Assembly (NCBI RefSeq): GCF_004210375.1
Contig: NC_134828.1
Coordinates: 19,770,400 to 19,834,399 of the forward strand
Direction: 5' to 3'
Source: Tachypleus tridentatus
Lineage: Eukaryota; Arthropoda; Merostomata; Xiphosura; Limulidae
DNA length: 64,000 nt
Part shown: in pieces, positions 1 through 64,000 of the stretch
Position numbering within the stretch: the first letter of the stretch is position 1
How the letters are laid out: each line of letters starts with the position of its first letter
Position numbers and translations under genes: made by a program
The notes under the pieces: model-generated
Database searches by the model: none
Told to the model about the DNA's origin: nothing
The model's input: only the letters and a program-made list of their open reading frames with translations

Positions 1-140
1 CAGGCCCGGTAATGACCCAGATGGATAAGGCACTCGACTTGTGTTTAAAAAAGCGGTTTGAATCCCCGTCACATCAAACATGGTCGCCATTTTAGACGTG
101 GCATTATAATGTGACGGTCAATATTTTGTTTTGGATGTAA
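1..140 (+). repeat. tRNA-derived SINE head, copy 1
   Basis: Head of a tRNA-like SINE followed by a short body with the 'cattataatgtgacggtcaat' type segment. This copy has lost bases in the tRNA-like part compared with 15703-15840, so the anticodon-arm region is broken. The A- and B-box-like blocks are degenerate. Not a functional tRNA gene. Confidence 0.7.
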
Positions 141-349
141 AATTTCAATGGACATACATCTGATGGAACACAAAAGAAGCACAAATAACTTTAAAAAAGT
201 GTCTTTCTTTTTTTTTTTTTTTCTTCCCAATATACTTCCAGCTACAAATAATGGTTGTTTATATAGTTAGAATTGTTTAATGAAACTTTGAAAAGGTAAA
301 TAATTATTCTTTACATATTACTGATCATCCCGGTTGGTACATTTGTGAA

Positions 350-550
350 GACCCCAACAATGGCTGGCATGTTGGCTAAGACATCAATAAAATGTATTTT
401 TCTCGCGTCAGAAAGCTAGAAATACAGTGAATATAATTTCTTCTAAGGACTGTAACATCGCTTAGTGGCAAGAAGTTTAAAAAAGTTATACAAGAACAAT
501 ATACCTATCGTCCGATACCTCTGGATGAAAATTATTAAATACTGGAACAA
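350..550 (-). pseudogene. Inverted fragment of a transporter exon (middle part), copy 1
   Basis: The minus strand encodes a degraded piece of the middle of the EamA/SLC35G-type transporter found on the + strand of the same unit (equivalent to residues about 90-160). This copy is the most broken of the four, with several small deletions, and leaves no open frame. The better-preserved copies are at 16052-16265 and 52943-53157. Confidence 0.7.
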
Positions 551-597
551 AATATAGTATTATGTTTTGTTTCTGTGTGAAATAAATATGTTATTTG

Positions 598-735
598 AGA
601 ACGGCTGGTATTGGTATTAACAGTTTTATTGATGAGGAGAACAAATTAGACATTCCTTTCATCTTCAAGGTAAGAAAAGATGACCGAAAGGGCTAAACGT
701 TGTTCTCACTTTATTTAATATATACCAGCCGTCTT
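598..735. repeat. Imperfect palindrome, copy 1
   Basis: Outer arms 'acggctggtattggtattaa' and its near reverse complement before 'gtcttgag' flank inner arms around 'aagatgacc'. This copy has lost a few bases compared with 16316-16475. See that entry for the comparison with hammerhead-ribozyme-like repeats. Confidence 0.65.
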
Positions 736-929
736 GAGATACATTTTTACAAGTGTGTTTCTCGTCTTCAAGAATGATCTCAAAACAGAAGACGAAAGTC
801 TATCAAAACGGTTTCCTCACACTTGTGTTTCTACAACAGACAGTTGCTGTATAACTAAGTTTCAGATAAATACATATGTTCATGAAAACACAGAAAACCA
901 ACACATATATAAGTATTCACAACAAGTAA

Positions 930-1442
930 AAAAATATCCACAGTACAAAATATAGAATAGAATACGATAAAATATCCACAGTATCATACATTAAAATAAA
1001 AGCAAAATATCCACAGTACAATACATTAAAATATAACAAAATCCACAGTACATACAGTAAAGTATGACAGAATATCCATAGTACAATACACTAAAATATA
1101 ACAAAAATCCACAGTATAGTTAAAGTAGTATGACAGAATATCCATAGTAAAATACACTATCATATTCTAAAATATACATCATACCATACATAAAAGTATA
1201 ATAAAATATGCATAGTAACATACTCTAAAATGTAACAAAATATCCGCAGTACCATACATTAAGTGTGATAAATAATCCACAGTACTACACACAAAAAAAT
1301 ATCACAAAATATTCGCAGTACCATATGCTATAACATAAACAAATATCCACAGTACCATACGCAAAAAGACAACAAAACATCTACAGTATTATACACTAAA
1401 AGACAACACAATTTCCACCGTATTATGCACTAATATAAAATA
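930..1442 (+). repeat. ~35-bp minisatellite (array A), copy 1
   Basis: Tandem degenerate repeats of about 34-38 bp built on 'tatccacagtaccatacac' plus an A/T-rich stretch. In the other units this array lies in the intron between the non-coding first exon and the coding exon. Here it directly follows the 2.3 kb deletion junction. Short ORFs inside it, such as the one at 734-955, are by-products of the repeat. Confidence 0.85.
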
Positions 1443-1878
1443 AAAGTATTTAAAAACAAGGGTCATTTGAGGAATAATGAAAATAAATACAGTAAGAACT
1501 CTTTATATCTAATACATGGGAAAATTGTTGTACGTCTCTGATCTAGAAAATTATTTGTGATAACAGGATAATTGATAACCAGGGACGGCAACATGACTTT
1601 CTTCTGGACGAGTATTCTTATTTTATAAAGACGTAAGTTGTATTTCTGAACCAAACAAAGAGTATTCATGGTTTTAAGATTGAAATAAAACTGTAATATT
1701 TTCTGTGTAAACTGTGATGGTTAGTGAGTTGTCAACAATAACTAAATAATAATTTGATTTATTATTGTTAGAAATAAGTGTTCAGCTCTTTATTGAATTT
1801 TGAATTTTTCTACTATATGTTTCTCTGAACACATTTTAAAAGCTTACAGATGTATTTTATTTTTCTATCATATTCTAG

Positions 1879-2937
1879 ATTGTCCGAACAAAGTTAAGTA
1901 TTTCAGGAAGAATATGAGAAACAGGAATACGGAAAGAGGAAACACTTCCTTTGAAGTATCAAAACATTTGGATCTCCCTTTCAGAAAATCAAATTTCCTG
2001 GTATTGGAATTATTCTAACTGTATTTCAGTGTATTGCTCAATGTATTCAATTAATGCTGGTTAAACTTACTCCAGGTGTCTCCAGACAGGTTATTTTGAT
2101 TTACCGTGGAATATACATGGCTGCTTTCTGTGTACCAGTTATTTTACATAGCCGTCACTCTTTCTTCCCAAAGATTCTGTTCCAGTATTTAATAATATGC
2201 ATCCTAGGAATTACTGGAACGATAGGTATATTGTTCTTGTATAATTCGTTAAACTTCTTGCCACTAAGCGATGTTACAGTCCTTACAAAGACAGAAATTA
2301 TATTCACTGTAATTTTAGCTTTTTTCATTCTGAGAGAAACAATACATTTTATTGACGTAATAGCCATCCCGTTAGCCATTTTGGGATCATCTTAATTAGT
2401 TGTCCATCTTTTATTTTTGGACGATTGGACAGTAAATTGGATGCACAATCTCGAATTGTTGGATCGTTACTAGCTGTTGGTTATGGTTTTTTCACCTCGT
2501 TGACGACCATCATAGTGCGTAGGATAAAATCTTTAAGCTATGCTGTGGTTATCTTCCATTACTGTGTCATCCAGACTCTACTGTTATGCACTTATCAGTT
2601 TATTGTTAACCAGACTGTATTTCCAGAATGTGGAACTGTGATTTGGTTTATACTTGGAATTGGAATACTTAGTTTTTTCACTCAGTATTTTTATGTTAAC
2701 GCCCTCTACGTCGAAAAGGCTAGTTGTGTGGCTTTAGTGGGTTCCTTGGAAATTGTTTTTTCTTTTATCTTTCAAATCACGATAACTGGTGACGATATAA
2801 CTTTGTCGAGTGTGGTAGGTCCAGTGTTCATTACATTAGCAGTAGTAATGAAAGCATGTCTTCAATGGTATTCTGAAAGTCCTGAGAGTTTTTGGAAAGC
2901 TTTGAACAAAATAGGCTTAAGATACTTTAAACGTTAA
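1879..2937 (+). pseudogene. EamA/SLC35G-type transporter, coding exon with two frameshifts (copy 1)
   Basis: Multi-pass membrane protein of the drug/metabolite transporter superfamily, closest in my reading to the SLC35G group. The exon follows a strong acceptor, pyrimidine tract plus TAG at 1876-1878. I place the start at ATG 1914 because it is conserved in all four copies and an in-frame stop precedes it in copy 4. Relative to the other copies a base is missing in an A-run near 1961 and a G near 2380, so the ~341-codon frame is split in three. The last part, 2425-2937, is open to the stop and holds the second EamA half, including 'YVEKASCVALVGSLEIVFSF'. The two breaks are single-base deletions and could be sequencing errors. 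The promoter and first exon seen in other units are absent here, so even a repaired frame may not be expressed from its own promoter. Confidence 0.8.
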
Positions 2938-5285
2938 TAGAAGATTCGACTAAATTCTTTATACAGAAGTAATATGATCGATATGGACATTGAAATTCAT
3001 AATATCAATTCTTATAGTGTACTTGGAAAAAGTGTTTTTTAATCAACGTCATACTTTTAATGAATCTTTATTTATTAAGATTAATAACCATTAATTAATA
3101 AGAAATTATAAAATTAATAAGAAAAAATGTTAAAACCTTTCTTTATGTAATCAAAATGCATGAAAAAGTATAAGTAAATATTCTGTAACATAAATATTGC
3201 TGTTAATATTTTTTAAAAATTTATCTCTGAGGTCGTTCATAGAAACCAGAAAACATATTTGAAAACAAATAAAATAATATTATTACACAGAATTTATATA
3301 TATCTCACATTTGAAGTATCTAAAGACTAAACACAGTTTTAGATAGAAATTTACATTGTAGGACTTTGGATTTTTTTATTTTTCATACCATTAAAGTACG
3401 CAAACTTTATTATATCATTTGTTAGAATGAGACCCTGAACGCAAGCTCTGAATGGTTTCCTCATAGGAGGTGAGGAGCAGAGAGCTCCATGAGGTGGAAA
3501 CAATGATGCTGTACTTATAAAATATGGAACCAGAGGGGCGTTTAGATTGGCTTACGTTGCTGTTAGTCATAGTTCCACAAAGTGGAATCAGAGAGTGCAT
3601 AACTATAGGAAAGCGTGTAATGATGAAGTAATCATTGCTGACAGTTCATGAACCAACCACAAGAGAAAATGTAGATCAATAAATATCAACATATCATCAT
3701 ATCTCTAGTAATGATAAAGCCTAAGATTAACATTACATCTAGTTTATATACTATTTTACATAATCCTGAAGAGAATGACGTGAAGTGATTAGTTCTATTA
3801 AGGCACTACAAGTGGATCATATAACTTAGAGGATATCATCATATAAAGTATCAGCTTACCGTTAGAGCTACCACTAATAAAATTAATTGTATTACGTAGA
3901 TTTTACCATTAAATGCAAACAAATTATGTTGCTAATTCATATTAATAATCATTTAAAGAGCTGCTTCAAAGGAAAATTATTACTTGAATGATGCAACTGT
4001 TATAACACTGTTACGTCAGTCATGTTTTAGTTACATTGAATACGTTTTCTACTCAATTTTATAGCTTATACTATTTTACCTTATTTGCATAAAATAATTT
4101 TCACAATATATGTTGTAACATAATTATTTATATCTACATATTTACCACACATAATTATTTAACATTGAAACTTACAAACACATAATGCATATTTGAATAT
4201 TTATAAATATTGTCTGGTGCTATTGGTTACATATATATTTATTCTACTTTCTGTCTTTGTAACTCCATTGTTATAAATATCCCTAATTTCGAATCCGTGG
4301 CATACCTATAAGTCAGGTGATCAGTTTGTAAAAAACATTCCTATAAATTCACAACAAGTGATTGCCTCTTGTTCCTCAGAGATCATAAGACAAAGGGGTA
4401 TGACCTGTCTTGGCCATGTTTCAGTGCTAAAAAGCCTTCATCGTATTTCAAGATGTCAAGTAAGGAAGAGACAAACGTTATCCAATTTTACAGTAATTTC
4501 GCAAAAATCAATTGAAACGTTCTGTTGATGATAAATCGGGGTACAACGAGAAGCCTCTTGTCTCTAGAAAGTCTACTGAAAGAAAGTCAAGTCATGAACT
4601 GCTATTAAAGGTCTCACACTAAGATCGTATTTACACGTGACCAAGGGTCCGTTAGACAAAGAAAAGCACTGTAATATTTGATAGCGTTATTCCTCTCTTC
4701 TTTAAAACCGTTAGTCATTTTTGAAACCATTGGTGGAATATTATCTGTTCCAGACGTCTTATCATGTGTTATTTTTTACGAGGTGTACGTATATGAACAT
4801 TTAGTATCTGATGTGCATTGGTAGGGAAAAGTAGCAACTAAAACATTATCAAAGGGTTATATCGTTTATTCTAAAGCCATAGAATTTAGATGAACTGTTT
4901 CTTGTCATCACCCCATGCAATCGATATAGCCGTATCAAGCATCTTTATTTAAGATATTTGCTTAATTTCATTTCACTTAATGCTAACCATTCTTTAATTA
5001 GAATAATTTCATACAATTTAGTAAATTTTGCTGAAAAGTTGGTAATGAATAAGCAATAATAACCATCTTCCCATTTGACTCTTTTGAAAACTTGAGCAAG
5101 AAACTGTTAATATAGTTTGTTCCGCCGAGCCAATGTTCATGTATCTGCCCGTTTTTTTACCCCATTTTTTGCTGTTTTAAATCAGCCATCTTTAATCCAA
5201 ATGACAAAAGTTTAAAAACGGGGAACGGTTTAATTAACGGGTAATTTTGTTTACCAGTTCCTAAATAAGAAATGTTAATGAAAAT
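2938..5285. other. AT-rich stretch without a recognised gene (copies at 20938-23280, 40049-42355, 57884-59890)
   Basis: The first part is the likely 3' untranslated region. A minus-strand 61-codon ORF at 3415-3600 recurs in all units (21415, 40496, 58360) with a small palindrome 'ttccacaaagtggaa', but I recognise no family. A + strand ORF is open in copy 3 (41439-41702, 87 codons) and copy 4 (59261-59515), while in copies 1 and 2 it is shifted by one base in an A-run; it has no motif I can name. Minus-strand ORFs at 41694-41879 and 59636-59860 share a Lys-Thr-Ser-Gly-Thr-Asp stretch that only faintly recalls reverse transcriptases. I see no firm gene in this stretch. Confidence 0.5.
3268..3273 (+). 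promoter_or_regulatory. Candidate poly(A) signal of transporter gene, copy 1
   Basis: AATAAA about 330 bases after the stop codon. It is conserved at the same relative place in the other units (21267, 40371, 58213). In such AT-rich DNA the hexamer alone is weak evidence. Confidence 0.35.
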
Positions 5286-5289
5286 GTTC

Positions 5290-5392
5290 TCCTCCTAGTA
5301 ATACCGGGGCAAGTCTGCGGTCCTACAACGATAGAAGTCTGCTATTGATACCCGTGGTGGGCAGAGAACAAATAGCTCATTAACTTAAAAAA
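5290..5392 (+). repeat. Second tRNA-like SINE family, head fragment (copy 1)
   Basis: Contains 'gcaagtctgcggtcctacaa' and 'gatacccgtggtgggcagag', followed by a remnant of the segment leading to 'ctcattaactt'. This matches, in opposite orientation, the element at about 10728-10865 of the same unit. The B-box-like part has decayed. Confidence 0.6.
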
Positions 5393-5446
5393 AACAAAAC
5401 AAATTAAAACATATAATGTTTGGTTTTGAAATGGATTATTCCACAG

Positions 5447-5647
5447 TTAAAATATAAATTTTCCATTCCCTTTGTGAACTCCTAAAAACCGTCCAATGTA
5501 AAATGCCCATTCATTTACACTTTTAACATGCTTTATTAAATCCTGATCACCATTTACCAAAGCAGCCCATTTCAGTGGTCTGTTAGATGGCATTGCTATG
5601 AGGTTCGAATCTAAGGATGGAACATGGAGGCTGTATGTACTGTGCAT
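5447..5647 (-). CDS. 66-codon ORF, possible DM9-like fragment (copy 1)
   Basis: A small minus-strand ORF identical in sequence in units 1 and 2. Near its C-terminus it reads 'WAFYIGRFLGVHKGNGKF', which recalls the 'lYvGRa.h.G...pGK' block of DM9/DUF3421 repeats found in arthropod proteins. The spacing from the preceding 'LVNGDQD' is longer than usual for that family, and only one partial repeat would be present. No signal peptide, splice site or promoter is evident, so it may be an exon fragment or a chance ORF. Family assignment is tentative. Confidence 0.25.
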   Translation of the reverse strand: MHSTYSLHVPSLDSNLIAMPSNRPLKWAALVNGDQDLIKHVKSVNEWAFYIGRFLGVHKGNGKFIF

Positions 5648-5739
5648 TCTGAATACGATTTGACATAGTGACTACAGAATAACATGCCACGTTTATCACA
5701 CATCGAAGATCACCATGCTGTCAGTTTTCTGCAACTGGA

Positions 5740-6390
5740 TGCAAGCTAGAATGTGATGCAATCTGTCAATCATTATGAGGCTAGTTCAGTTCCACAGTTT
5801 GAGAGGATCATTTGATGACTAACAGCGTCCTGGATGTCAGTGCATCACTACATCAAGATAGAGCCATTCATATGAGCCCAGATGGATAGTAAGACTTCAC
5901 GTTATTCGTCAGGACTACTTGACCACCATAAAATGCATCTTTGACTAGTTAGGAACCAAGACTTCACTTTAGCACATCATCAAACCAGAATGTAATAATA
6001 TAGGCAGCAAGAGAGATGATTGGTTTGGGTCTTCTTAGAACAAAGCCATATGGTGCTATCTGTTACGTCCACTGAGAGAGAGTGAAACACTGTTCTATTC
6101 ACAGATGAGTCACGTTTTCGTATTGTCGGGTCTGATGGACTTCAACTTGTCTGGAGAAAAGAAGGAAACCAATATGACGACAGACCAATCACTGGAGTGT
6201 CCCTAGTGTAGTGGTATTAGGAGGCAGCCACAGAATATCACATACAGAGGAACCTGAATGCTCAACGTGCTAAAACCCCACGTAATTTCCTTCCTCAGAG
6301 ACCACCATGACGTCACTCTTTGTAGCTGGACAATGCTTGTTTACACTCTGCACGTATCCATGCAGAATATGTTGTCGTAATTATATGATC
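5740..6390 (+). pseudogene. Tc1/mariner-type transposase relic (copy 1)
   Basis: Broken coding remnant of a Tc1-like DDE transposase. Conceptual translation shows, in order, a linker resembling 'RPG...ITTSR.DRAI' near 5830-5880, the first catalytic Asp in 'FTDESRF' near 6100-6120 followed by 'DGLQLVW', a 'LNAQR' block near 6253-6270, and the second catalytic Asp in a 'LDNACLHSARI' segment near 6325-6360. Several stops and shifts interrupt it. The C-terminal 'NPIEHLW' block and clear terminal inverted repeats were not found. It is distinct from the Tc1 element at 11405-12555. Confidence 0.8.
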
Positions 6391-6464
6391 ATTATACTTA
6401 CCACTATCTTCACGGGACTGAAGATATATGGGATGAGGTAGGCTACAACACCTTTAAAGATTAC

Positions 6465-6765
6465 AAAGAGAGCAGATAACAGTTGATCTAGATATTGCAG
6501 GACAAGTGGCGTGGGATTTTTCAATATAAAACAAGACATCTGGTAACCAGTAGTCTCCAGTGATCACCACAGAACAGAGAACAACTAATCCAAATACAGC
6601 AGGACGAGTGGCAGAAGAGTCATCAATATGAAATAACACATCTAGTAGCCAGTAATCTCCAGAGATTACCAGAGAACAGATATCAGCTTACCCATGTACT
6701 GCAAGACGACTGGCAGTATATTTTTCAATACAGGATAAGACGTCTTTTAAGCAGTATGAGACGTA
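6465..6765. repeat. 102-bp direct repeat, three units (copy 1)
   Basis: The anchors 'gcagg', 'gcagg' and 'gcaag' occur at 6497, 6599 and 6701, giving an exact 102-bp period. Each unit holds a 'ccagtagtctccagtgatcacc'-like segment and a 'gcaggac(a/g)agtggc' segment. The minus-strand 61-codon ORF across it is a by-product. Confidence 0.85.
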
Positions 6766-7095
6766 TGACCAAGGAACTCTTTGTTTACATTATTGAACAA
6801 AAAAACAACAACAACAAAAGACTGTCAGGTGTTTCGGTTTAAATATGTAAGGCCCCATTACTTAAAAACAGAGATAACCAGGGTTGTCACAAAATTTATT
6901 TCTCTTCACCCCACTCATAAGTTTAATATTTTGATCATGCAACCTGAAAAAAATATATATATAATAAAATTATACAATAATAATAATTCTAAACAAAACA
7001 ACCATTTCTTGAATTTCACTTGAGAAAGGCTGGCAAGCCAGCAACCCCCAAAAAACCAACAACAGACCCCGATGTGTGAATATTACAGGAATCAA

Positions 7096-7212
7096 CGGCT
7101 GATTTGGGCCTCAGGGCCCTTCGCCGGCTGATGTGGGACTCAGGGCCCTTCAACGGCTGATGTGGGTCTCAGAGTCCTTCAACGGCTGATGTGGGAATCA
7201 GGATCTTTCAGG
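7096..7212. repeat. 29-bp GC-rich minisatellite, four units (copy 1)
   Basis: Units of the form 'ggctgatgtgggactcaggg' plus 'cccttcaac', four times. It is strikingly GC-rich against the AT-rich surroundings. It sits just beyond the 3' end of the minus-strand reverse-transcriptase relic and may derive from that element's 3' untranslated region. Confidence 0.85.
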
Positions 7213-7289
7213 GCCGGAGGGGAATCCGAAGATCCTATGATAAAATTTTGATGTAGGGGATACAGAAGAACCCAACTTTTACTTGTCTG

Positions 7290-8655
7290 TCTCTAATTAT
7301 TCCCTGGAGTGCCTGAGCTATACGACAGAAGTTACGGTTCCTTTCTTTGTGAAAGATGTAAAAAACAACATACAAACATGTACGATTATGGCTCTAGGTA
7401 TTACATAAGTTACAAGGAGACTGGTGGATGTGTGTGGTGTTTCAGCCATTGCTGGGAATTGTCGAGTTAGTGTATTTTAGCATTGAGCTTGAATTTTTTA
7501 GCTGAATATTTTCTCACTAACATGAAGTAGAATTTTAAGGGGTAGGCGATATGCCACGTATATTATCTGGTATTGTATATTCTTTAATCGTTTCCTGAGG
7601 CCACTGGACGTGGTGCAAGTGACCATGCACCCATATTACATGAGAGGCCTGATAAACGCTTTGTAAATGGTTATGATGATGTCTTGGGAGCATTTTTTAT
7701 AGGTGTTTCTGATCTGTCTGAGGTTACGTGTTGTTTCGCTGAATTAGAAATTCTGCTAAAATGCTGTGTCGAGTTCAGTGCCATATTAAAATGGTGTGTC
7801 CAGATCAGTGCCATGTTAAAATGGTGTGTCCAGTTCAGTGCCATATTAAAATGGTGTGTCCAGTTTCGTGCTATGTTGAAAGTGTCTCCGAGGAATATAA
7901 TCGATTTAGTAAATTTGATCTTAGTGTTTAATAAATTTACTTTTGTCTGTGTAATCTTCTTCTGTTTCCTTTTAAAACTCCTGTGAAATATTTTTTTCTT
8001 GTGTTTTGTTATGGATACACGCCACCTGTTACACCACGTCATTATGTGGTTCGACGAAATTTGAACTTTACTAGCCACGAATAGAGAGGTCAATCGATGT
8101 ACTCCAAACTGCTACATCGTCTAAATATTGCGATGCGTGAGTATACGGGAGTTCTAGGAACGGGATACCATAGACGTGGATAATTTATAACAGCGGGCTC
8201 AGGGCTGACCCCTGGGGGGACACCAGCCGTAAGAGTAAACGGACGTGTAAGCATTTGATGTATGCGAACTCTGGCTCGTCTATTTGAGAAAAAGCTCGAA
8301 ATACATCTGATTATTGTGTCAGGGATCTTGAAATAGTGTAATTAAAATAACATTATGCTTTGGCACTATCAAAAGATTTATTAACGTGAAGAAATGTAAC
8401 GACTGTCATGTTGAATCCTTCAAATATGGTTTCAGTCAATCCACAAGGTGATCGCTCGTCTGTCTTTTGTGTCTGTCTTTGTTTTGAAATTTCTTTATCA
8501 TATAGTTGAGTTCCAGATGGTACAGTAATCTGTAACCTATAATTCTTTACATTAGTTTACCTGTGGAATTGTGGAGGCTTATTGGTCTGTAGTATGTCAG
8601 GTCTCGTATGTCAGCGGAAATATTGGGACAAACAATAATGATTGCGCTTTTCCAG
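7290..8655 (-). pseudogene. Non-LTR retrotransposon reverse transcriptase relic (copy 1)
   Basis: Minus-strand remnant of a LINE-type (Jockey/CR1-like) reverse transcriptase, read from 8655 downward. Visible blocks, across several frames, are 'WKSAIII' then 'YYRPISL' (8570-8655), a 'DHLV' segment, 'VNKSFDSAK'-like remains of the first catalytic block, 'RARVRIHQM' (about 8260), 'GVPPGVSPEP' (about 8210), remains of the catalytic loop before 'VAVWSTSID' (about 8090-8130), 'WCNRWRVSITKHK' (about 8020-8055), 'KSIIFLGDTFN', and 'IYKAFIRPLM.YGCMVTC' (about 7590-7660). The catalytic loop is degenerate and stops are frequent. The longest open piece is 7671-8093. The left boundary is uncertain. The element appears inserted into, and truncates, the inverted transporter exon that starts at 8656. 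Confidence 0.88.
7761..7888. repeat. 30-bp repeat expansion inside the reverse transcriptase relic (copy 1)
   Basis: Four units of 30 bp ('gccatattaaaatggtgtgt' plus 'ccagttcagt'). Because 30 is a multiple of three, both strands stay open. The minus strand repeats a 10-residue block 'MALNWTHHFN', which matches the 'LTW..HIN'-type segment that follows 'LGVTF' in non-LTR reverse transcriptases. The expansion therefore arose from coding sequence of the relic. The 100-codon + strand ORF at 7684-7986 is its antisense shadow. Confidence 0.85.
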
Positions 8656-9239
8656 TGTCTTTGACACTTGAAAGGAAGAATTTCCTCTTTCCGTACTCCT
8701 GTTTTTCATATTCTTCGTGATTTATAGTTAACTCTGCTCGAACATCCAGAATATGATATATAAATAAAATATAGCTATAAGCTTTTAACATGTGTTCAGA
8801 GAAACATATAGTAGAAAAAAGTCAAAACTTAATCAATAGCTGAACACTTATTTCTTACCTTTAAAACAATAATAAATTAAGTTATTATTTAGTTGTTGTT
8901 CACTCACTGACCATTACAGATTACACAGTAAACATTACAGTATTATTTCAATCTTACAACCATGAATACTGTTTGTTTGGTTCACAAATACAACCTGCGT
9001 ATTTACCTTGGTACAGTCAGAAGGAGAATCCTCGTTCATTAGAAAATCATGTTGCCATCATAATTGATAACAGGTTATTAATTATCCTGTTGTCACAAAT
9101 GGTTTTGTAGATCGGAGACGTACACTATGTGTCCCATGTATTAGATATAAAGAGTTCTAACTGTATTGAATTTCATTATTCTGTTTCAAGTGATCCTTGT
9201 TTTTAAATACTCTTGCCTTAATTTATATACGGTATAATA

Positions 9240-9731
9240 CGGTGGATATTTTGTTGTATTTTAGAATACAGCACTTTGGATATATCATTATAAATCACTG
9301 TATGGTACTGTGTATCACTTGTTAGATTTTAGAGTATTGAAATGTGGTTATTTTATAAAATTATATTACATGGTACTGTGAATATTTTATTATATTTTAG
9401 TGTATGGAATTGTGTTTTTGTATTATATTTTAGTAAACGGTTCTGCGGTTATATTTTAGTATATTTTAGTGTATGCTACAATGGATATTTTATTATAGTT
9501 TAGTATGTAATGTGGATATTTTGTTACATTTAGTATTTGAAACCATATAGAGCTTATTATATTTTTGTATATGATAGTGTGAATATTTTAATATTTTTTA
9601 GTAAATGTTACTGTAGTTATTTTATTATATTTTAGTATATGGTAATGTGGATATTTTGTTTTATTTTAGTGTATGGTACTTTTGAATATTTTGTTATATT
9701 GTAGTTAATGGTTCTGTGGATATTTTATTTA
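9240..9731 (-). repeat. ~35-bp minisatellite in opposite orientation (array B), copy 1
   Basis: The same repeat family as array A but reverse-complemented on the + strand, with units like 'tggatattttattatatttt' followed by 'agtgtatggtactg'. Its flanks on both sides match those of array A in inverted order, so it belongs to the inverted 5' half-copy and was duplicated with it. Confidence 0.85.
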
Positions 9732-10274
9732 CCGACCTGTGTCTTTTTGTTTCTTTCACAACCTGAATAACTCCAACTGGAAGGGAATTATATATGAAAA
9801 ACTTTCATTTTCCAGAGGATCTAGCTTTTCTAAGTGTTAGACTTAAATAAATCACCCAGAATTTACTATCATCTCATGTTTGAGACCGATAATCCATAAA
9901 TTGTTTTTGAAACATCATTCAGACAAACAGTTTTATTATGTTAATCTAATAAATGAAGTAAATTCTCAGTATTTCTCTATATATATTATTTTGTCTGGAA
10001 CAAGAGAACATTTCCAACAACTGTATAGAATTATATTAACGTGAGTTCCTTTTTCAATATATCTACATATGGCTGTACATTTGTTGAAAACACGATAATT
10101 ATGAACATTCATAACGACCAACTGTAAAACACATGTGGATCTAAAACTTGGATGACTCATGTTTGTGAATGTGTAATTTATCATAAAACGGATTGTTCTT
10201 CAAATGGATTTTCGTTATCAACTACGACGTGTAATTTACTCACATTTGTTCCGATTTTTTTTTTTGTTTACTTT

Positions 10275-10411
10275 AGTGTCAACGAACAGTGGGATTAACC
10301 GTCACATTGTATTCTCCTCATGTCTCACAAAACATATATGTTTGATAAATGGGGATTCGAAACCGTGACCTTCAGACTACGGGTCAAGCACCTTAGCCAA
10401 ATGGTCCATGT
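10275..10411 (-). repeat. tRNA-derived SINE fragment (copy 1)
   Basis: On the minus strand this reads a tRNA-like head with 'ggtttcgaatccccatttat' and the 'aatgtgacggttaatcccac' body segment typical of this SINE family. It interrupts the inverted 5' half-copy of the transporter gene. Its body is shortened. Confidence 0.65.
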
Positions 10412-10727
10412 TACATTACACCCGATATTGTTTTCATCGTTTGTCATTCTGTTTGCAAGTTTGATAAGTTTTTTATGTGTTAGTTTATGTTTGTCTTTGA
10501 AACATTCTTTTATCTTCACGAAACAATCTGATGGTAAATAAACACATTTCAATACTAAACAAAGAAAAACTGGATAACAGTAAATATATCAAGTGAAAGT
10601 GTAAAAGAGGCCAAATATGGGTCTTATTTTTACATCAAGATCGGAACCCTTCAAATAATGAATAAATTACACTGACCTAAATAACATCTTGTTTCAGCCT
10701 TTTATCCAGCTGGTATTTATTTTAATT

Positions 10728-10865
10728 TTTATTGATTGATTGTTTGGATTAAGTACAAAGCTACACAATGATCTATTTGTGCTCCGCTTAACACACCTAT
10801 CGAAACTCGGATTTTTAATGGTGGGTGTTCGCAGATATAATGCTGTGCCACTGGAGGACTTTAAC
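10728..10865 (-). repeat. Second tRNA-like SINE family, fragment (copy 1)
   Basis: Contains 'ttaagtacaaagctacacaa', 'tgtgctccgcttaacacacc' and 'atgctgtgccactggagga'. It is the opposite-orientation relative of the element at 5290-5392. Degenerate. Confidence 0.6.
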
Positions 10866-10971
10866 TCTTGAAAGAGACACTATCAGTTATTGTATCCGTT
10901 AATCAAAGACACCATCACTAATCCATCTATTAATCGAAACCCCATTATTGCAGCCATTAACTATAAATCAC

Positions 10972-11404
10972 TGTATCGATTATCCAAAGATAGTACGACT
11001 TGTTCTATCTTTTAAAAACACCATCAACTATATGATAAATGGAGTAAACAACAAAGAGAATACAAACAATAAAACACTGTAAACTCTATGATAATTGAAA
11101 ACCTAAGAAACAGTATACAAACATTAAAAACACTTTCAATTCTATGTTAAGTGGTGCACACAACAAACATTAAAATACTATCAACTCTATCTTAAGTGGA
11201 GTACACAACAAATATACAAACATTAAAACACAATCAACTCTGTGTTATGTGGAGTACACAACAAATACAATACAAACATTAAAACGCAATCAACTCTGTG
11301 TTATGTGGAGTACACAACAAATACAATAAAAACATTAAAACACAATCAACTGTGTTAAATGGAGTACACAACAAAAATACAAACATTAAAAACACTATCA
11401 ATTT
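10972..11404. repeat. ~55-bp minisatellite, left part (array C), copy 1
   Basis: Units near 55 bp built on 'atcaactctgtgttatgtgg', 'agtacacaacaaatacaata' and 'caaacattaaaacac'. The first ~165 bp recur almost unchanged after the Tc1 element (12556-12720), so the array was either interrupted by the insertion and then locally duplicated, or duplicated first. Confidence 0.85.
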
Positions 11405-12555
11405 TATACTCTTCAAAAACAGAAACGCATAATGCAAAATTTGAGACAAATTGTTAACAAGTTTATTCCGGTAGTTCTGTATGACATGTGTGAAACTTTG
11501 CACATTCACTGCTGAACATCCAAAGTCTGCAAAGGCGAAGTCCACGCTCACTAGTTGAAGTTTAACGTCACTCAAAGTCAATAACGAGTGTGCTCCCCGT
11601 GAGCATCAATAACTGCTTGGCATCTTCTGCCCATGGAAGCGATGAGATGACGAATCACATCCTGTGGAATGGCTGTCCACTCAGCCTGCAAAGCTACTGC
11701 AAGCTGAGGTAGGGTCTGCAGTTGAGGTTGTCGCCGTCGCAGACGTCGGTCCAACTCGTCCCAAAGATGTTCGATGGGGTTTAAATCTAGTGATCCGGAG
11801 AGCAGGAAAAAACGTTGATGTTGTGGTGTCTCAAGAAGACAGTAGTTAGTCGGGCTGTGTGAGGACGGGCGTTGTCATGTTGAAAACGTCGTTGAAGTTC
11901 ACCATGATGGGTTGTACATGAGGCCTAAGGATCTCGTCGACGGTTGCGTACGGTCTGATCGGAAATCCTATGCAACCCTTGTATGGTTGAGGCAGTAGAC
12001 TGCAACAGTGGTGGTCCTATCCCGAAGGTGACGTTTTGCGATCTTGTGCGGGCGTGGTCACACGAGGTTTGGCAGATTGTGGACGGTCACGAGTTGATAC
12101 ATATTGTTGGTGACGATTCCATATCCTTGTGATGGTGCTTGGGTGGAAGTTCACAGCTCTGGCAACATCAGATCGAAATTCGCCTGCTTCCAAGCGACCA
12201 ATGGCGTTGTTGCGTTGTGCTTCCGTCAGTCTTGGCGTAATTGTATTGCGTGTCGGTCGCTTAACACTGAGCTATGGAAACCGAGAACCCGTCACTTTTA
12301 TAGGATTTTGCACATGTTGCACTTGCAGAACATGCAGATCTCTCAAACAAATTTATTGGACACGAATGCGTTTTGGCGAAAAATCCGATGTTTTTCTCCT
12401 TTACAAAGTGCACAACTTTTATTGTCATTTTGGTGTGACAATCAGTGCCTTAACACGTGTAACATCACATACTCTGAGCTTGTAACGTTATTACATATAT
12501 TTCTCTTTAAAATAACAAATATATTCCTTTTGAGTTTCTTATTTTGAAGAGTATA
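11405..12555 (-). mobile_element. Internally deleted Tc1/mariner element with intact ends (copy 1)
   Basis: Bounded by terminal inverted repeats starting 'tatactcttcaaaaacagaa' on the left and 'tatactcttcaaaataagaa' on the right (minus strand), at a TA target. The minus strand encodes pieces of a Tc1-type transposase: a DNA-binding part with 'RNNAIGRLEAGEFRSDVAR' (about 12160-12220) and 'TRIWNRHQQYV', then, after a missing central stretch that should carry the first catalytic Asp, 'HDNARPHTAR' remains, 'LNPIEHLWDELDRRLRRR' (about 11715-11780), and a C-terminus near 'VIDAHGEHTRY' ending at about 11590. Frameshifts and the internal deletion make it non-autonomous. It lies inside the 55-bp minisatellite. 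Confidence 0.88.
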
Positions 12556-13070
12556 TTATTCACTGTATCGACTATCCAAGATAGTACGACTTTTTCTATC
12601 TTTTAAAAACACCATCAACTATATGACAAATGGAGTAAACAACAAACAGAATACAAACAATAAAAACACTGTAAACTCTATGATAATTGAAAACCTAAGA
12701 AACAGTATACAAACATTAAAAACACTATTTACTCTATCTTAAGTGGAGTACTTAACAAATACAATACAAACATTAAAACACAATCAACTGTGTTATGTGG
12801 GGTACACAACAAAAATACAAACATTAAAAACAGTATTCATTACAAAATAAGTGGAGTGCACAGCAAACATTAAAAAACACAATCAGTTCTATGTTAAGTT
12901 GAGTACACAGCAAACATTAAAAACACTATCAATTCTATGCTAAGTAGAGTACACTACTAATAAAATACAAACATAAGAAACACCATCAACTCTATGTAAA
13001 GTGAAATAAATAACAAACAGAACAGAAACATTAAAAACACGATCATCTTTATGTTAAGTAGAGTACAACA
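12556..13070. repeat. ~55-bp minisatellite, right part (array C), copy 1
   Basis: Continuation of the 55-bp family after the Tc1 element. It begins with a near-duplicate of 10972-11140 and then becomes more degenerate ('agtggagtgcacagcaaaca' and similar). Confidence 0.8.
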
Positions 13071-13610
13071 GACTGATAAACAGACTGAAACCAGGCGGTC
13101 AATAAGAAGTATATTTTATTTTCACTGAGCCCAAGATAGAACGTGACACCTTGGTTACCGACTCGTCTCAATCTTGACTGAATGTGGTTTGATCAAACCA
13201 TTTGAAAATCTTTTTTTGTTGACAGATTCTGAAGACTATGTCAACTTTTTAACTTTTGTTCCCGGTTATTTTTGTTCTAGTTACTAAAAATTATCAGTTA
13301 TTTATTTTGAACAACACGGAAGTTTTATAAAACAGACAAAAAACATGTCACTAACATTTGAAGACAAATTTTCTAAAGTTCGACTTTTCTAAGACAGATG
13401 TTTGTGAATCGAACATATGTGTATCAGCGTATATTTCAAAAGACACACTTATGTCAAAACACGGTAGCTGTAACTTACTGTGGAATATTACAGTGCATGT
13501 TTCTCTCAACTTCTATTTAAAGGAAATAATTTTAACTTTGTAGATATTCAAGATCTGGGAAGCCAGACATTTTGAAACCAGTGAAACCTATCTTGACGAC
13601 TGCGTGGAGG
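13071..13610. other. Non-repetitive stretch, no gene recognised
   Basis: Holds only a 61-codon + strand ORF (13358-13543), present with one or two changes in units 2 and 3, without any motif I recognise and without clear splice signals. I treat it as non-coding. Confidence 0.4.
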
Positions 13611-13885
13611 TTTGTTTGCTTGTTTTGAATATTACGAAAAACCACACGGGGGGCTATCTACGTTAACAGTCGCTAATTTAGCAGTGTAAAACGAGACGGA
13701 AGGCAGCCACTCATCAACATCTACCGCCAACACTTGGGCTAATTTTTACCAATGAACAGGAGGATTGATCGTAATATTATAACGCTTCAACGGCTGAAAG
13801 GGCCTGAATATTTGGTGTGACAAGGATTCGAACTCACAACTTCAGATTGCGAGTTGAGAGCCATAACCACGAGTCCATCCTTGGT
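13611..13885 (-). repeat. Near-full-length tRNA-derived SINE (copy 1)
   Basis: The best-preserved SINE in the unit. The minus strand reads a tRNA-like head with 'gagttcgaatccttgtcaca' as the B-box region, then the body ('ataatattacgatcaatcc', 'ttggcggtagatgttgatga', 'gccttccgtctcgttttaca') and a T-rich/'aaacaaacc' end. The head may be derived from a tRNA with the loop '...actcgcaat...'. The body is unlike a tRNA, so this is not a tRNA gene. Confidence 0.75.
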
Positions 13886-14602
13886 CAATGTGGAGAACGA
13901 ACCTTCTATTTCTCTTTCTATGTTCCTTAACTTAGAAATGACCACTTGAGGTACATTGGTCAAGGTAAATAATATACACATCACATTTTCCTACCATCAT
14001 AGATATTCATCTAGTGATACATTTTCAGGTTTCCTTCACTTGTTTTTATTATTATTCACCCACGTTTTAAATAACACTGGGGTGAACATGATCCCTTTCT
14101 CGTTTTTCTATTTTCAACACCACCCATCCACCACCAACCGCCAACCGCCCGCGGCTTGACACGAGCGGAAGTAGGATCTATTTCAATTCATCCCCTATCA
14201 ACAACACCCCTTTACACACCTAACGAGCATATGAAAGAAAAATCATTAAGGTTATTAATTCAATCTGTTATAGCTAACACAGTTCTTAGACAGAACATTT
14301 CATTCACTATATAATCATAAAATTTAACCCTATACATTCAGGGCCACATCATCAGACTACAATTTATTATCACACTCAACAGAGAGATATAAACTTTAAC
14401 TAACAGAGAAAAATAATTATGTCAAAGAACTAAATATACAGCACTAGAACAAATGTCCTTGTTCCATACCAGAAGGTGTTATTTATGAAGCAATTGTAAA
14501 CAAATGCCCGAGTAGAGAAGAGAAGGTAGTGTGTGAATACAATAACATTTATGAATTGTTATTTTGGCCTGTAAAACTTGTTTTAAGCATTTTTGTCAAA
14601 AC
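13886..14602. other. Intergenic stretch with a short C-rich patch
   Basis: No gene seen. The notable part is a C-rich, weakly repetitive patch at about 14110-14155 ('accacccatccaccaccaac' and 'cgccaaccgcccgcggctt'), unusual in this AT-rich context and slightly length-variable in unit 3 (51160-51200). Confidence 0.4.
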
Positions 14603-15172
14603 ACAGATATAAAACTATTTGGTATAATAGGGAAGGCTTTTGATATGGTGTTTTTTTTTCATAAATCACTTCTTTGCTCAAACAGTTAGTCTGAACTTGT
14701 TGTAAAGTTATGCCTCATCATGTGCCCCATGTTAAAAGGTATAAAATTTTTATATAAAACTATTTTGTATAATAGGGAAGGCTTTTGATATGGTGTTTTT
14801 TTCATAAATCACTTCTTTGTTCAGACAGTTAGTCTGAACTAAAGTTATGCCTCATCATGTGCCCCATGTTAAAAGGTATAAAATTTTTATATAAAACTAT
14901 TTTGTATAATAGGGAAGGCTTTTGATATGGTGTTTTTTTCATAAATCACTTCTTTGTTCAGACAGTTAGTCTGAACTAAAGTTATGCCTCATCATGTGCC
15001 CCAGGTTAAAAGGTATAAAATTTTTATATAAAACTATTTTGTATAATAGGGAAGGCTTTTGATATGGTGTTTTTGTCATAAATCACTTCTTTGTTCAGAC
15101 AGTTAGTCTAAACTTGTTGTAAAGTTATGCCTCATCATGTGCCCCAGGTTAAAAGGTATAAAAATTTTTATT
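14603..15172. repeat. 137-bp tandem repeat, four units (copy 1)
   Basis: Units begin 'aaaactattttgtataatag' at 14611, 14756, 14893 and 15030, giving periods of 145, 137 and 137 bp. The first and last units keep an extra 'cttgttgtaa' segment that the middle ones lack. Unit 2 also has four (32590-33155) and unit 3 has three (51648-52075). Confidence 0.9.
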
Positions 15173-15702
15173 TTCTAGTATGTCTGTTTAAGTTTCGTTC
15201 ATATCCTTTCTCTTTATAAGTGAATGTAAAAGGTATTGGTTTACAGTTTTTCTCACATATATATGTTAAAATAAGTGTTATTTCACAGTTTGGATTCTGG
15301 AAGCTAAATTACAAGAATTCAGTTCTGGGTATTTATAACTTATTGTTATAATTATTGATTTACTTATTGTTATAATGTTTGACTAAATAGTTTTCTTCAT
15401 CATGAATATAAAATTAATGTTTTTCATATTTTGTTTTTCAAAAGGGGTTTTATTTCCTTCTATCAAATAAGTACTTTATTTGTGTTTTTATAAATTTATG
15501 TTTTCTTTGAAATTCATAATTACTTTCCTTGTACTATTCAGTTCAAGCTAAAAAGATTTCTATTTTAATAACATTTGTTGTCCATTGTTAAATGGTCGTA
15601 TTTTATATCATTTATGCATTCAGAGTCCGTTAAAATTACTGTCTATTAAAGTGAACAGGTTATTTTTGTTTAAATAATCTTGTGCTTGATAGGCCTTTTT
15701 TT
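15173..15702. other. AT-rich stretch, nothing recognised
   Basis: No ORF of note, no repeat family I can name and no RNA gene. It separates the 137-bp repeat from the SINE head that opens the next unit. Confidence 0.4.
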
Positions 15703-15840
15703 CAGGCCCGGCATGACCAGATGGATAAGGCACTCGACTTGTAAGCTAAAAGTCGCGGTTTCGAATCCCCGTCACATCAAACATGGTCGCCATTTTAGAC
15801 GTGGGGGCATTATAATGTGACGGTCAATATTTTGTTTTGG
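15703..15840 (+). repeat. tRNA-derived SINE head, copy 2
   Basis: Reads 'ggcatgaccagatggataag' (A-box region), 'gacttgtaagctaaaagtcg' (anticodon arm) and 'cggtttcgaatccccgtcac' (B box with one extra T compared with GGTTCGAATCC), then 'cattataatgtgacggtcaa'. Only the head and early body are present. The A arm and the inserted T argue against a working tRNA. Confidence 0.72.
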
Positions 15841-16051
15841 ATGTAAAATTTCAATGGACATACATCTAGATGGAACACAAAAGAAGCACAAATAACTTTA
15901 AAAAGTGTCTTTCTTTTGTTTGTTTCTTCCCGCAATATACTTCCAGCTACAAATAATGGTTGTTTATATAGTTAGAATTGTTTAATGAAACTTTGAAAAG
16001 GTAAAATATTGTCTTTACATATTACTGATCATCCCGGTTGGTACATTTGTG

Positions 16052-16265
16052 AAGACCCCAACAATGGCTGACATGTTGGCTATGACATCAATAAAATGTA
16101 TTTTTTCTCGCACAATGAAGAAAGTTAGAAATACAGTGAATATAATTTCTGTCTTTCTAAGGACTGTAACATCGCTTTGTGGCAAGAAGTTTAAGAAATT
16201 ATACAAGAACAATATACCTATCTTTCCGATACTTCGTCGGATGAAAATTATTAAATAGTGGAACA
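16052..16265 (-). pseudogene. Inverted fragment of a transporter exon (middle part), copy 2
   Basis: Minus-strand ORF 16015-16266 translates to a segment clearly homologous to residues about 90-160 of the + strand transporter, including 'GILFLYNFLNFLPQSDVTVL', 'TEIIFTVFLTFFIVREKIHF' and 'IDVIA'. Homology starts at the codons for 'QYLII' and stops right after 'IVG', where the sequence runs into unrelated DNA. It has no start or stop context of its own and is a gene fragment, not a gene. It retains Glu-Lys where units 1-3 of the + gene have Glu-Thr. Confidence 0.85.
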
Positions 16266-16315
16266 AAATATAGTATTATGTTTTGTTTCTGTGTGAAATA
16301 AATATGTTATTTGAG

Positions 16316-16475
16316 AACGGCTGGTATTGGTATTAACAATTTTATTGATGAGGAAAAAACAACGTTTAGACCTTCCTTGGTCATCTTCAGGGTAAGAAAA
16401 GATGACCTAGGAAGGGCGAAACGTTGTCCTCTACTTTATTTTAATAAAAGATTTAATACCCATACCAGCCGTCTT
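16316..16475. repeat. Imperfect palindrome with ribozyme-like blocks, copy 2
   Basis: A fold-back of about 160 bp. The outer arms are 'acggctggtattggtattaa' and its near reverse complement ending at 16473; the inner arms meet at 'gtcatctt...aagatgac'. Each inner arm contains 'gatgacc..ggaagg.c(g/t)aaacgttgt', which recalls the 'CTGATGA...CGAAAC' core of hammerhead motifs carried by Penelope-like elements. The core C and T before GATGA are replaced by A A, so I do not predict catalysis. It may be a MITE or a head-to-head pair of such repeats. Confidence 0.65.
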
Positions 16476-17324
16476 GAGATACATTTTTATTTCAAGTGTG
16501 TTTCTCGTCTTCAAGAATGATCTCAAAACAGAAGACGAAAGTCTATTAAAACGTTTTCCTCACACTTGTGTTTCTACAACAGACAGTTGCTGTATAACTA
16601 AGCTTCAGATAAATACATATATTCATATCACAATTCTCTTGAAACTTTAACCCATGTACAGCTTTTTATGACTTATTTTAGATAATATATGCTCAATAGA
16701 GGTCACTACAATATTGTGATATTTTTCTCCCTCAATTTGTTATTTATTTCATTCAAACTTATGTATTATTATTGTCAGTAGCCTTTACGATAAACAAATT
16801 CTAATTATTTAATAATAACTTTAATATTCTTATTGTTAATCAACTACTAATTACAGATTTGTTTTTATCCATTTTTCCTCTACTTGGTGGTACTCAATCC
16901 TCGGTCTTACAAACCGAGGTAAAGTTTTTATAAATCCCTCATTTTCTTAAAACTATGAGTCTGTACTGTGGTGTTAACTACTTATGTTAAAGTTGCAAAG
17001 AAAGCATCAGGCAAGCAGCTGTGACTTATAAAATGAAATCAAGTTAATTATAAGTACCTGTATCAGGTTTATATTATTATATAAAATATTAACCATTAGA
17101 AAAATAATATTTTATCTTCACAACCTTGACTTGAAGACCTAAATGTACCTGTATTTGCCTGCAGTCTTTAAACATGTTCCACATAAGTGTAAAAATTCAA
17201 ACTTGCACTTTCACGCGCATGTGTACATTACTTGACACGTCACATCACGTGACAAAAACAAAACTTAAAATTTGCAAATTTTCATCAGAATGCAGTTTTC
17301 AGGTGGGTGTTTTTAATGTTATCG
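16476..17324. other. Upstream stretch without a gene; small hairpin and E-box
   Basis: No coding sequence seen. A 7-bp stem-loop, CCTCGGT...ACCGAGG at 16899-16919, is kept in unit 3 and, with a change that still allows G-U pairing, in unit 4. A CACGTG E-box lies at 17246-17251 next to 'gacacgtcac', about 650 bases before the putative TATA box, and is also present in units 3 and 4. Confidence 0.4.
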
Positions 17325-17450
17325 TGTAGTTTGTACTTAAATTTTGCACAAAGCTACACGCTATACATACATAATTTAGTGATGCAAGACTAGAGGGAAG
17401 GAAGCCAGTCATCAACATCTACTGCCAATTCTAAGTACACTTTGTAGATG
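17325..17450 (-). repeat. SINE tail fragment (copy 2)
   Basis: Contains 'ttttgcacaaagctacacgc', 'agactagagggaaggaagcc' and 'atcaacatctactgccaatt', the body/tail of the same SINE family as 13611-13885 in the same orientation, without the tRNA head. Confidence 0.65.
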
Positions 17451-17895
17451 ATTATAGAGATATTGGTTGTGCAGGTTTCTTGGATCCATCCTATTTTTAT
17501 TACCTGAATGAGACATTGCATTGCAGAATTGATGATTGGTCCAGTATTAGTTACGTAGATGTAACACATACGAATTTGGTTGTTTTTCCGAGATGTATAT
17601 GTGTATATAATATTTTGTGAACTGCTTTCGGATCATATTTTCTTTTCCCTGGGTTTCCATAAGTTTCAAAGTCACACGACAATGACCAAGTGATGAAGAG
17701 AAACATGACCTTTGTTTGTAGTAACCAATGGACAGTTGGTGCACTCCAAATAGCTGAGTCAACAACTCATTTCCACGCAAGAGTACAGCAAAAATATTTT
17801 GATATCCAATTTCCAATTATTAAAAGCCTTTCATGAAATATTCGTAGCTTTAACTTTTAAAGTTATGTAGTTGAAGTGTAACATTTAATTAATTT
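17451..17895. other. Region upstream of promoter, unrecognised minus-strand ORF
   Basis: A minus-strand ORF of 89 codons (17547-17816) is kept intact in unit 3 but shifted in unit 4, where other frames are open (54195-54533). It has no membrane segment, repeat or motif I can name. I leave it as hypothetical and probably non-coding. Confidence 0.3.
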
Positions 17896-17903
17896 TGTTT
17901 CTC

Positions 17904-17938
17904 TATATAAACACTTTTGCACCTTTTTTCACTTCATT
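17904..17938 (+). promoter_or_regulatory. Putative core promoter of the transporter gene (copy 2)
   Basis: TATATAA at 17904-17910 is followed at the right distance by an arthropod-type initiator TCATT (17934-17938; +1 A at 17936, 32 bases from the first T of the TATA). The same pair occurs in unit 3 (35872 and 35904) and unit 4 (54684 and 54714, spacing 30), although other bases between them have changed. It is missing from unit 1. Inferred from sequence only. Confidence 0.5.
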
Positions 17939-18210
17939 CAAGTTTTGCTCAACAGATGACACTACTATGAGGATATGCTGTACAGATGTTTTACAGTCTT
18001 AACCTGGATTGTATTTATACGGTTTACTCTCAAACACATGCCATTTTACATTTTTTATTAAGAAGACAGTCTAGGTATTGTTATATAACTTCAAACGAAA
18101 TCACATCATTTTACGTTTATTATTTGAAAGGTTCAAGTTTTGATGTAAAGACAAGAGTCTTTACGTTTGATGTTTGAAGTTTTATTGGAAAGATTCTTTT
18201 ACTGCTTTCG
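17936..18210 (+). other. Putative non-coding first exon of the transporter gene (copy 2)
   Basis: Runs from the predicted initiator to a strong 5' splice donor, 'ttcg|gtaagtaact', with GT at 18211. It contains an upstream ORF (17986-18177) closed by TGA before the donor, so it does not join in frame with the coding exon. The donor and flanking sequence are unchanged in units 3 and 4. A decayed inverted relative lies on the minus strand near 28580-28650. Confidence 0.45.
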
Positions 18211-19878
18211 GTAAGTAACTTTCATTTTGTCTCCAAGGAATCTGTTTAAAATCAGACATAGTAATCTGAAGGATTTATTCTAATCCAGTTTATACTTGGT
18301 TTGGTACTGAAATATGTTTATTTACTATGAGATTAGTGTGGTATAGATAAAAGTTTGTGTGACAGAATTCTTTAGATATAAACATAAATTAACACATAAA
18401 GAAGTTATCAAAATGCAAACAAAATGATAAACGATTAAAAATATCGAGTGTAATGTAACACACAAAATCGTGGAGACAAAGGTCAGAAAATCTAACGACA
18501 TCTCAGTTTTAGACATATATACGCTATACAAGTAAAACTGTCTGTGTGGATATGTTATCACAATTTCTGGTTTATGGCCTCAAAGAACCAGTGACCATAA
18601 TTTCAGGTAATTTAGTTAAGAATTAAGTTATCACCAGATTAGAAAATTTATATCCACTGATAAACGGAGGTTTTTAGATGTAATTCTCTTCCAAATGGAG
18701 ATATTCATGTTGTGAAGAAACAAAGACACAGATCGATAAATAACTTATCCACAGTACCACACAACAAAATATAAGAAAATATCCACAATACCATACACTA
18801 AAATATAGCAAAATATCCACAGTAACATACACTAAGCTACAAAAAAATATCCACAGTACCACACACTGAAATATAAGAATATATCCACAGTACAATACGT
18901 TAAAATATAACAAAAAATCCACTGTATAATATTCTAAAATATATAGAGTACCAAAAATTAAAATACGACAAAATATCCACAGTATCATACATTAAAATAA
19001 AGCAAAATATTCACAGTACCATACACTAAAATATAACAAAAATCCACAGTACATACAGTAAAGTATGACAGAATATCCATAGTACAATACACTAAAATAT
19101 AACAAAAATCCACAGTACATACAGTTAAGTATGACAGAATATCCATAGTAAAATACACTATCATATTCTAAAATATACATCGTACCATACATAAAAGTAT
19201 AATAAAATATGCATAGTAACATACTCTAAAATGTAACAAAATATCCGCAGTACCATACATTAAGTGTGATAAAATATCCACAGTACTACACACAAAAATA
19301 TCACAAAATATTCGCAGTACCATATGCTATAACATAAACAAATATCCACAGTACCATACGCAAAAAGACAACAAAACATCTACAGTATTATACACTAAAA
19401 GACAACACAATTTCCACCGTATTATGCACTAATATAAAATAAAAGTATTTAAAAACAAGGGTCATTTGAGGAATAATGAAAATAAATACAGTAAGAACTC
19501 TTTATATCTAATACATGGGAAAAATTGTTGTACGTCTCTGATCTAGAAAATTATTTGTGATAACAGGATAATTGATAACCAGGGACGGCAACATGACTTT
19601 CTTCTGGACGAGTATTCTTATTTTATAAAGACGTAAGTTGTATTTCTGAACCAAACAAAGAGTATTCATGGTTTTAAGATTGAAATAAAACTGTAATATT
19701 TTCTGTGTAAACTGTGATGGTTAGTGAGTTGTCAACAATAACTAAATAATAATTTGATTTATTATTGTTAGAAATAAGTGTTCAGCTCTTTATTGAATTT
19801 TGAATTTTTCTACTATATGTTTCTCTGAACACATTTTAAAAGCTTACAGATGTATTTTATTTTTCTATCATATTCTAG
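18211..19878 (+). other. Putative intron 1 of the transporter gene (copy 2)
   Basis: Bounded by GTAAGT at 18211 and by a pyrimidine-rich acceptor ending TAG at 19876-19878. It holds the ~35-bp minisatellite (18746-19441) in its middle. Minus-strand ORFs inside come from the minisatellite. The intron is inferred from the splice consensus plus conservation; transcript data would settle it. Confidence 0.45.
18746..19441 (+). repeat. ~35-bp minisatellite (array A), copy 2
   Basis: About 20 degenerate units of 'aaatatccacagtaccatac' plus 'actaaaatataac'. Length differs between units (about 510, 695, 830 and 860 bp in copies 1-4), consistent with unequal exchange or slippage. Confidence 0.88.
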
Positions 19879-20937
19879 ATTGTCCGAACAAAGTTAAGTA
19901 TTTCAGGAAGAATATGAGAAACAGGAATACGGAAAGAGGAAACACTTCCTTTGAAGTATCAAAAACATTTGGATCTCCCTTTCAGAAAATCAAATTTCCT
20001 GGTATTGGAATTATTCTAACTGTATTTCAGTGTATTGCTCAATGTATTCAATTAATGCTGGTTAAACTTACTCCAGGTGTCTCCAGACAGGTTATTTTGA
20101 TTTACCGTGGAATATACATGGCTGCTTTCTGTGTACCAGTTATTTTACATAGCCGTCACTCTTTCTTCCCAAAGATTCTGTTCCAGTATTTAATAATATG
20201 CATCCTAGGAATTACTGGAACGATAGGTATATTGTTCTTGTATAATTCGTTAAACTTCTTGCCACTAAGCGATGTTACAGTCCTTACAAAGACAGAAATT
20301 ATATTCACTGTAATTTTAGCTTTTTTCATTCTGAGAGAAACAATACATTTTATTGACGTAATAGCCATCCCGTTAGCCATTGTTGGGATCATCTTAATTA
20401 GTTGTCCATCTTTTATTTTTGGACGATTGGACAGTAAATTGGATGCACAATCTCGAATTGTTGGATCGTTACTAGCTGTTGGTTATGGTTTTTCACCTCG
20501 TTGACGACCATCATAGTGCGTAGGATAAAATCTTTAAACTATGCTGTGGTTATCTTCCATTACTGTGTCATCCAGACTCTACTGTTATGCACTTATCAGT
20601 TTATTGTTAACCAGACTGTATTTCCAGAATGTGGAACTGTGATTTGGTTTATACTTGGAATTGGAATACTTAGTTTTTCACTCAGTATTTTTATGTTAAC
20701 GCCCTCTACGTTGAAAAGGCTAGTTGTGTGGCTTTAGTGGGTTCCTTGGAAATTGTTTTTTCTTTTATCTTTCAAATCACGATAACTGGTGACGATATAA
20801 CTTTGTCGAGTGTGGTAGGTGCAGTGTTCATTACATTAGCAGTAGTAATGAAAGCATGTCTTCAATGGTATTCTGAAAGTCCTGAGAGTTTTTGGAAAGC
20901 TTTGAACAAAATAGGCTTAAGATACTTTAAACGTTAA
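19879..20937 (+). pseudogene. EamA/SLC35G-type transporter, coding exon with two frameshifts (copy 2)
   Basis: The longest continuous transporter frame in the window. From the proposed ATG at 19914 the frame is open to 20504 and covers residues 1 to about 193. A short hydrophilic N-terminus (1-28) is followed by hydrophobic segments at about 29-50, 58-78, 88-111, 116-140 and 147-169, with the EamA signature 'LNFLPLSDVTVL' and 'TEIIFTVILAFFILRE' at about 113-142. The second EamA half follows in other frames after one-base deletions in T-runs at about 20489 and 20673; it includes 'ALVGSLEIVFSFIFQITI'. Conceptual length is about 341 residues, close to animal SLC35G proteins, which are multi-pass transporters of poorly defined substrate. 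The C-terminus ends 'IGLRYFKR'. Breaks differ from those in other copies, so some may be assembly errors; I list it as a pseudogene with that caution. Confidence 0.82.
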
Positions 20938-21266
20938 TAAAAGATTCGACTAAATTCTCTATACAGAAGTAATATGATCGATATGGACATTGAAATTCAT
21001 AATATCAATTCTTAATGTGTACTTGGAAAAAGTGTTTTTTAATCAACATCATACTTTTAATGAATCTTTATTTGTTAAGATTAATAACCATTAATTAATA
21101 AGAAATTATAAAAGTAATAAGAAAAAATGTTAAAACCTTTCTTTATGTAATCAAAATGCATGAAAAAGTATAAGTAAATATTCTGTAACATAAATATTGC
21201 TGTTAATATTTTTTTTAACTTGATCTCTGAGGTCATTCAAAGAAACCAAAAACATATTTGGAAACA

Positions 21267-21272
21267 AATAAA
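21267..21272 (+). promoter_or_regulatory. Candidate poly(A) signal, copy 2
   Basis: AATAAA about 330 bases past the stop codon, in a block conserved in all units. Confidence 0.35.
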
Positions 21273-23285
21273 ATAATATTATTACACAGAATTTATATAT
21301 ATCTCACATTTGAATTATCTAAAGACTAAACACAGTTTTAGATAGAAATTTACATTGTAGGACTTTGGATTGTTTTTATTTTTCATACCATTAAAGTACA
21401 CAAACTTTATTATATCATTTGTTAGAATGAGACCCTGAACGCAAGCTCTGACTGGTTTCCTCATAGGAGGTGAGGAGCAGAGAACTCCATGAGGTGGAAA
21501 CAATGATGCTGTACTTATAAAATATGGAACCAGAGGGGCGTGTAGCTAGGCTTACATTGCTGTTAGTCATAGTTCCACAAAGTGGAATCAGAGAGTGCAT
21601 AACTATAGGAAAGCGTGTAATGATGAAGTAATCATTGCTGACAGTTCATGAACCATCCACAAGAGAAAAATGTAGATCAATAAATATCAACACATCATCA
21701 TATCTCTAGTAATGATAAAAGCCTAAGATTAACATTACATCTAGTTTATATACTATTTTACATAATCCTGAAGAGAATGACGTGAAGTGATTAGTTCTAT
21801 TAAGGCACTACAAGTGGATCATATAACTTAGAGGATATCATCATATAAAGTATCAGCTTACCGTTAGAGCTACCACTAATAAAATTAATTGTATTACGTA
21901 GATTTTACCATTAAATGCAAACAAATTATGTTGCTAATTCATATTAATAATCATTTAGAGAGTTGCTTCAAAGGAAAATTATTACTTGAATGATGCAACT
22001 GTTATAACACTGTTACGTCAGTCATGTTTTAGTTACATTGAATACGTTTTCTATTCAATTTTATAGCCAATACTATTTTACCTTATTTGCATAAAATAAT
22101 TTTCACAATATATGTTGTAACATAATTATTTATATCTACATATTTACCACACATAATTATTTAACATTGAAACTTACAAACACATAATGCATATTTGAAT
22201 ATTTATAAATATTGTCTGGTGCTATTGGTTACATATATATTTATCCTACTTTCTGTGTTTGTAACTCCATTGTTATAAATATCCCTAATTTCGATTTGGT
22301 GTCATACCTATAAGTCAGGTGATCAGTTTGTAAAAACATTCCTATAAATTCACAACAAGTGATTGCCTCTTGTTCCTCAGAGATCATAAGACAAAGGGGT
22401 ATGACCTGTCTTGGCCATGTTTCAGTGCTAAAAAGCCTTGATCGTATTTCAAGATGTCAAGTAAGGAAGAGACAAACGTTATCCAATTTTACAGTAATTT
22501 CGCAAAAATCAATTGAAACGTTCTGTTGATGATAAATCGGGGTACAACGAGAAGCCTCTTGTCTCTAGAAAGTCTACTGAAAGAAAGTCAAGTCATGAAC
22601 TGCTATTAAAGGTCTCACACTAAGATCGTATTTACACGTGACCAAGGGTCCGTTAGACATAGAAAAGCACTGTAATATTTGATAGCGTTATTCCTCTCTT
22701 CTTTAAAACCGTTAGTCATTTTGAAACCATTGGTGGAATATTATCTGTTCCAGACGTCTTATCATGTGTTATTTTTACGAGGTGTACGTATATGAACATT
22801 TAGTATCTGATGTGCATTGGTAGGGAAAAGTAGCAACTAAAACATTATTAAAGGGTTATATCGTTTATACTAAAGCCATAGAATTTAGATGAACTGTTTC
22901 TTGTCATCACCCCATGCAATCGATATAGCCGTATCAAGCATCTATATTTAAGGTAGTTGCTTAATTTCATTTTACTTAATGCTAACCATTCTTTAATTAG
23001 AATAATTTCATACAATTTAGTAAATTTTGCTGAAAAGTTGGTAATGAATAAGCAATAATAACCATCTTCCCATTTGACTCTTTTGAAAACTTGAGCAAGA
23101 AACTGTTAATATAGTTTGTTCCGCCGAGCCAATGTTCATGTATCTGCCCGTTTTTTTACCTCATTTTTGCTGTTTTAAATCAGCCATCTTTAATCAAATG
23201 ACAAAATTTAAAACGGGGAACGGTTTAATTAACAAATAATTTTGTTCACCAGTTCCTAAATAAGAGATGTTAATGAAAATGTTCC

Positions 23286-23378
23286 CCTCCTAGTAATACC
23301 GGGGCAAGTCTGCGGTCCTACAACGATAGAAGTCTGCTATTGATACCCGTGGTGGGCAGAGAACAAATAGCTCATTAA
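23286..23378 (+). repeat. Second tRNA-like SINE family, head fragment (copy 2)
   Basis: Counterpart of 5290-5392, with the same 'gatacccgtggtgggcagag' block and a shortened tail. Confidence 0.6.
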
Positions 23379-23438
23379 CTTAAAAACAAAACAAATTAAA
23401 ACATATAATGTTTGGTTTTGAAATGGTTTATTCCACAG

Positions 23439-23639
23439 TTAAAATATAAATTTTCCATTCCCTTTGTGAACTCCTAAAAACCGTCCAATGTAAAATGCCC
23501 ATTCATTTACACTTTTAACATGCTTTATTAAATCCTGATCACCATTTACCAAAGCAGCCCATTTCAGTGGTCTGTTAGATGGCATTGCTATGAGGTTCGA
23601 ATCTAAGGATGGAACATGGAGGCTGTATGTACTGTGCAT
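23439..23639 (-). CDS. 66-codon ORF, possible DM9-like fragment (copy 2)
   Basis: Encodes exactly the same 66 residues as 5447-5647. Identity in two copies reflects recent duplication and is not proof of selection. In unit 3 the frame is shifted by one base, and unit 4 has lost the region. The tentative DM9/DUF3421 resemblance rests on 'FYIGR' and the following Gly/Lys residues. Confidence 0.25.
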   Translation of the reverse strand: MHSTYSLHVPSLDSNLIAMPSNRPLKWAALVNGDQDLIKHVKSVNEWAFYIGRFLGVHKGNGKFIF

Positions 23640-23731
23640 TCTGAATACGATTTGACATAGTGACTACAGAATAACATGCCACGTTTATCACACATCGAAG
23701 ATCACCATGCTGTCAGTTTTCTGCAACTGGA

Positions 23732-24382
23732 TGCAAGCTAGAATGTGATGCAATCTGTCAATCATTATGAGGCTAGTTCAGTTCCACAGTTTGAGAGGAT
23801 CATTTGATGACTAACAGCGTCCTGGATGTCAGTGCATCACTACATCAAGATAGAGCCATTCATATGAGCCCAGATGGATAGTAAGACTTCACGTTATTCG
23901 TCAGGACTACTTGACCACCATAAAATGCATCTTTGACTAGTTAGGAACCAAGACTTCACTTTAGCACATCATCAAACCAGAATGTAATAATATAGGCAGC
24001 AAGAGAGATGATTGGTTTGGGTCTTCTTAGAACAAAGCCATATGGTGCTATCTGTTACGTCCACTGAGAGAGAGTGAAACACTGTTCTATTCACAGATGA
24101 GTCACGTTTTCGTATTGTCGGGTCTGATGGACTTCAACTTGTCTGGAGAAAAGAAGGAAAACAATATGACGACAGACCAATCACTGGAGTGTCCCTAGTG
24201 TAGTGGTATTAGGAGGCAGCCACAGAATATCACATACAGAGGAACCTGAATGCTCAACGTGCTAAAACCCCACGTAATTTCCTTCCTCAGAGACCACCAT
24301 GACGTCACTCTTTGTAGCTGGACAATGCTTGTTTACACTCTGCACGTATCCATGCAGAATATGTTGTCGTAATTATATGATC
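23732..24382 (+). pseudogene. Tc1/mariner-type transposase relic (copy 2)
   Basis: Counterpart of 5740-6390 with almost the same disablements, so the element was dead before the 18 kb unit was duplicated. 'FTDESRF' lies near 24090-24112 and the second Asp block near 24320-24350. Confidence 0.8.
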
Positions 24383-24456
24383 ATTATACTTACCACTATC
24401 TTCACGGGACTGAAGATATATGGGATGAGGTAGGCTACAACACCTTTAAAGATTAC

Positions 24457-24757
24457 AAAGAGAGCAGATAACAGTTGATCTAGATATTGCAGGACAAGTG
24501 GCGTGGGATTTTTCAATATAAAACAAGACATCTGGTAACCAGTAGTCTCCAGTGATCACCACAGAACAGAGAACAACTAATCCAAATACAGCAGGACGAG
24601 TGGCAGAAGAGTCTTCAATATGGGATAACACATCTAGTAGCCAGTAATCTCCAGAGATTACCAGAGAACAGATATCAGCTTACCCATGTACTGCAAGACG
24701 ACTGGCAGTATATTTTTCAATACAGGATAAGACGTCTTTTAAGCAGTATGAGACGTA
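24457..24757. repeat. 102-bp direct repeat, three units (copy 2)
   Basis: Same three units as at 6465-6765. The middle unit reads 'cttcaatatgggataacaca', the form shared with units 3 and 4, whereas unit 1 has changed it. Confidence 0.85.
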
Positions 24758-25084
24758 TGACCATGGAACTCTTTGTTTACATTATTGAACAAAAAACAAC
24801 AACAACAAAAGACTGTCAGGTGTTTCGGTTTAAATATGTGAGTCCCCATTACTTAAAAACAGAGATAAACAGGGTTGTCAGAAAATTTATTTCTCTTCAC
24901 CCCACTCATAAGTTTGGTATTTTGATCATGCAACCTGAAAAAATATATATATAATAAAATAATACAATAATAATAATTCTAAACAAAACAACCATTTCTT
25001 GAATTTCACTTGAGAAAGGCTGGCAAGCCAGCAACCCCAGAAAAACCAACAACAGACCCGATGTGTGAATATTACAGAAATCAA

Positions 25085-25202
25085 CGGCTGATTTGGGCCT
25101 CAGGGCCCTTCGCGGCTGATGTGGGACTCAGGGCCCTTCAACGGCTGATGTGGGTCTCAGGGTCCTTCAACGGCTGATGTGGTAATCAGGATCTTTCAGG
25201 GC
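25085..25202. repeat. 29-bp GC-rich minisatellite, four units (copy 2)
   Basis: Four units of the 'ggctgatgtgggactcaggg' family, with one base lost in the first unit relative to unit 1. Confidence 0.85.
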
Positions 25203-25275
25203 CGGAGGGGATCCGAAGATCCTATGATAAGATTTTGATGTAGGGGATACAGAAGAACCCAACTTTTACTTGTCT

Positions 25276-26637
25276 GTCTCTAATTATTCCCTGGAGTGCC
25301 TGAGCTATACGACAGAAGTTACGGTTCCTTTCTTTGTAAAAGATGTAAAAACAATATACAAACATGTACGATTATGGCTCTAGGTATTACATAAGTTACA
25401 AGGAGACTGGTGGATGTGTGTGGTGTTTCAGCCATTGCTGGGAATTGTCGAGTTAGTGTGTTTTAGCATTGAGCTTTAATTTTTTAGCTGAATATTTTCT
25501 CACTAACATGGAGTAGAATTTTAAGGGGTAGGCGATATGCCACGTTTATTATCTGGTATTGTATATTCTTTAATCGTTTCCTGAGGCCACTGGACGTGGT
25601 GCAAGTGACCATGCACCCATATTACATGAGAGGCCTGATAAACGCTTTGTAAATGGTTATGATGATGTCTTGGGAGCATCCTTTATAGGTGTTTCTGATC
25701 TGTCTGAGGTTACGTGTTGTTTCGCTGAATTAGAAATTCTGCTAAAATGCTGTGTCGAGTTCAGTGCCATATTAAAATGGTGTGTCCAGATCAGTGCCAT
25801 GTTAAAATGGTGTGTCCAGTTCAGTGCCATATTAAAATGGTGTGTCCAGTTTCGTGCTATGTTGAAAGTGTCTCCGAGGAATATAATCGATTTAGTAAAT
25901 TTGATCTTAGTGTTTAATAAATTTACTTTTGTCTGTGTAATCTTCTTCTGTTTCCTTTTAAAACTCCTGTGAAATATTTTTTCTTGTGTTTTGTTATGGA
26001 TACACGCCACCTGTTACACCACGTCATTATGTGGTTCGACGAAATTTGAACTTTACTAGCCACGAATAGAGGTCAATCGATGTACTCCAAACTGCTACAT
26101 CGTCTAAATATTGCGATGCGTGAGTATACGGGAGTTCTAGGAACGGGATACCATAGACGTGGATAATTTATAACAGCGGGCTCAGGGCTGACCCCTGGGG
26201 GACACCAGCCGTAAGAGTAAACGGACGTGTAAGCATTTGATGTATGCGAACTCTGGCTCGTCTATTTGAGAAAAAGCTCGAAATACATCTGATTATTGTG
26301 TCAGGGATCTTGAGATAGTGTAATTAAAATAACATTATGCTTTGGCACTATCAAAAGATTTATTAACGTGAAGAAATGTAACGACTGTCATGTTGAATCC
26401 TTCAAATATGGTTTCAGTCAATCCACAAGGTGATCGCTCGTCTGTCTTTTGTGTCTGTCTTTGTTTTGAAATTTCTTTATCATATAGTTGAGTTCCAGAT
26501 GGTACAGTAATCTGTAACCTATAATTCTTTACATTAGTTTACCTGTGGAATTGTGGAGGCTTATTGGTCTGTAGTATGTCAGGTCTCGTATGTCAGCGGA
26601 AATATTGGGACAAACAATAATGATTGCGCTTTTCCAG
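25276..26637 (-). pseudogene. Non-LTR retrotransposon reverse transcriptase relic (copy 2)
   Basis: Counterpart of 7290-8655. The longest minus-strand open piece is 25657-26010, covering 'KSIIFLGDTFN' and the 10-residue repeats. A deletion in the 'WCNRWRV' region makes it shorter than in unit 1. The right edge again joins the inverted transporter exon. Confidence 0.87.
25747..25874. repeat. 30-bp repeat expansion in the reverse transcriptase relic (copy 2)
   Basis: Same four units as at 7761-7888; the antisense + strand ORF (25670-25972) differs from unit 1 by a single residue. Confidence 0.85.
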
Positions 26638-27221
26638 TGTCTTTGACACTTGAAAGGAAGAATTTCCTCTTTCCGTACTCCTGTTTTTCATATTCTTCGT
26701 GATTTATAGTTAACTCTGCTCGAACATCCAGAATATGATATATAAATAAAATATAGCTATAAGCTTTTAACATGTGTTCAGAGAAACATATAGTAGAAAA
26801 AGTCAAAACTTAATCAATAGCTGAACACTTATTTCTTACCTTTAAAACAATAATAAATTAAGTTATTATTTAGTTGTTGTTCACTCACTGACCATTACAG
26901 ATTACACAGTAAACATTACAGTATTATTTCAATCTTACAACCATGAATACTGTTTGTTTGGTTCACAAATACAACCTGCGTATTTACCTTGGTACAGTCA
27001 GAAGGAGAATCCTCGTTCATTAGAAAATCATGTTGCCATCATAATTGATAACAGGTTATCAATTATCCTGTTGTCACAAATGGTTTTGTAGATCGGAGAC
27101 GTACACTATGTGTCCCATGTATTAGATATAAAGAGTTCTAACTGTATTGAATTTCATTATTCTGTTTCAAGTGATCCTTGTTTTTAAATACTCTTGCCTT
27201 AATTTATATACGGTATAATAC

Positions 27222-27713
27222 GGTGGATATTTTGTTGTATTTTAGAATACAGCACTTTGGATATATCATTATAAATCACTGTATGGTACTGTGTATCATT
27301 TGTTAGATTTTAGAGTATTGAAATGTGGTTATTTTATAAAATTATATTACATGGTACTGTGAATATTTTATTATATTTTAGTGTATGGAATTGTGTTTTT
27401 GTATTATATTTTAGTAAACGGTTCTGCGGTTATATTTTAGTATATTTTAGTGTATGCTACAATGGATATTTTATTATAGTTTAGTATGTAATGTGGATAT
27501 TTTGTTACATTTAGTATTTGAAACCATATAGAGCTTATTATATTTTTGTATATGATAGTGTGAATATTTTAATATTTTTTTAGTAAATGTTACTGTAGTT
27601 ATTTTATTATATTTTAGTATATGGTAATGTGGATATTTTGTTTTATTTTAGTGTATGGTACTTTTGAATATTTTGTTATATTGTAGTTAATGGTTCTGTG
27701 GATATTTTATTTA
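27222..27713 (-). repeat. ~35-bp minisatellite in opposite orientation (array B), copy 2
   Basis: Nearly identical in length and sequence to 9240-9731. It is shorter and more uniform between copies than array A. Confidence 0.85.
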
Positions 27714-28257
27714 CCGACCTGTGTCTTTTTGTTTCTTTCACAACCTGAATAACTCCAACTGGAAGGGAATTATATATGAAAAACTTTCATTTTCCAGAGG
27801 ATCTAGCTTTTCTAAGTGTTAGACTTAAATAAATCACCCAGAATTTACTATCATCTCATGTTTGAGACCGATAATCCATAAATTGTTTTTGAAACATCAT
27901 TCAGACAAACAGTTTTATTATGTTAATCTAATAAATGAAGTAAATTCTCAGTATTTCTCTATATATATTATTTTGTCTGGAACAAGAGAACATTTCCAAC
28001 AACTGTATAGAATTATATTAACGTGAGTTCCTTTTTCAATATATCTACATATGGCTGTACATTTGTTGAAAACACGATAATTATGAACATTCATAACGAC
28101 CAACTGTAAAACACATGTGGATCTAAAACTTGGATGACTCATGTTTGTGAATGTGTAATTTATCATAAAACGGATTGTTCTTCAAATGGATTTTTCGTTA
28201 TCAACTACGACGTGTAATTTACTCACATTTGTTCCGATTTTTTTTTTGTTTACTTTA

Positions 28258-28393
28258 GTGTCAACGAACAGTGGGATTAACCGTCACATTGTATTCTCCT
28301 CATGTCTCACAAAACATATATGTTTGATAAATGGGGATTCGAAACCGTGACCTTCAGACTACGGGTCAAGCACCTTAGCCAAATGGTCCATGT
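28258..28393 (-). repeat. tRNA-derived SINE fragment (copy 2)
   Basis: Counterpart of 10275-10411, inside the inverted half-copy. Confidence 0.65.
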
Positions 28394-28710
28394 TACATTA
28401 CACCCGATATTGTTTTCATCGTTTGTCATTCTGTTTGCAAGTTTGATAACTTTTTTATGTGTTAGTTTATGTTTGTCTTTGAAACATTCTTTTATCTTCA
28501 CGAAACAATCTGATGGTAAATAAACACATTTCAATACTAAACAAAGAAAAACTGGATAACAGTAAATATATCAAGTGAAAGTGTAAAAGAGGCCAAATAT
28601 GGGTCTTATTTTTACATCAAGATCGGAACCCTTCAAATAATGAATAAATTACACTGACCTAAATAACATCTTGTTTCAGCCTTTTATCCAGCTGGTATTT
28701 ATTTTAATTT

Positions 28711-28848
28711 TTATTGATTGATTGTTTGGATTAAGTACAAAGCTACACAATGATCTATTTGTGCTCCGCTTAACACACCTATCGAAACTCGGATTTTTAA
28801 TGGTGGGTGTTCGCAGATATAATGCTGTGCCACTGGAGGACTTTAACT
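28711..28848 (-). repeat. Second tRNA-like SINE family, fragment (copy 2)
   Basis: Counterpart of 10728-10865, with 'acaaagctacacaatgatct'. Confidence 0.6.
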
Positions 28849-28954
28849 CTTGAAAGAGACACTATCAGTTATTGTATCCGTTAATCAAAGACACCATCAC
28901 TAATCCATCTATTAATCGAAACCCCATTATTGCAGCCATTAACTATAAATCACT

Positions 28955-29386
28955 GTATCGATTATCCAAAGATAGTACGACTTGTTCTATCTTTTAAAAA
29001 CACCATCAACTATATGATAAATGGAGTAAACAACAAAGAGAATACAAACAATAAAACACTGTAAACTCTATGATAATTGAAAACCTAAGAAACAGTATAC
29101 AAACATTAAAAACACTTTCAATTCTATGTTAAGTGGTGCACACAACAAACATTAAAATACTATCAACTCTATCTTAAGTGGAGTACACAACAAATATACA
29201 AACATTAAAACACAATCAACTCTGTGTTATGTGGAGTACACAACAAATACAATACAAACATTAAAACGCAATCAACTCTGTGTTATGTGGAGTACACAAC
29301 AAATACAATAAAAACATTAAAACACAATCAACTGTGTTAAATGGAGTACACAACAAAAATACAAACATTAAAAACACTATCAATTT
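28955..29386. repeat. ~55-bp minisatellite, left part (array C), copy 2
   Basis: Counterpart of 10972-11404, ending at the TA where the Tc1 element starts. Confidence 0.85.
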
Positions 29387-30540
29387 TATACTCTTCAAAA
29401 ACAGAAACGCATAATGCAAAATTTGAGACAAATTGTTAACAAGTTTATTCCGGGTAGTTCTGTATGACATGTGTGAAACTTTGCACATTCACTGCTGAAC
29501 ATCCAAAGTCTGCAAAGGCGAAGTCCACGCTCACTAGTTGAAGTTTAACGTCACTCAAAGTCAATAACGAGTGTGCTCCCCGTGAGCATCAATAACTGCT
29601 TGGCATCTTCTGCCCATGGAAGCGATGAGATGACGAATCACATCCTGTGGAATGGCTGTCCACTCAGCCTGCAAAGCTACTGCAAGCTGAGGTAGGGTCT
29701 GCAGTTGAGGTTGTCGCCGTCGCAGACGTCGGTCCAACTCGTCCCAAAGATGTTCGATGGGGTTTAAATCTAGTGATCCGGAGAGCAGGAAAAAACGTTG
29801 ATGTTGTGGTGTCTCAAGAAGACAGTAGTTAGTCGGGCTGTGTGAGGACGGGCGTTGTCATGTTGAAAACGTCGTTGAAGTTCACCATGATGGGTTGTAC
29901 ATGAGGCCTAAGGATCTCGTCGACGGTTGCGTACGGTCTGATCGGAAATCCTATGCAACCCTTGTATGGTTGAGGCAGTAGACTGCAACAGTGGTGGTCC
30001 TATCCCGAAGGTGACGTTTTGCGATCTTGTGCGGGCGTGGTCACACGAGGTTTGGCAGATTGTGGACGGTCACGAGTTGATACATATTGTTGGTGACGAT
30101 TCCATATCCTTGTGATGGTGCTTGGGTGGAAGTTCACAGCTCTGGCAACATCAGATCGAAATTCGCCTGCTTCCAAGCGACCAATGGCGTTGTTGCGTTG
30201 TGCTTCCGTCAGTCTTGGCGTAATTGTATTGCTTGTCGGTCGCTTAACACTGAGCTATGGAAACCGAGAACCCGTCACTTTTATAGGGATTTTGCACATG
30301 TTGCACTTGCAGAACATGCAGATCTCTCAAACAAATTTATTGGACACGAATGCGTTTTGGCGAAAAATCCGATATTTTTCTCCTTTTACAAAGTGCACAA
30401 CTTTTATTGTCATTTTGGTGTGACAATCAGTGCCTTAACACGTGTAACATCACATACTCTGAGCTTGTAACGTTATTACATATATTTCTCTTTAAAATAA
30501 CAAATATATTCCTTTTGAGTTTCTTATTTTGAAGAGTATA
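29387..30540 (-). mobile_element. Internally deleted Tc1/mariner element with intact ends (copy 2)
   Basis: 1,154 bp, with the same terminal inverted repeats and internal deletion as 11405-12555. It differs by a few single bases, among them an extra G near 29454 and another near 30288. The shared internal deletion shows that it was duplicated passively with the 18 kb unit and did not transpose anew. Confidence 0.88.
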
Positions 30541-31053
30541 TTATTCACTGTATCGACTATCCAAGATAGTACGACTTTTTCTATCTTTTAAAAACACCAT
30601 CAACTATATGACAAATGGAGTAAACAACAAACAGAATACAAACAATAAAAACACTGTAAACTCTATGATAATTGAAAAACCTAAGAAACAGTATACAAAC
30701 ATTAAAAACACTATTTACTCTATCTTAAGTGGAGTACTTAACAAATACAATACAAACATTAAAACACAATCAACTGTGTTATGTGGGGTACACAACAAAA
30801 ATACAAACATTAAAAACAGTATTCATTACAAAATAAGTGGAGTGCACAGCAAACATTAAAAACACAATCAGTTCTATGTTAAGTTGAGTACACAGCAAAC
30901 ATTAAAAACACTATCAATTCTATGCTAAGTAGAGTACACTACTAATAAAATACAAACATAAGAAACACCATCAACTCTATGTAAAGTGAAATAAATAACA
31001 AACAGAACAGAAACATTAAAAACACGATCATCTTTATGTTAAGTAGAGTACAA
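30541..31053. repeat. ~55-bp minisatellite, right part (array C), copy 2
   Basis: Counterpart of 12556-13070. An 83-codon + strand ORF here (30608-30859) is Asn/Thr-rich and is a product of the repeat. Confidence 0.8.
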
Positions 31054-31594
31054 CAGACTGATAAACAGACTGAAACCAGGCGGTCAATAAGAAGTATATT
31101 TTATTTTCACTGAGCCCAAGATAGAACGTGACACCTTGGTTACCGACTCGTCTCAATCTTGACTGAATGTGGTTTGATCAAACCATTTGAAAATCTTTTT
31201 TTGTTGACAGATTCTGAAGACTATGTCAACTTTTTAACTTTTGTTCCCGGTTATTTTTGTTCTAGTTACTAAAAATTATCAGTTATTTATTTTGAACAAC
31301 ACGGAAGTTTTATAAAACAGACAAAAACATGTCACTAACATTTGAAGACAAATTTTCTAAAGTTCGACTTTTCTAAGACAGATGTTTGTGAATCGAACAT
31401 ATGTGTATCAGCGTATATTTCAAAAGACACACTTATGTCAAAACACGGTAGCTGTAACTTACTGTGGAATATTACAGTGCATGTTTCTCTCAACTTCTAT
31501 TTAAAGGAAATAATTTTAACTTTGTAGATATTCAAGATCTGGGAAGCCAGACATTTTGAAACCAGTGAAACCTATCTTGACGACTGCGTGGAGG

Positions 31595-31868
31595 TTTGTT
31601 TGCTTGTTTTGAATATTACGAAAAACCACACGGGGGCTATCTACGTTAACAGTCGCTAATTTAGCAGTGTAAAACGAGACGGAAGGCAGCCACTCATCAA
31701 CATCTACCGCCAACACTTGGGCTAATTTTTACCAATGAACAGGAGGATTGATCGTAATATTATAACGCTTCAACGGCTGAAAGGGCCTGAATATTTGGTG
31801 TGACAAGGATTCGAACTCACAACTTCAGATTGCGAGTTGAGAGCCATAACCACGAGTCCATCCTTGGT
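31595..31868 (-). repeat. Near-full-length tRNA-derived SINE (copy 2)
   Basis: Counterpart of 13611-13885 with a B-box-like 'gagttcgaatccttgtcaca' on the minus strand. Confidence 0.75.
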
Positions 31869-32589
31869 CAATGTGGAGAACGAACCTTCTATTTCTCTTT
31901 CTATGTTCCTTAACTTAGAAATGACCACTTGAGGTACATTGGTCAAGGTAAATAATATACACATCACATTTTCCTACCATCATAGATATTCATCTAGTGA
32001 TACATTTTCAGGTTTCCTTCACTTGTGTTTATTATTATTCACCCACGTTTTAAATAACACTGGGGTGAACATGATCCCTTTCTCGTTTTTCTATTTTCAA
32101 CACCACCCATCCACCACCAACCGCCAACCGCCCGCGGCTTGACACGAGCGGAAGTAGGATCTATTTCAATTCATCCCCTATCAACAACACCCCTTTACAC
32201 ACCTAACGAGCATATGAAAGAAAAATCATTAAGGTTATTAATTCAATCTGTTATAGCTAACACAGTTCTTAGACAGAACATTTCATTCACTATATAATCA
32301 TAAAATTTAACCCTATACATTCAGGGCCACATCATCAGACTACAATTTATTATCACACTCAACAGAGAGATATAAACTTTAACTAACAGAGAAAAATAAT
32401 TATGTCAAAGAACTAAATATACAGCACTAGAACAAATGTCCTTGTTCCATACCAGAAGGTGTTATTTATGAAGCAATTGTAAACAAATGCCCGAGTAGAG
32501 AAGAGAAGGTAGTGTGTGAATACAATAACATTTATGAATTGTTATTTTGGCCTGTAAAACTTGTTTTAAGCATTTTTTTGTCAAAACAC

Positions 32590-33155
32590 AGATATAAAAC
32601 TATTTGGTATAATAGGGAAGGCTTTTGATATGGTGTTTTTTTTTCATAAATCACTTCTTTGCTCAAACAGTTAGTCTGAACTTGTTGTAAAGTTATGCCT
32701 CATCATGTGCCCCATGTTAAAAGGTATAAAATTTTTATATAAAACTATTTTGTATAATAGGGAAGGCTTTTGATATGGTGTTTTTTTCATAAATCACTTC
32801 TTTGTTCAGACAGTTAGTCTGAACTAAAGTTATGCCTCATCATGTGCCCCAGGTTAAAAGGTATAAAATTTTTATATAAAACTATTTTGTATAATAGGGA
32901 AGGCTTTTGATATGGTGTTTTTTTCATAAATCACTTCTTTGTTCAGACAGTTAGTCTGAACTAAAGTTATGCCTCATCATGTGCCCCAGGTTAAAAGGTA
33001 TAAAATTTTATATAAAACTATTTTGTATAATAGGAAGGCTTTTGATATGGTGTTTTTTGTCATAAATCACTTCTTTGTTCAGACAGTTAGTCTAAACTTG
33101 TTGTAAAGTTATGCCTCATCATGTGCCCCAGGTTAAAAGGTATAAAATTTTTATT
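32590..33155. repeat. 137-bp tandem repeat, four units (copy 2)
   Basis: Four units starting near 32597, 32743, 32880 and 33016. Bases that distinguish the second unit of copy 1 ('gccccatgtt') are 'gccccaggtt' here, which suggests homogenisation within the array. Confidence 0.9.
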
Positions 33156-33685
33156 TTTCTAGTATGTCTGTTTAAGTTTCGTTCATATCCTTTCTCTTTA
33201 TAAGTGAATGTAAAATGTATTGGTTTACAGTTTTTCTCACATATATATGTTAAAATAAGTGTTATTTCACAGTTTGGATTCTGGAAGCTAAATTACAAGA
33301 ATTCAGTTCTGGGTATTTATAACTTATTGTTATAATTATTGATTTACTTATTGTTATAATGTTTGACTAAATAGTTTTCTTCATCATGAATATAAAATTA
33401 ATGTTTTTCATATTTTGTTTTTCAAAAGGGGTTTTATTTCCTTCTATCAAATAAGTACTTTATTTGTGTTTTTTATAAATTTATGTTTTCTTTGAAATTC
33501 ATAATTACTTTCCTTGTACTATTCAGTTCAAGCTAAAAAGATTTCTATTTTAATAACATTTGTTGTCCATTGTTAAATGGTCGTATTTTATATCATTTAT
33601 GCATTCAGAGTCCGTTAAAATTACTGTCTATTAAAGTGAACAGGTTATTTTGTTTAAATAATCTTGTGCTTGATAGGCCTTTTTT

Positions 33686-33823
33686 CAGGCCCGGCATGAC
33701 CAGATGGATAAGGCACTCGACTTGTAAGCTAAAAGTCGCGGTTTCGAATCCCCGTCACATCAAACATGGTCGCCATTTTAGACGTGGGGGCATTATAATG
33801 TGACGGTCAATATTTTGTTTTGG
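33686..33823 (+). repeat. tRNA-derived SINE head, copy 3
   Basis: Same as 15703-15840, opening the third unit. Confidence 0.72.
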
Positions 33824-34032
33824 ATGTAAAATTTCAATGGACATACATCTAGATGGAACACAAAAGAAGCACAAATAACTTTAAAAGTGTCTTTCTTTTG
33901 TTTGTTTCTTCCATAATATACTTCCAGCTACAAATAATGGTTGTTTATATAGTTAGAATTGTTTAATGAAACTTTGAAAAGGTAAAATATTGTCTTTACA
34001 TATTACTGATCATCCCGGTTGGTACATTTGTG

Positions 34033-34245
34033 AAGACCCAACAATGGCTGACATGTTGGCTATGACATCAATAAAATGTATTTTTTCTCGCACAATGAAG
34101 AAAGTTAGAAATACAGTGAATATAATTTCTGTCTTTCTAAGGACTGTAACATCGCTTTGTGGCAAGAAGTTTAAGAAATTATACAAGAACAATATACCTA
34201 TCTTTCCGATACTTCGTCGGATGAAAATTATTAAATAGTGGAACA
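34033..34245 (-). pseudogene. Inverted fragment of a transporter exon (middle part), copy 3
   Basis: Same fragment as 16052-16265, with one base missing at its 3' edge that alters the residues after 'IVG'. It shares the 'LPQSDV' change with copy 2. Confidence 0.83.
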
Positions 34246-34287
34246 AAATATAGTATTATGTTTTGTTTCTGTGTGAAATAAATATGG

Positions 34288-34442
34288 AGAACGGCTGGTA
34301 TTGGTATTAACAATTTTATTGATGAGGAAAAAACAACGTTTAGACCTTCCTTGGTCATCTTCAGGGTAAGAAAAGATGACCTAGGAAGGGCTTGTCTCTA
34401 CTTTATTTTAATAAAGATTTAATACCCATACCAGCCGTCTTG
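34288..34442. repeat. Imperfect palindrome, copy 3
   Basis: As at 16316-16475, but the second inner arm has lost the 'cgaaacgt' block. Confidence 0.6.
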
Positions 34443-35289
34443 AGATACATTTTTATTTCAAGTGTGTTTCTCGTCTTCAAGAATGATCTCAAAACAGAAG
34501 ACGAAAGTCTATTAAAACGTTTTCCTCACACTTGTGTTTCTACAACAGACAGTTGCTGTATAACTAAGCTTCAGATAAATACATATATTCATATCACAAT
34601 TCTCTTGAAACTTTAACCCATGTACAGCTTTTTATGACTTATTTTAGATAATATATGCTCAATAGAGGTCACTACAATATTGTGATATTTTTTCTCCCTC
34701 AATTTGTTATTTATTTCATTCAAACTTATGTATTATTATTGTCAGTAGCCTTTACGATAAACAAATTCTAATTATTTAATAATAACTTTAATATTCTTAT
34801 TGTTAATCAACTACTAATTACAGATTTGTTTTTATCCATTTTTCCTCTACTTGGTGGTACTCAATCCTCGGTCTTACAAACCGAGGTAAAGTTTTTATAA
34901 ATCCCTCATTTTCTTAAAACTATGAGTCTGTACTGTGGTGTTAACTACTTATGTTAAAGTTGCAAAGAAAGCATCAGGCAAGCAGCTGTGACTTATAAAA
35001 TGAAATCAAGTTAATTATAAGTACCTGTATCAGGTTTATATTATTATATAAAATATTAACCATTAGAAAAATAATATTTTATCTTCACAACCTTGACTTG
35101 AAGACCTAAATGTACCTGTATTTGCCTGCAGTCTTTAAACATGTTCCACATAAGTGTAAAAATTCAAACTTGCACTTTCACGCGCATGTGTACATTACTT
35201 GACACGTCACATCACGTGACAAAAACAAAACTTAAAATTTGCAAATTTTCATCAGAATGCAGTTTTCAGGTGGGTGTTTTTAATGTTAT

Positions 35290-35405
35290 CGTGTAGTTTG
35301 TACTTAAATTTTGCACAAAGCTACACGCTATACATACATAATTTAGTGATGCAAGACTAGAGGGAAGGAAGCCAGTCATCAACATCTACTGCCAATTCTA
35401 AGTAC
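35290..35405 (-). repeat. SINE tail fragment (copy 3)
   Basis: Counterpart of 17325-17450. Confidence 0.6.
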
Positions 35406-35871
35406 ACTTTGTAGATGATTATAGAGATATTGGTTGTGCAGATTTCTTGGATCCATCCTATTTTTTATTACCTGAATGAGACATTGCATTGCAGAATTGA
35501 TGATTGGTCCAGTATTAGTTACGTAGATGTAAGACATACGAATTTGGTTGTTTTTCCGAGATGTATATGTGTATATAATATTTTGTGAACTGCTTTCGGA
35601 TCATATTTTCTTTTCCCTGGGTTTCCATAAGTTTCAAAGTCACACGACAATGACCAAGTGATGAAGAGAAACATGACCTTTGTTTGTAGTAACCAATGGA
35701 CAGTTGGTGCACTCCAAATAGCTGAGTCAACAACTCATTTCCACGCAAGAGTACAGCAAAAATATTTTGATATCCAATTTCCAATTATTAAAAGCCTTTC
35801 ATGAAATATTCGTAGCTTTAACTTTTAAAGTTATGTAGTTGAAGTGTAACATTTAATTAATTTTGTTTCTC

Positions 35872-35906
35872 TATATAAACACTTTTGCACCTTTTTTCAC
35901 TTCATT
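35872..35906 (+). promoter_or_regulatory. Putative core promoter of the transporter gene (copy 3)
   Basis: TATATAA at 35872-35878 and initiator TCATT with +1 A at 35904, identical in spacing to copy 2. Confidence 0.5.
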
Positions 35907-36178
35907 CAAGTTTTGCTCAACAGATGACACTACTATGAGGATATGCTGTACAGATGTTTTACAGTCTTAACCTGGATTGTATTTATACGGTTTACTCTCA
36001 AACACATGCCATTTTACATTTTTTATTAAGAAGACAGTCTAGGTATTGTTATATAACTTCAAACGAAATCACATCATTTTACGTTTATTATTTGAAAGGT
36101 TCAAGTTTTGATGTAAAGACAAGAGTCTTTACGTTTGATGTTTGAAGTTTTACTGGAAAGATTCTTTTACTGCTTTCG
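35904..36178 (+). other. Putative non-coding first exon (copy 3)
   Basis: Ends at the same 'cg|gtaagtaact' donor (GT at 36179). The intron that follows contains the assembly gap. Confidence 0.45.
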
Positions 36179-36198
36179 GTAAGTAACTTTCATTTTGT

Positions 36199-36720
36199 CT
36201 CCAAGGAATCTGTTTAAAATCAGACATAGTAATCTGAAGGATTTATTCTAATCCAGTTTATACTTGGTTTGGTACTGAAATATGTTTATTTACTATGAGA
36301 TTAGTGTGGTATAGATAAAAGTTTGTGTGACAGAATTCTTTAGATATAAACATAAATTAACACATAAAGAAGTTATCAAAATGCAAACAGAATGATAAAC
36401 GATTAAAAATATCGAGTGTAATGTAACACACAAAATCGTGGAGACAAAGGTCAGAAAATCTAACGACATCTCAGTTTTAGACATATATACGCTATACAAG
36501 TAAAACTGTCTGTGTGGATATTGTTATCACAATTTCTGGTTTATGGCCTCAAAGAACCAGTGACCATAATTTCAGGTAATTTAGTTAAGAACCAAGTTAT
36601 CACAGATTAGAAAATTTATATCCACTGATAAACGGAGGTTTTAGATGTAATTCTCTTCCAAATGGAGATATTCATGTTGTGAAGAAACAAAGACACAGAT
36701 CGATAAATAACTTATCCACA
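36199..36720 (+). repeat. Sequence left of the gap, duplicated right of it
   Basis: About 522 bp that recurs at 37231-37757 after the Ns. The two versions differ: the left one reads 'gaaccaagttatcacagatt' as unit 4 does, and the right one reads 'gaattaagttatcaccagat' as unit 2 does. In normal units this block occurs once. The duplication is therefore probably an assembly join between different repeat copies or haplotypes. Confidence 0.85.
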
Positions 36721-37220
36721 NNNNNNNNNNNNNNNNNNNNNNNNNNNNNNNNNNNNNNNNNNNNNNNNNNNNNNNNNNNNNNNNNNNNNNNNNNNNNNNN
36801 NNNNNNNNNNNNNNNNNNNNNNNNNNNNNNNNNNNNNNNNNNNNNNNNNNNNNNNNNNNNNNNNNNNNNNNNNNNNNNNNNNNNNNNNNNNNNNNNNNNN
36901 NNNNNNNNNNNNNNNNNNNNNNNNNNNNNNNNNNNNNNNNNNNNNNNNNNNNNNNNNNNNNNNNNNNNNNNNNNNNNNNNNNNNNNNNNNNNNNNNNNNN
37001 NNNNNNNNNNNNNNNNNNNNNNNNNNNNNNNNNNNNNNNNNNNNNNNNNNNNNNNNNNNNNNNNNNNNNNNNNNNNNNNNNNNNNNNNNNNNNNNNNNNN
37101 NNNNNNNNNNNNNNNNNNNNNNNNNNNNNNNNNNNNNNNNNNNNNNNNNNNNNNNNNNNNNNNNNNNNNNNNNNNNNNNNNNNNNNNNNNNNNNNNNNNN
37201 NNNNNNNNNNNNNNNNNNNN
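36721..37220. other. Assembly gap, exactly 500 N
   Basis: Exactly 500 undetermined bases, a typical placeholder length, lying in intron 1 at the start of the minisatellite. Its real size and content are unknown. Confidence 0.99.
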
Positions 37221-37230
37221 TATTTCTTGT

Positions 37231-37757
37231 CTCCCAGGAATCTGTTTTAAAATCAGACATAGTAATCTGAAGGATTTATTCTAATCCAGTTTATACTTGG
37301 TTTGGTACTGAAATATGTTTATTTACTATGAGATTAGTGTGGTATAGATAAAAGTTTGTGTGACAGAATTCTTTAGATATAAACATAAATTAACACATAA
37401 AGAAGTTATCAAAATGCAAACAGAATGATAAACGATTAAAAATATCGAGTGTAATGTAACACACAAAATCGTGGAGCCAAAGGTCAGAAAATCTAACTAC
37501 ATCTCAGTTTTAGACATATATACGCTATACAAGTAAAACTGTCTGTGTGGATATGTTATCACAATTTCTGGTTTATGGCCTCAAAGAACCAGTGACCATA
37601 ATTTCAGGTAATTTAGTTAAGAATTAAGTTATCACCAGATTAGAAAATTTATATCCACTGATAAACGGAGGTTTTTAGATGTAATTCTCTTCCAAATGGA
37701 GATATTCATGTTGTGAAGAAACAAAGACACAGATCGATAAATAACTTATCCACAGTA
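37231..37757 (+). repeat. Sequence right of the gap, duplicate of the left flank
   Basis: Second version of 36199-36720, running into the minisatellite that continues normally. Confidence 0.85.
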
Positions 37758-38577
37758 CCACACAACAAAATATAAGAAAATATCACAGTAACATACACTA
37801 AGCTATAAAAAAATATCCACAGTACCACACACGATATAAGAATATATCCACAGTACAATACGTTAAAATATAACAAAAATCCACTGTATAATATTCTAAA
37901 ATATATAGAGTACCATATATTAAAATACGACAAAATATCCACAGTATCATACATTAAAATAAAAGCAAAAATATTCACAGTACCATACATTAAAATATAA
38001 TAAAATCCACAGTACATACAGTAAAGTATAACAGACAATCCATAGTACAATGCACCAAAATATATCAAAATATACACAGTACCATACATTAAAATATAAC
38101 AAAATATCCACAGCACCATACATTAAAATAAAACAAGAATGTTCACAGTACCATACACTAAAATATAACAAAATCCACAGTACATACAGTAAAGAGTGAC
38201 AGAATATCCATAGTAAAATACACTAAAATATAACAAAATACACAGTACATACAGTAAAGAATATGACAGAATATCCATAGTAAAATACACTATCATATTC
38301 TAAAATATACATCATTACCATACATAAAAGTATAATAATATATGCATAGTAACATACTCTAAAATGTAACAAAATATCCGCAGTACCATACATTAAGTGT
38401 GATAAAATATCCACAGTACTACACACAAAAAAATATCACAAAATATTCGCAGTACCATATGCTATAACATAAACAAATATCCACAGTACCATACGCAAAG
38501 AATAACAAAACATCTACAGTATTATACACTAAAGACAACACAATTTCCACCGTATTATGCACTAATATAAAATAAAA
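37748..38577 (+). repeat. ~35-bp minisatellite (array A), copy 3
   Basis: About 830 bp of the intron minisatellite, longer than in copy 2 and sharing extra units with copy 4. Confidence 0.87.
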
Positions 38578-39010
38578 GTATTTAAAACAAGGGGTCATTT
38601 GAGGAATAATGAAAATAAATACAGTAAGAACTCTTTATATCTAATACATGGGAAAATTGTTATACGTCTCTGATCTAGAAAATTATTTGTGATAACAGGA
38701 TAATTGATAACCAGGGACGGCAACATGACTTTCTTCTGGACGAGTATTCTTATTTTATAAAGACGTAAGTTGTATTTCTGAACCAAACAAAGAGTATTCA
38801 TGGTTTTAAGATTGAAATAAAACTGTAATATTTTCTGTGTAAACTGTGATGGTTAGTGAGTTGTCAACAATAACTAAATAATAATTTGATTTATTATTGT
38901 TAGAAATAAGTGTTCAGCTCTTTATTGAATTTTGAATTTTTCTACTATATGTTTCTCTGAACACATTTTAAAAGCTTACAGATGTATTTTATTTTTCTAT
39001 CATATTCTAG

Positions 39011-40048
39011 ATTGTCCGAACAAAGTTAAGTATTTCAGGAAGAATATGAGAAACAGGAATACGGAAAGAGGAAACACTTCCTTTGAAGTATCAAAAACAT
39101 TTGGATCTCCCTTTCAGAAAATCAAATTTCCTGGTATTGGAATTATTCTAACTGTATTTCAGTGTATTGCTCAATGTATTCAATTAATGCTGGTTAAACT
39201 TACTCCAGGTGTCTCCAGACAGGTTATTTTGATTTACCGTGGAATATACATGGCTGCTTTCTGTGTACCAGTTATTTTACATAGCCGTCACTCTTTCTTC
39301 CCAAAGATTCTGTTCCAGTATTTAATAATATGCATCCTAGGAATTACTGGAACGATAGGTATATTGTTCTTGTATAATTCGTTAAACTTCTTGCCACTAA
39401 GCGATGTTACAGTCCTTACAAAGACAGAAATTATATTCACTGTAATTTTAGCTTTTTTCATTCTGAGAGAAACAATACATTTTATTGACGTAATAGCCAT
39501 CCCGTTAGCCATTGTTGGGATCATCTTAATTAGTTGTCCATCTTTTATTTTGGAGGATTGGACAGTAAATTGGATGCACAATCTCAATTGTTGGATCGTT
39601 ACTAGCTGTTGGTTATGGTTTTCTCCTCGTTGACGACCATCATAGTGCGTAGGATAAAATCTTTAAACTATGCTGTGGTTATCTTCCATTACTGTGTCAT
39701 CCAGACTCTACAGTTTATTGTTAACGAGACTGTATTTCCAGAATGTGGAACTGTGATTTGGGTTTATACTTGGAATTGGAATATAGTTTTTTTTTCACTC
39801 AGTATTTTATGTTAACGCCCTCTACGTTGAAAAGGCTAGTTGTGTGGCTTTAGTGGGTTCCTTGGAAATTGTTTTTCTTTTATCTTTCAAATCACGATAA
39901 CTGGTGACGATATAACTGTCGAGTGTGGTAGTGCAGTGTTCATTACATTAGCAGTAGTAATGAAAGCATGTCTTCAATGGTATTCTGAAAGTCCTGAGAG
40001 TTTTGGAAAGCTTTGAACAAAATAGGCTTAAGATACTTTAAACGTTAA
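39011..40048 (+). pseudogene. EamA/SLC35G-type transporter, coding exon with multiple breaks (copy 3)
   Basis: The acceptor TAG (39008-39010) and proposed start ATG 39046 are intact, and the first ~165 residues are the same as in copy 2. After that it decays: bases are lost near 39550 and 39585, 15 in-frame bases are lost near 39712 (removing part of a membrane segment), and further single-base losses follow near 39790, 39870, 39918, 39930 and 40003. It ends at TAA 40046-40048. The loss of so many single bases within 500 bp, while the rest of the unit is close to copy 2, looks like a low-quality consensus stretch or a rapidly decaying copy. Confidence 0.82.
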
Positions 40049-40370
40049 TAGAAGATTCGACTAAATTCTTTATACAGAAGTAATATGATCGATATGGACA
40101 TTGAAATTCATAATATCAATTCTTAAAGTGTACTTGGAAATGTGTTTTTATCAACGTCATACTTTTAATGAATCTTTTTTATTAAGATTAATAACCATTA
40201 ATTAATAAGAAATTATAAAATTAGTAAGAAAAATGTTAAACCTTTCTTTATGTAATCAAAATGCATGAAAAGTATAAGTAAATATTCTGTAACATAAATA
40301 TTGCTGTTAATATTTTTAAAATTTATCTCTGAGGTCATTCATAGAAACCAAAAAAACATATTTGAAAACA

Positions 40371-40376
40371 AATAAA
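40371..40376 (+). promoter_or_regulatory. Candidate poly(A) signal, copy 3
   Basis: AATAAA at the conserved place downstream of the transporter exon. Confidence 0.33.
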
Positions 40377-42359
40377 ATAATATTATTACACAGAAGTATC
40401 TAAAGACTAAACACAGTTTTAGATAGAAATTTACATTGTAGGACTTTGGATTGTGTTTATTTTTCATACCATTAAAGTACACAAACTTTATTATATCATT
40501 TGTTAGAATGAGACCCTGAACGCAAGCTCTGACTGGTTTCCTCATAGGGAGGTGAGGAGCAGAGAGCTCCATGAGGTGGAAACAATGATGCTGTACTTAT
40601 AAAATATGGAACCAGAGGGGCGTTTAGCTGGCTTACGTTGCTGTTAGTCATAGTTCCACAAAGTGGAATCAGAGAGTGCATAACTATAGGAAAGCGTGTA
40701 ATGATGAAGTAATCACTGCTGAGAGTTCATGAACCAACCACAAGAGAAAAATGTAGATCAATAAATATCAACATATCATCATATCTCTAGTAATGATAAA
40801 AGCCTAAGATTAACATTACATCTAGTTTATATACTATTTTACATAATCCTGAAGAGAATGACGTGAAGTGATTAGTTCTATTAAGGCACTACAAGTGGAT
40901 CATATAACTTAGAGGATATCATCATATAAAGTATCAGCTTACCGTTAGAGCTACCACTAATAAAATTAATTGTATTACGTAGATTTTACCATTAAATGCA
41001 AACAAATTATGTTGCTAATTCATATTAATAATCATTTAAAGAGTTGCTTCAAAGGAAAATTATTACTTGAATGATGCAACTGTTATAACACTGTTACGTC
41101 AGTCATGTTTTAGTTACACTGAATACGTTTTCTATTCAATTTTATAGCCAATACTATTTTACCTTATTTGCATAAAATAATTTTCACAATATATGTTGTA
41201 ACATAATTATTTATATCTACATATTTACCACACATAATTATTTAACATTGAAACTTACAAACACATAATGCATATTTGAATATTTATACATATTGTCTGG
41301 TGTTATTGGTTACATATATATTTATCCTACCTTCTATGTTTGTAACTCCATTGTTATAAATATCCCTAATTTCGATTTGGTGTCATACCTATAAGTCAGG
41401 TGATCGGTTTGTAAAACATTCCTATAAATTCACAAGAAGTGATTGCCTCTTGTTCCTCAGAGATCATAAGACAAAGGGGTATGACCTGTCTTGGCCATGT
41501 TTCAGTGCTAAAGAGCCTTGATCGTATTTCAAGATGTCAAGTAAGGAAGAGACAAACGTTATCCAATTTTACAGTAATTTCGCAAAATCAATTGAAACGT
41601 TCTGTTGATGATAAATCGGGGTACAACGAGAAGCCTCTTGTCTCTAGAAAGTCTACTGAAAGAAAGTCAAGTCATGAACTGCTATTAAAGGTCTCACACT
41701 AAGATCGTATTTACACGTGACCAAGGGTCCGTTAGACATAGAAAAGCACTGTAATATTTGATAGCGTTATTCCTCTCTTCTTTAAAACCGTTAGTCATTT
41801 TTGAAACCATTGGTGGAATATTATCTGTTCCAGACGTCTTATCATGTGTTATTTTTACGAGGTGTACGTATATGAACATTTAGTATCTGATGTGCATTGG
41901 TAGGGAAAAGTAGCAACTAAAACATTATTAAAGGTTATATCGTTTATACTAAAGCCATAGAATTTAGATGAACTGTTTCTTGTCATCACCCCATGCAATC
42001 GATATAGCCGTATCAAGCATCTTTATTTAAGATATTTGCTTAAGTTCATTTTACTTGATGCTAACCACTCTTTAATTAGAATAATTTTATACAATTTAGT
42101 AAATTTTGCTGAAAAGTTGGTAATGAATAAGCAATAACCATCTTCCCATTTGACTCTTTTGAAAACTTGAGCAAGAAACTGTTAATATAGTTTGTTCCGC
42201 CGAGCCAATGTTCATGTATCTGCCCGTTTTTTACCTCATTTTTGCTGTTTTAAATCAGCCATCTTTAATCCAAATGACAAAATTTAAAAACGGGGAACGG
42301 TGTAATTACAAATAATTTTGTTCACCAGTTCCTAAATAAGAGATATTAATGAAAATGTT

Positions 42360-42455
42360 CCCCTCCTAGTAATACCGGGGCAAGTCTGCGGTCCTACAAC
42401 GATAGAAGTCTGCTATTGATACCCGTGGTGGGCAGAGAACAAATAGCTCATTAAC
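42360..42455 (+). repeat. Second tRNA-like SINE family, head fragment (copy 3)
   Basis: Counterpart of 5290-5392. Confidence 0.6.
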
Positions 42456-42516
42456 TTAAAAAACAAAACAAATTAAAACATATAATGTTTGGTTCTGAAA
42501 TGGTTTATTCCACAGT

Positions 42517-42717
42517 TAAAATATAAATTTTCCATTCCCTTTGTGAACTCCTAAAACCGTCCAATGTAAAATGCCCATTCATTTACACTTTTAACATGCT
42601 TTATTAAATCCTGATCACCATTTACCAAAGCAGCCCATTTCAGTGGTCTGTTAGATGGCATTGCTATGAGGTTCGAATCTAAGGATGGAACATGGAGGCT
42701 GTATGTACTGTGCATTC
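42517..42717 (-). pseudogene. DM9-like ORF, frameshifted (copy 3)
   Basis: Same sequence as 23439-23639 but one A is missing in the run near 42553, which breaks the frame before its C-terminal part. Confidence 0.25.
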
Positions 42718-42804
42718 TGAATACGATTTGACATAGTGACTACAGAATAACATGCCACGTTTATCACACATCGAAGATCACCATGCTGTCAGTTTTCTGC
42801 AACT

Positions 42805-43455
42805 GGATGCAAGCTAGAATGTGATGCAATCTGTCAATCATTATGAGGCTAGTTCAGTGCCACAGTTTGAGAGGATCATTTGATGACTAACAGCGTCCTG
42901 GATGTCAGTGCATCACTACATCAAGATAGAGCCTTTCATATGAGCCCAGATGGATAGTAAGACTTCACGTTATTCGTCAGGACTACTTGACCACCATAAA
43001 ATGCATCTTTGACTAGTTAGGAACCAAAACTTCACTTTAGCACATCATCAAATCAAAATGTAATAATATAGGCAGCAAGAGAGATGATTGGTTTGGGTCT
43101 TCTTAGAACAAAGCTATCTGTTACGTCCACTGAGAGAGAGTGAAACACTGTTCTATTCACAGATGAGTCACGTTTTCGTATTGTCGGGTCTGATGGACTT
43201 CAACTTGTCTGGAGAAAGAAGGAAAACAATATGACGACAGACCAATCACTGGAGTGTCCCTAGTGTAGTGGTATTTGGAGGCAGCCACAGAATATCACAT
43301 ACAGAGGAACCTGAATGCTCAACGTGCTAAAACCCCACGTAATTTCCTTCCTCAGAGACCACCATGACGTCACTCTTTGTAGCTGGACAATGCTTGTTTA
43401 CACTCTGCACGTATCCATGCAGAATATGTTGTCGTAATTATATGATCATTATACT
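42805..43455 (+). pseudogene. Tc1/mariner-type transposase relic (copy 3)
   Basis: Counterpart of 5740-6390, with an additional ~9-base loss near 43110. Confidence 0.78.
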
Positions 43456-43529
43456 TACCACTATCTTCACTGGACTGAAGATATATGGGATGAGGTAGGC
43501 TACAACACCTTTAAAGATTACAAAGAGAG

Positions 43530-43830
43530 CAGATAACAGTTGATCCAGATATTGCAGGACAAGTGGCGTGGGATATTTCAATATATATAAAACAAGACAT
43601 TTTAACCAGTAGTCTCAAGTGATCACCACAGAACAGAGAACAACTAATCCAAATACAGCAGGACGAGTGGCAGAAGTGTCTTCAATATGGGATAACACAT
43701 CTAGTAGCCAGTAATCTCCAGAGATTACCAGAGAACAGATATCAGCTTACCCATGTACTGCAAGACGACTGGCAGTATATTTTTTCAATACAGGATAAGA
43801 CGTCTGGTAAGCAGTAGAGACGTATATGAC
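43530..43830. repeat. 102-bp direct repeat, three units (copy 3)
   Basis: Counterpart of 6465-6765; the first unit has small indels. Confidence 0.82.
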
Positions 43831-44150
43831 CATGGAACTCTTTGTTTACATTATTGAACAAAAAACAACAACAACAAAAGACTGTCACGTGTTTCGGTTT
43901 AAATATGTAAGGCCCCATTACTTAAAAACAGAGATAACCAGGGTTGTCAGAAAATTTCTTTCTCTTCACCCCACTCATAAGTTTGGTATTTTGATCATGC
44001 AACCCGAAAAATAATATAATAAAAATAATACAATACAATAATAATTCTAAACAAAACAACCATTTCTTGAATTTCACTTGAGAAATGTTAGCAAGCCAGC
44101 AACCCCAGAAAAACCAACAGACCCGATGTGTGAATATTACAGGAATCAAC

Positions 44151-44268
44151 TGCTGATGTGGGTCTCAGGGCCCTTCAACGGCTGATGTGGGACTCGGGGC
44201 CCTTCAAAGGCTGATGTGGGACTCAGGGCTCTTCAACGGTGATGTGGTACTCAGGATCTTTCAGAGCC
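44151..44268. repeat. 29-bp GC-rich minisatellite, four units (copy 3)
   Basis: Four units. Their internal order of variants ('gactcgggg' then 'gactcagggct') matches unit 4, not units 1 and 2. Confidence 0.83.
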
Positions 44269-44349
44269 GGAGGGGGATCCGAAGATCCTATGATAAGATT
44301 TTGATGTAGGGGATACAGAAGAACCCAACTTTTACTTGTCTGTCTCTAA

Positions 44350-45701
44350 TTATTCCCTGGAGTGCCTGAGCTATACGACAGAAGTTACGATTCCTTTCTT
44401 TGTAAAAGATGTAAAAACAATATACAAACATTTACGATTATGGCTCTAGGTATTACATAAGTAACGAGGAGACTGGTGGATGTGTGTGTGTTTCAGCCAT
44501 TGCTGGGAATTGTCGAGTTAGTGTGTTTTAGCATTGAGCTAGTATTTTGTAGCTGAATATTTTCTCACTCAACATGGAGTAGAATATTAAGGTTAGTCGA
44601 TATGCCACGTTTATTATCTGGTATTGTATATTCTTTAATCGTTTCCTGAGGCGACTGGACGTGGTGCAAGTGACCATGCACCCATATTACATGAGAGGCC
44701 TGATAAACGCTTTGTAAATGGTTATGATGATGTCTTGGGAGCATCCTTTATAGGTGTTTCTGATCTGTCTGAGGTTACGTGTTGTTTCGCTGAATTAGAA
44801 ATTCTGCTAAAATGCTGTGTCGAGTTCAGTGCCATATTAAAATGGTGTGTCCAGATCAGTGCCATGTTAAAATGGTGTGTCCAGTTCAGTGCCATATTAA
44901 AATGGTGTGTCCAGTTTCGTGCTATGTTGAAAGTGTCTCCGAGGAATATAATCGATTTAGTAAATTTGATCTTAGTGTTTAATAAATTCACTTTTGTCTG
45001 TGTAATCTTCTTCTGTTTGCTTTTAAAACTCCTGTGAAATATTTTTCTTGTGTTTTGTTATGGATACACGCCACCTGTTACACCACGTCATTATGTGGTT
45101 CGACGAAATTTGAACTTTACTAGCCACGAATAGAGAGGTCAATCGATGTACTCCAAACTGCTACATGGTCTAAATATTGAGATGCGTGAGTATACGGGAG
45201 TTCTAGGAACGGGATACCATAGACGTGGATAATTTATAACAGCGGGCTTAGGGCTGACCCCTGGGGGACACCAGCCGTAAGTAAACGGACGTGTAAGCAT
45301 TTGATGTATGCGAACTCTGGCTCGTCTATTTGAGAAAAGCTCGAAATACATCTGATTATTGTGTCAGGGATCTTGAGATATGTGTAATTAAAATAACATT
45401 ATGCTTTGGCACTATCAAAAGATTTATTAACGTGAAGAAATGTAACGACTGTCATGTTGAATCCTTGAAATATGGTTTCAGTCAATCCACAAGGTGATCG
45501 CTCGTCTGTCTTTTGTGTCTGTCTTTGTTTTGAATTTTTCTTTATCATATAGTTGAGTTCCAGATGGTACAGTAATCTGTAACCTATAATTCTTTACATT
45601 AGTTTACCTGTGGAATTGTGGAGGCTTATTGGTCTGTAGTTTGACAGGTCTCGTATGTCAGCGGAAATATTGGGACAAACAATAATGATTGCGCTTTTCC
45701 A
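44350..45701 (-). pseudogene. Non-LTR retrotransposon reverse transcriptase relic (copy 3)
   Basis: Counterpart of 7290-8655. A minus-strand open piece at 45139-45351 shows 'FSNRRARVRIHQMLTRPFT' followed, after a shift, by 'GVSPKPAVINY'. Confidence 0.87.
44812..44939. repeat. 30-bp repeat expansion in the reverse transcriptase relic (copy 3)
   Basis: Four units, as in the other copies. Confidence 0.85.
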
Positions 45702-46284
45702 GTGTCTTTGACACTTGAAAGGAAGAATTTCCTCTTTCCGTACTCCTGTTTTCATATTCTTCGTGATTTATAGTTAACTCTGCTCGAACATCCAGAATAT
45801 GATATATAAATAAAATATAGCTATAAGCTTTTAACATGTGTTCAGAGAAACATATAGTAGAAAAAGTCAAAACTTAATCAATAGCTGAACACTTATTTCT
45901 TACCTTTAAAACAATAATAAATTAAGTTATTATTTAGTTGTTGTTCACTCACTGACCATTACAGATTACACAGTAAACATTACAGTATTATTTCAATCTT
46001 ACAACCATGAATAATGTTTGTTTGGTTCACAAATACAACCTGCGTATTTACCTTGGTACAGTCAGAAGGAGAATCCTCGTTCATTAGAAAATCATGTTGC
46101 CATCATAATTGATAACAGGTTATCAATTATCCTGTTGTCACAAATGGTTTTGTAGATCGGAGACGTACACTATATGTCCCATGTATTAGAGATATAAAGA
46201 GTTCTAGCTGTATTGAATTTCATTATTCTGTTTCAAGTGATCCTTTTTTTAAATACTCTTGCCTTAATTTATATACGGTATAAT

Positions 46285-46806
46285 TGGTGGATATTTTGTT
46301 GTATTTTAGAATACGGACTTTGGATATATCATTATAAATCACTGTATGGTACTGTGTATCATTTGTTAGATTTTAGAGTATTGAAATGTGGTTATTTTAT
46401 AAAATTATATTACATGGTACTGTGGATATTTTATTATATTTTAGTGTATGGAATTGTGTTTTTGTATTATATTTTAGTAAACGGTTCTGCGGTTATATTT
46501 TAGTATATTTTAGTCTATCCTACAATGGATATTTTATTATAGTTTAGTATGTAATGTCGATATTTTGTTACATTTAGTATGTGATAACATGGAGAGCTTA
46601 TTATATTTTAATATATGATAGTGTGAATATTTTAATATTTTTCAGTAAATGGTACTGTAGTTATTTTATTATATTTTAGTATATGGTAATGTGGATATTT
46701 TGCTATATTTTAGTGTATGGAACTTCGAATATTTTGTTATATTTTAGTGTATGGTACTTTTGAATATTTTGTTATATTGTAGTTTATGGTTCTGTGGATA
46801 TTTTAT
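46285..46806 (-). repeat. ~35-bp minisatellite in opposite orientation (array B), copy 3
   Basis: Contains one more unit ('gtatggaacttcgaatattt') than copies 1 and 2. Confidence 0.85.
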
Positions 46807-47359
46807 TTACCGACCTGTATATTTTTGTTTCTTTCACAACCTGAATAACTCCAACTGGAAGGGAATTATATATGAAAAACTTTCATTTTCCAGAAAATCT
46901 AGCTTTTCTAAGTGTTAGACTTAAATAAATCACCCAGAATTTACTATCATCTCATGTTTGAGACCGATAATCCATAAATTGTTTTTGTAACATCATTCAG
47001 ACAAACAGTTTTATTATGTTAATCTAATAAATGAAGTAAATTCTCAGTATTTCTCTATATATATTATTTTGTCTGGAACAAGAGAACATTTCCAACAACT
47101 GTATAGAATTATATTAACGTGAGTTCCTTTTTCAATATATCTACATATGGCTGTACATTTGTTGAAAACACGATAATTATAAACATACATAACAACATGC
47201 TGTAAAACACATGTGGATCTAAAACTTGGATGACTCATGTTTGTGAATGTGTAATTTATCATAAAACGGATGGAACTTCAAGTGGATTTCTCGTTATCAA
47301 CTACGACGTGTAATTTACTCACATTTGTTCCGATTATTTTTTTTTTGTTTACTTTAGTG

Positions 47360-47494
47360 TCAACGAACAGTGGGATTAACCGTCACATTGTATTCTCCTC
47401 ATGTCTCACAAAACATATATGTTTGATAAATGGGGATTCGAAACCGTGACCTTCAGACTACGGGTCAAGCACCTTAGCCAAATGGTCCATGTTA
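47360..47494 (-). repeat. tRNA-derived SINE fragment (copy 3)
   Basis: Counterpart of 10275-10411. Confidence 0.63.
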
Positions 47495-47807
47495 CATTAC
47501 ACCCGATATTGTTTTCATCGTTTGTCATTCTGTTGCAAGTTTGATAACTTTTTTTATGTGTTAGTTTATGTTTGTCTTTGAAACATTCTTTTATCTTCAC
47601 GAAACAATCTGATGGTAAATAAACACATTTCAATACTAAACAAAGAAAAACTGGATAACAGTAAATATATCAAGTGAAAGTGTAAAAGAGGCCAAATATG
47701 GGTCTTATTTTTACATCAAGATCGGAACCCTTCAAATAATGAATAAATTACACTGACCTAAATAACATCTTGTTTCAGCCTTTATCCAGCTGGTATTTAT
47801 TTTAATT

Positions 47808-47943
47808 TTATTGATTGATTGATTGTTTGGATTAAGTACAAAGCTACACAATGATCTATTTGTGCTCCGCTTAACACACCTATCGAAACTCGGATTTTTA
47901 CTGGTGGGTGTTCGCAGATATAATGCTGTGCCACTGGAGGACT
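47808..47943 (-). repeat. Second tRNA-like SINE family, fragment (copy 3)
   Basis: Counterpart of 10728-10865. Confidence 0.58.
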
Positions 47944-48052
47944 TTAACTCTTGAAAGAGACACTATCAGTTATTGTATCCGTTAATCAAAGACACCATCA
48001 CTAATCCATCTATTAATCGAAACCCCATTATTGCAGCCATTAACTATAAATC

Positions 48053-48488
48053 ACTGTATCGATTATCCAAAGATAGTACGACTTGTTCTATCTTTTAAAA
48101 ACACCATCAACTATATGATAAATGGAGTAAACTTCAAAGAGAATACAAACAATAAAAACACTGTAAACTCTATGATAATTGAAAACCTAAGTAACAGTAT
48201 ACAAACATTAAAAACACTTTCAATTGTATGTTAAGTGGTACACACACAACAACATTAAAATACTATCAACTCTATCTTAAGTGGAGTACACAACAAATAT
48301 ACAAACATTAAAACACAATCAACTCTGTGTTATGTGGAGTACACAACAAATACAATACAAACATTAAAACGCAATCAACTCTGTGTTATGTGGAGTACAC
48401 AACAAATACAATACAAACATTAAAACACAATCAACTGTGTTAAATGGAGTACACAACAAAAATACAAACATTAAAACACTATCAATTT
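48053..48488. repeat. ~55-bp minisatellite, left part (array C), copy 3
   Basis: Counterpart of 10972-11404. Confidence 0.84.
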
Positions 48489-49646
48489 TATACTCTTCAA
48501 AAACAGAAACGCATAATGCAAAATTTGAGACAAATTGTTAACAAGTTTATTCCGGGTAGTTCTGTATGACATGTGTGAAACTTTGCACATTCACTGCTGA
48601 ACATCCAAAGTCTGCAAAGGCGAAGTCCACGCTCACTAGTTGATGTTTAACGTCACTCAAAGTCAATAACGAGTGTGCTCCCCGTGAGCATCAATAACTG
48701 CTTGGCATCTTCTGCCCATGGAAGCGATGAGATGACGAATCACATCCTGTGGAATGGTTGTCCACTCAGCCTGCAAAGCTACTGCAAGCTGAGGTAGAGT
48801 CTGCAGTTGAGGTTGTCGCCGTCGCAGACGTCGGTACAACTCGTCCCAAAGATGTTCGATGGGGTTTTAAATCTGGTGATCCGGAGAGCCAGGAAAAACG
48901 TTGATGTTGTGGTGTCTCAAGAAGACAGTAGTTAGTCGGCTGTGTGTGAGGACGGGCGTTGTCATGTTGAAAACGTCGTTGAAGTTCACCATGATGGGTT
49001 GTACATGAGGCCTAAGGATCTCGTCGACGGTTGCGTACGGTCTGATCGGAAATCCTATGCAACCTTGTATGGTTGAGGCAGTAGACTGCAACAGTGGTGG
49101 TCCTATCCCGAAGGTGACGTTTTGCGATCTTGTGCGGGCGTGGTCACACGAGGTTTGGCAGATCGTGGACGGTCACGAGTTGATACATATTGTTGGTGAC
49201 GATTCCATATCCTTGTGATGGTGCTTGGGTGGACGTTCACAGCTCTGGCAACATCAGATCGAAATTCGCCTGCTTCCAAGCGACAAATGGCGTTGTTGCG
49301 TTGTGCTTCCGTCAGTCTTGGCGTAATTGTATTGCGTGTCGGTCGCTTAACACTGAGCTATGGAAACCGAGAACCCGTCACTTTTATAGGGATTTTGCAC
49401 ATGTTGCACTTGCAAAACATGCAGATCTCTCAAACAAATTTATTGGACACGAATGCGTTTTTTGGCGAAAAAATCCGATGTTTTTCTCCTTTTACAAAGT
49501 GCACAACTTTTATTGTCATTTTGGTGTGACAATCAGTGCCTTAACACGTGTAACATCACATACTCTGAGCTTGTAACGTTATTACATATATTTCTCTTTA
49601 AAATAACAAATATATTCCTTTTGAGTTTCTTATTTTGAAGAGTATA
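48489..49646 (-). mobile_element. Internally deleted Tc1/mariner element with intact ends (copy 3)
   Basis: 1,158 bp with the same ends and the same internal deletion. A minus-strand open piece at 48867-49091 reads through the 'TTVFLRHHNINVFPGSPDH' region, which is interrupted in copies 1 and 2. Confidence 0.88.
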
Positions 49647-50113
49647 TTATTCACTGTATCGACTATCCACGATAGTACGACTTTTTCTATCTTTTAAAAA
49701 CACCATCAACTATATGACAAATGGAGTAAACAACAAACAGAATACAAACAATAAAAACACTGTAAACTCTATGATAATTGAAAAACCTAAGAAACAGTAT
49801 ACAAACATTAAAAACACTATTTACTCTATTTTAAGTGGAGTACACAACAAATACAATACAAACATTAAAACACAATCAACTGTGTTATGTGGGGTACACA
49901 ACAAAATACAAATATTAAAACAGTATTCATTACAAAATAAGTGGAGTGCACAGCAAACATTAAAAAACACAATATCAGTTCTATGCTAAGTAGAGTACAC
50001 TACTAATAAAATACAAACATAAGAAACACCGTCAACTCTATGTAAAGTGAAATAAATAACAAACAGAACAGAAACATTAAAAACACGATCATCTTTATGT
50101 TAAGTAGAGTACA
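49647..50113. repeat. ~55-bp minisatellite, right part (array C), copy 3
   Basis: One unit shorter than in copies 1 and 2 (about 55 bp missing near 49975). Confidence 0.8.
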
Positions 50114-50652
50114 ACAGACTGATAAACAGACTGAAACCAGGCGGTCAATAAGAAGTATATTTTATTTTCACTGAGCTCAAGATAGAACGTGACACCTTGG
50201 TTACCGACTCGTCACAATCTTGACTGAATGTGGTTTGAACAAACCATTTGAAAATCTTTTTTGTTGACAGATTCTGAAGACTATGTCAACTTTTAACTTT
50301 GTTCCCGGTTATTTTTGTTCTAGTTACTAAAATTATCAGTTATTTATTTTGAACAACACGGAAGTTTTATAAAACAGACAAAAAACATGTCACTAACATT
50401 TGAAGACAAATTTTCTAAAGTTCGACTTTCCTAAGACAGATGTTTGTGAATCGAACACATGTGTATCAGCGTATATTTCAAAAGACACACTTATGTCAAA
50501 ACACGGTAGCTGTAACTTACTGTGGAATATTACAGTGCATGTTTCTCTCAACTTCTATTTAAAGGAAATAATTTTAACTTTGTAGATATTCAAGATCTGG
50601 GAAGCCAGACATTTTGAAACCAGTGAAACCTATCTTGACGACTGCGTGGAGG

Positions 50653-50925
50653 TTTGTTTGCTTGTTTTGAATATTACGAAAAAAACACGGGGGGCTATCT
50701 ACGTTAACAGTCGCTAATTTAGCAGTGTAAAACGAGACGGAAGGCAGCCACTCATCAACATCTACCGCCAACACTTGGGCTACTTTTTACCAATAAACAG
50801 GAGGATTGATCGTAATATTATAACGCTTCAACGGCTGAAAGGGCCTGCATATTTGGTGTGACAAGGATTCGAACTCACAACTTCAGATTGCGAGTCGAGC
50901 GCCATAACCACGAGGCCATCCTTGG
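50653..50925 (-). repeat. Near-full-length tRNA-derived SINE (copy 3)
   Basis: Counterpart of 13611-13885. On the minus strand the head reads 'gatggcctcgtggttatggc', closer to the family consensus than in copies 1 and 2, where it is 'gatggactcgtggttatggc'. Confidence 0.75.
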
Positions 50926-51647
50926 TCAATGTGGAGAACGAACCTTCTATTTCTCTTTCTATGTTCCTTAACTTAGAAATGACCACTTGAGGTACATTGG
51001 TCAAGGTAAATAATATACACATCACATTTTCCTACCATCATAGATATTCATCTAGTGATACATTTTCAGGTTTCCTTCACTTGTGTTTATTATTATTCAC
51101 CCACGTTTTAAATAACACTGGGGTGAACATGATCCCTTTCTCGTTTTTCTATTTCAACACCACCCATCCACCACCAACCGCCAACCACCAGCCCGCGGCT
51201 TGACACGAGCGGAAGTAGGATCTATTTCAATTCATCCCCTATCAACAACACCCCTTTACACACCTAACGAGCATGAAAGAAAAAAATCATTAAGGTTATT
51301 AATTCAATCTGCTATAGCTAACACAGTTCTTAGACAGAACATTTCATTCACTATATAATCATAAAATTTAACCCTCTACATTGAGGGCCACATCATCAGA
51401 CTCCAATTTATTATCACACTCAACAGAGAGATATAAACTTTAACTAACAGAGAAAAATAATTATGTCAAAGAACTAAATATACAGCACTAGAACAAATGT
51501 CCTTGTTCCATACCAGAAGGTGTTATTTATGAAGCAATTGTAAACAAATGCCCGAGTAGAGAAGAGAAGGTAGTGTGTGAATACAATAACATTTATGAAT
51601 TGTTATTTTGGCCTGTAAAACTTGTTTTAAGCATTTTTTTGTCAAAA

Positions 51648-52075
51648 CACAGATATAAAACTATTTGGTATAATAGGGAAGGCTTTTGATATGGTGTTTT
51701 TTTTCATAAATCACTTCTTTGCTCAGACAGTTAGTCTGAACTTGTTGTAAAGTTATGCCTCATCATGTGCCCCATGTTAAAAGGTATAAAATTTTTATAT
51801 AAAACTATTTTGTATAATAGGGAAGGCTTTTGATATGGTGTTTTTTCATAAATCACTTCTTTGTTCAGACAGTCAGTCTGAACTAAAGTTATGCCTCATC
51901 ATGTGCCCCAGGTTAAAAGGTATAAAATTTTATATAAAACTATTTTGTATAATAGGGAAGGCTTTTGATATGGTGTTTTTTTTCATAAATCACTTCTTTG
52001 TTCAGACAGTTAGTCTAAACTTGTTGTAAAGTTATGCCTCATCATGTGCCCCAGGTTAAAAGGTATAAAATTTTT
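51648..52075. repeat. 137-bp tandem repeat, three units (copy 3)
   Basis: Units start near 51657, 51801 and 51938; one middle unit fewer than in copies 1 and 2. Confidence 0.9.
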
Positions 52076-52593
52076 TGATTTTCTAGTATGTCTGTTTAAG
52101 TTTCGTTTATATCCTTTCTCTTTATAAGTGAATGTAAAATGTATTGGTTTACAGTTTTTCTCACATATATATGTTAAAATAAGTGTTATTTCACAGTTTG
52201 GATTCTGAAATCTAAATTACAAGAATTCAGTTCTGGGTTTTATTGATTTACTTATTGTTATAATGTTTGACTAAATAGTTTTCTTCATCATGAATATAAA
52301 ATTAATGTTTTTCATATTTTGTTTTTTCAAAAGGGTTTTATTTCCTTCTATCAAATAAGTACTTTATTTGTGTTTTTTATAAATTTATGTTTTCTTTGAA
52401 ATTCATAATTACTTTCCTTGTACTATTCAGTTCAAGCTAAAAAAGATTTCTATTTTAATAACATTTGTTGTCCATTGTTAAATGGTCGTATTTTATATCA
52501 TTTATGCATTCAGAGTCCGTTAAAATTACTGTCTATTAAATTGAACAGGTTATTTTTTGTTTAAATAATCTTGTGCTTGGTAGGCCTTTTTTT

Positions 52594-52731
52594 CAAGCCC
52601 GGCATGACCAGATGGATAAGGCACTCGACTTGTAAGCTAAAAGTCGCGGTTTCGAATCCCCGTCATATCAAACATGGTCGCCATTTTAGACGTGGGGGCA
52701 TTATAATGTGACGGTCAATATTTTGTTTTGG
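52594..52731 (+). repeat. tRNA-derived SINE head, copy 4
   Basis: Opens the fourth unit, with 'caagcccggcatgaccagat' at its start. Confidence 0.72.
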
Positions 52732-52942
52732 ATGTAAAATTTCAATGGACATACATCTGGATGGAACACAAAAGAAGCCCAAATAACTTTAAAAAGTGTC
52801 TTTCTTTTGTTTGTTTCTTCCTGGAATATACTTCCAGCTACAAATAATGGTTGTTTATATAGTTAGAATTGTTTAATGAAACTTTGAAAAGGTAAAATAT
52901 TGTCTTTACATATTACTGATCATCCCGGTTGGTACATTTGTG

Positions 52943-53157
52943 AAGACCCCAACAATGGCTGACATGTTGGCTATGACATCAATAAAATGTATTTTTTCTC
53001 GCACAATGAAGAAAGTTAGAAATACAGTGAATATAATTTCTGTCTTTCTAAGGACTGTAACATCGCTTAGTGGCAAGAAGTTTAAGAAATTATACAAGAA
53101 CAATATACCTATCGCTCCGATACTTCCTCTGATGAAAATTATTAAATATTGCAACAA
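52943..53157 (-). pseudogene. Inverted fragment of a transporter exon (middle part), copy 4
   Basis: Best-preserved version of the fragment: minus ORF 52906-53157 reads 'QYLIIFIRGSIGAIGILF', 'LPLSDVTVL' and 'FIVREKIHFIDVIA'. The residues 'FIRG' and 'REK' also occur in the + strand gene of this unit but not in copies 1-3, so they look ancestral. Confidence 0.86.
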
Positions 53158-53189
53158 AATATAGTATTATGTTTTGTTTCTGTGTGAAT

Positions 53190-53255
53190 GAAAGGCGAAA
53201 CGTTGTCCTCTACTTTATTTTAATAAAAGGTTTAATACCCATACCAGCCGTCTTG
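53190..53255. repeat. Single remaining arm of the palindrome, copy 4
   Basis: Only the right arm ('ggcgaaacgttgtcctctac' to 'ataccagccgtcttgag') is present; the left arm and centre are deleted. Confidence 0.6.
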
Positions 53256-54104
53256 AGATACATTTTTATTTCAAGTGTGTTTCTCGTCTTCAAGAATGAT
53301 CTCAAAACAGAAGACGAAAGTCTATTAAAACGTTTTCCTCACACTTGTGTTTCTACAACAGACAGCAGCTGTATAACTAAGCTTCAGATAAATACATATG
53401 TTCATGTCACCATTTCTCTTGAAACTTTAACCCATGTACAGCTTTTCATGACTTATTTTAGATAATATATGCTCAATAGAGGTCACTACAATATTGTGAT
53501 ATTTTTTCTCCCTCAATTTGTTATTTATTTCATTCAAACTTATGTATTATTATTGTCTGTAGTCTTTATGATAAACAAATTCTAATTATTTAATAATAAC
53601 TTTAATATTCTTATTGTTAATCAACTACTAATTACAGATTTGTTTTTATCCATTTTTCCTCTACTTGGTGGGACTCAATCCTCGGTCTTACAAACTGAGG
53701 TAAAGTTTTTATAAATCCTTCATTTCCTTAAAACTATGAGTCTGTACTGTGGTGTTAACTACTTATGTTAAAGTTGCAAAGAAAGCATCAGGCAAGCAGC
53801 TGTGACTTATAAAATGAAAACAAGTTAACAGTAAGTACCTGTATCAGGTTTATATTATTATATAAAATATTAACCATTAGAAAAATAATATTTTATCTTA
53901 ACAACCTTGACTTGAAGACCTAAATGTACCTGTATTTGCCTGCAGTCTTTACACATGTTCCACATAAGTGTAAAAAATTCAAACTTGCACTTTCACGTGC
54001 ATGTGTACATTACTTGACACGTCACATCACGTGACAAAAACAAAACTTAAAATTTGCAAATTTTCATCAGAATGCAGTTTTCAGATGGGTGTTTTTTAAT
54101 GTTA

Positions 54105-54225
54105 TCGTGTAGTTTGTATTTGAATTTCGCACAAAGCTACACGCTATCCATACATAATTTAGTAATGCAAGACCAGAGGGAAGGAAGCCAGTCATCAACA
54201 TCTACTGCCAATTCTAAGTACACTT
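54105..54225 (-). repeat. SINE tail fragment (copy 4)
   Basis: Counterpart of 17325-17450, closer to the family consensus ('aatttcgcacaaagctacac'). Confidence 0.62.
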
Positions 54226-54683
54226 TGTAGATGATTATAGAGATATTGGTTGTGCAGGTTTCTTGGATCCATCCTATTTTTTATTACCTGAATGAGACAT
54301 TGCATTACAGAATTGATGATTGGTCCAGTATTAGTAGACGTAGATGTAACACATACGAATTTGGTTGTTTTTCCGAGATGTATATGTGTATATAATATTT
54401 TGTGAACTGCTTTCGGATCATATTTTCTTTTCCCTGGGTTTTCATAAGTTTCAAAGCCACACGACAATGACCAAGTGATGAAGAGAACATGACCTTTGTT
54501 TGTAGTAACCAATGGACAGTTGGTGCACTCCAAATAGCTGAGTCACCAACTCATTTCCGCATAAGAGTACAAAAATATTTTAATATCCAATTTCCAATTA
54601 TTAAAAGCCTTTCTTGAAATATTCGTAGCTTTAACTTTTAAAGTTATGTAGTTGAAGTGTAACATTTAGTTCATTTTGTTTTC

Positions 54684-54716
54684 TATATAAAAGATTTACA
54701 CCTTTTTCACTTCATT
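54684..54716 (+). promoter_or_regulatory. Putative core promoter of the transporter gene (copy 4)
   Basis: TATATAA at 54684-54690 and initiator TCATT with +1 A at 54714. The bases around the TATA have changed relative to copies 2 and 3, but the motif pair and its ~30-base spacing are kept. Confidence 0.5.
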
Positions 54717-54986
54717 CAAGTTTTGCTCAACAGATGCCACTACTATGAGAATATGCTGTACAGATGTTTTACAGTCTTAACCGGATTGTATTTATACGGT
54801 TTACTCTCAAACACATGCCATTTTACATTTTTATTAAGAAGACAGTCTAGGTATTGTTATATAACTTCAAACGAAATCACATCATTTTACGTTTATTATT
54901 TGAAAGGTTCAAGTTTTGATGTAAAGACAAGAGTCTTTACGTTTGATGTTTGAAGTTTTACTGGAAAGATTCTTTTACTGCTTTCG
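54714..54986 (+). other. Putative non-coding first exon (copy 4)
   Basis: Ends at the conserved donor 'cg|gtaagtaact' (GT at 54987). The upstream ORF is shifted compared with copy 2, consistent with the exon being untranslated. Confidence 0.45.
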
Positions 54987-55522
54987 GTAAGTAACTTTCA
55001 TTTTGTCTCCAAGGAATCTGTTTAAAATCAGACATAGTAATCTGAAGGATTTATTCTAATCCAGTTTATACTTGGTTTGGTACTGAAATATGTTTATTTA
55101 CTATGAGATTAGTGTGGTATAGATAAAAGTTTGTGTGACAGAATTCTTTAGATATAAACATAAATTAACACATAAAGAAGTTATCAAAATGCAAACAGAA
55201 TGATAAACGATTAAAAATATCGAGTGTAATGTAACACACAAAATCGTGGAGACAAAGGTCAGAAAATCTAACTACATCTCAGTTTTAAACATATATACGC
55301 TATACAAGTAAAACTGTCTGTGTGGATATTGTTTTCACAATTTCTGGTTTATGGCCTCAAAGAACCAGTGACCATAAATATCAGTTAATTTATTTAAGAA
55401 CCAACTTATCACAGATTAGAAAATTTATATCCACTGATAAACGGAGGTTTTTAGATGTAATTCTCTTCCAAATGGAGATAATCATGTTGTGAAGAAACAA
55501 AGACACAGATCGATAAATAACT

Positions 55523-56385
55523 TATCCACAGTACCACACAACAAAATATAAGAAAATATCCACAATACCATACACTAAAATATAGCAAAATATCCACAGT
55601 ACCACACACTAAAATAAAGAATATATCCACAGTACAATACGTTAAAATATAACAAAATATCCACTGTATAATATTCTAAAATATATAGAGTACCATATAT
55701 TAAAATACGACAAAATATCCACAGTACCATACATTAAAATAAAACAAAATATTCACAGTACCATACACTAAAATATAACAAAAATCCACAGTACATACAG
55801 TAAAGTATAACAGACAATCCATAGTACAATGCACTAAAATATATCAAAATATACACAGTTCCATACATTAAAATATAACAAAATATCCACAGTACCATAT
55901 ACATTAAAATAAAACAGAATGTTCACAGTACCATACACTAAAATATAACAAAATATCTACAGTACCATACATTAAAATAAAACAGAATGTTCACAGTACC
56001 ATACACTAAAATATTACAAAAATCCACAGTACATACAGTAAAGAGTGACAGAATATCCATAGTAAAATACACTAAAATATAACAAAAATCCACAGTACAT
56101 ACAGTTAAGTATGACAGAATATCCATAGTAAAATACACTATCATATTCTAAAATATACATCGTATCATACATAAAAGTATAATAAAATATGCATAGTAAC
56201 ATACTCTAAAATGTAACAAAATATCCTCTGTACCATACATTAAGTGTGATAACATATCCACAGTACACACAAAAATATCACAAAATATTCGCAGTACCAT
56301 ATACTATAACATAAACAAATATCCACAGTATTATACACTAAAAGACAACACAATTTCCACCGTATTATGCACTAATATAAAATAA
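55523..56385 (+). repeat. ~35-bp minisatellite (array A), copy 4
   Basis: Longest version, about 860 bp. It includes a local higher-order duplication around 55870-56010, where 'acagaatgttcacagtacca' recurs. Confidence 0.87.
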
Positions 56386-56824
56386 AAGAAAAGTAGTTAA
56401 AAACAAGGGTCTTTTGAGGAATAATGAAAATAAATACAGTTAGAACTCTTTATATCTAATACATGGGAAAAATTGTTGTACGTCTCTGATCTAGAAAATC
56501 ATTTGTGATAACAGGATAATTGATAACCAGGGACGGCAACATGACTTTCTTCTGGACGAGTATTCTTATTTTATAAAGACGTAAGTTGTATTTCTGAACC
56601 AAACAAAGAGTATTCATGGTTTTAAGATTGAAATAAAACTGTAATATTTTCTGTGTAAACTGTAATGGTTAGTGAGTTATCAACAATAACTAAATAATAA
56701 TTTGATTTATTATTGTCAGAAATAAGTGTTCAGTTTTTTAATGAATTTTGAATTTTTCTACTACATGTTTTTTGAACATATGTTAATAGCTTACAGATTT
56801 TTTGTTTTTTCTATCTTATTCTAG

Positions 56825-57883
56825 ATTGTCCGAACAAAGTTCACTATAAATAAGAAAGAATATGAAAAACAGGAATACGGAAAGAGGAAACACTTCCTTT
56901 GAAGTGTCAAAGACATTTGGATCTCCCTTTCAGAAAATCAAATTTCCTGGTATTGGAATTATTCTAACTGTATTTCAGTGTATTGCTCAATGTATTCAAT
57001 TAATGCTGGTTAAACTTACTCCAGGTGTCTCCAGACAGGTTATTTTGATTTACCGTGGAATATACATGGCTGCTTTCTGTGTACCAATTATTTTACATAG
57101 CCGTCACTCTTTCTTACCGAATATTCTGTTCCAGTATTTAATAATTTTCATCCGAGGAATCACTGGAACGATAGGTATATTGTTCTTGTATAATTCGTTA
57201 AACTTCTTGCCACTAAGCGATGTTACAGTTCTTACAAAGACAGAAATTATATTCACTGTAATTCTAGCTTTCTTCATTCTGCGAGAAAAATACATTTTAT
57301 TGACGTAATAGCCATCCCGTTAGCCATTGTTGGGATCATCCTAATTAGTTGTCCATCTTTTTTTTTGGACGATTGGACAGTAAATTGGATGCACAATCTC
57401 GAATTGTTGGTCGTTACTAGCTGTTGGTTATGGTTTTTCACCTCGTTGACGACTATCATAGTGCGTAGAATAAAATCTTTAAACTATGCTGTGGTTATGT
57501 TCTCTTACTGTGCCATCCAGACTCTACTGTTATGCACTTATCAGTTTATTGTTAACGATACTGTATTTCCAGAATGTGGAACTGTGATTTGGTTCATATT
57601 TGGAATTGGAATACTTAGTTTTGTCACTCAGTATTTTTATGTTAACGCCCTCTACGTTGAAAAGGCTAGTTGTGTGGCTTTAGTGGGTTCCTTGGAAATT
57701 GTTTTTTCTTTTATCTTTCAAATCACGATAACTGGTGAAGATGTAACTTTGTCGAGTGTGGTAGGTGCAGTGTTCATTACATTAGCAGTAGTAATGAAAG
57801 CATGTCTTCAATGGTATTCTGAAAGTCCTGAGAGTTTTTGGAAAGCTTTGAACAAAATAGGCTTACGATACTTTAATAGTTAA
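56825..57883 (+). pseudogene. EamA/SLC35G-type transporter, coding exon with four one-base losses (copy 4)
   Basis: The most diverged transporter copy. The acceptor is TAG at 56822-56824. An in-frame TAA lies between the acceptor and ATG 56862, which supports 56862 (and its equivalents elsewhere) as the real start. The frame is open to about residue 141 (56862-57308), then single bases are missing in an A-run near 57290, a T-run near 57360, at 'ttggtcgtt' near 57410 and in a T-run near 57437. The second EamA half then runs open to the stop at 57883 and includes 'FVTQYFYVNALYVEKASCVA' and 'ALVGSLEIVFSFIFQITITG'. Conservative substitutions (Val to Ile, Asp to Glu, Ile to Val) dominate its differences from copies 1-3, as expected if it was long under constraint. 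Confidence 0.83.
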
Positions 57884-58212
57884 TACAAGCTTCTACTAAA
57901 TTCTCTATACAGCAGTAATATGATCGATATGGACATTGAAATTCATAATATCATTTCTTAAAGTGTATTTGGAAGAAGTGTTTTTTAATCAACGTCTTAC
58001 TTTTAGTGAATCTTTATTTATTAAGATTAATAACCACTGATTAATAAGAATTTATAAATGTAATAAGAAAAAATGTTGAAACCTTTCTTTATGTAATCAA
58101 AATGCAAGAAAAGTATAAATAAATATTCCGTAATATAAATATTGTTGTTAATATTTTCTAAAAATTGATCTCTGAGGTCATTCATAGAAACCAAAAACAA
58201 TATTTGGAAACA

Positions 58213-58218
58213 AATAAA
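58213..58218 (+). promoter_or_regulatory. Candidate poly(A) signal, copy 4
   Basis: AATAAA conserved at the same distance as in the other copies despite surrounding changes. Confidence 0.38.
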
Positions 58219-59896
58219 ATAATATTATTACACAAAATTTATATATATCTCACAATTGAATTATCTAAAGACTAAACACAGTTTTAGATAGAAATTTACA
58301 TTGTAGGACTTTGGATTGTTTTTGTTTTCATACCATTAAAGTACAGAAACTTTATTGTATCATTTGTTAGAATGAGACCCTGAACGCAAGCTCTGACTGG
58401 TTTCCTCATAGGAGGTGAGGAGCAGAGAGCTCCATGAGGTGGAAACAATGATGCTGTACTTATAAAATATGGAACCAGAAAGGCGTGTAGCTAGGCTTAC
58501 ATTGCTGTTAGTCATAGTTCCACAAAGTGGAATCAGAGAGTGCATAACTATAGGAAAGCGTATAATGATTAAGTAATCATTGTTGATACTTCATGAACCA
58601 ACCACAAGAGAAAAATGTAGATCAATAAACACATCATCATATCTCTAGTAATGATAAAAGCCTAAGATTTACATTACATCTAGTTTATATACTATTTTAC
58701 ATAATCCTGAAGAGAATGAAGTGAAGTGATTAGTTCTGTTAAGGCACTACAGGTGGATCATATAACTTAGAGGATATCATCATATAAAGTATCAGCTTAC
58801 CGTTAGAGCTACCACTAATAAAATTAATTGTATTACGTAGATTTTACCATTAAATGCAAACAAATTATATTGTTAATTCATATCCATAATCATTTAAAGA
58901 GTTGCTTCAAAGGAAAATTATTACTGGAATGATGCAACTGTAATAACACTGTTACGTCAGTCATGCTTTTACTTACATTGAATACGTTTTCTATTCAATT
59001 TTATAGTCAATACTATTTTACCTTATTTGCATAAAATAATTTTCACATTATCTGTTGTAACATAATTATTTATATCTCTACATATTTACCACACATAATA
59101 ATTTAACATTGAAACTTACAAACACATAATGCGTATTTGAATATTTATAAATATTGTCTGGTGCTATTTGTTACATATATATTTATTCTACTTTCTGTGT
59201 TTGTAACTCCATTGTTATAAATATCCCTAATTTCGATTCGGTGGCATACCTTTAAGTCAGGTGATCTCACTACAAATTGTATGGTCTACAAAACAAGTCG
59301 TATTTATCGACCACATAAAATCAGTTTGTAAAAACATTCATATAAATTCACTTAAACAACATGTCAGAATTCATCAAGTGACTGCCCCTTGTTCCTCAGA
59401 GATCATAAGTCAAAGGGGTATGACCTGTCTTGGCCATGTTTCAGAGTTAAAGAGCCTTGATCGTATTTCAAGATGTCAAGTAAGGATGAAACAAACGTTA
59501 TCCACTTTACAGTGATTTCGATAATCAATTGAAACGTTCTGTTGATGATAAATCGGGGTACAACGAAACCTCTTTCTCTAGAGAAAGTCTACTGAAAGAG
59601 AAGTCAAGTCATGAACTGGTACTAAAGGTCTCACTCTAAGGTCGTTTTGTACGTGACAAAGGGTCCGTTAGACATAGAAAAACACTGTAATATTTGATAG
59701 CGTAATTCCTCTGTTCTTTAAAACCATTAGTCTTCTTTGAAATCATTGGTGGAATATTATCTGTTCCAGATGTCTTATCATGTGTTATTTTACGAGGTGT
59801 ACGTATATGAACATTTAGTATCTGATGTGCATTGGTAGGGAAAAGTAGCAACGAAAACATTATTAAAGGGCTATATCTTTTATACTAAAGCCATAG

Positions 59897-60200
59897 AACA
59901 CTGTTCTATTCACAGATGAGTCACGTTTTCGTACTGTCGGGTCTGATGGACTTCAACTTGTCTGGAGAAGAAGAAGGAAAACAAGATGACGACATACCAA
60001 TCACTGGAGTGTCCCTAGTGACGTGGATTGAGAGAGGCAACCACAGAATTTCACATACAGAGGAACCTGAATGCTTAACGTGTTAAAACCCCACGTAATT
60101 CCCTTCCTCAGAGACTACCATGATGTCACTTTATTGTAGCTGGACAATGCTTGTTTACACTCTGCACGTATCCATGCAGAATATGTTGTCGTAATGCTAT
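59897..60200 (+). pseudogene. Tc1/mariner-type transposase relic, truncated (copy 4)
   Basis: Only the part from 'FTDESRF' onward remains. A ~1.2 kb deletion joined 'agccatagaa' to 'cactgttctattcacag', removing the N-terminal half, the second-family SINE and the DM9-like ORF. The spacing and stops downstream resemble the other copies. Confidence 0.78.
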
Positions 60201-60284
60201 GACCACTATACTTACCACTACCTTCACTGGACTGAAGATATATGTGATGAGGTAGGATACAACACCTTCAAAGATTACAAAGAG

Positions 60285-60580
60285 AGCAGATAACAGTTGA
60301 TCCAGATATTGCAGGACAAGTGGCGTGGGATATTTCAATATAAAACAAGACATCTTGTGACCAGTAGTCTCAAGTGATTACCACAGAACAGAGAAACAAC
60401 TCATCCAAGTATAGCAGGACGAGTGGCAGAAGAGTCTTCAATATGGGATAACACATCTAGTAGCCAGTAATCTCCAGAGATTACCAGAGAACAGATATCA
60501 GTTTACCCATGTACTGCAAGACGACTGGCAGTATATTTTTCAATACAGGATAAGACGTCTGTAAGCAGTATGAGACGTAT
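60285..60580. repeat. 102-bp direct repeat, three units (copy 4)
   Basis: Counterpart of 6465-6765. Confidence 0.82.
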
Positions 60581-60905
60581 GACCATGGAACTCTTTGTTT
60601 ACATTATTGAACAAAAAAAATCAACAACAAAAGACTGTCAGGTGTTTCGGTTTAAATATGTGAGTCCCCATTACTTAAAAATAGAGATAACCAGGGTTGT
60701 CAGAAAATTTCTTTCTCTTCACCCCACTCATAAGTTTGGTATTTTGATCATGCAACCGAAAAAAAATATATATAATAAAATAATACAATAATAATAATTC
60801 TAAACAAAACAACCATTTCTTGAATTTCACTTGAGAAAGGTTAGCAAGCCAGCAACCCCAGAAAAACCAACAACAGACCCGATGTGTGAATATTACAGGA
60901 ATCAA

Positions 60906-61048
60906 CGGCTGATGTGGGCCTCAGGGCCCTTCACCGAATGATGTGGGTCTCAGGGCCCTTCAACGGCTGATGTGGGACTCGGGGCCCTTCAAAGGCTGAT
61001 GTGGGACTCAGGGCTCTTCAACGAGTGATGTGGTACTCAGGATCTTTC
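60906..61048. repeat. 29-bp GC-rich minisatellite, five units (copy 4)
   Basis: One unit more than in copies 1-3, so the array has changed length since the unit was duplicated. Confidence 0.85.
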
Positions 61049-61109
61049 AGAGCCGGAGGGGGATCCGAAGATCCTATGATAAGATTTTGATGTAGGGGAT
61101 ACAGAAGAA

Positions 61110-62501
61110 CCCAACTTTTACTTGTCTGTCTCTAATTATTCCCTGGAGTGCCTGAGCTATACGAAAGAAGTTACGTTCCTTTCTTTGTAAAAGATGTAAA
61201 AACAATATACAAACATTTACGATTATGGCTCTAGGTATTACATAAGTAACGAGGAGACTGGTGGATGTGTGTGGTGTTTCAGCCATTGCTGGGAATTGTC
61301 GAGTTAGTGTGTTTTAGCATTGAGCTAGTATTTTGTAGCTGAATATTTTCTCACTAACATGGAGTAGAATATTAAGGGTTAGTCGATATGCCACGTTTAT
61401 TATCTGGTATTGTATATTCTTTAATCGTTTCCTGAGGCGACTGGACGTGGTGCAAGTGACCATGCACCCATATTACATGAGAGGCCTGATAAACGCTTTG
61501 TAAATGGTTATGATGATGTCTTGGGAGCATCCTTTATAGGTGTTTCTGATCTGTCTGAGGTTACGTGTTGTTTCGCTGAATTAGAAATTCTGCTAAAATG
61601 CTGTGTCGAGTTCAGTGCCATATTAAAATGGTGTGTCCAGATCAGTGCCATGTTAAAATGGTGTGTCCAGTTCAGTGCCATGTTAAAATGGTGTGTCCAG
61701 TTTCGTGCTATGTTGAAAGTGTCTCCGAGGAATATAATCGATTTAGTAAATTTGATCTTAGTGTTTAATAAATTCACTTTTGTCTGTGTAATCTTCTTCT
61801 GTTTGCTTTTAAAACTCCTGTGAAATATTTTTTCTTGTGTTTTGTTATGGATACACGCCACCTGTTACACCACGTCATTATGTGGTTCGACGAAATTTGA
61901 ACTTTACTAGCCACGAATAGAGAGGTCAATCGATGTACTCCAAACTGCTACATCGTCTAAATATTGAGATGCGTGAGTATACGGGAGTTCTAGGAACGGG
62001 ATACCATTGACGTGGATAATTTATAACAGCGGGCTTAGGGCTGACCCCTGGGGACACCAGCCGTAAGAGTAAACGGACGTGTAAGCGTTTGATGTATGCG
62101 AACTCTGGCTCGTCTATTTGAGAAAAGCTCAAAATACATCTGATTATTGTGTCAGGGATCTTGAGATAGTGTAATTAAAATAACATTATGCTTTGGCACT
62201 ATCAAAAGATTTATTAACGTGAAGAAATGTAACGACTGTCATGTTGAATCCTTGAAATATGGTTTCAGTCAATCCACAAGGTGATCGCTCGTCTGTCTTT
62301 TGTGTCTGTCTTTTGTGTCTGTCTTTGTTTTGAATTTTCTTTATCATATAGTTGAGTTCCAGATGGTACAGCTAATCTGTAACCTATAATTCTTTACATT
62401 AGTTTACCTGTGGAATTGTGGAGGCTTATTGGTCTGTAGTTTGTCAGGTCTCGTATGTCAGCGGAAATATTGGGACAAACAATAATGATTGCGCTTTTCC
62501 A
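61110..62501 (-). pseudogene. Non-LTR retrotransposon reverse transcriptase relic (copy 4)
   Basis: Counterpart of 7290-8655. The longest minus-strand open pieces are 61508-61861 and 61926-62132, with 'YIKRLHVRLLL' and 'GVSPKPAVINYPRQW'. A 17-base duplication of 'tctgtcttttgtgtctg' lies near 62295-62320. Confidence 0.86.
61598..61725. repeat. 30-bp repeat expansion in the reverse transcriptase relic (copy 4)
   Basis: Four units; one unit carries 'gccatgttaaaatgg' where the other copies have 'gccatattaaaatgg', as if converted by its neighbour. Confidence 0.85.
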
Positions 62502-64000
62502 GTGTCTTTGACACTTGAAAGGAAGAATTTCCTTTTCCGTACTCCTGTTTTTCATATTCTTCGTGATTTATAGTTAACTCTGCTCGAACATCTAGAATAT
62601 GATATATAAATAAAATATAGCTATAAGCTTTTAACATGTGTTCAGAGAAACATATAGTAGAAAAAGTCAAAACTAAATCAATAGCTGAACACTTATTTCT
62701 TACCTTTAAAACAATAATAAATTAAGTTATTATTTAGTTGTTGTTCACTCACTGACCATTACAGATTACACAGTAAACATTACAGTATTATTTCAATCTT
62801 ACAACCATGAATAATGTTTGTTTGGTTCACAAATACAACCTACGTATTTACCTTGGTACAGTCAGAAGGAGAATCCTCGTTCATTAGAAAATCATGTTGC
62901 CATCATAATTGATAACAGGTTATCAATTATCCTGTTGTCACAAATGGTTTTGTAGATCGGAGACGTACACTATGTGTCCCATGTATTAGATATAAAGAGT
63001 TCTAACTGTATTGAATTTCATTATTCTGTTTCAAGTGATCCTTGTTTTAAATATCCTTGCCTTAATTTTATATACGGTATAATACGGTGGATATTTTGTT
63101 GTATTTTAGAATACGGACTTTGGATATATCATTATAAATCACTGTATGGTACTGTGTATCATTTGTTAGATTTTAGAGTATTGAAATGTGGTTATTTTAT
63201 AAAATTATATTACATGGTACTGTGGATATTTGGTTATTATATTTTAAATTTTGTATGGAAGTACTGTGTTTTTGTATTATATTTTAGTAAACGGTTCTGT
63301 TTTTTGTATTATATTTTAGTATATTTTAGTGTATGCTACAATGGATATTTTATTATAGTTTAGTATGTAATGTGGATATTTTGTTACATTTAGTATCTGA
63401 TACCATGGAGAGCTTATTATATTTTAGTATATGATAGTGTAAATATTTTAATATTTTTCAGTAAATAGTACTGTAGTTATTTTATTATATTTTAGTATGT
63501 GGTAATGTGGATATTTTGTTATATTTTAGTGTATGGTACTGCGAATATTTTGTTATATTTTAGTGTATGGAACTTCGAATATTTTGTTATATTTTAGTGT
63601 ATGGCACTTTTGAATATTTTGTTATATTGTAGTTTATGGTTCTGTGGATATTTTATTTACCGATCTATGTCTTTTTGTTTCTTTCAGAACCTGAATAACT
63701 CCAACTGGAAGGGAATTATATCTGAAAAACTTTCATTTACCAGAGGATCTAGCTTTTCTAAGTGTTAGACTTAAATAAATCACCCAGAATTTACTATCAT
63801 CTCATGTTTGAGGCCGATAATCCATAAACTGTTTTTGAAACATCCTTCAGACAAACAGTTTTATTATGTTGATCTAATAAATAAAGTAAATTCTCAGTAT
63901 TTCTCTATATATATTATTTTGTCTGGAACAAGAGAACAGTTCCAACAACTTTATAGAATTATATTAACGTGAGTTCCTTTTTCAATATATCTACATATGG
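62502..64000 (-). pseudogene. Inverted copy of the transporter gene's 5' half, cut by window end (copy 4)
   Basis: Same layout as 8656-10680. Unlike copies 1-3, the exon fragment here keeps the AG acceptor (plus-strand 'catctagaatatg' at about 62589-62601). Array B lies at 63085-63662. The window ends before the SINE insert. Confidence 0.84.
63085..63662 (-). repeat. ~35-bp minisatellite in opposite orientation (array B), copy 4
   Basis: Longest array B, with extra 'gtatggtactgcgaatattt' and 'gtatggaacttcgaatattt' units. Confidence 0.85.

Follow-up and report, generated by a model that had tools for sequence, protein, structure and literature searches.

The window analysed here, a stretch of 64,000 nucleotides from chromosome C4 of the horseshoe crab Tachypleus tridentatus, is filled by copies of one gene-bearing repeat, and the question that it raises is how far this array, its copy number and the damage to its genes belong to the animal and how far to the assembly. 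A sequence-only reading had taken the locus for a transporter gene amplified head to tail, which might raise gene dosage, be decaying or be on its way to becoming a macrosatellite, with the caveat that the whole could be an assembly artefact. We consider it likely that tandem and segmental duplications form a real cluster here, one that has recombined recently and that the assembly has overcounted. The caveat is thus partly sound: the repeat itself is real, its copy number is doubtful and the apparent gene damage is probably in part a product of assembly. What looks like a decaying macrosatellite is a true repeat combined with a scaffolding gap and, probably, with haplotype redundancy and small-gap errors.

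Structure of the repeated unit

The window consists of four same-strand copies of a unit of ~18 kb (Table 1) that are 92–99% alike; the fourth is truncated by the window end and continues to about window position 66454. Self-alignment, the check that had been proposed, gives offsets of 18.0 kb (98.95% identity over 17.8 kb), 19.1 kb (96.3% over 12.2 kb) and 17.8 kb (91.6% over 4.3 kb, the remaining pieces at 92–97%), all far above chance, and bears out the count of at least four head-to-tail copies. Every 500-bp window step except the N gap has a match in another unit. The supposed absence of unique spacer therefore holds inside the window, the 500 N aside, but not outside it, where unit-free stretches of 18.9 kb (C4 19690020–19708908) and 19.3 kb (19838074–19857380) occur and some units are inverted. 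Because block edges elsewhere fall there, the natural unit is suggested to start near the equivalent of 15206 and to end near 14454, with the 137-bp minisatellite at the junction: three right edges at 14454 and two left edges at 15206 (both on contig A) adjoin that array, and the left edge of contig D, at 17727, lies away from it. The 34-bp minisatellite upstream of the gene, which varies in length from unit to unit, was dropped as a boundary marker, since those five edges adjoin the 137-bp array. The transposon remnant, which we take to be Tc1-like, falls in a stretch missing from the type represented by unit 4. No tRNA or Rfam gene was found in the window at threshold.

Table 1. Features of the window, in window coordinates
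Feature	Position	Strand	Remarks
Unit 1	931..18958	+	phase arbitrary
Unit 2	18959..36720	+	reaches the end of its contig; against unit 1, 98.95% identity and 0.63% substitutions
Assembly gap	36721..37220	.	500 N joining two contigs
Unit 3	37227..55677	+	first complete unit on the next contig, after the tail of a unit
Unit 4	55678..64000	+	type without the stretch equivalent to 4884–6086; extends past the window
34-bp minisatellite upstream of gene	970..1444	+	also 18746–19444, 37747–38577, 55523–56387
137-bp minisatellite, suggested unit junction	14607..15171	+	also 32592–33154, 51653–52074
EamA (SLC35G-type) gene, copy 1	1914..2934	+	two 1-base gaps against open copy
EamA gene, copy 2	19914..20934	+	two 1-base gaps against open copy
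EamA gene, copy 3	39046..40045	+	12 gaps, 10 of them of 1–2 bases, against open copy
EamA gene, copy 4	56862..57880	+	four 1-base gaps plus 2 substitutions relative to the C4:19.754 Mb open copy
Inverted 5' piece of EamA gene, bearing a 34-bp array of its own	8656..9729	-	also 26638–27711, 45703–46806, 62503–63654
Inverted middle piece of EamA gene	16015..16275	-	also near 347–555, 34010–34255, 52906–53166
Tc1-like (presumed) transposon remnant	11407..12554	-	two transposase-like fragments, Pfam scores under cut-off

Units 1 and 2 lie on a different contig from units 3 and 4, which belong to contig C, and because the contigs are joined only by 500 N the order of unit 2 and unit 3 depends on scaffolding. 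The sequences flanking the gap (36195–36720 and 37227–37752) are 98–99% alike, which may be the cause of the odd 19.1 kb step. Gapless two-unit blocks are nevertheless present in three contigs (19.736–19.764, 19.808–19.837 and, reversed, 19.892–19.920 Mb); tandem duplication of the transporter locus, as had been claimed, is therefore no product of scaffolding. One gapless stretch carries four gene-bearing units, at 19.680, 19.727, 19.736 and 19.754 Mb, whose genes are more than 90% alike; passages of the mangrove horseshoe crab genome paper define a tandem gene cluster by at least three genes, at least 70% identical, with at most five unrelated genes between them (PMC7210998). The suggestion of an incipient macrosatellite found no support. 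In the 284 kb joined around the window (unit matches counted only at ≥250 bp and ≥84% identity) no long uninterrupted head-to-tail array was found, the longest run of complete consecutive units on any gapless contig being two, and spacers and inverted units break the array up.

Divergence between units 1 and 2 is mosaic: their 111 substitutions are clustered, and the longest identical tract reaches 1782 bp (P = 0.0015).

The transporter family

On the + strand of each window unit lies a single near-full-length EamA gene; the description of one gene per unit stands for these long copies, but the unit also contains two inverted pieces from the family. A member with two EamA domains above the Pfam cut-off places the family among the EamA/DMT proteins: P0001 (C4:17.815 Mb) scores 89.3 bits against PF00892 for the whole protein (cut-off 28.2) with two EamA stretches, and a profile built from six family members matches DMT permease 7b0k at 7e-9. 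The name SLC35G-type, already used in the sequence-only reading, is tentative. In two protein searches, with matches less than 1.2 kb apart merged and nothing dropped, 179 loci are assembled, fragments included, of which 163 are on C4. Of the loci on C4, 120 lie at 31.8–33.9 Mb, in the more diverged cluster, and 40 at 17.8–20.0 Mb, fragments and possible redundancy included in both counts. Of 24 family loci retrieved, chosen mostly for their long frames, 21 have an open frame of 292–403 codons; at 17.8–20.0 Mb, in the cluster that contains the window, seven open copies are full length (341–345 codons). A probe from the middle of the unit (40 of 2087 candidates scored) gave 46 matches, 35 of them on C4 at 17.82 and 19.26–20.02 Mb and the other 11, on nine contigs, only ~340–360 bp long at 76–78%; as far as this probe reaches, the 18 kb unit is restricted to C4.

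Genes of the older cluster appear to be under constraint (dN/dS 0.35, ratio of means; six genes, 15 pairs). Among the young copies dN/dS is 0.74 (ten copies, three of them open over 294 codons only), and the 24 distinct changes (18 nonsynonymous, 6 synonymous, 0 stop, against 17.1, 5.8 and 1.1 expected free of selection) show no detectable constraint, so that some of these copies may be true recent pseudogenes. The absence of nonsense changes was rejected as proof of function (0 stops against 1.1 expected, P = 0.31, not significant).

Broken frames and small gaps

All four window copies are frame-broken. We compared nine young broken copies: the ones on contigs A to D and, in addition, L033, which was scored as broken though an internal Met opens a frame of 294 codons; the broken copies at 19.266, 19.373, 19.471, 19.568 and 20.012 Mb were left out. 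They hold 34 gaps, 32 of them of 1–2 bases, with 23 of these 32 located in runs of three or more, and no substitution stops; a stop of that kind was found in one (L038) of the three older broken copies compared (L038–L040). Outside the units, too, contigs C and D show gaps with an error-like spectrum. Across 13.6 kb of spacer the two differ by 34 substitutions (0.25%) and 56 gaps, 50 of one base; 43 of the 54 short gaps lie in runs of three or more, and 19 gaps are missing bases in C and 37 in D. The spacers of A and E, compared over 8.7 kb, differ by 130 substitutions and 12 gaps, and the genes adjoining them (19.680 and 19.936 Mb) are open. The gap-rich patch at copy 3 runs beyond the gene in the profile of C against D. 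Some observations speak against the error reading: the right end of contig A is gap-rich against C and D as well, copies 3 and 4, with 12 and four gaps, exceed the expectation from the contig C spacer rate (19 in 13.6 kb), and one gap outside a homopolymer, common to window copy 1 and the 19.736 Mb copy on another contig, looks inherited. Because error-like gaps on contigs C and D are not confined to the units, the window gives no demonstration of the decaying gene cluster that had been suggested; in the wider cluster decay does take place, L038 carrying its stop and 15 of 27 loci matched by both protein halves having no 320-codon frame.

Redundant contigs and copy number

Contig D, reversed, matches contig C over 46 kb at 96–99%; only a terminal 2.9 kb and one short piece of D lack a reversed counterpart. 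As D is largely C reversed, uncollapsed haplotypes probably inflate the assembled copy count. Redundancy is also suggested for A and the E stretch, between which 11 hand-picked landmark pairs line up at offsets of 255.8–259.9 kb, but their substitution divergence of 1.3–2.1% exceeds the heterozygosity of 0.65% reported for T. tridentatus (PMC6390705). Their left edges differ, none of the E matches listed pairs with the 19.733 Mb landmark of A, and the E counterpart of the inverted unit at 19.725 Mb is longer; the two could be paralogous. The open copies at 19.680 and 19.936 Mb are near-identical and possibly alleles.

Weighing the explanations

In the explanation that we favour, a unit of ~18 kb with one single-exon EamA transporter gene has been copied repeatedly within C4 17.8–20.0 Mb, probably through unequal crossing-over and through gene conversion among units. 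The assembly would have broken here, placed haplotype alternatives next to one another and introduced small gap errors, making the copy number too high and the broken frames of the window mostly technical. The locus is fragmented, with four 500-N gaps in 155 kb of an assembly that has a contig N50 of 1.69 Mb. It is unlikely that all assembled copies exist per haploid genome, in a large array where genuine segmental duplications of 40–90 kb, both inverted and direct, are superimposed on the tandem unit. The excess of A–E divergence over heterozygosity and the structural differences of that pair speak for it, as do copies of the two-unit block that can be told apart from each other and a control family, PF00562, with three loci and no part repeated, so that the assembly is not redundant everywhere. 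The almost complete reversed match of D in C, with so few substitutions in the spacer, argues against it, as do lengths of 37–66 kb for contigs B, C and D, far under that N50. True pseudogenes at a locus whose function is being lost, which we consider unlikely, would account for four broken copies out of four, the gap shared between two contigs, the neutral look of young-copy substitutions, the stop in one of three older copies, the stops carried by many of the family matches listed and the want of a 320-codon frame in 15 of 27 (17.8–20.0 Mb) and 38 of 61 (31.8–33.9 Mb) both-halves loci. They would not account for an identical small-gap spectrum in non-unit sequence of contigs C and D, nor for open copies sitting on stretches with a natural spectrum; the lack of substitution stops in nine young broken copies points the same way, though alone it is not significant.

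Selection of the array for more transporter is unlikely: near-identity of the open copies at 19.680 and 19.936 Mb would fit it, if they are not alleles, and constraint is undetectable among the young copies. Very improbable, and rejected here, is a mobile element with the transporter gene as cargo. Inverted gene pieces and minisatellites flank part of the unit, and transposon-like remnants lie within it, but dispersal over chromosomes was not found, the mid-unit probe (40 of 2087 candidates scored) meeting off C4 only a dispersed repeat of ~350 bp at 76–78%, and no long transposase frame was found among the ORFs listed and ten frames scanned.

Relation to known systems

As in passages describing uncollapsed haplotigs (PMC6267036), scaffold contigs are repeated here, near-identical spacer included; unlike plain haplotigs as described there, these overlie a real tandem repeat, so that alleles are not easily told from paralogues.

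In mammals, SLC35G genes are present in few copies. The horseshoe crab protein, with its two EamA stretches, shares the EamA/drug-metabolite transporter type of mammalian SLC35G1 and SLC35G3, which passages of two papers link to citrate (PMC11542916) and, in testis, to UDP-GlcNAc (PMC12611266); purely by analogy, its substrate for membrane transport is probably a nucleotide sugar or a small anionic metabolite. The term 'SLC35' is absent from the main text of the mangrove horseshoe crab paper (PMC7210998) and of two other horseshoe crab genome papers, and no paper on an SLC35G expansion stood among the matches listed; the assembly's own paper (Gong et al., 2019) lay outside the search, so we claim no novelty. 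A speculative proposal, which we think unlikely as a whole, is that few animals have expanded single-exon EamA (SLC35G-type) genes as far as horseshoe crabs, whose ~160 assembled loci, in two clusters on a single chromosome, would still be increasing through duplication of the 18 kb unit and would serve a lineage-specific purpose, for instance supplying glycans or exporting organic anions in amebocytes or gametes. If resequencing upholds the family size, the functions of many near-identical transporters become a testable question.

Large tandem clusters abound in this lineage: passages on the mangrove horseshoe crab report 230, the largest being carcinolectin-5b with 79 genes in ~850 kb, and a FucTC cluster of 29 genes in ~820 kb (PMC7210998). 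Per-gene spacing and total span are similar in the clusters described here, which differ from those in holding a membrane-transporter family and in their 120 and 40 assembled loci (fragments and possible redundancy included). Published clusters of the lineage have been described mainly for immune genes; here a transporter family is growing by tandem and segmental duplication.

Structure of the repeated unit

Four 500-N gaps divide contig NC_134828.1 (C4) between 19.670 and 19.954 Mb into pieces A to E, each with at most two complete consecutive units; the window spans C4:19770400-19834399, with units 1 and 2 in B and units 3 and 4 in C. The sequence-only reading had described the window as one unit repeated at least four times, and self-comparison bears out four copies, because same-strand repeats at steps of 18.0, 19.1 and 17.8 kb span it, the fourth copy being truncated by the window end. 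The 500 N at 36721-37220 fall inside the 19.1 kb step, and as the flanking ~525 bases, left versus right, are 98-99% alike, the real step from unit 2 to unit 3 could be close to 18.1 kb, provided that the two contigs overlap at the gap. The edges of unit blocks (on the left, the equivalent of 15206 twice, both in A, and of 17727 in D; on the right, that of 14454 in three blocks) point to the 137-bp array as the probable site of the natural junction. A dispersed repeat of ~350 bp at 4866-5221 is also found, 76-78% alike, on at least nine contigs besides C4.

Elements of each unit, in order
Element	Strand	Remarks
34-bp minisatellite		
EamA gene	+	one per unit
1.2 kb stretch		contains dispersed repeat; missing from unit 4
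5' piece of EamA family gene	inverted	own 34-bp array
Tc1-like remnant		missing from unit-4 type
137-bp minisatellite		each unit
Middle piece of EamA gene	inverted	each unit

Probable assembly redundancy and copy number

Alternative haplotypes scaffolded side by side are the simplest reading of the pieces, strongly so for C and D, which match across 46 kb when D is reversed, with 34 substitutions in the 13.6 kb of non-unit sequence within that match. The case is weaker for A and E, whose divergence of 1.3-2.1% exceeds the 0.65% heterozygosity reported for T. tridentatus (PMC6390705). Eleven landmark pairs, picked by hand, are collinear between A and the sequence beginning with E, with order and strand kept; the left edges are unlike, A has a shorter inverted unit (19.725 Mb) than its E-side partner, and the A landmark at 19.733 Mb has no E-side partner among the matches listed. 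Beyond 19.954 Mb, where pieces of sequence only entered the comparisons, 20.0154-20.0204 Mb is most similar to A (33 substitutions in 5.0 kb), with D second (80). If haplotypes do stand side by side, the 15 gene-bearing units assembled in 19.68-20.01 Mb may represent an inferred 7 to 15 per haploid genome. The redundancy is not general in the assembly, since the three loci of a control family (PF00562) have no part repeated.

Elsewhere in the cluster, C4:19.313-19.377 and 19.468-19.535 Mb carry mid-unit copies whose order is mirrored and whose spacings are alike (27.2 and 35.1 kb versus 29.5 and 35.2 kb), and the tree pairs the 19.338 Mb gene with that at 19.507 Mb as sisters; an inverted haplotig or an inverted duplication is possible. 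A satellite of ~50 bp step adjoins units at C4:19670000-19673019 and C4:19712311-19714409, about 97% alike between these sites 42 kb apart.

Frame breaks, selection and the nature of the cluster

We consider it likely that the locus is a real, recombining gene cluster, overcounted and damaged by assembly, of the same kind as the large tandem clusters of genes described in horseshoe crabs (PMC7210998). Set against open copies, nine young copies with broken frames have 34 gaps; 32 are of 1-2 bases, 23 of these within runs of three or more, and in 30 the bases are missing from the broken copy. The other two gaps, of 3 and 15 bases, are both in copy 3. In non-unit sequence, gaps outnumber substitutions between C and D (56 versus 34), 19 being bases absent in C and 37 bases absent in D; A and E, by contrast, differ by 12 gaps and 130 substitutions. 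We therefore take C and D to be poorly polished and most of the frame breaks in units 3 and 4 to be technical. Copies 3 and 4, with 12 and 4 gaps respectively, lie above the spacer gap rate of C, and the gap-rich patch at copy 3 extends beyond the gene. Contig B offers no non-unit sequence for this comparison, and units 1 and 2, judged within the unit, are intermediate (57 short gaps, 111 substitutions). Copy 1 and the copy at 19.736 Mb have one gap in common, which may be inherited.

That the cluster is decaying, its window genes true pseudogenes, we regard as unlikely. None of the nine broken young copies has a substitution stop; one of three older broken copies does have such a stop, and this, with the incomplete match of A and E, leaves us slightly less sure of an assembly-damaged real cluster and slightly more inclined to decay. 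Substitutions in broken young copies are consistent with neutrality, and dN/dS (ratio of means) is 0.74 for ten young copies, of which seven are full length and three have an open frame of 294 codons; for six genes of the older, more diverged cluster (C4:31.8-33.9 Mb) it is 0.35. The data support constraint on the family over the long term but not on the newest copies.

Divergence between units 1 and 2 is about 1.6% at 2537-7695 and <0.2% in the 11 kb that follow, which suggests that recombination or gene conversion followed their duplication. Unequal crossing-over between units would be the likely motor of the array. By analogy with mammalian SLC35G1, a citrate carrier (PMC11542916), and SLC35G3, a UDP-GlcNAc carrier (PMC12611266), the product may carry a small anion or nucleotide sugar.

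Extent of the family

Family size is the most interesting aspect of the locus, and better sequence is needed. Two protein searches combined give at least 179 distinct assembled EamA loci, a count that takes in fragments, loci that may be redundant and a few distant off-C4 members (26-32% identity). At least 163 are on C4: at least 40 in 17.8-20.0 Mb, at least 120 in 31.8-33.9 Mb and at least three elsewhere. Among the matches listed, both protein halves match at least 98 loci, 43 of the 98 with an open frame of at least 320 codons (12 of 27 at 17.8-20.0 Mb, 23 of 61 at 31.8-33.9 Mb). Fetched loci of full length are coded by one exon, as 21 of the 24 fetched, most picked for long frames, have a single open frame of 292-403 codons. 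A non-coding mid-unit probe (4500-6400) gave 46 matches in the 40 of 2087 candidates scored. Of these, 35 are on C4, at 17.82 Mb and within 19.26-20.02 Mb; the remaining 11, spread over nine contigs besides C4, are to the ~350 bp repeat only.

The older loci (C4:31.80-33.87 Mb, about 2 Mb) share mostly 45-71% protein identity with the window queries; in some pairs the two loci score the same, and redundancy may recur there. For RNA polymerase subunit 2, the top domain match (C4:47893193-47894317) lies inside a single open frame of 1133 codons, unlike the two other loci, which match in pieces, and is possibly an intronless or retroposed gene. The mitochondrial contig (15,008 bp) carries COX1 and COX2 side by side, on one strand and following ND2, the arrangement of chelicerates. 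COX1-like fragments containing stops on another nuclear contig (C9:118898281-118899402) are likely a mitochondrial insertion.
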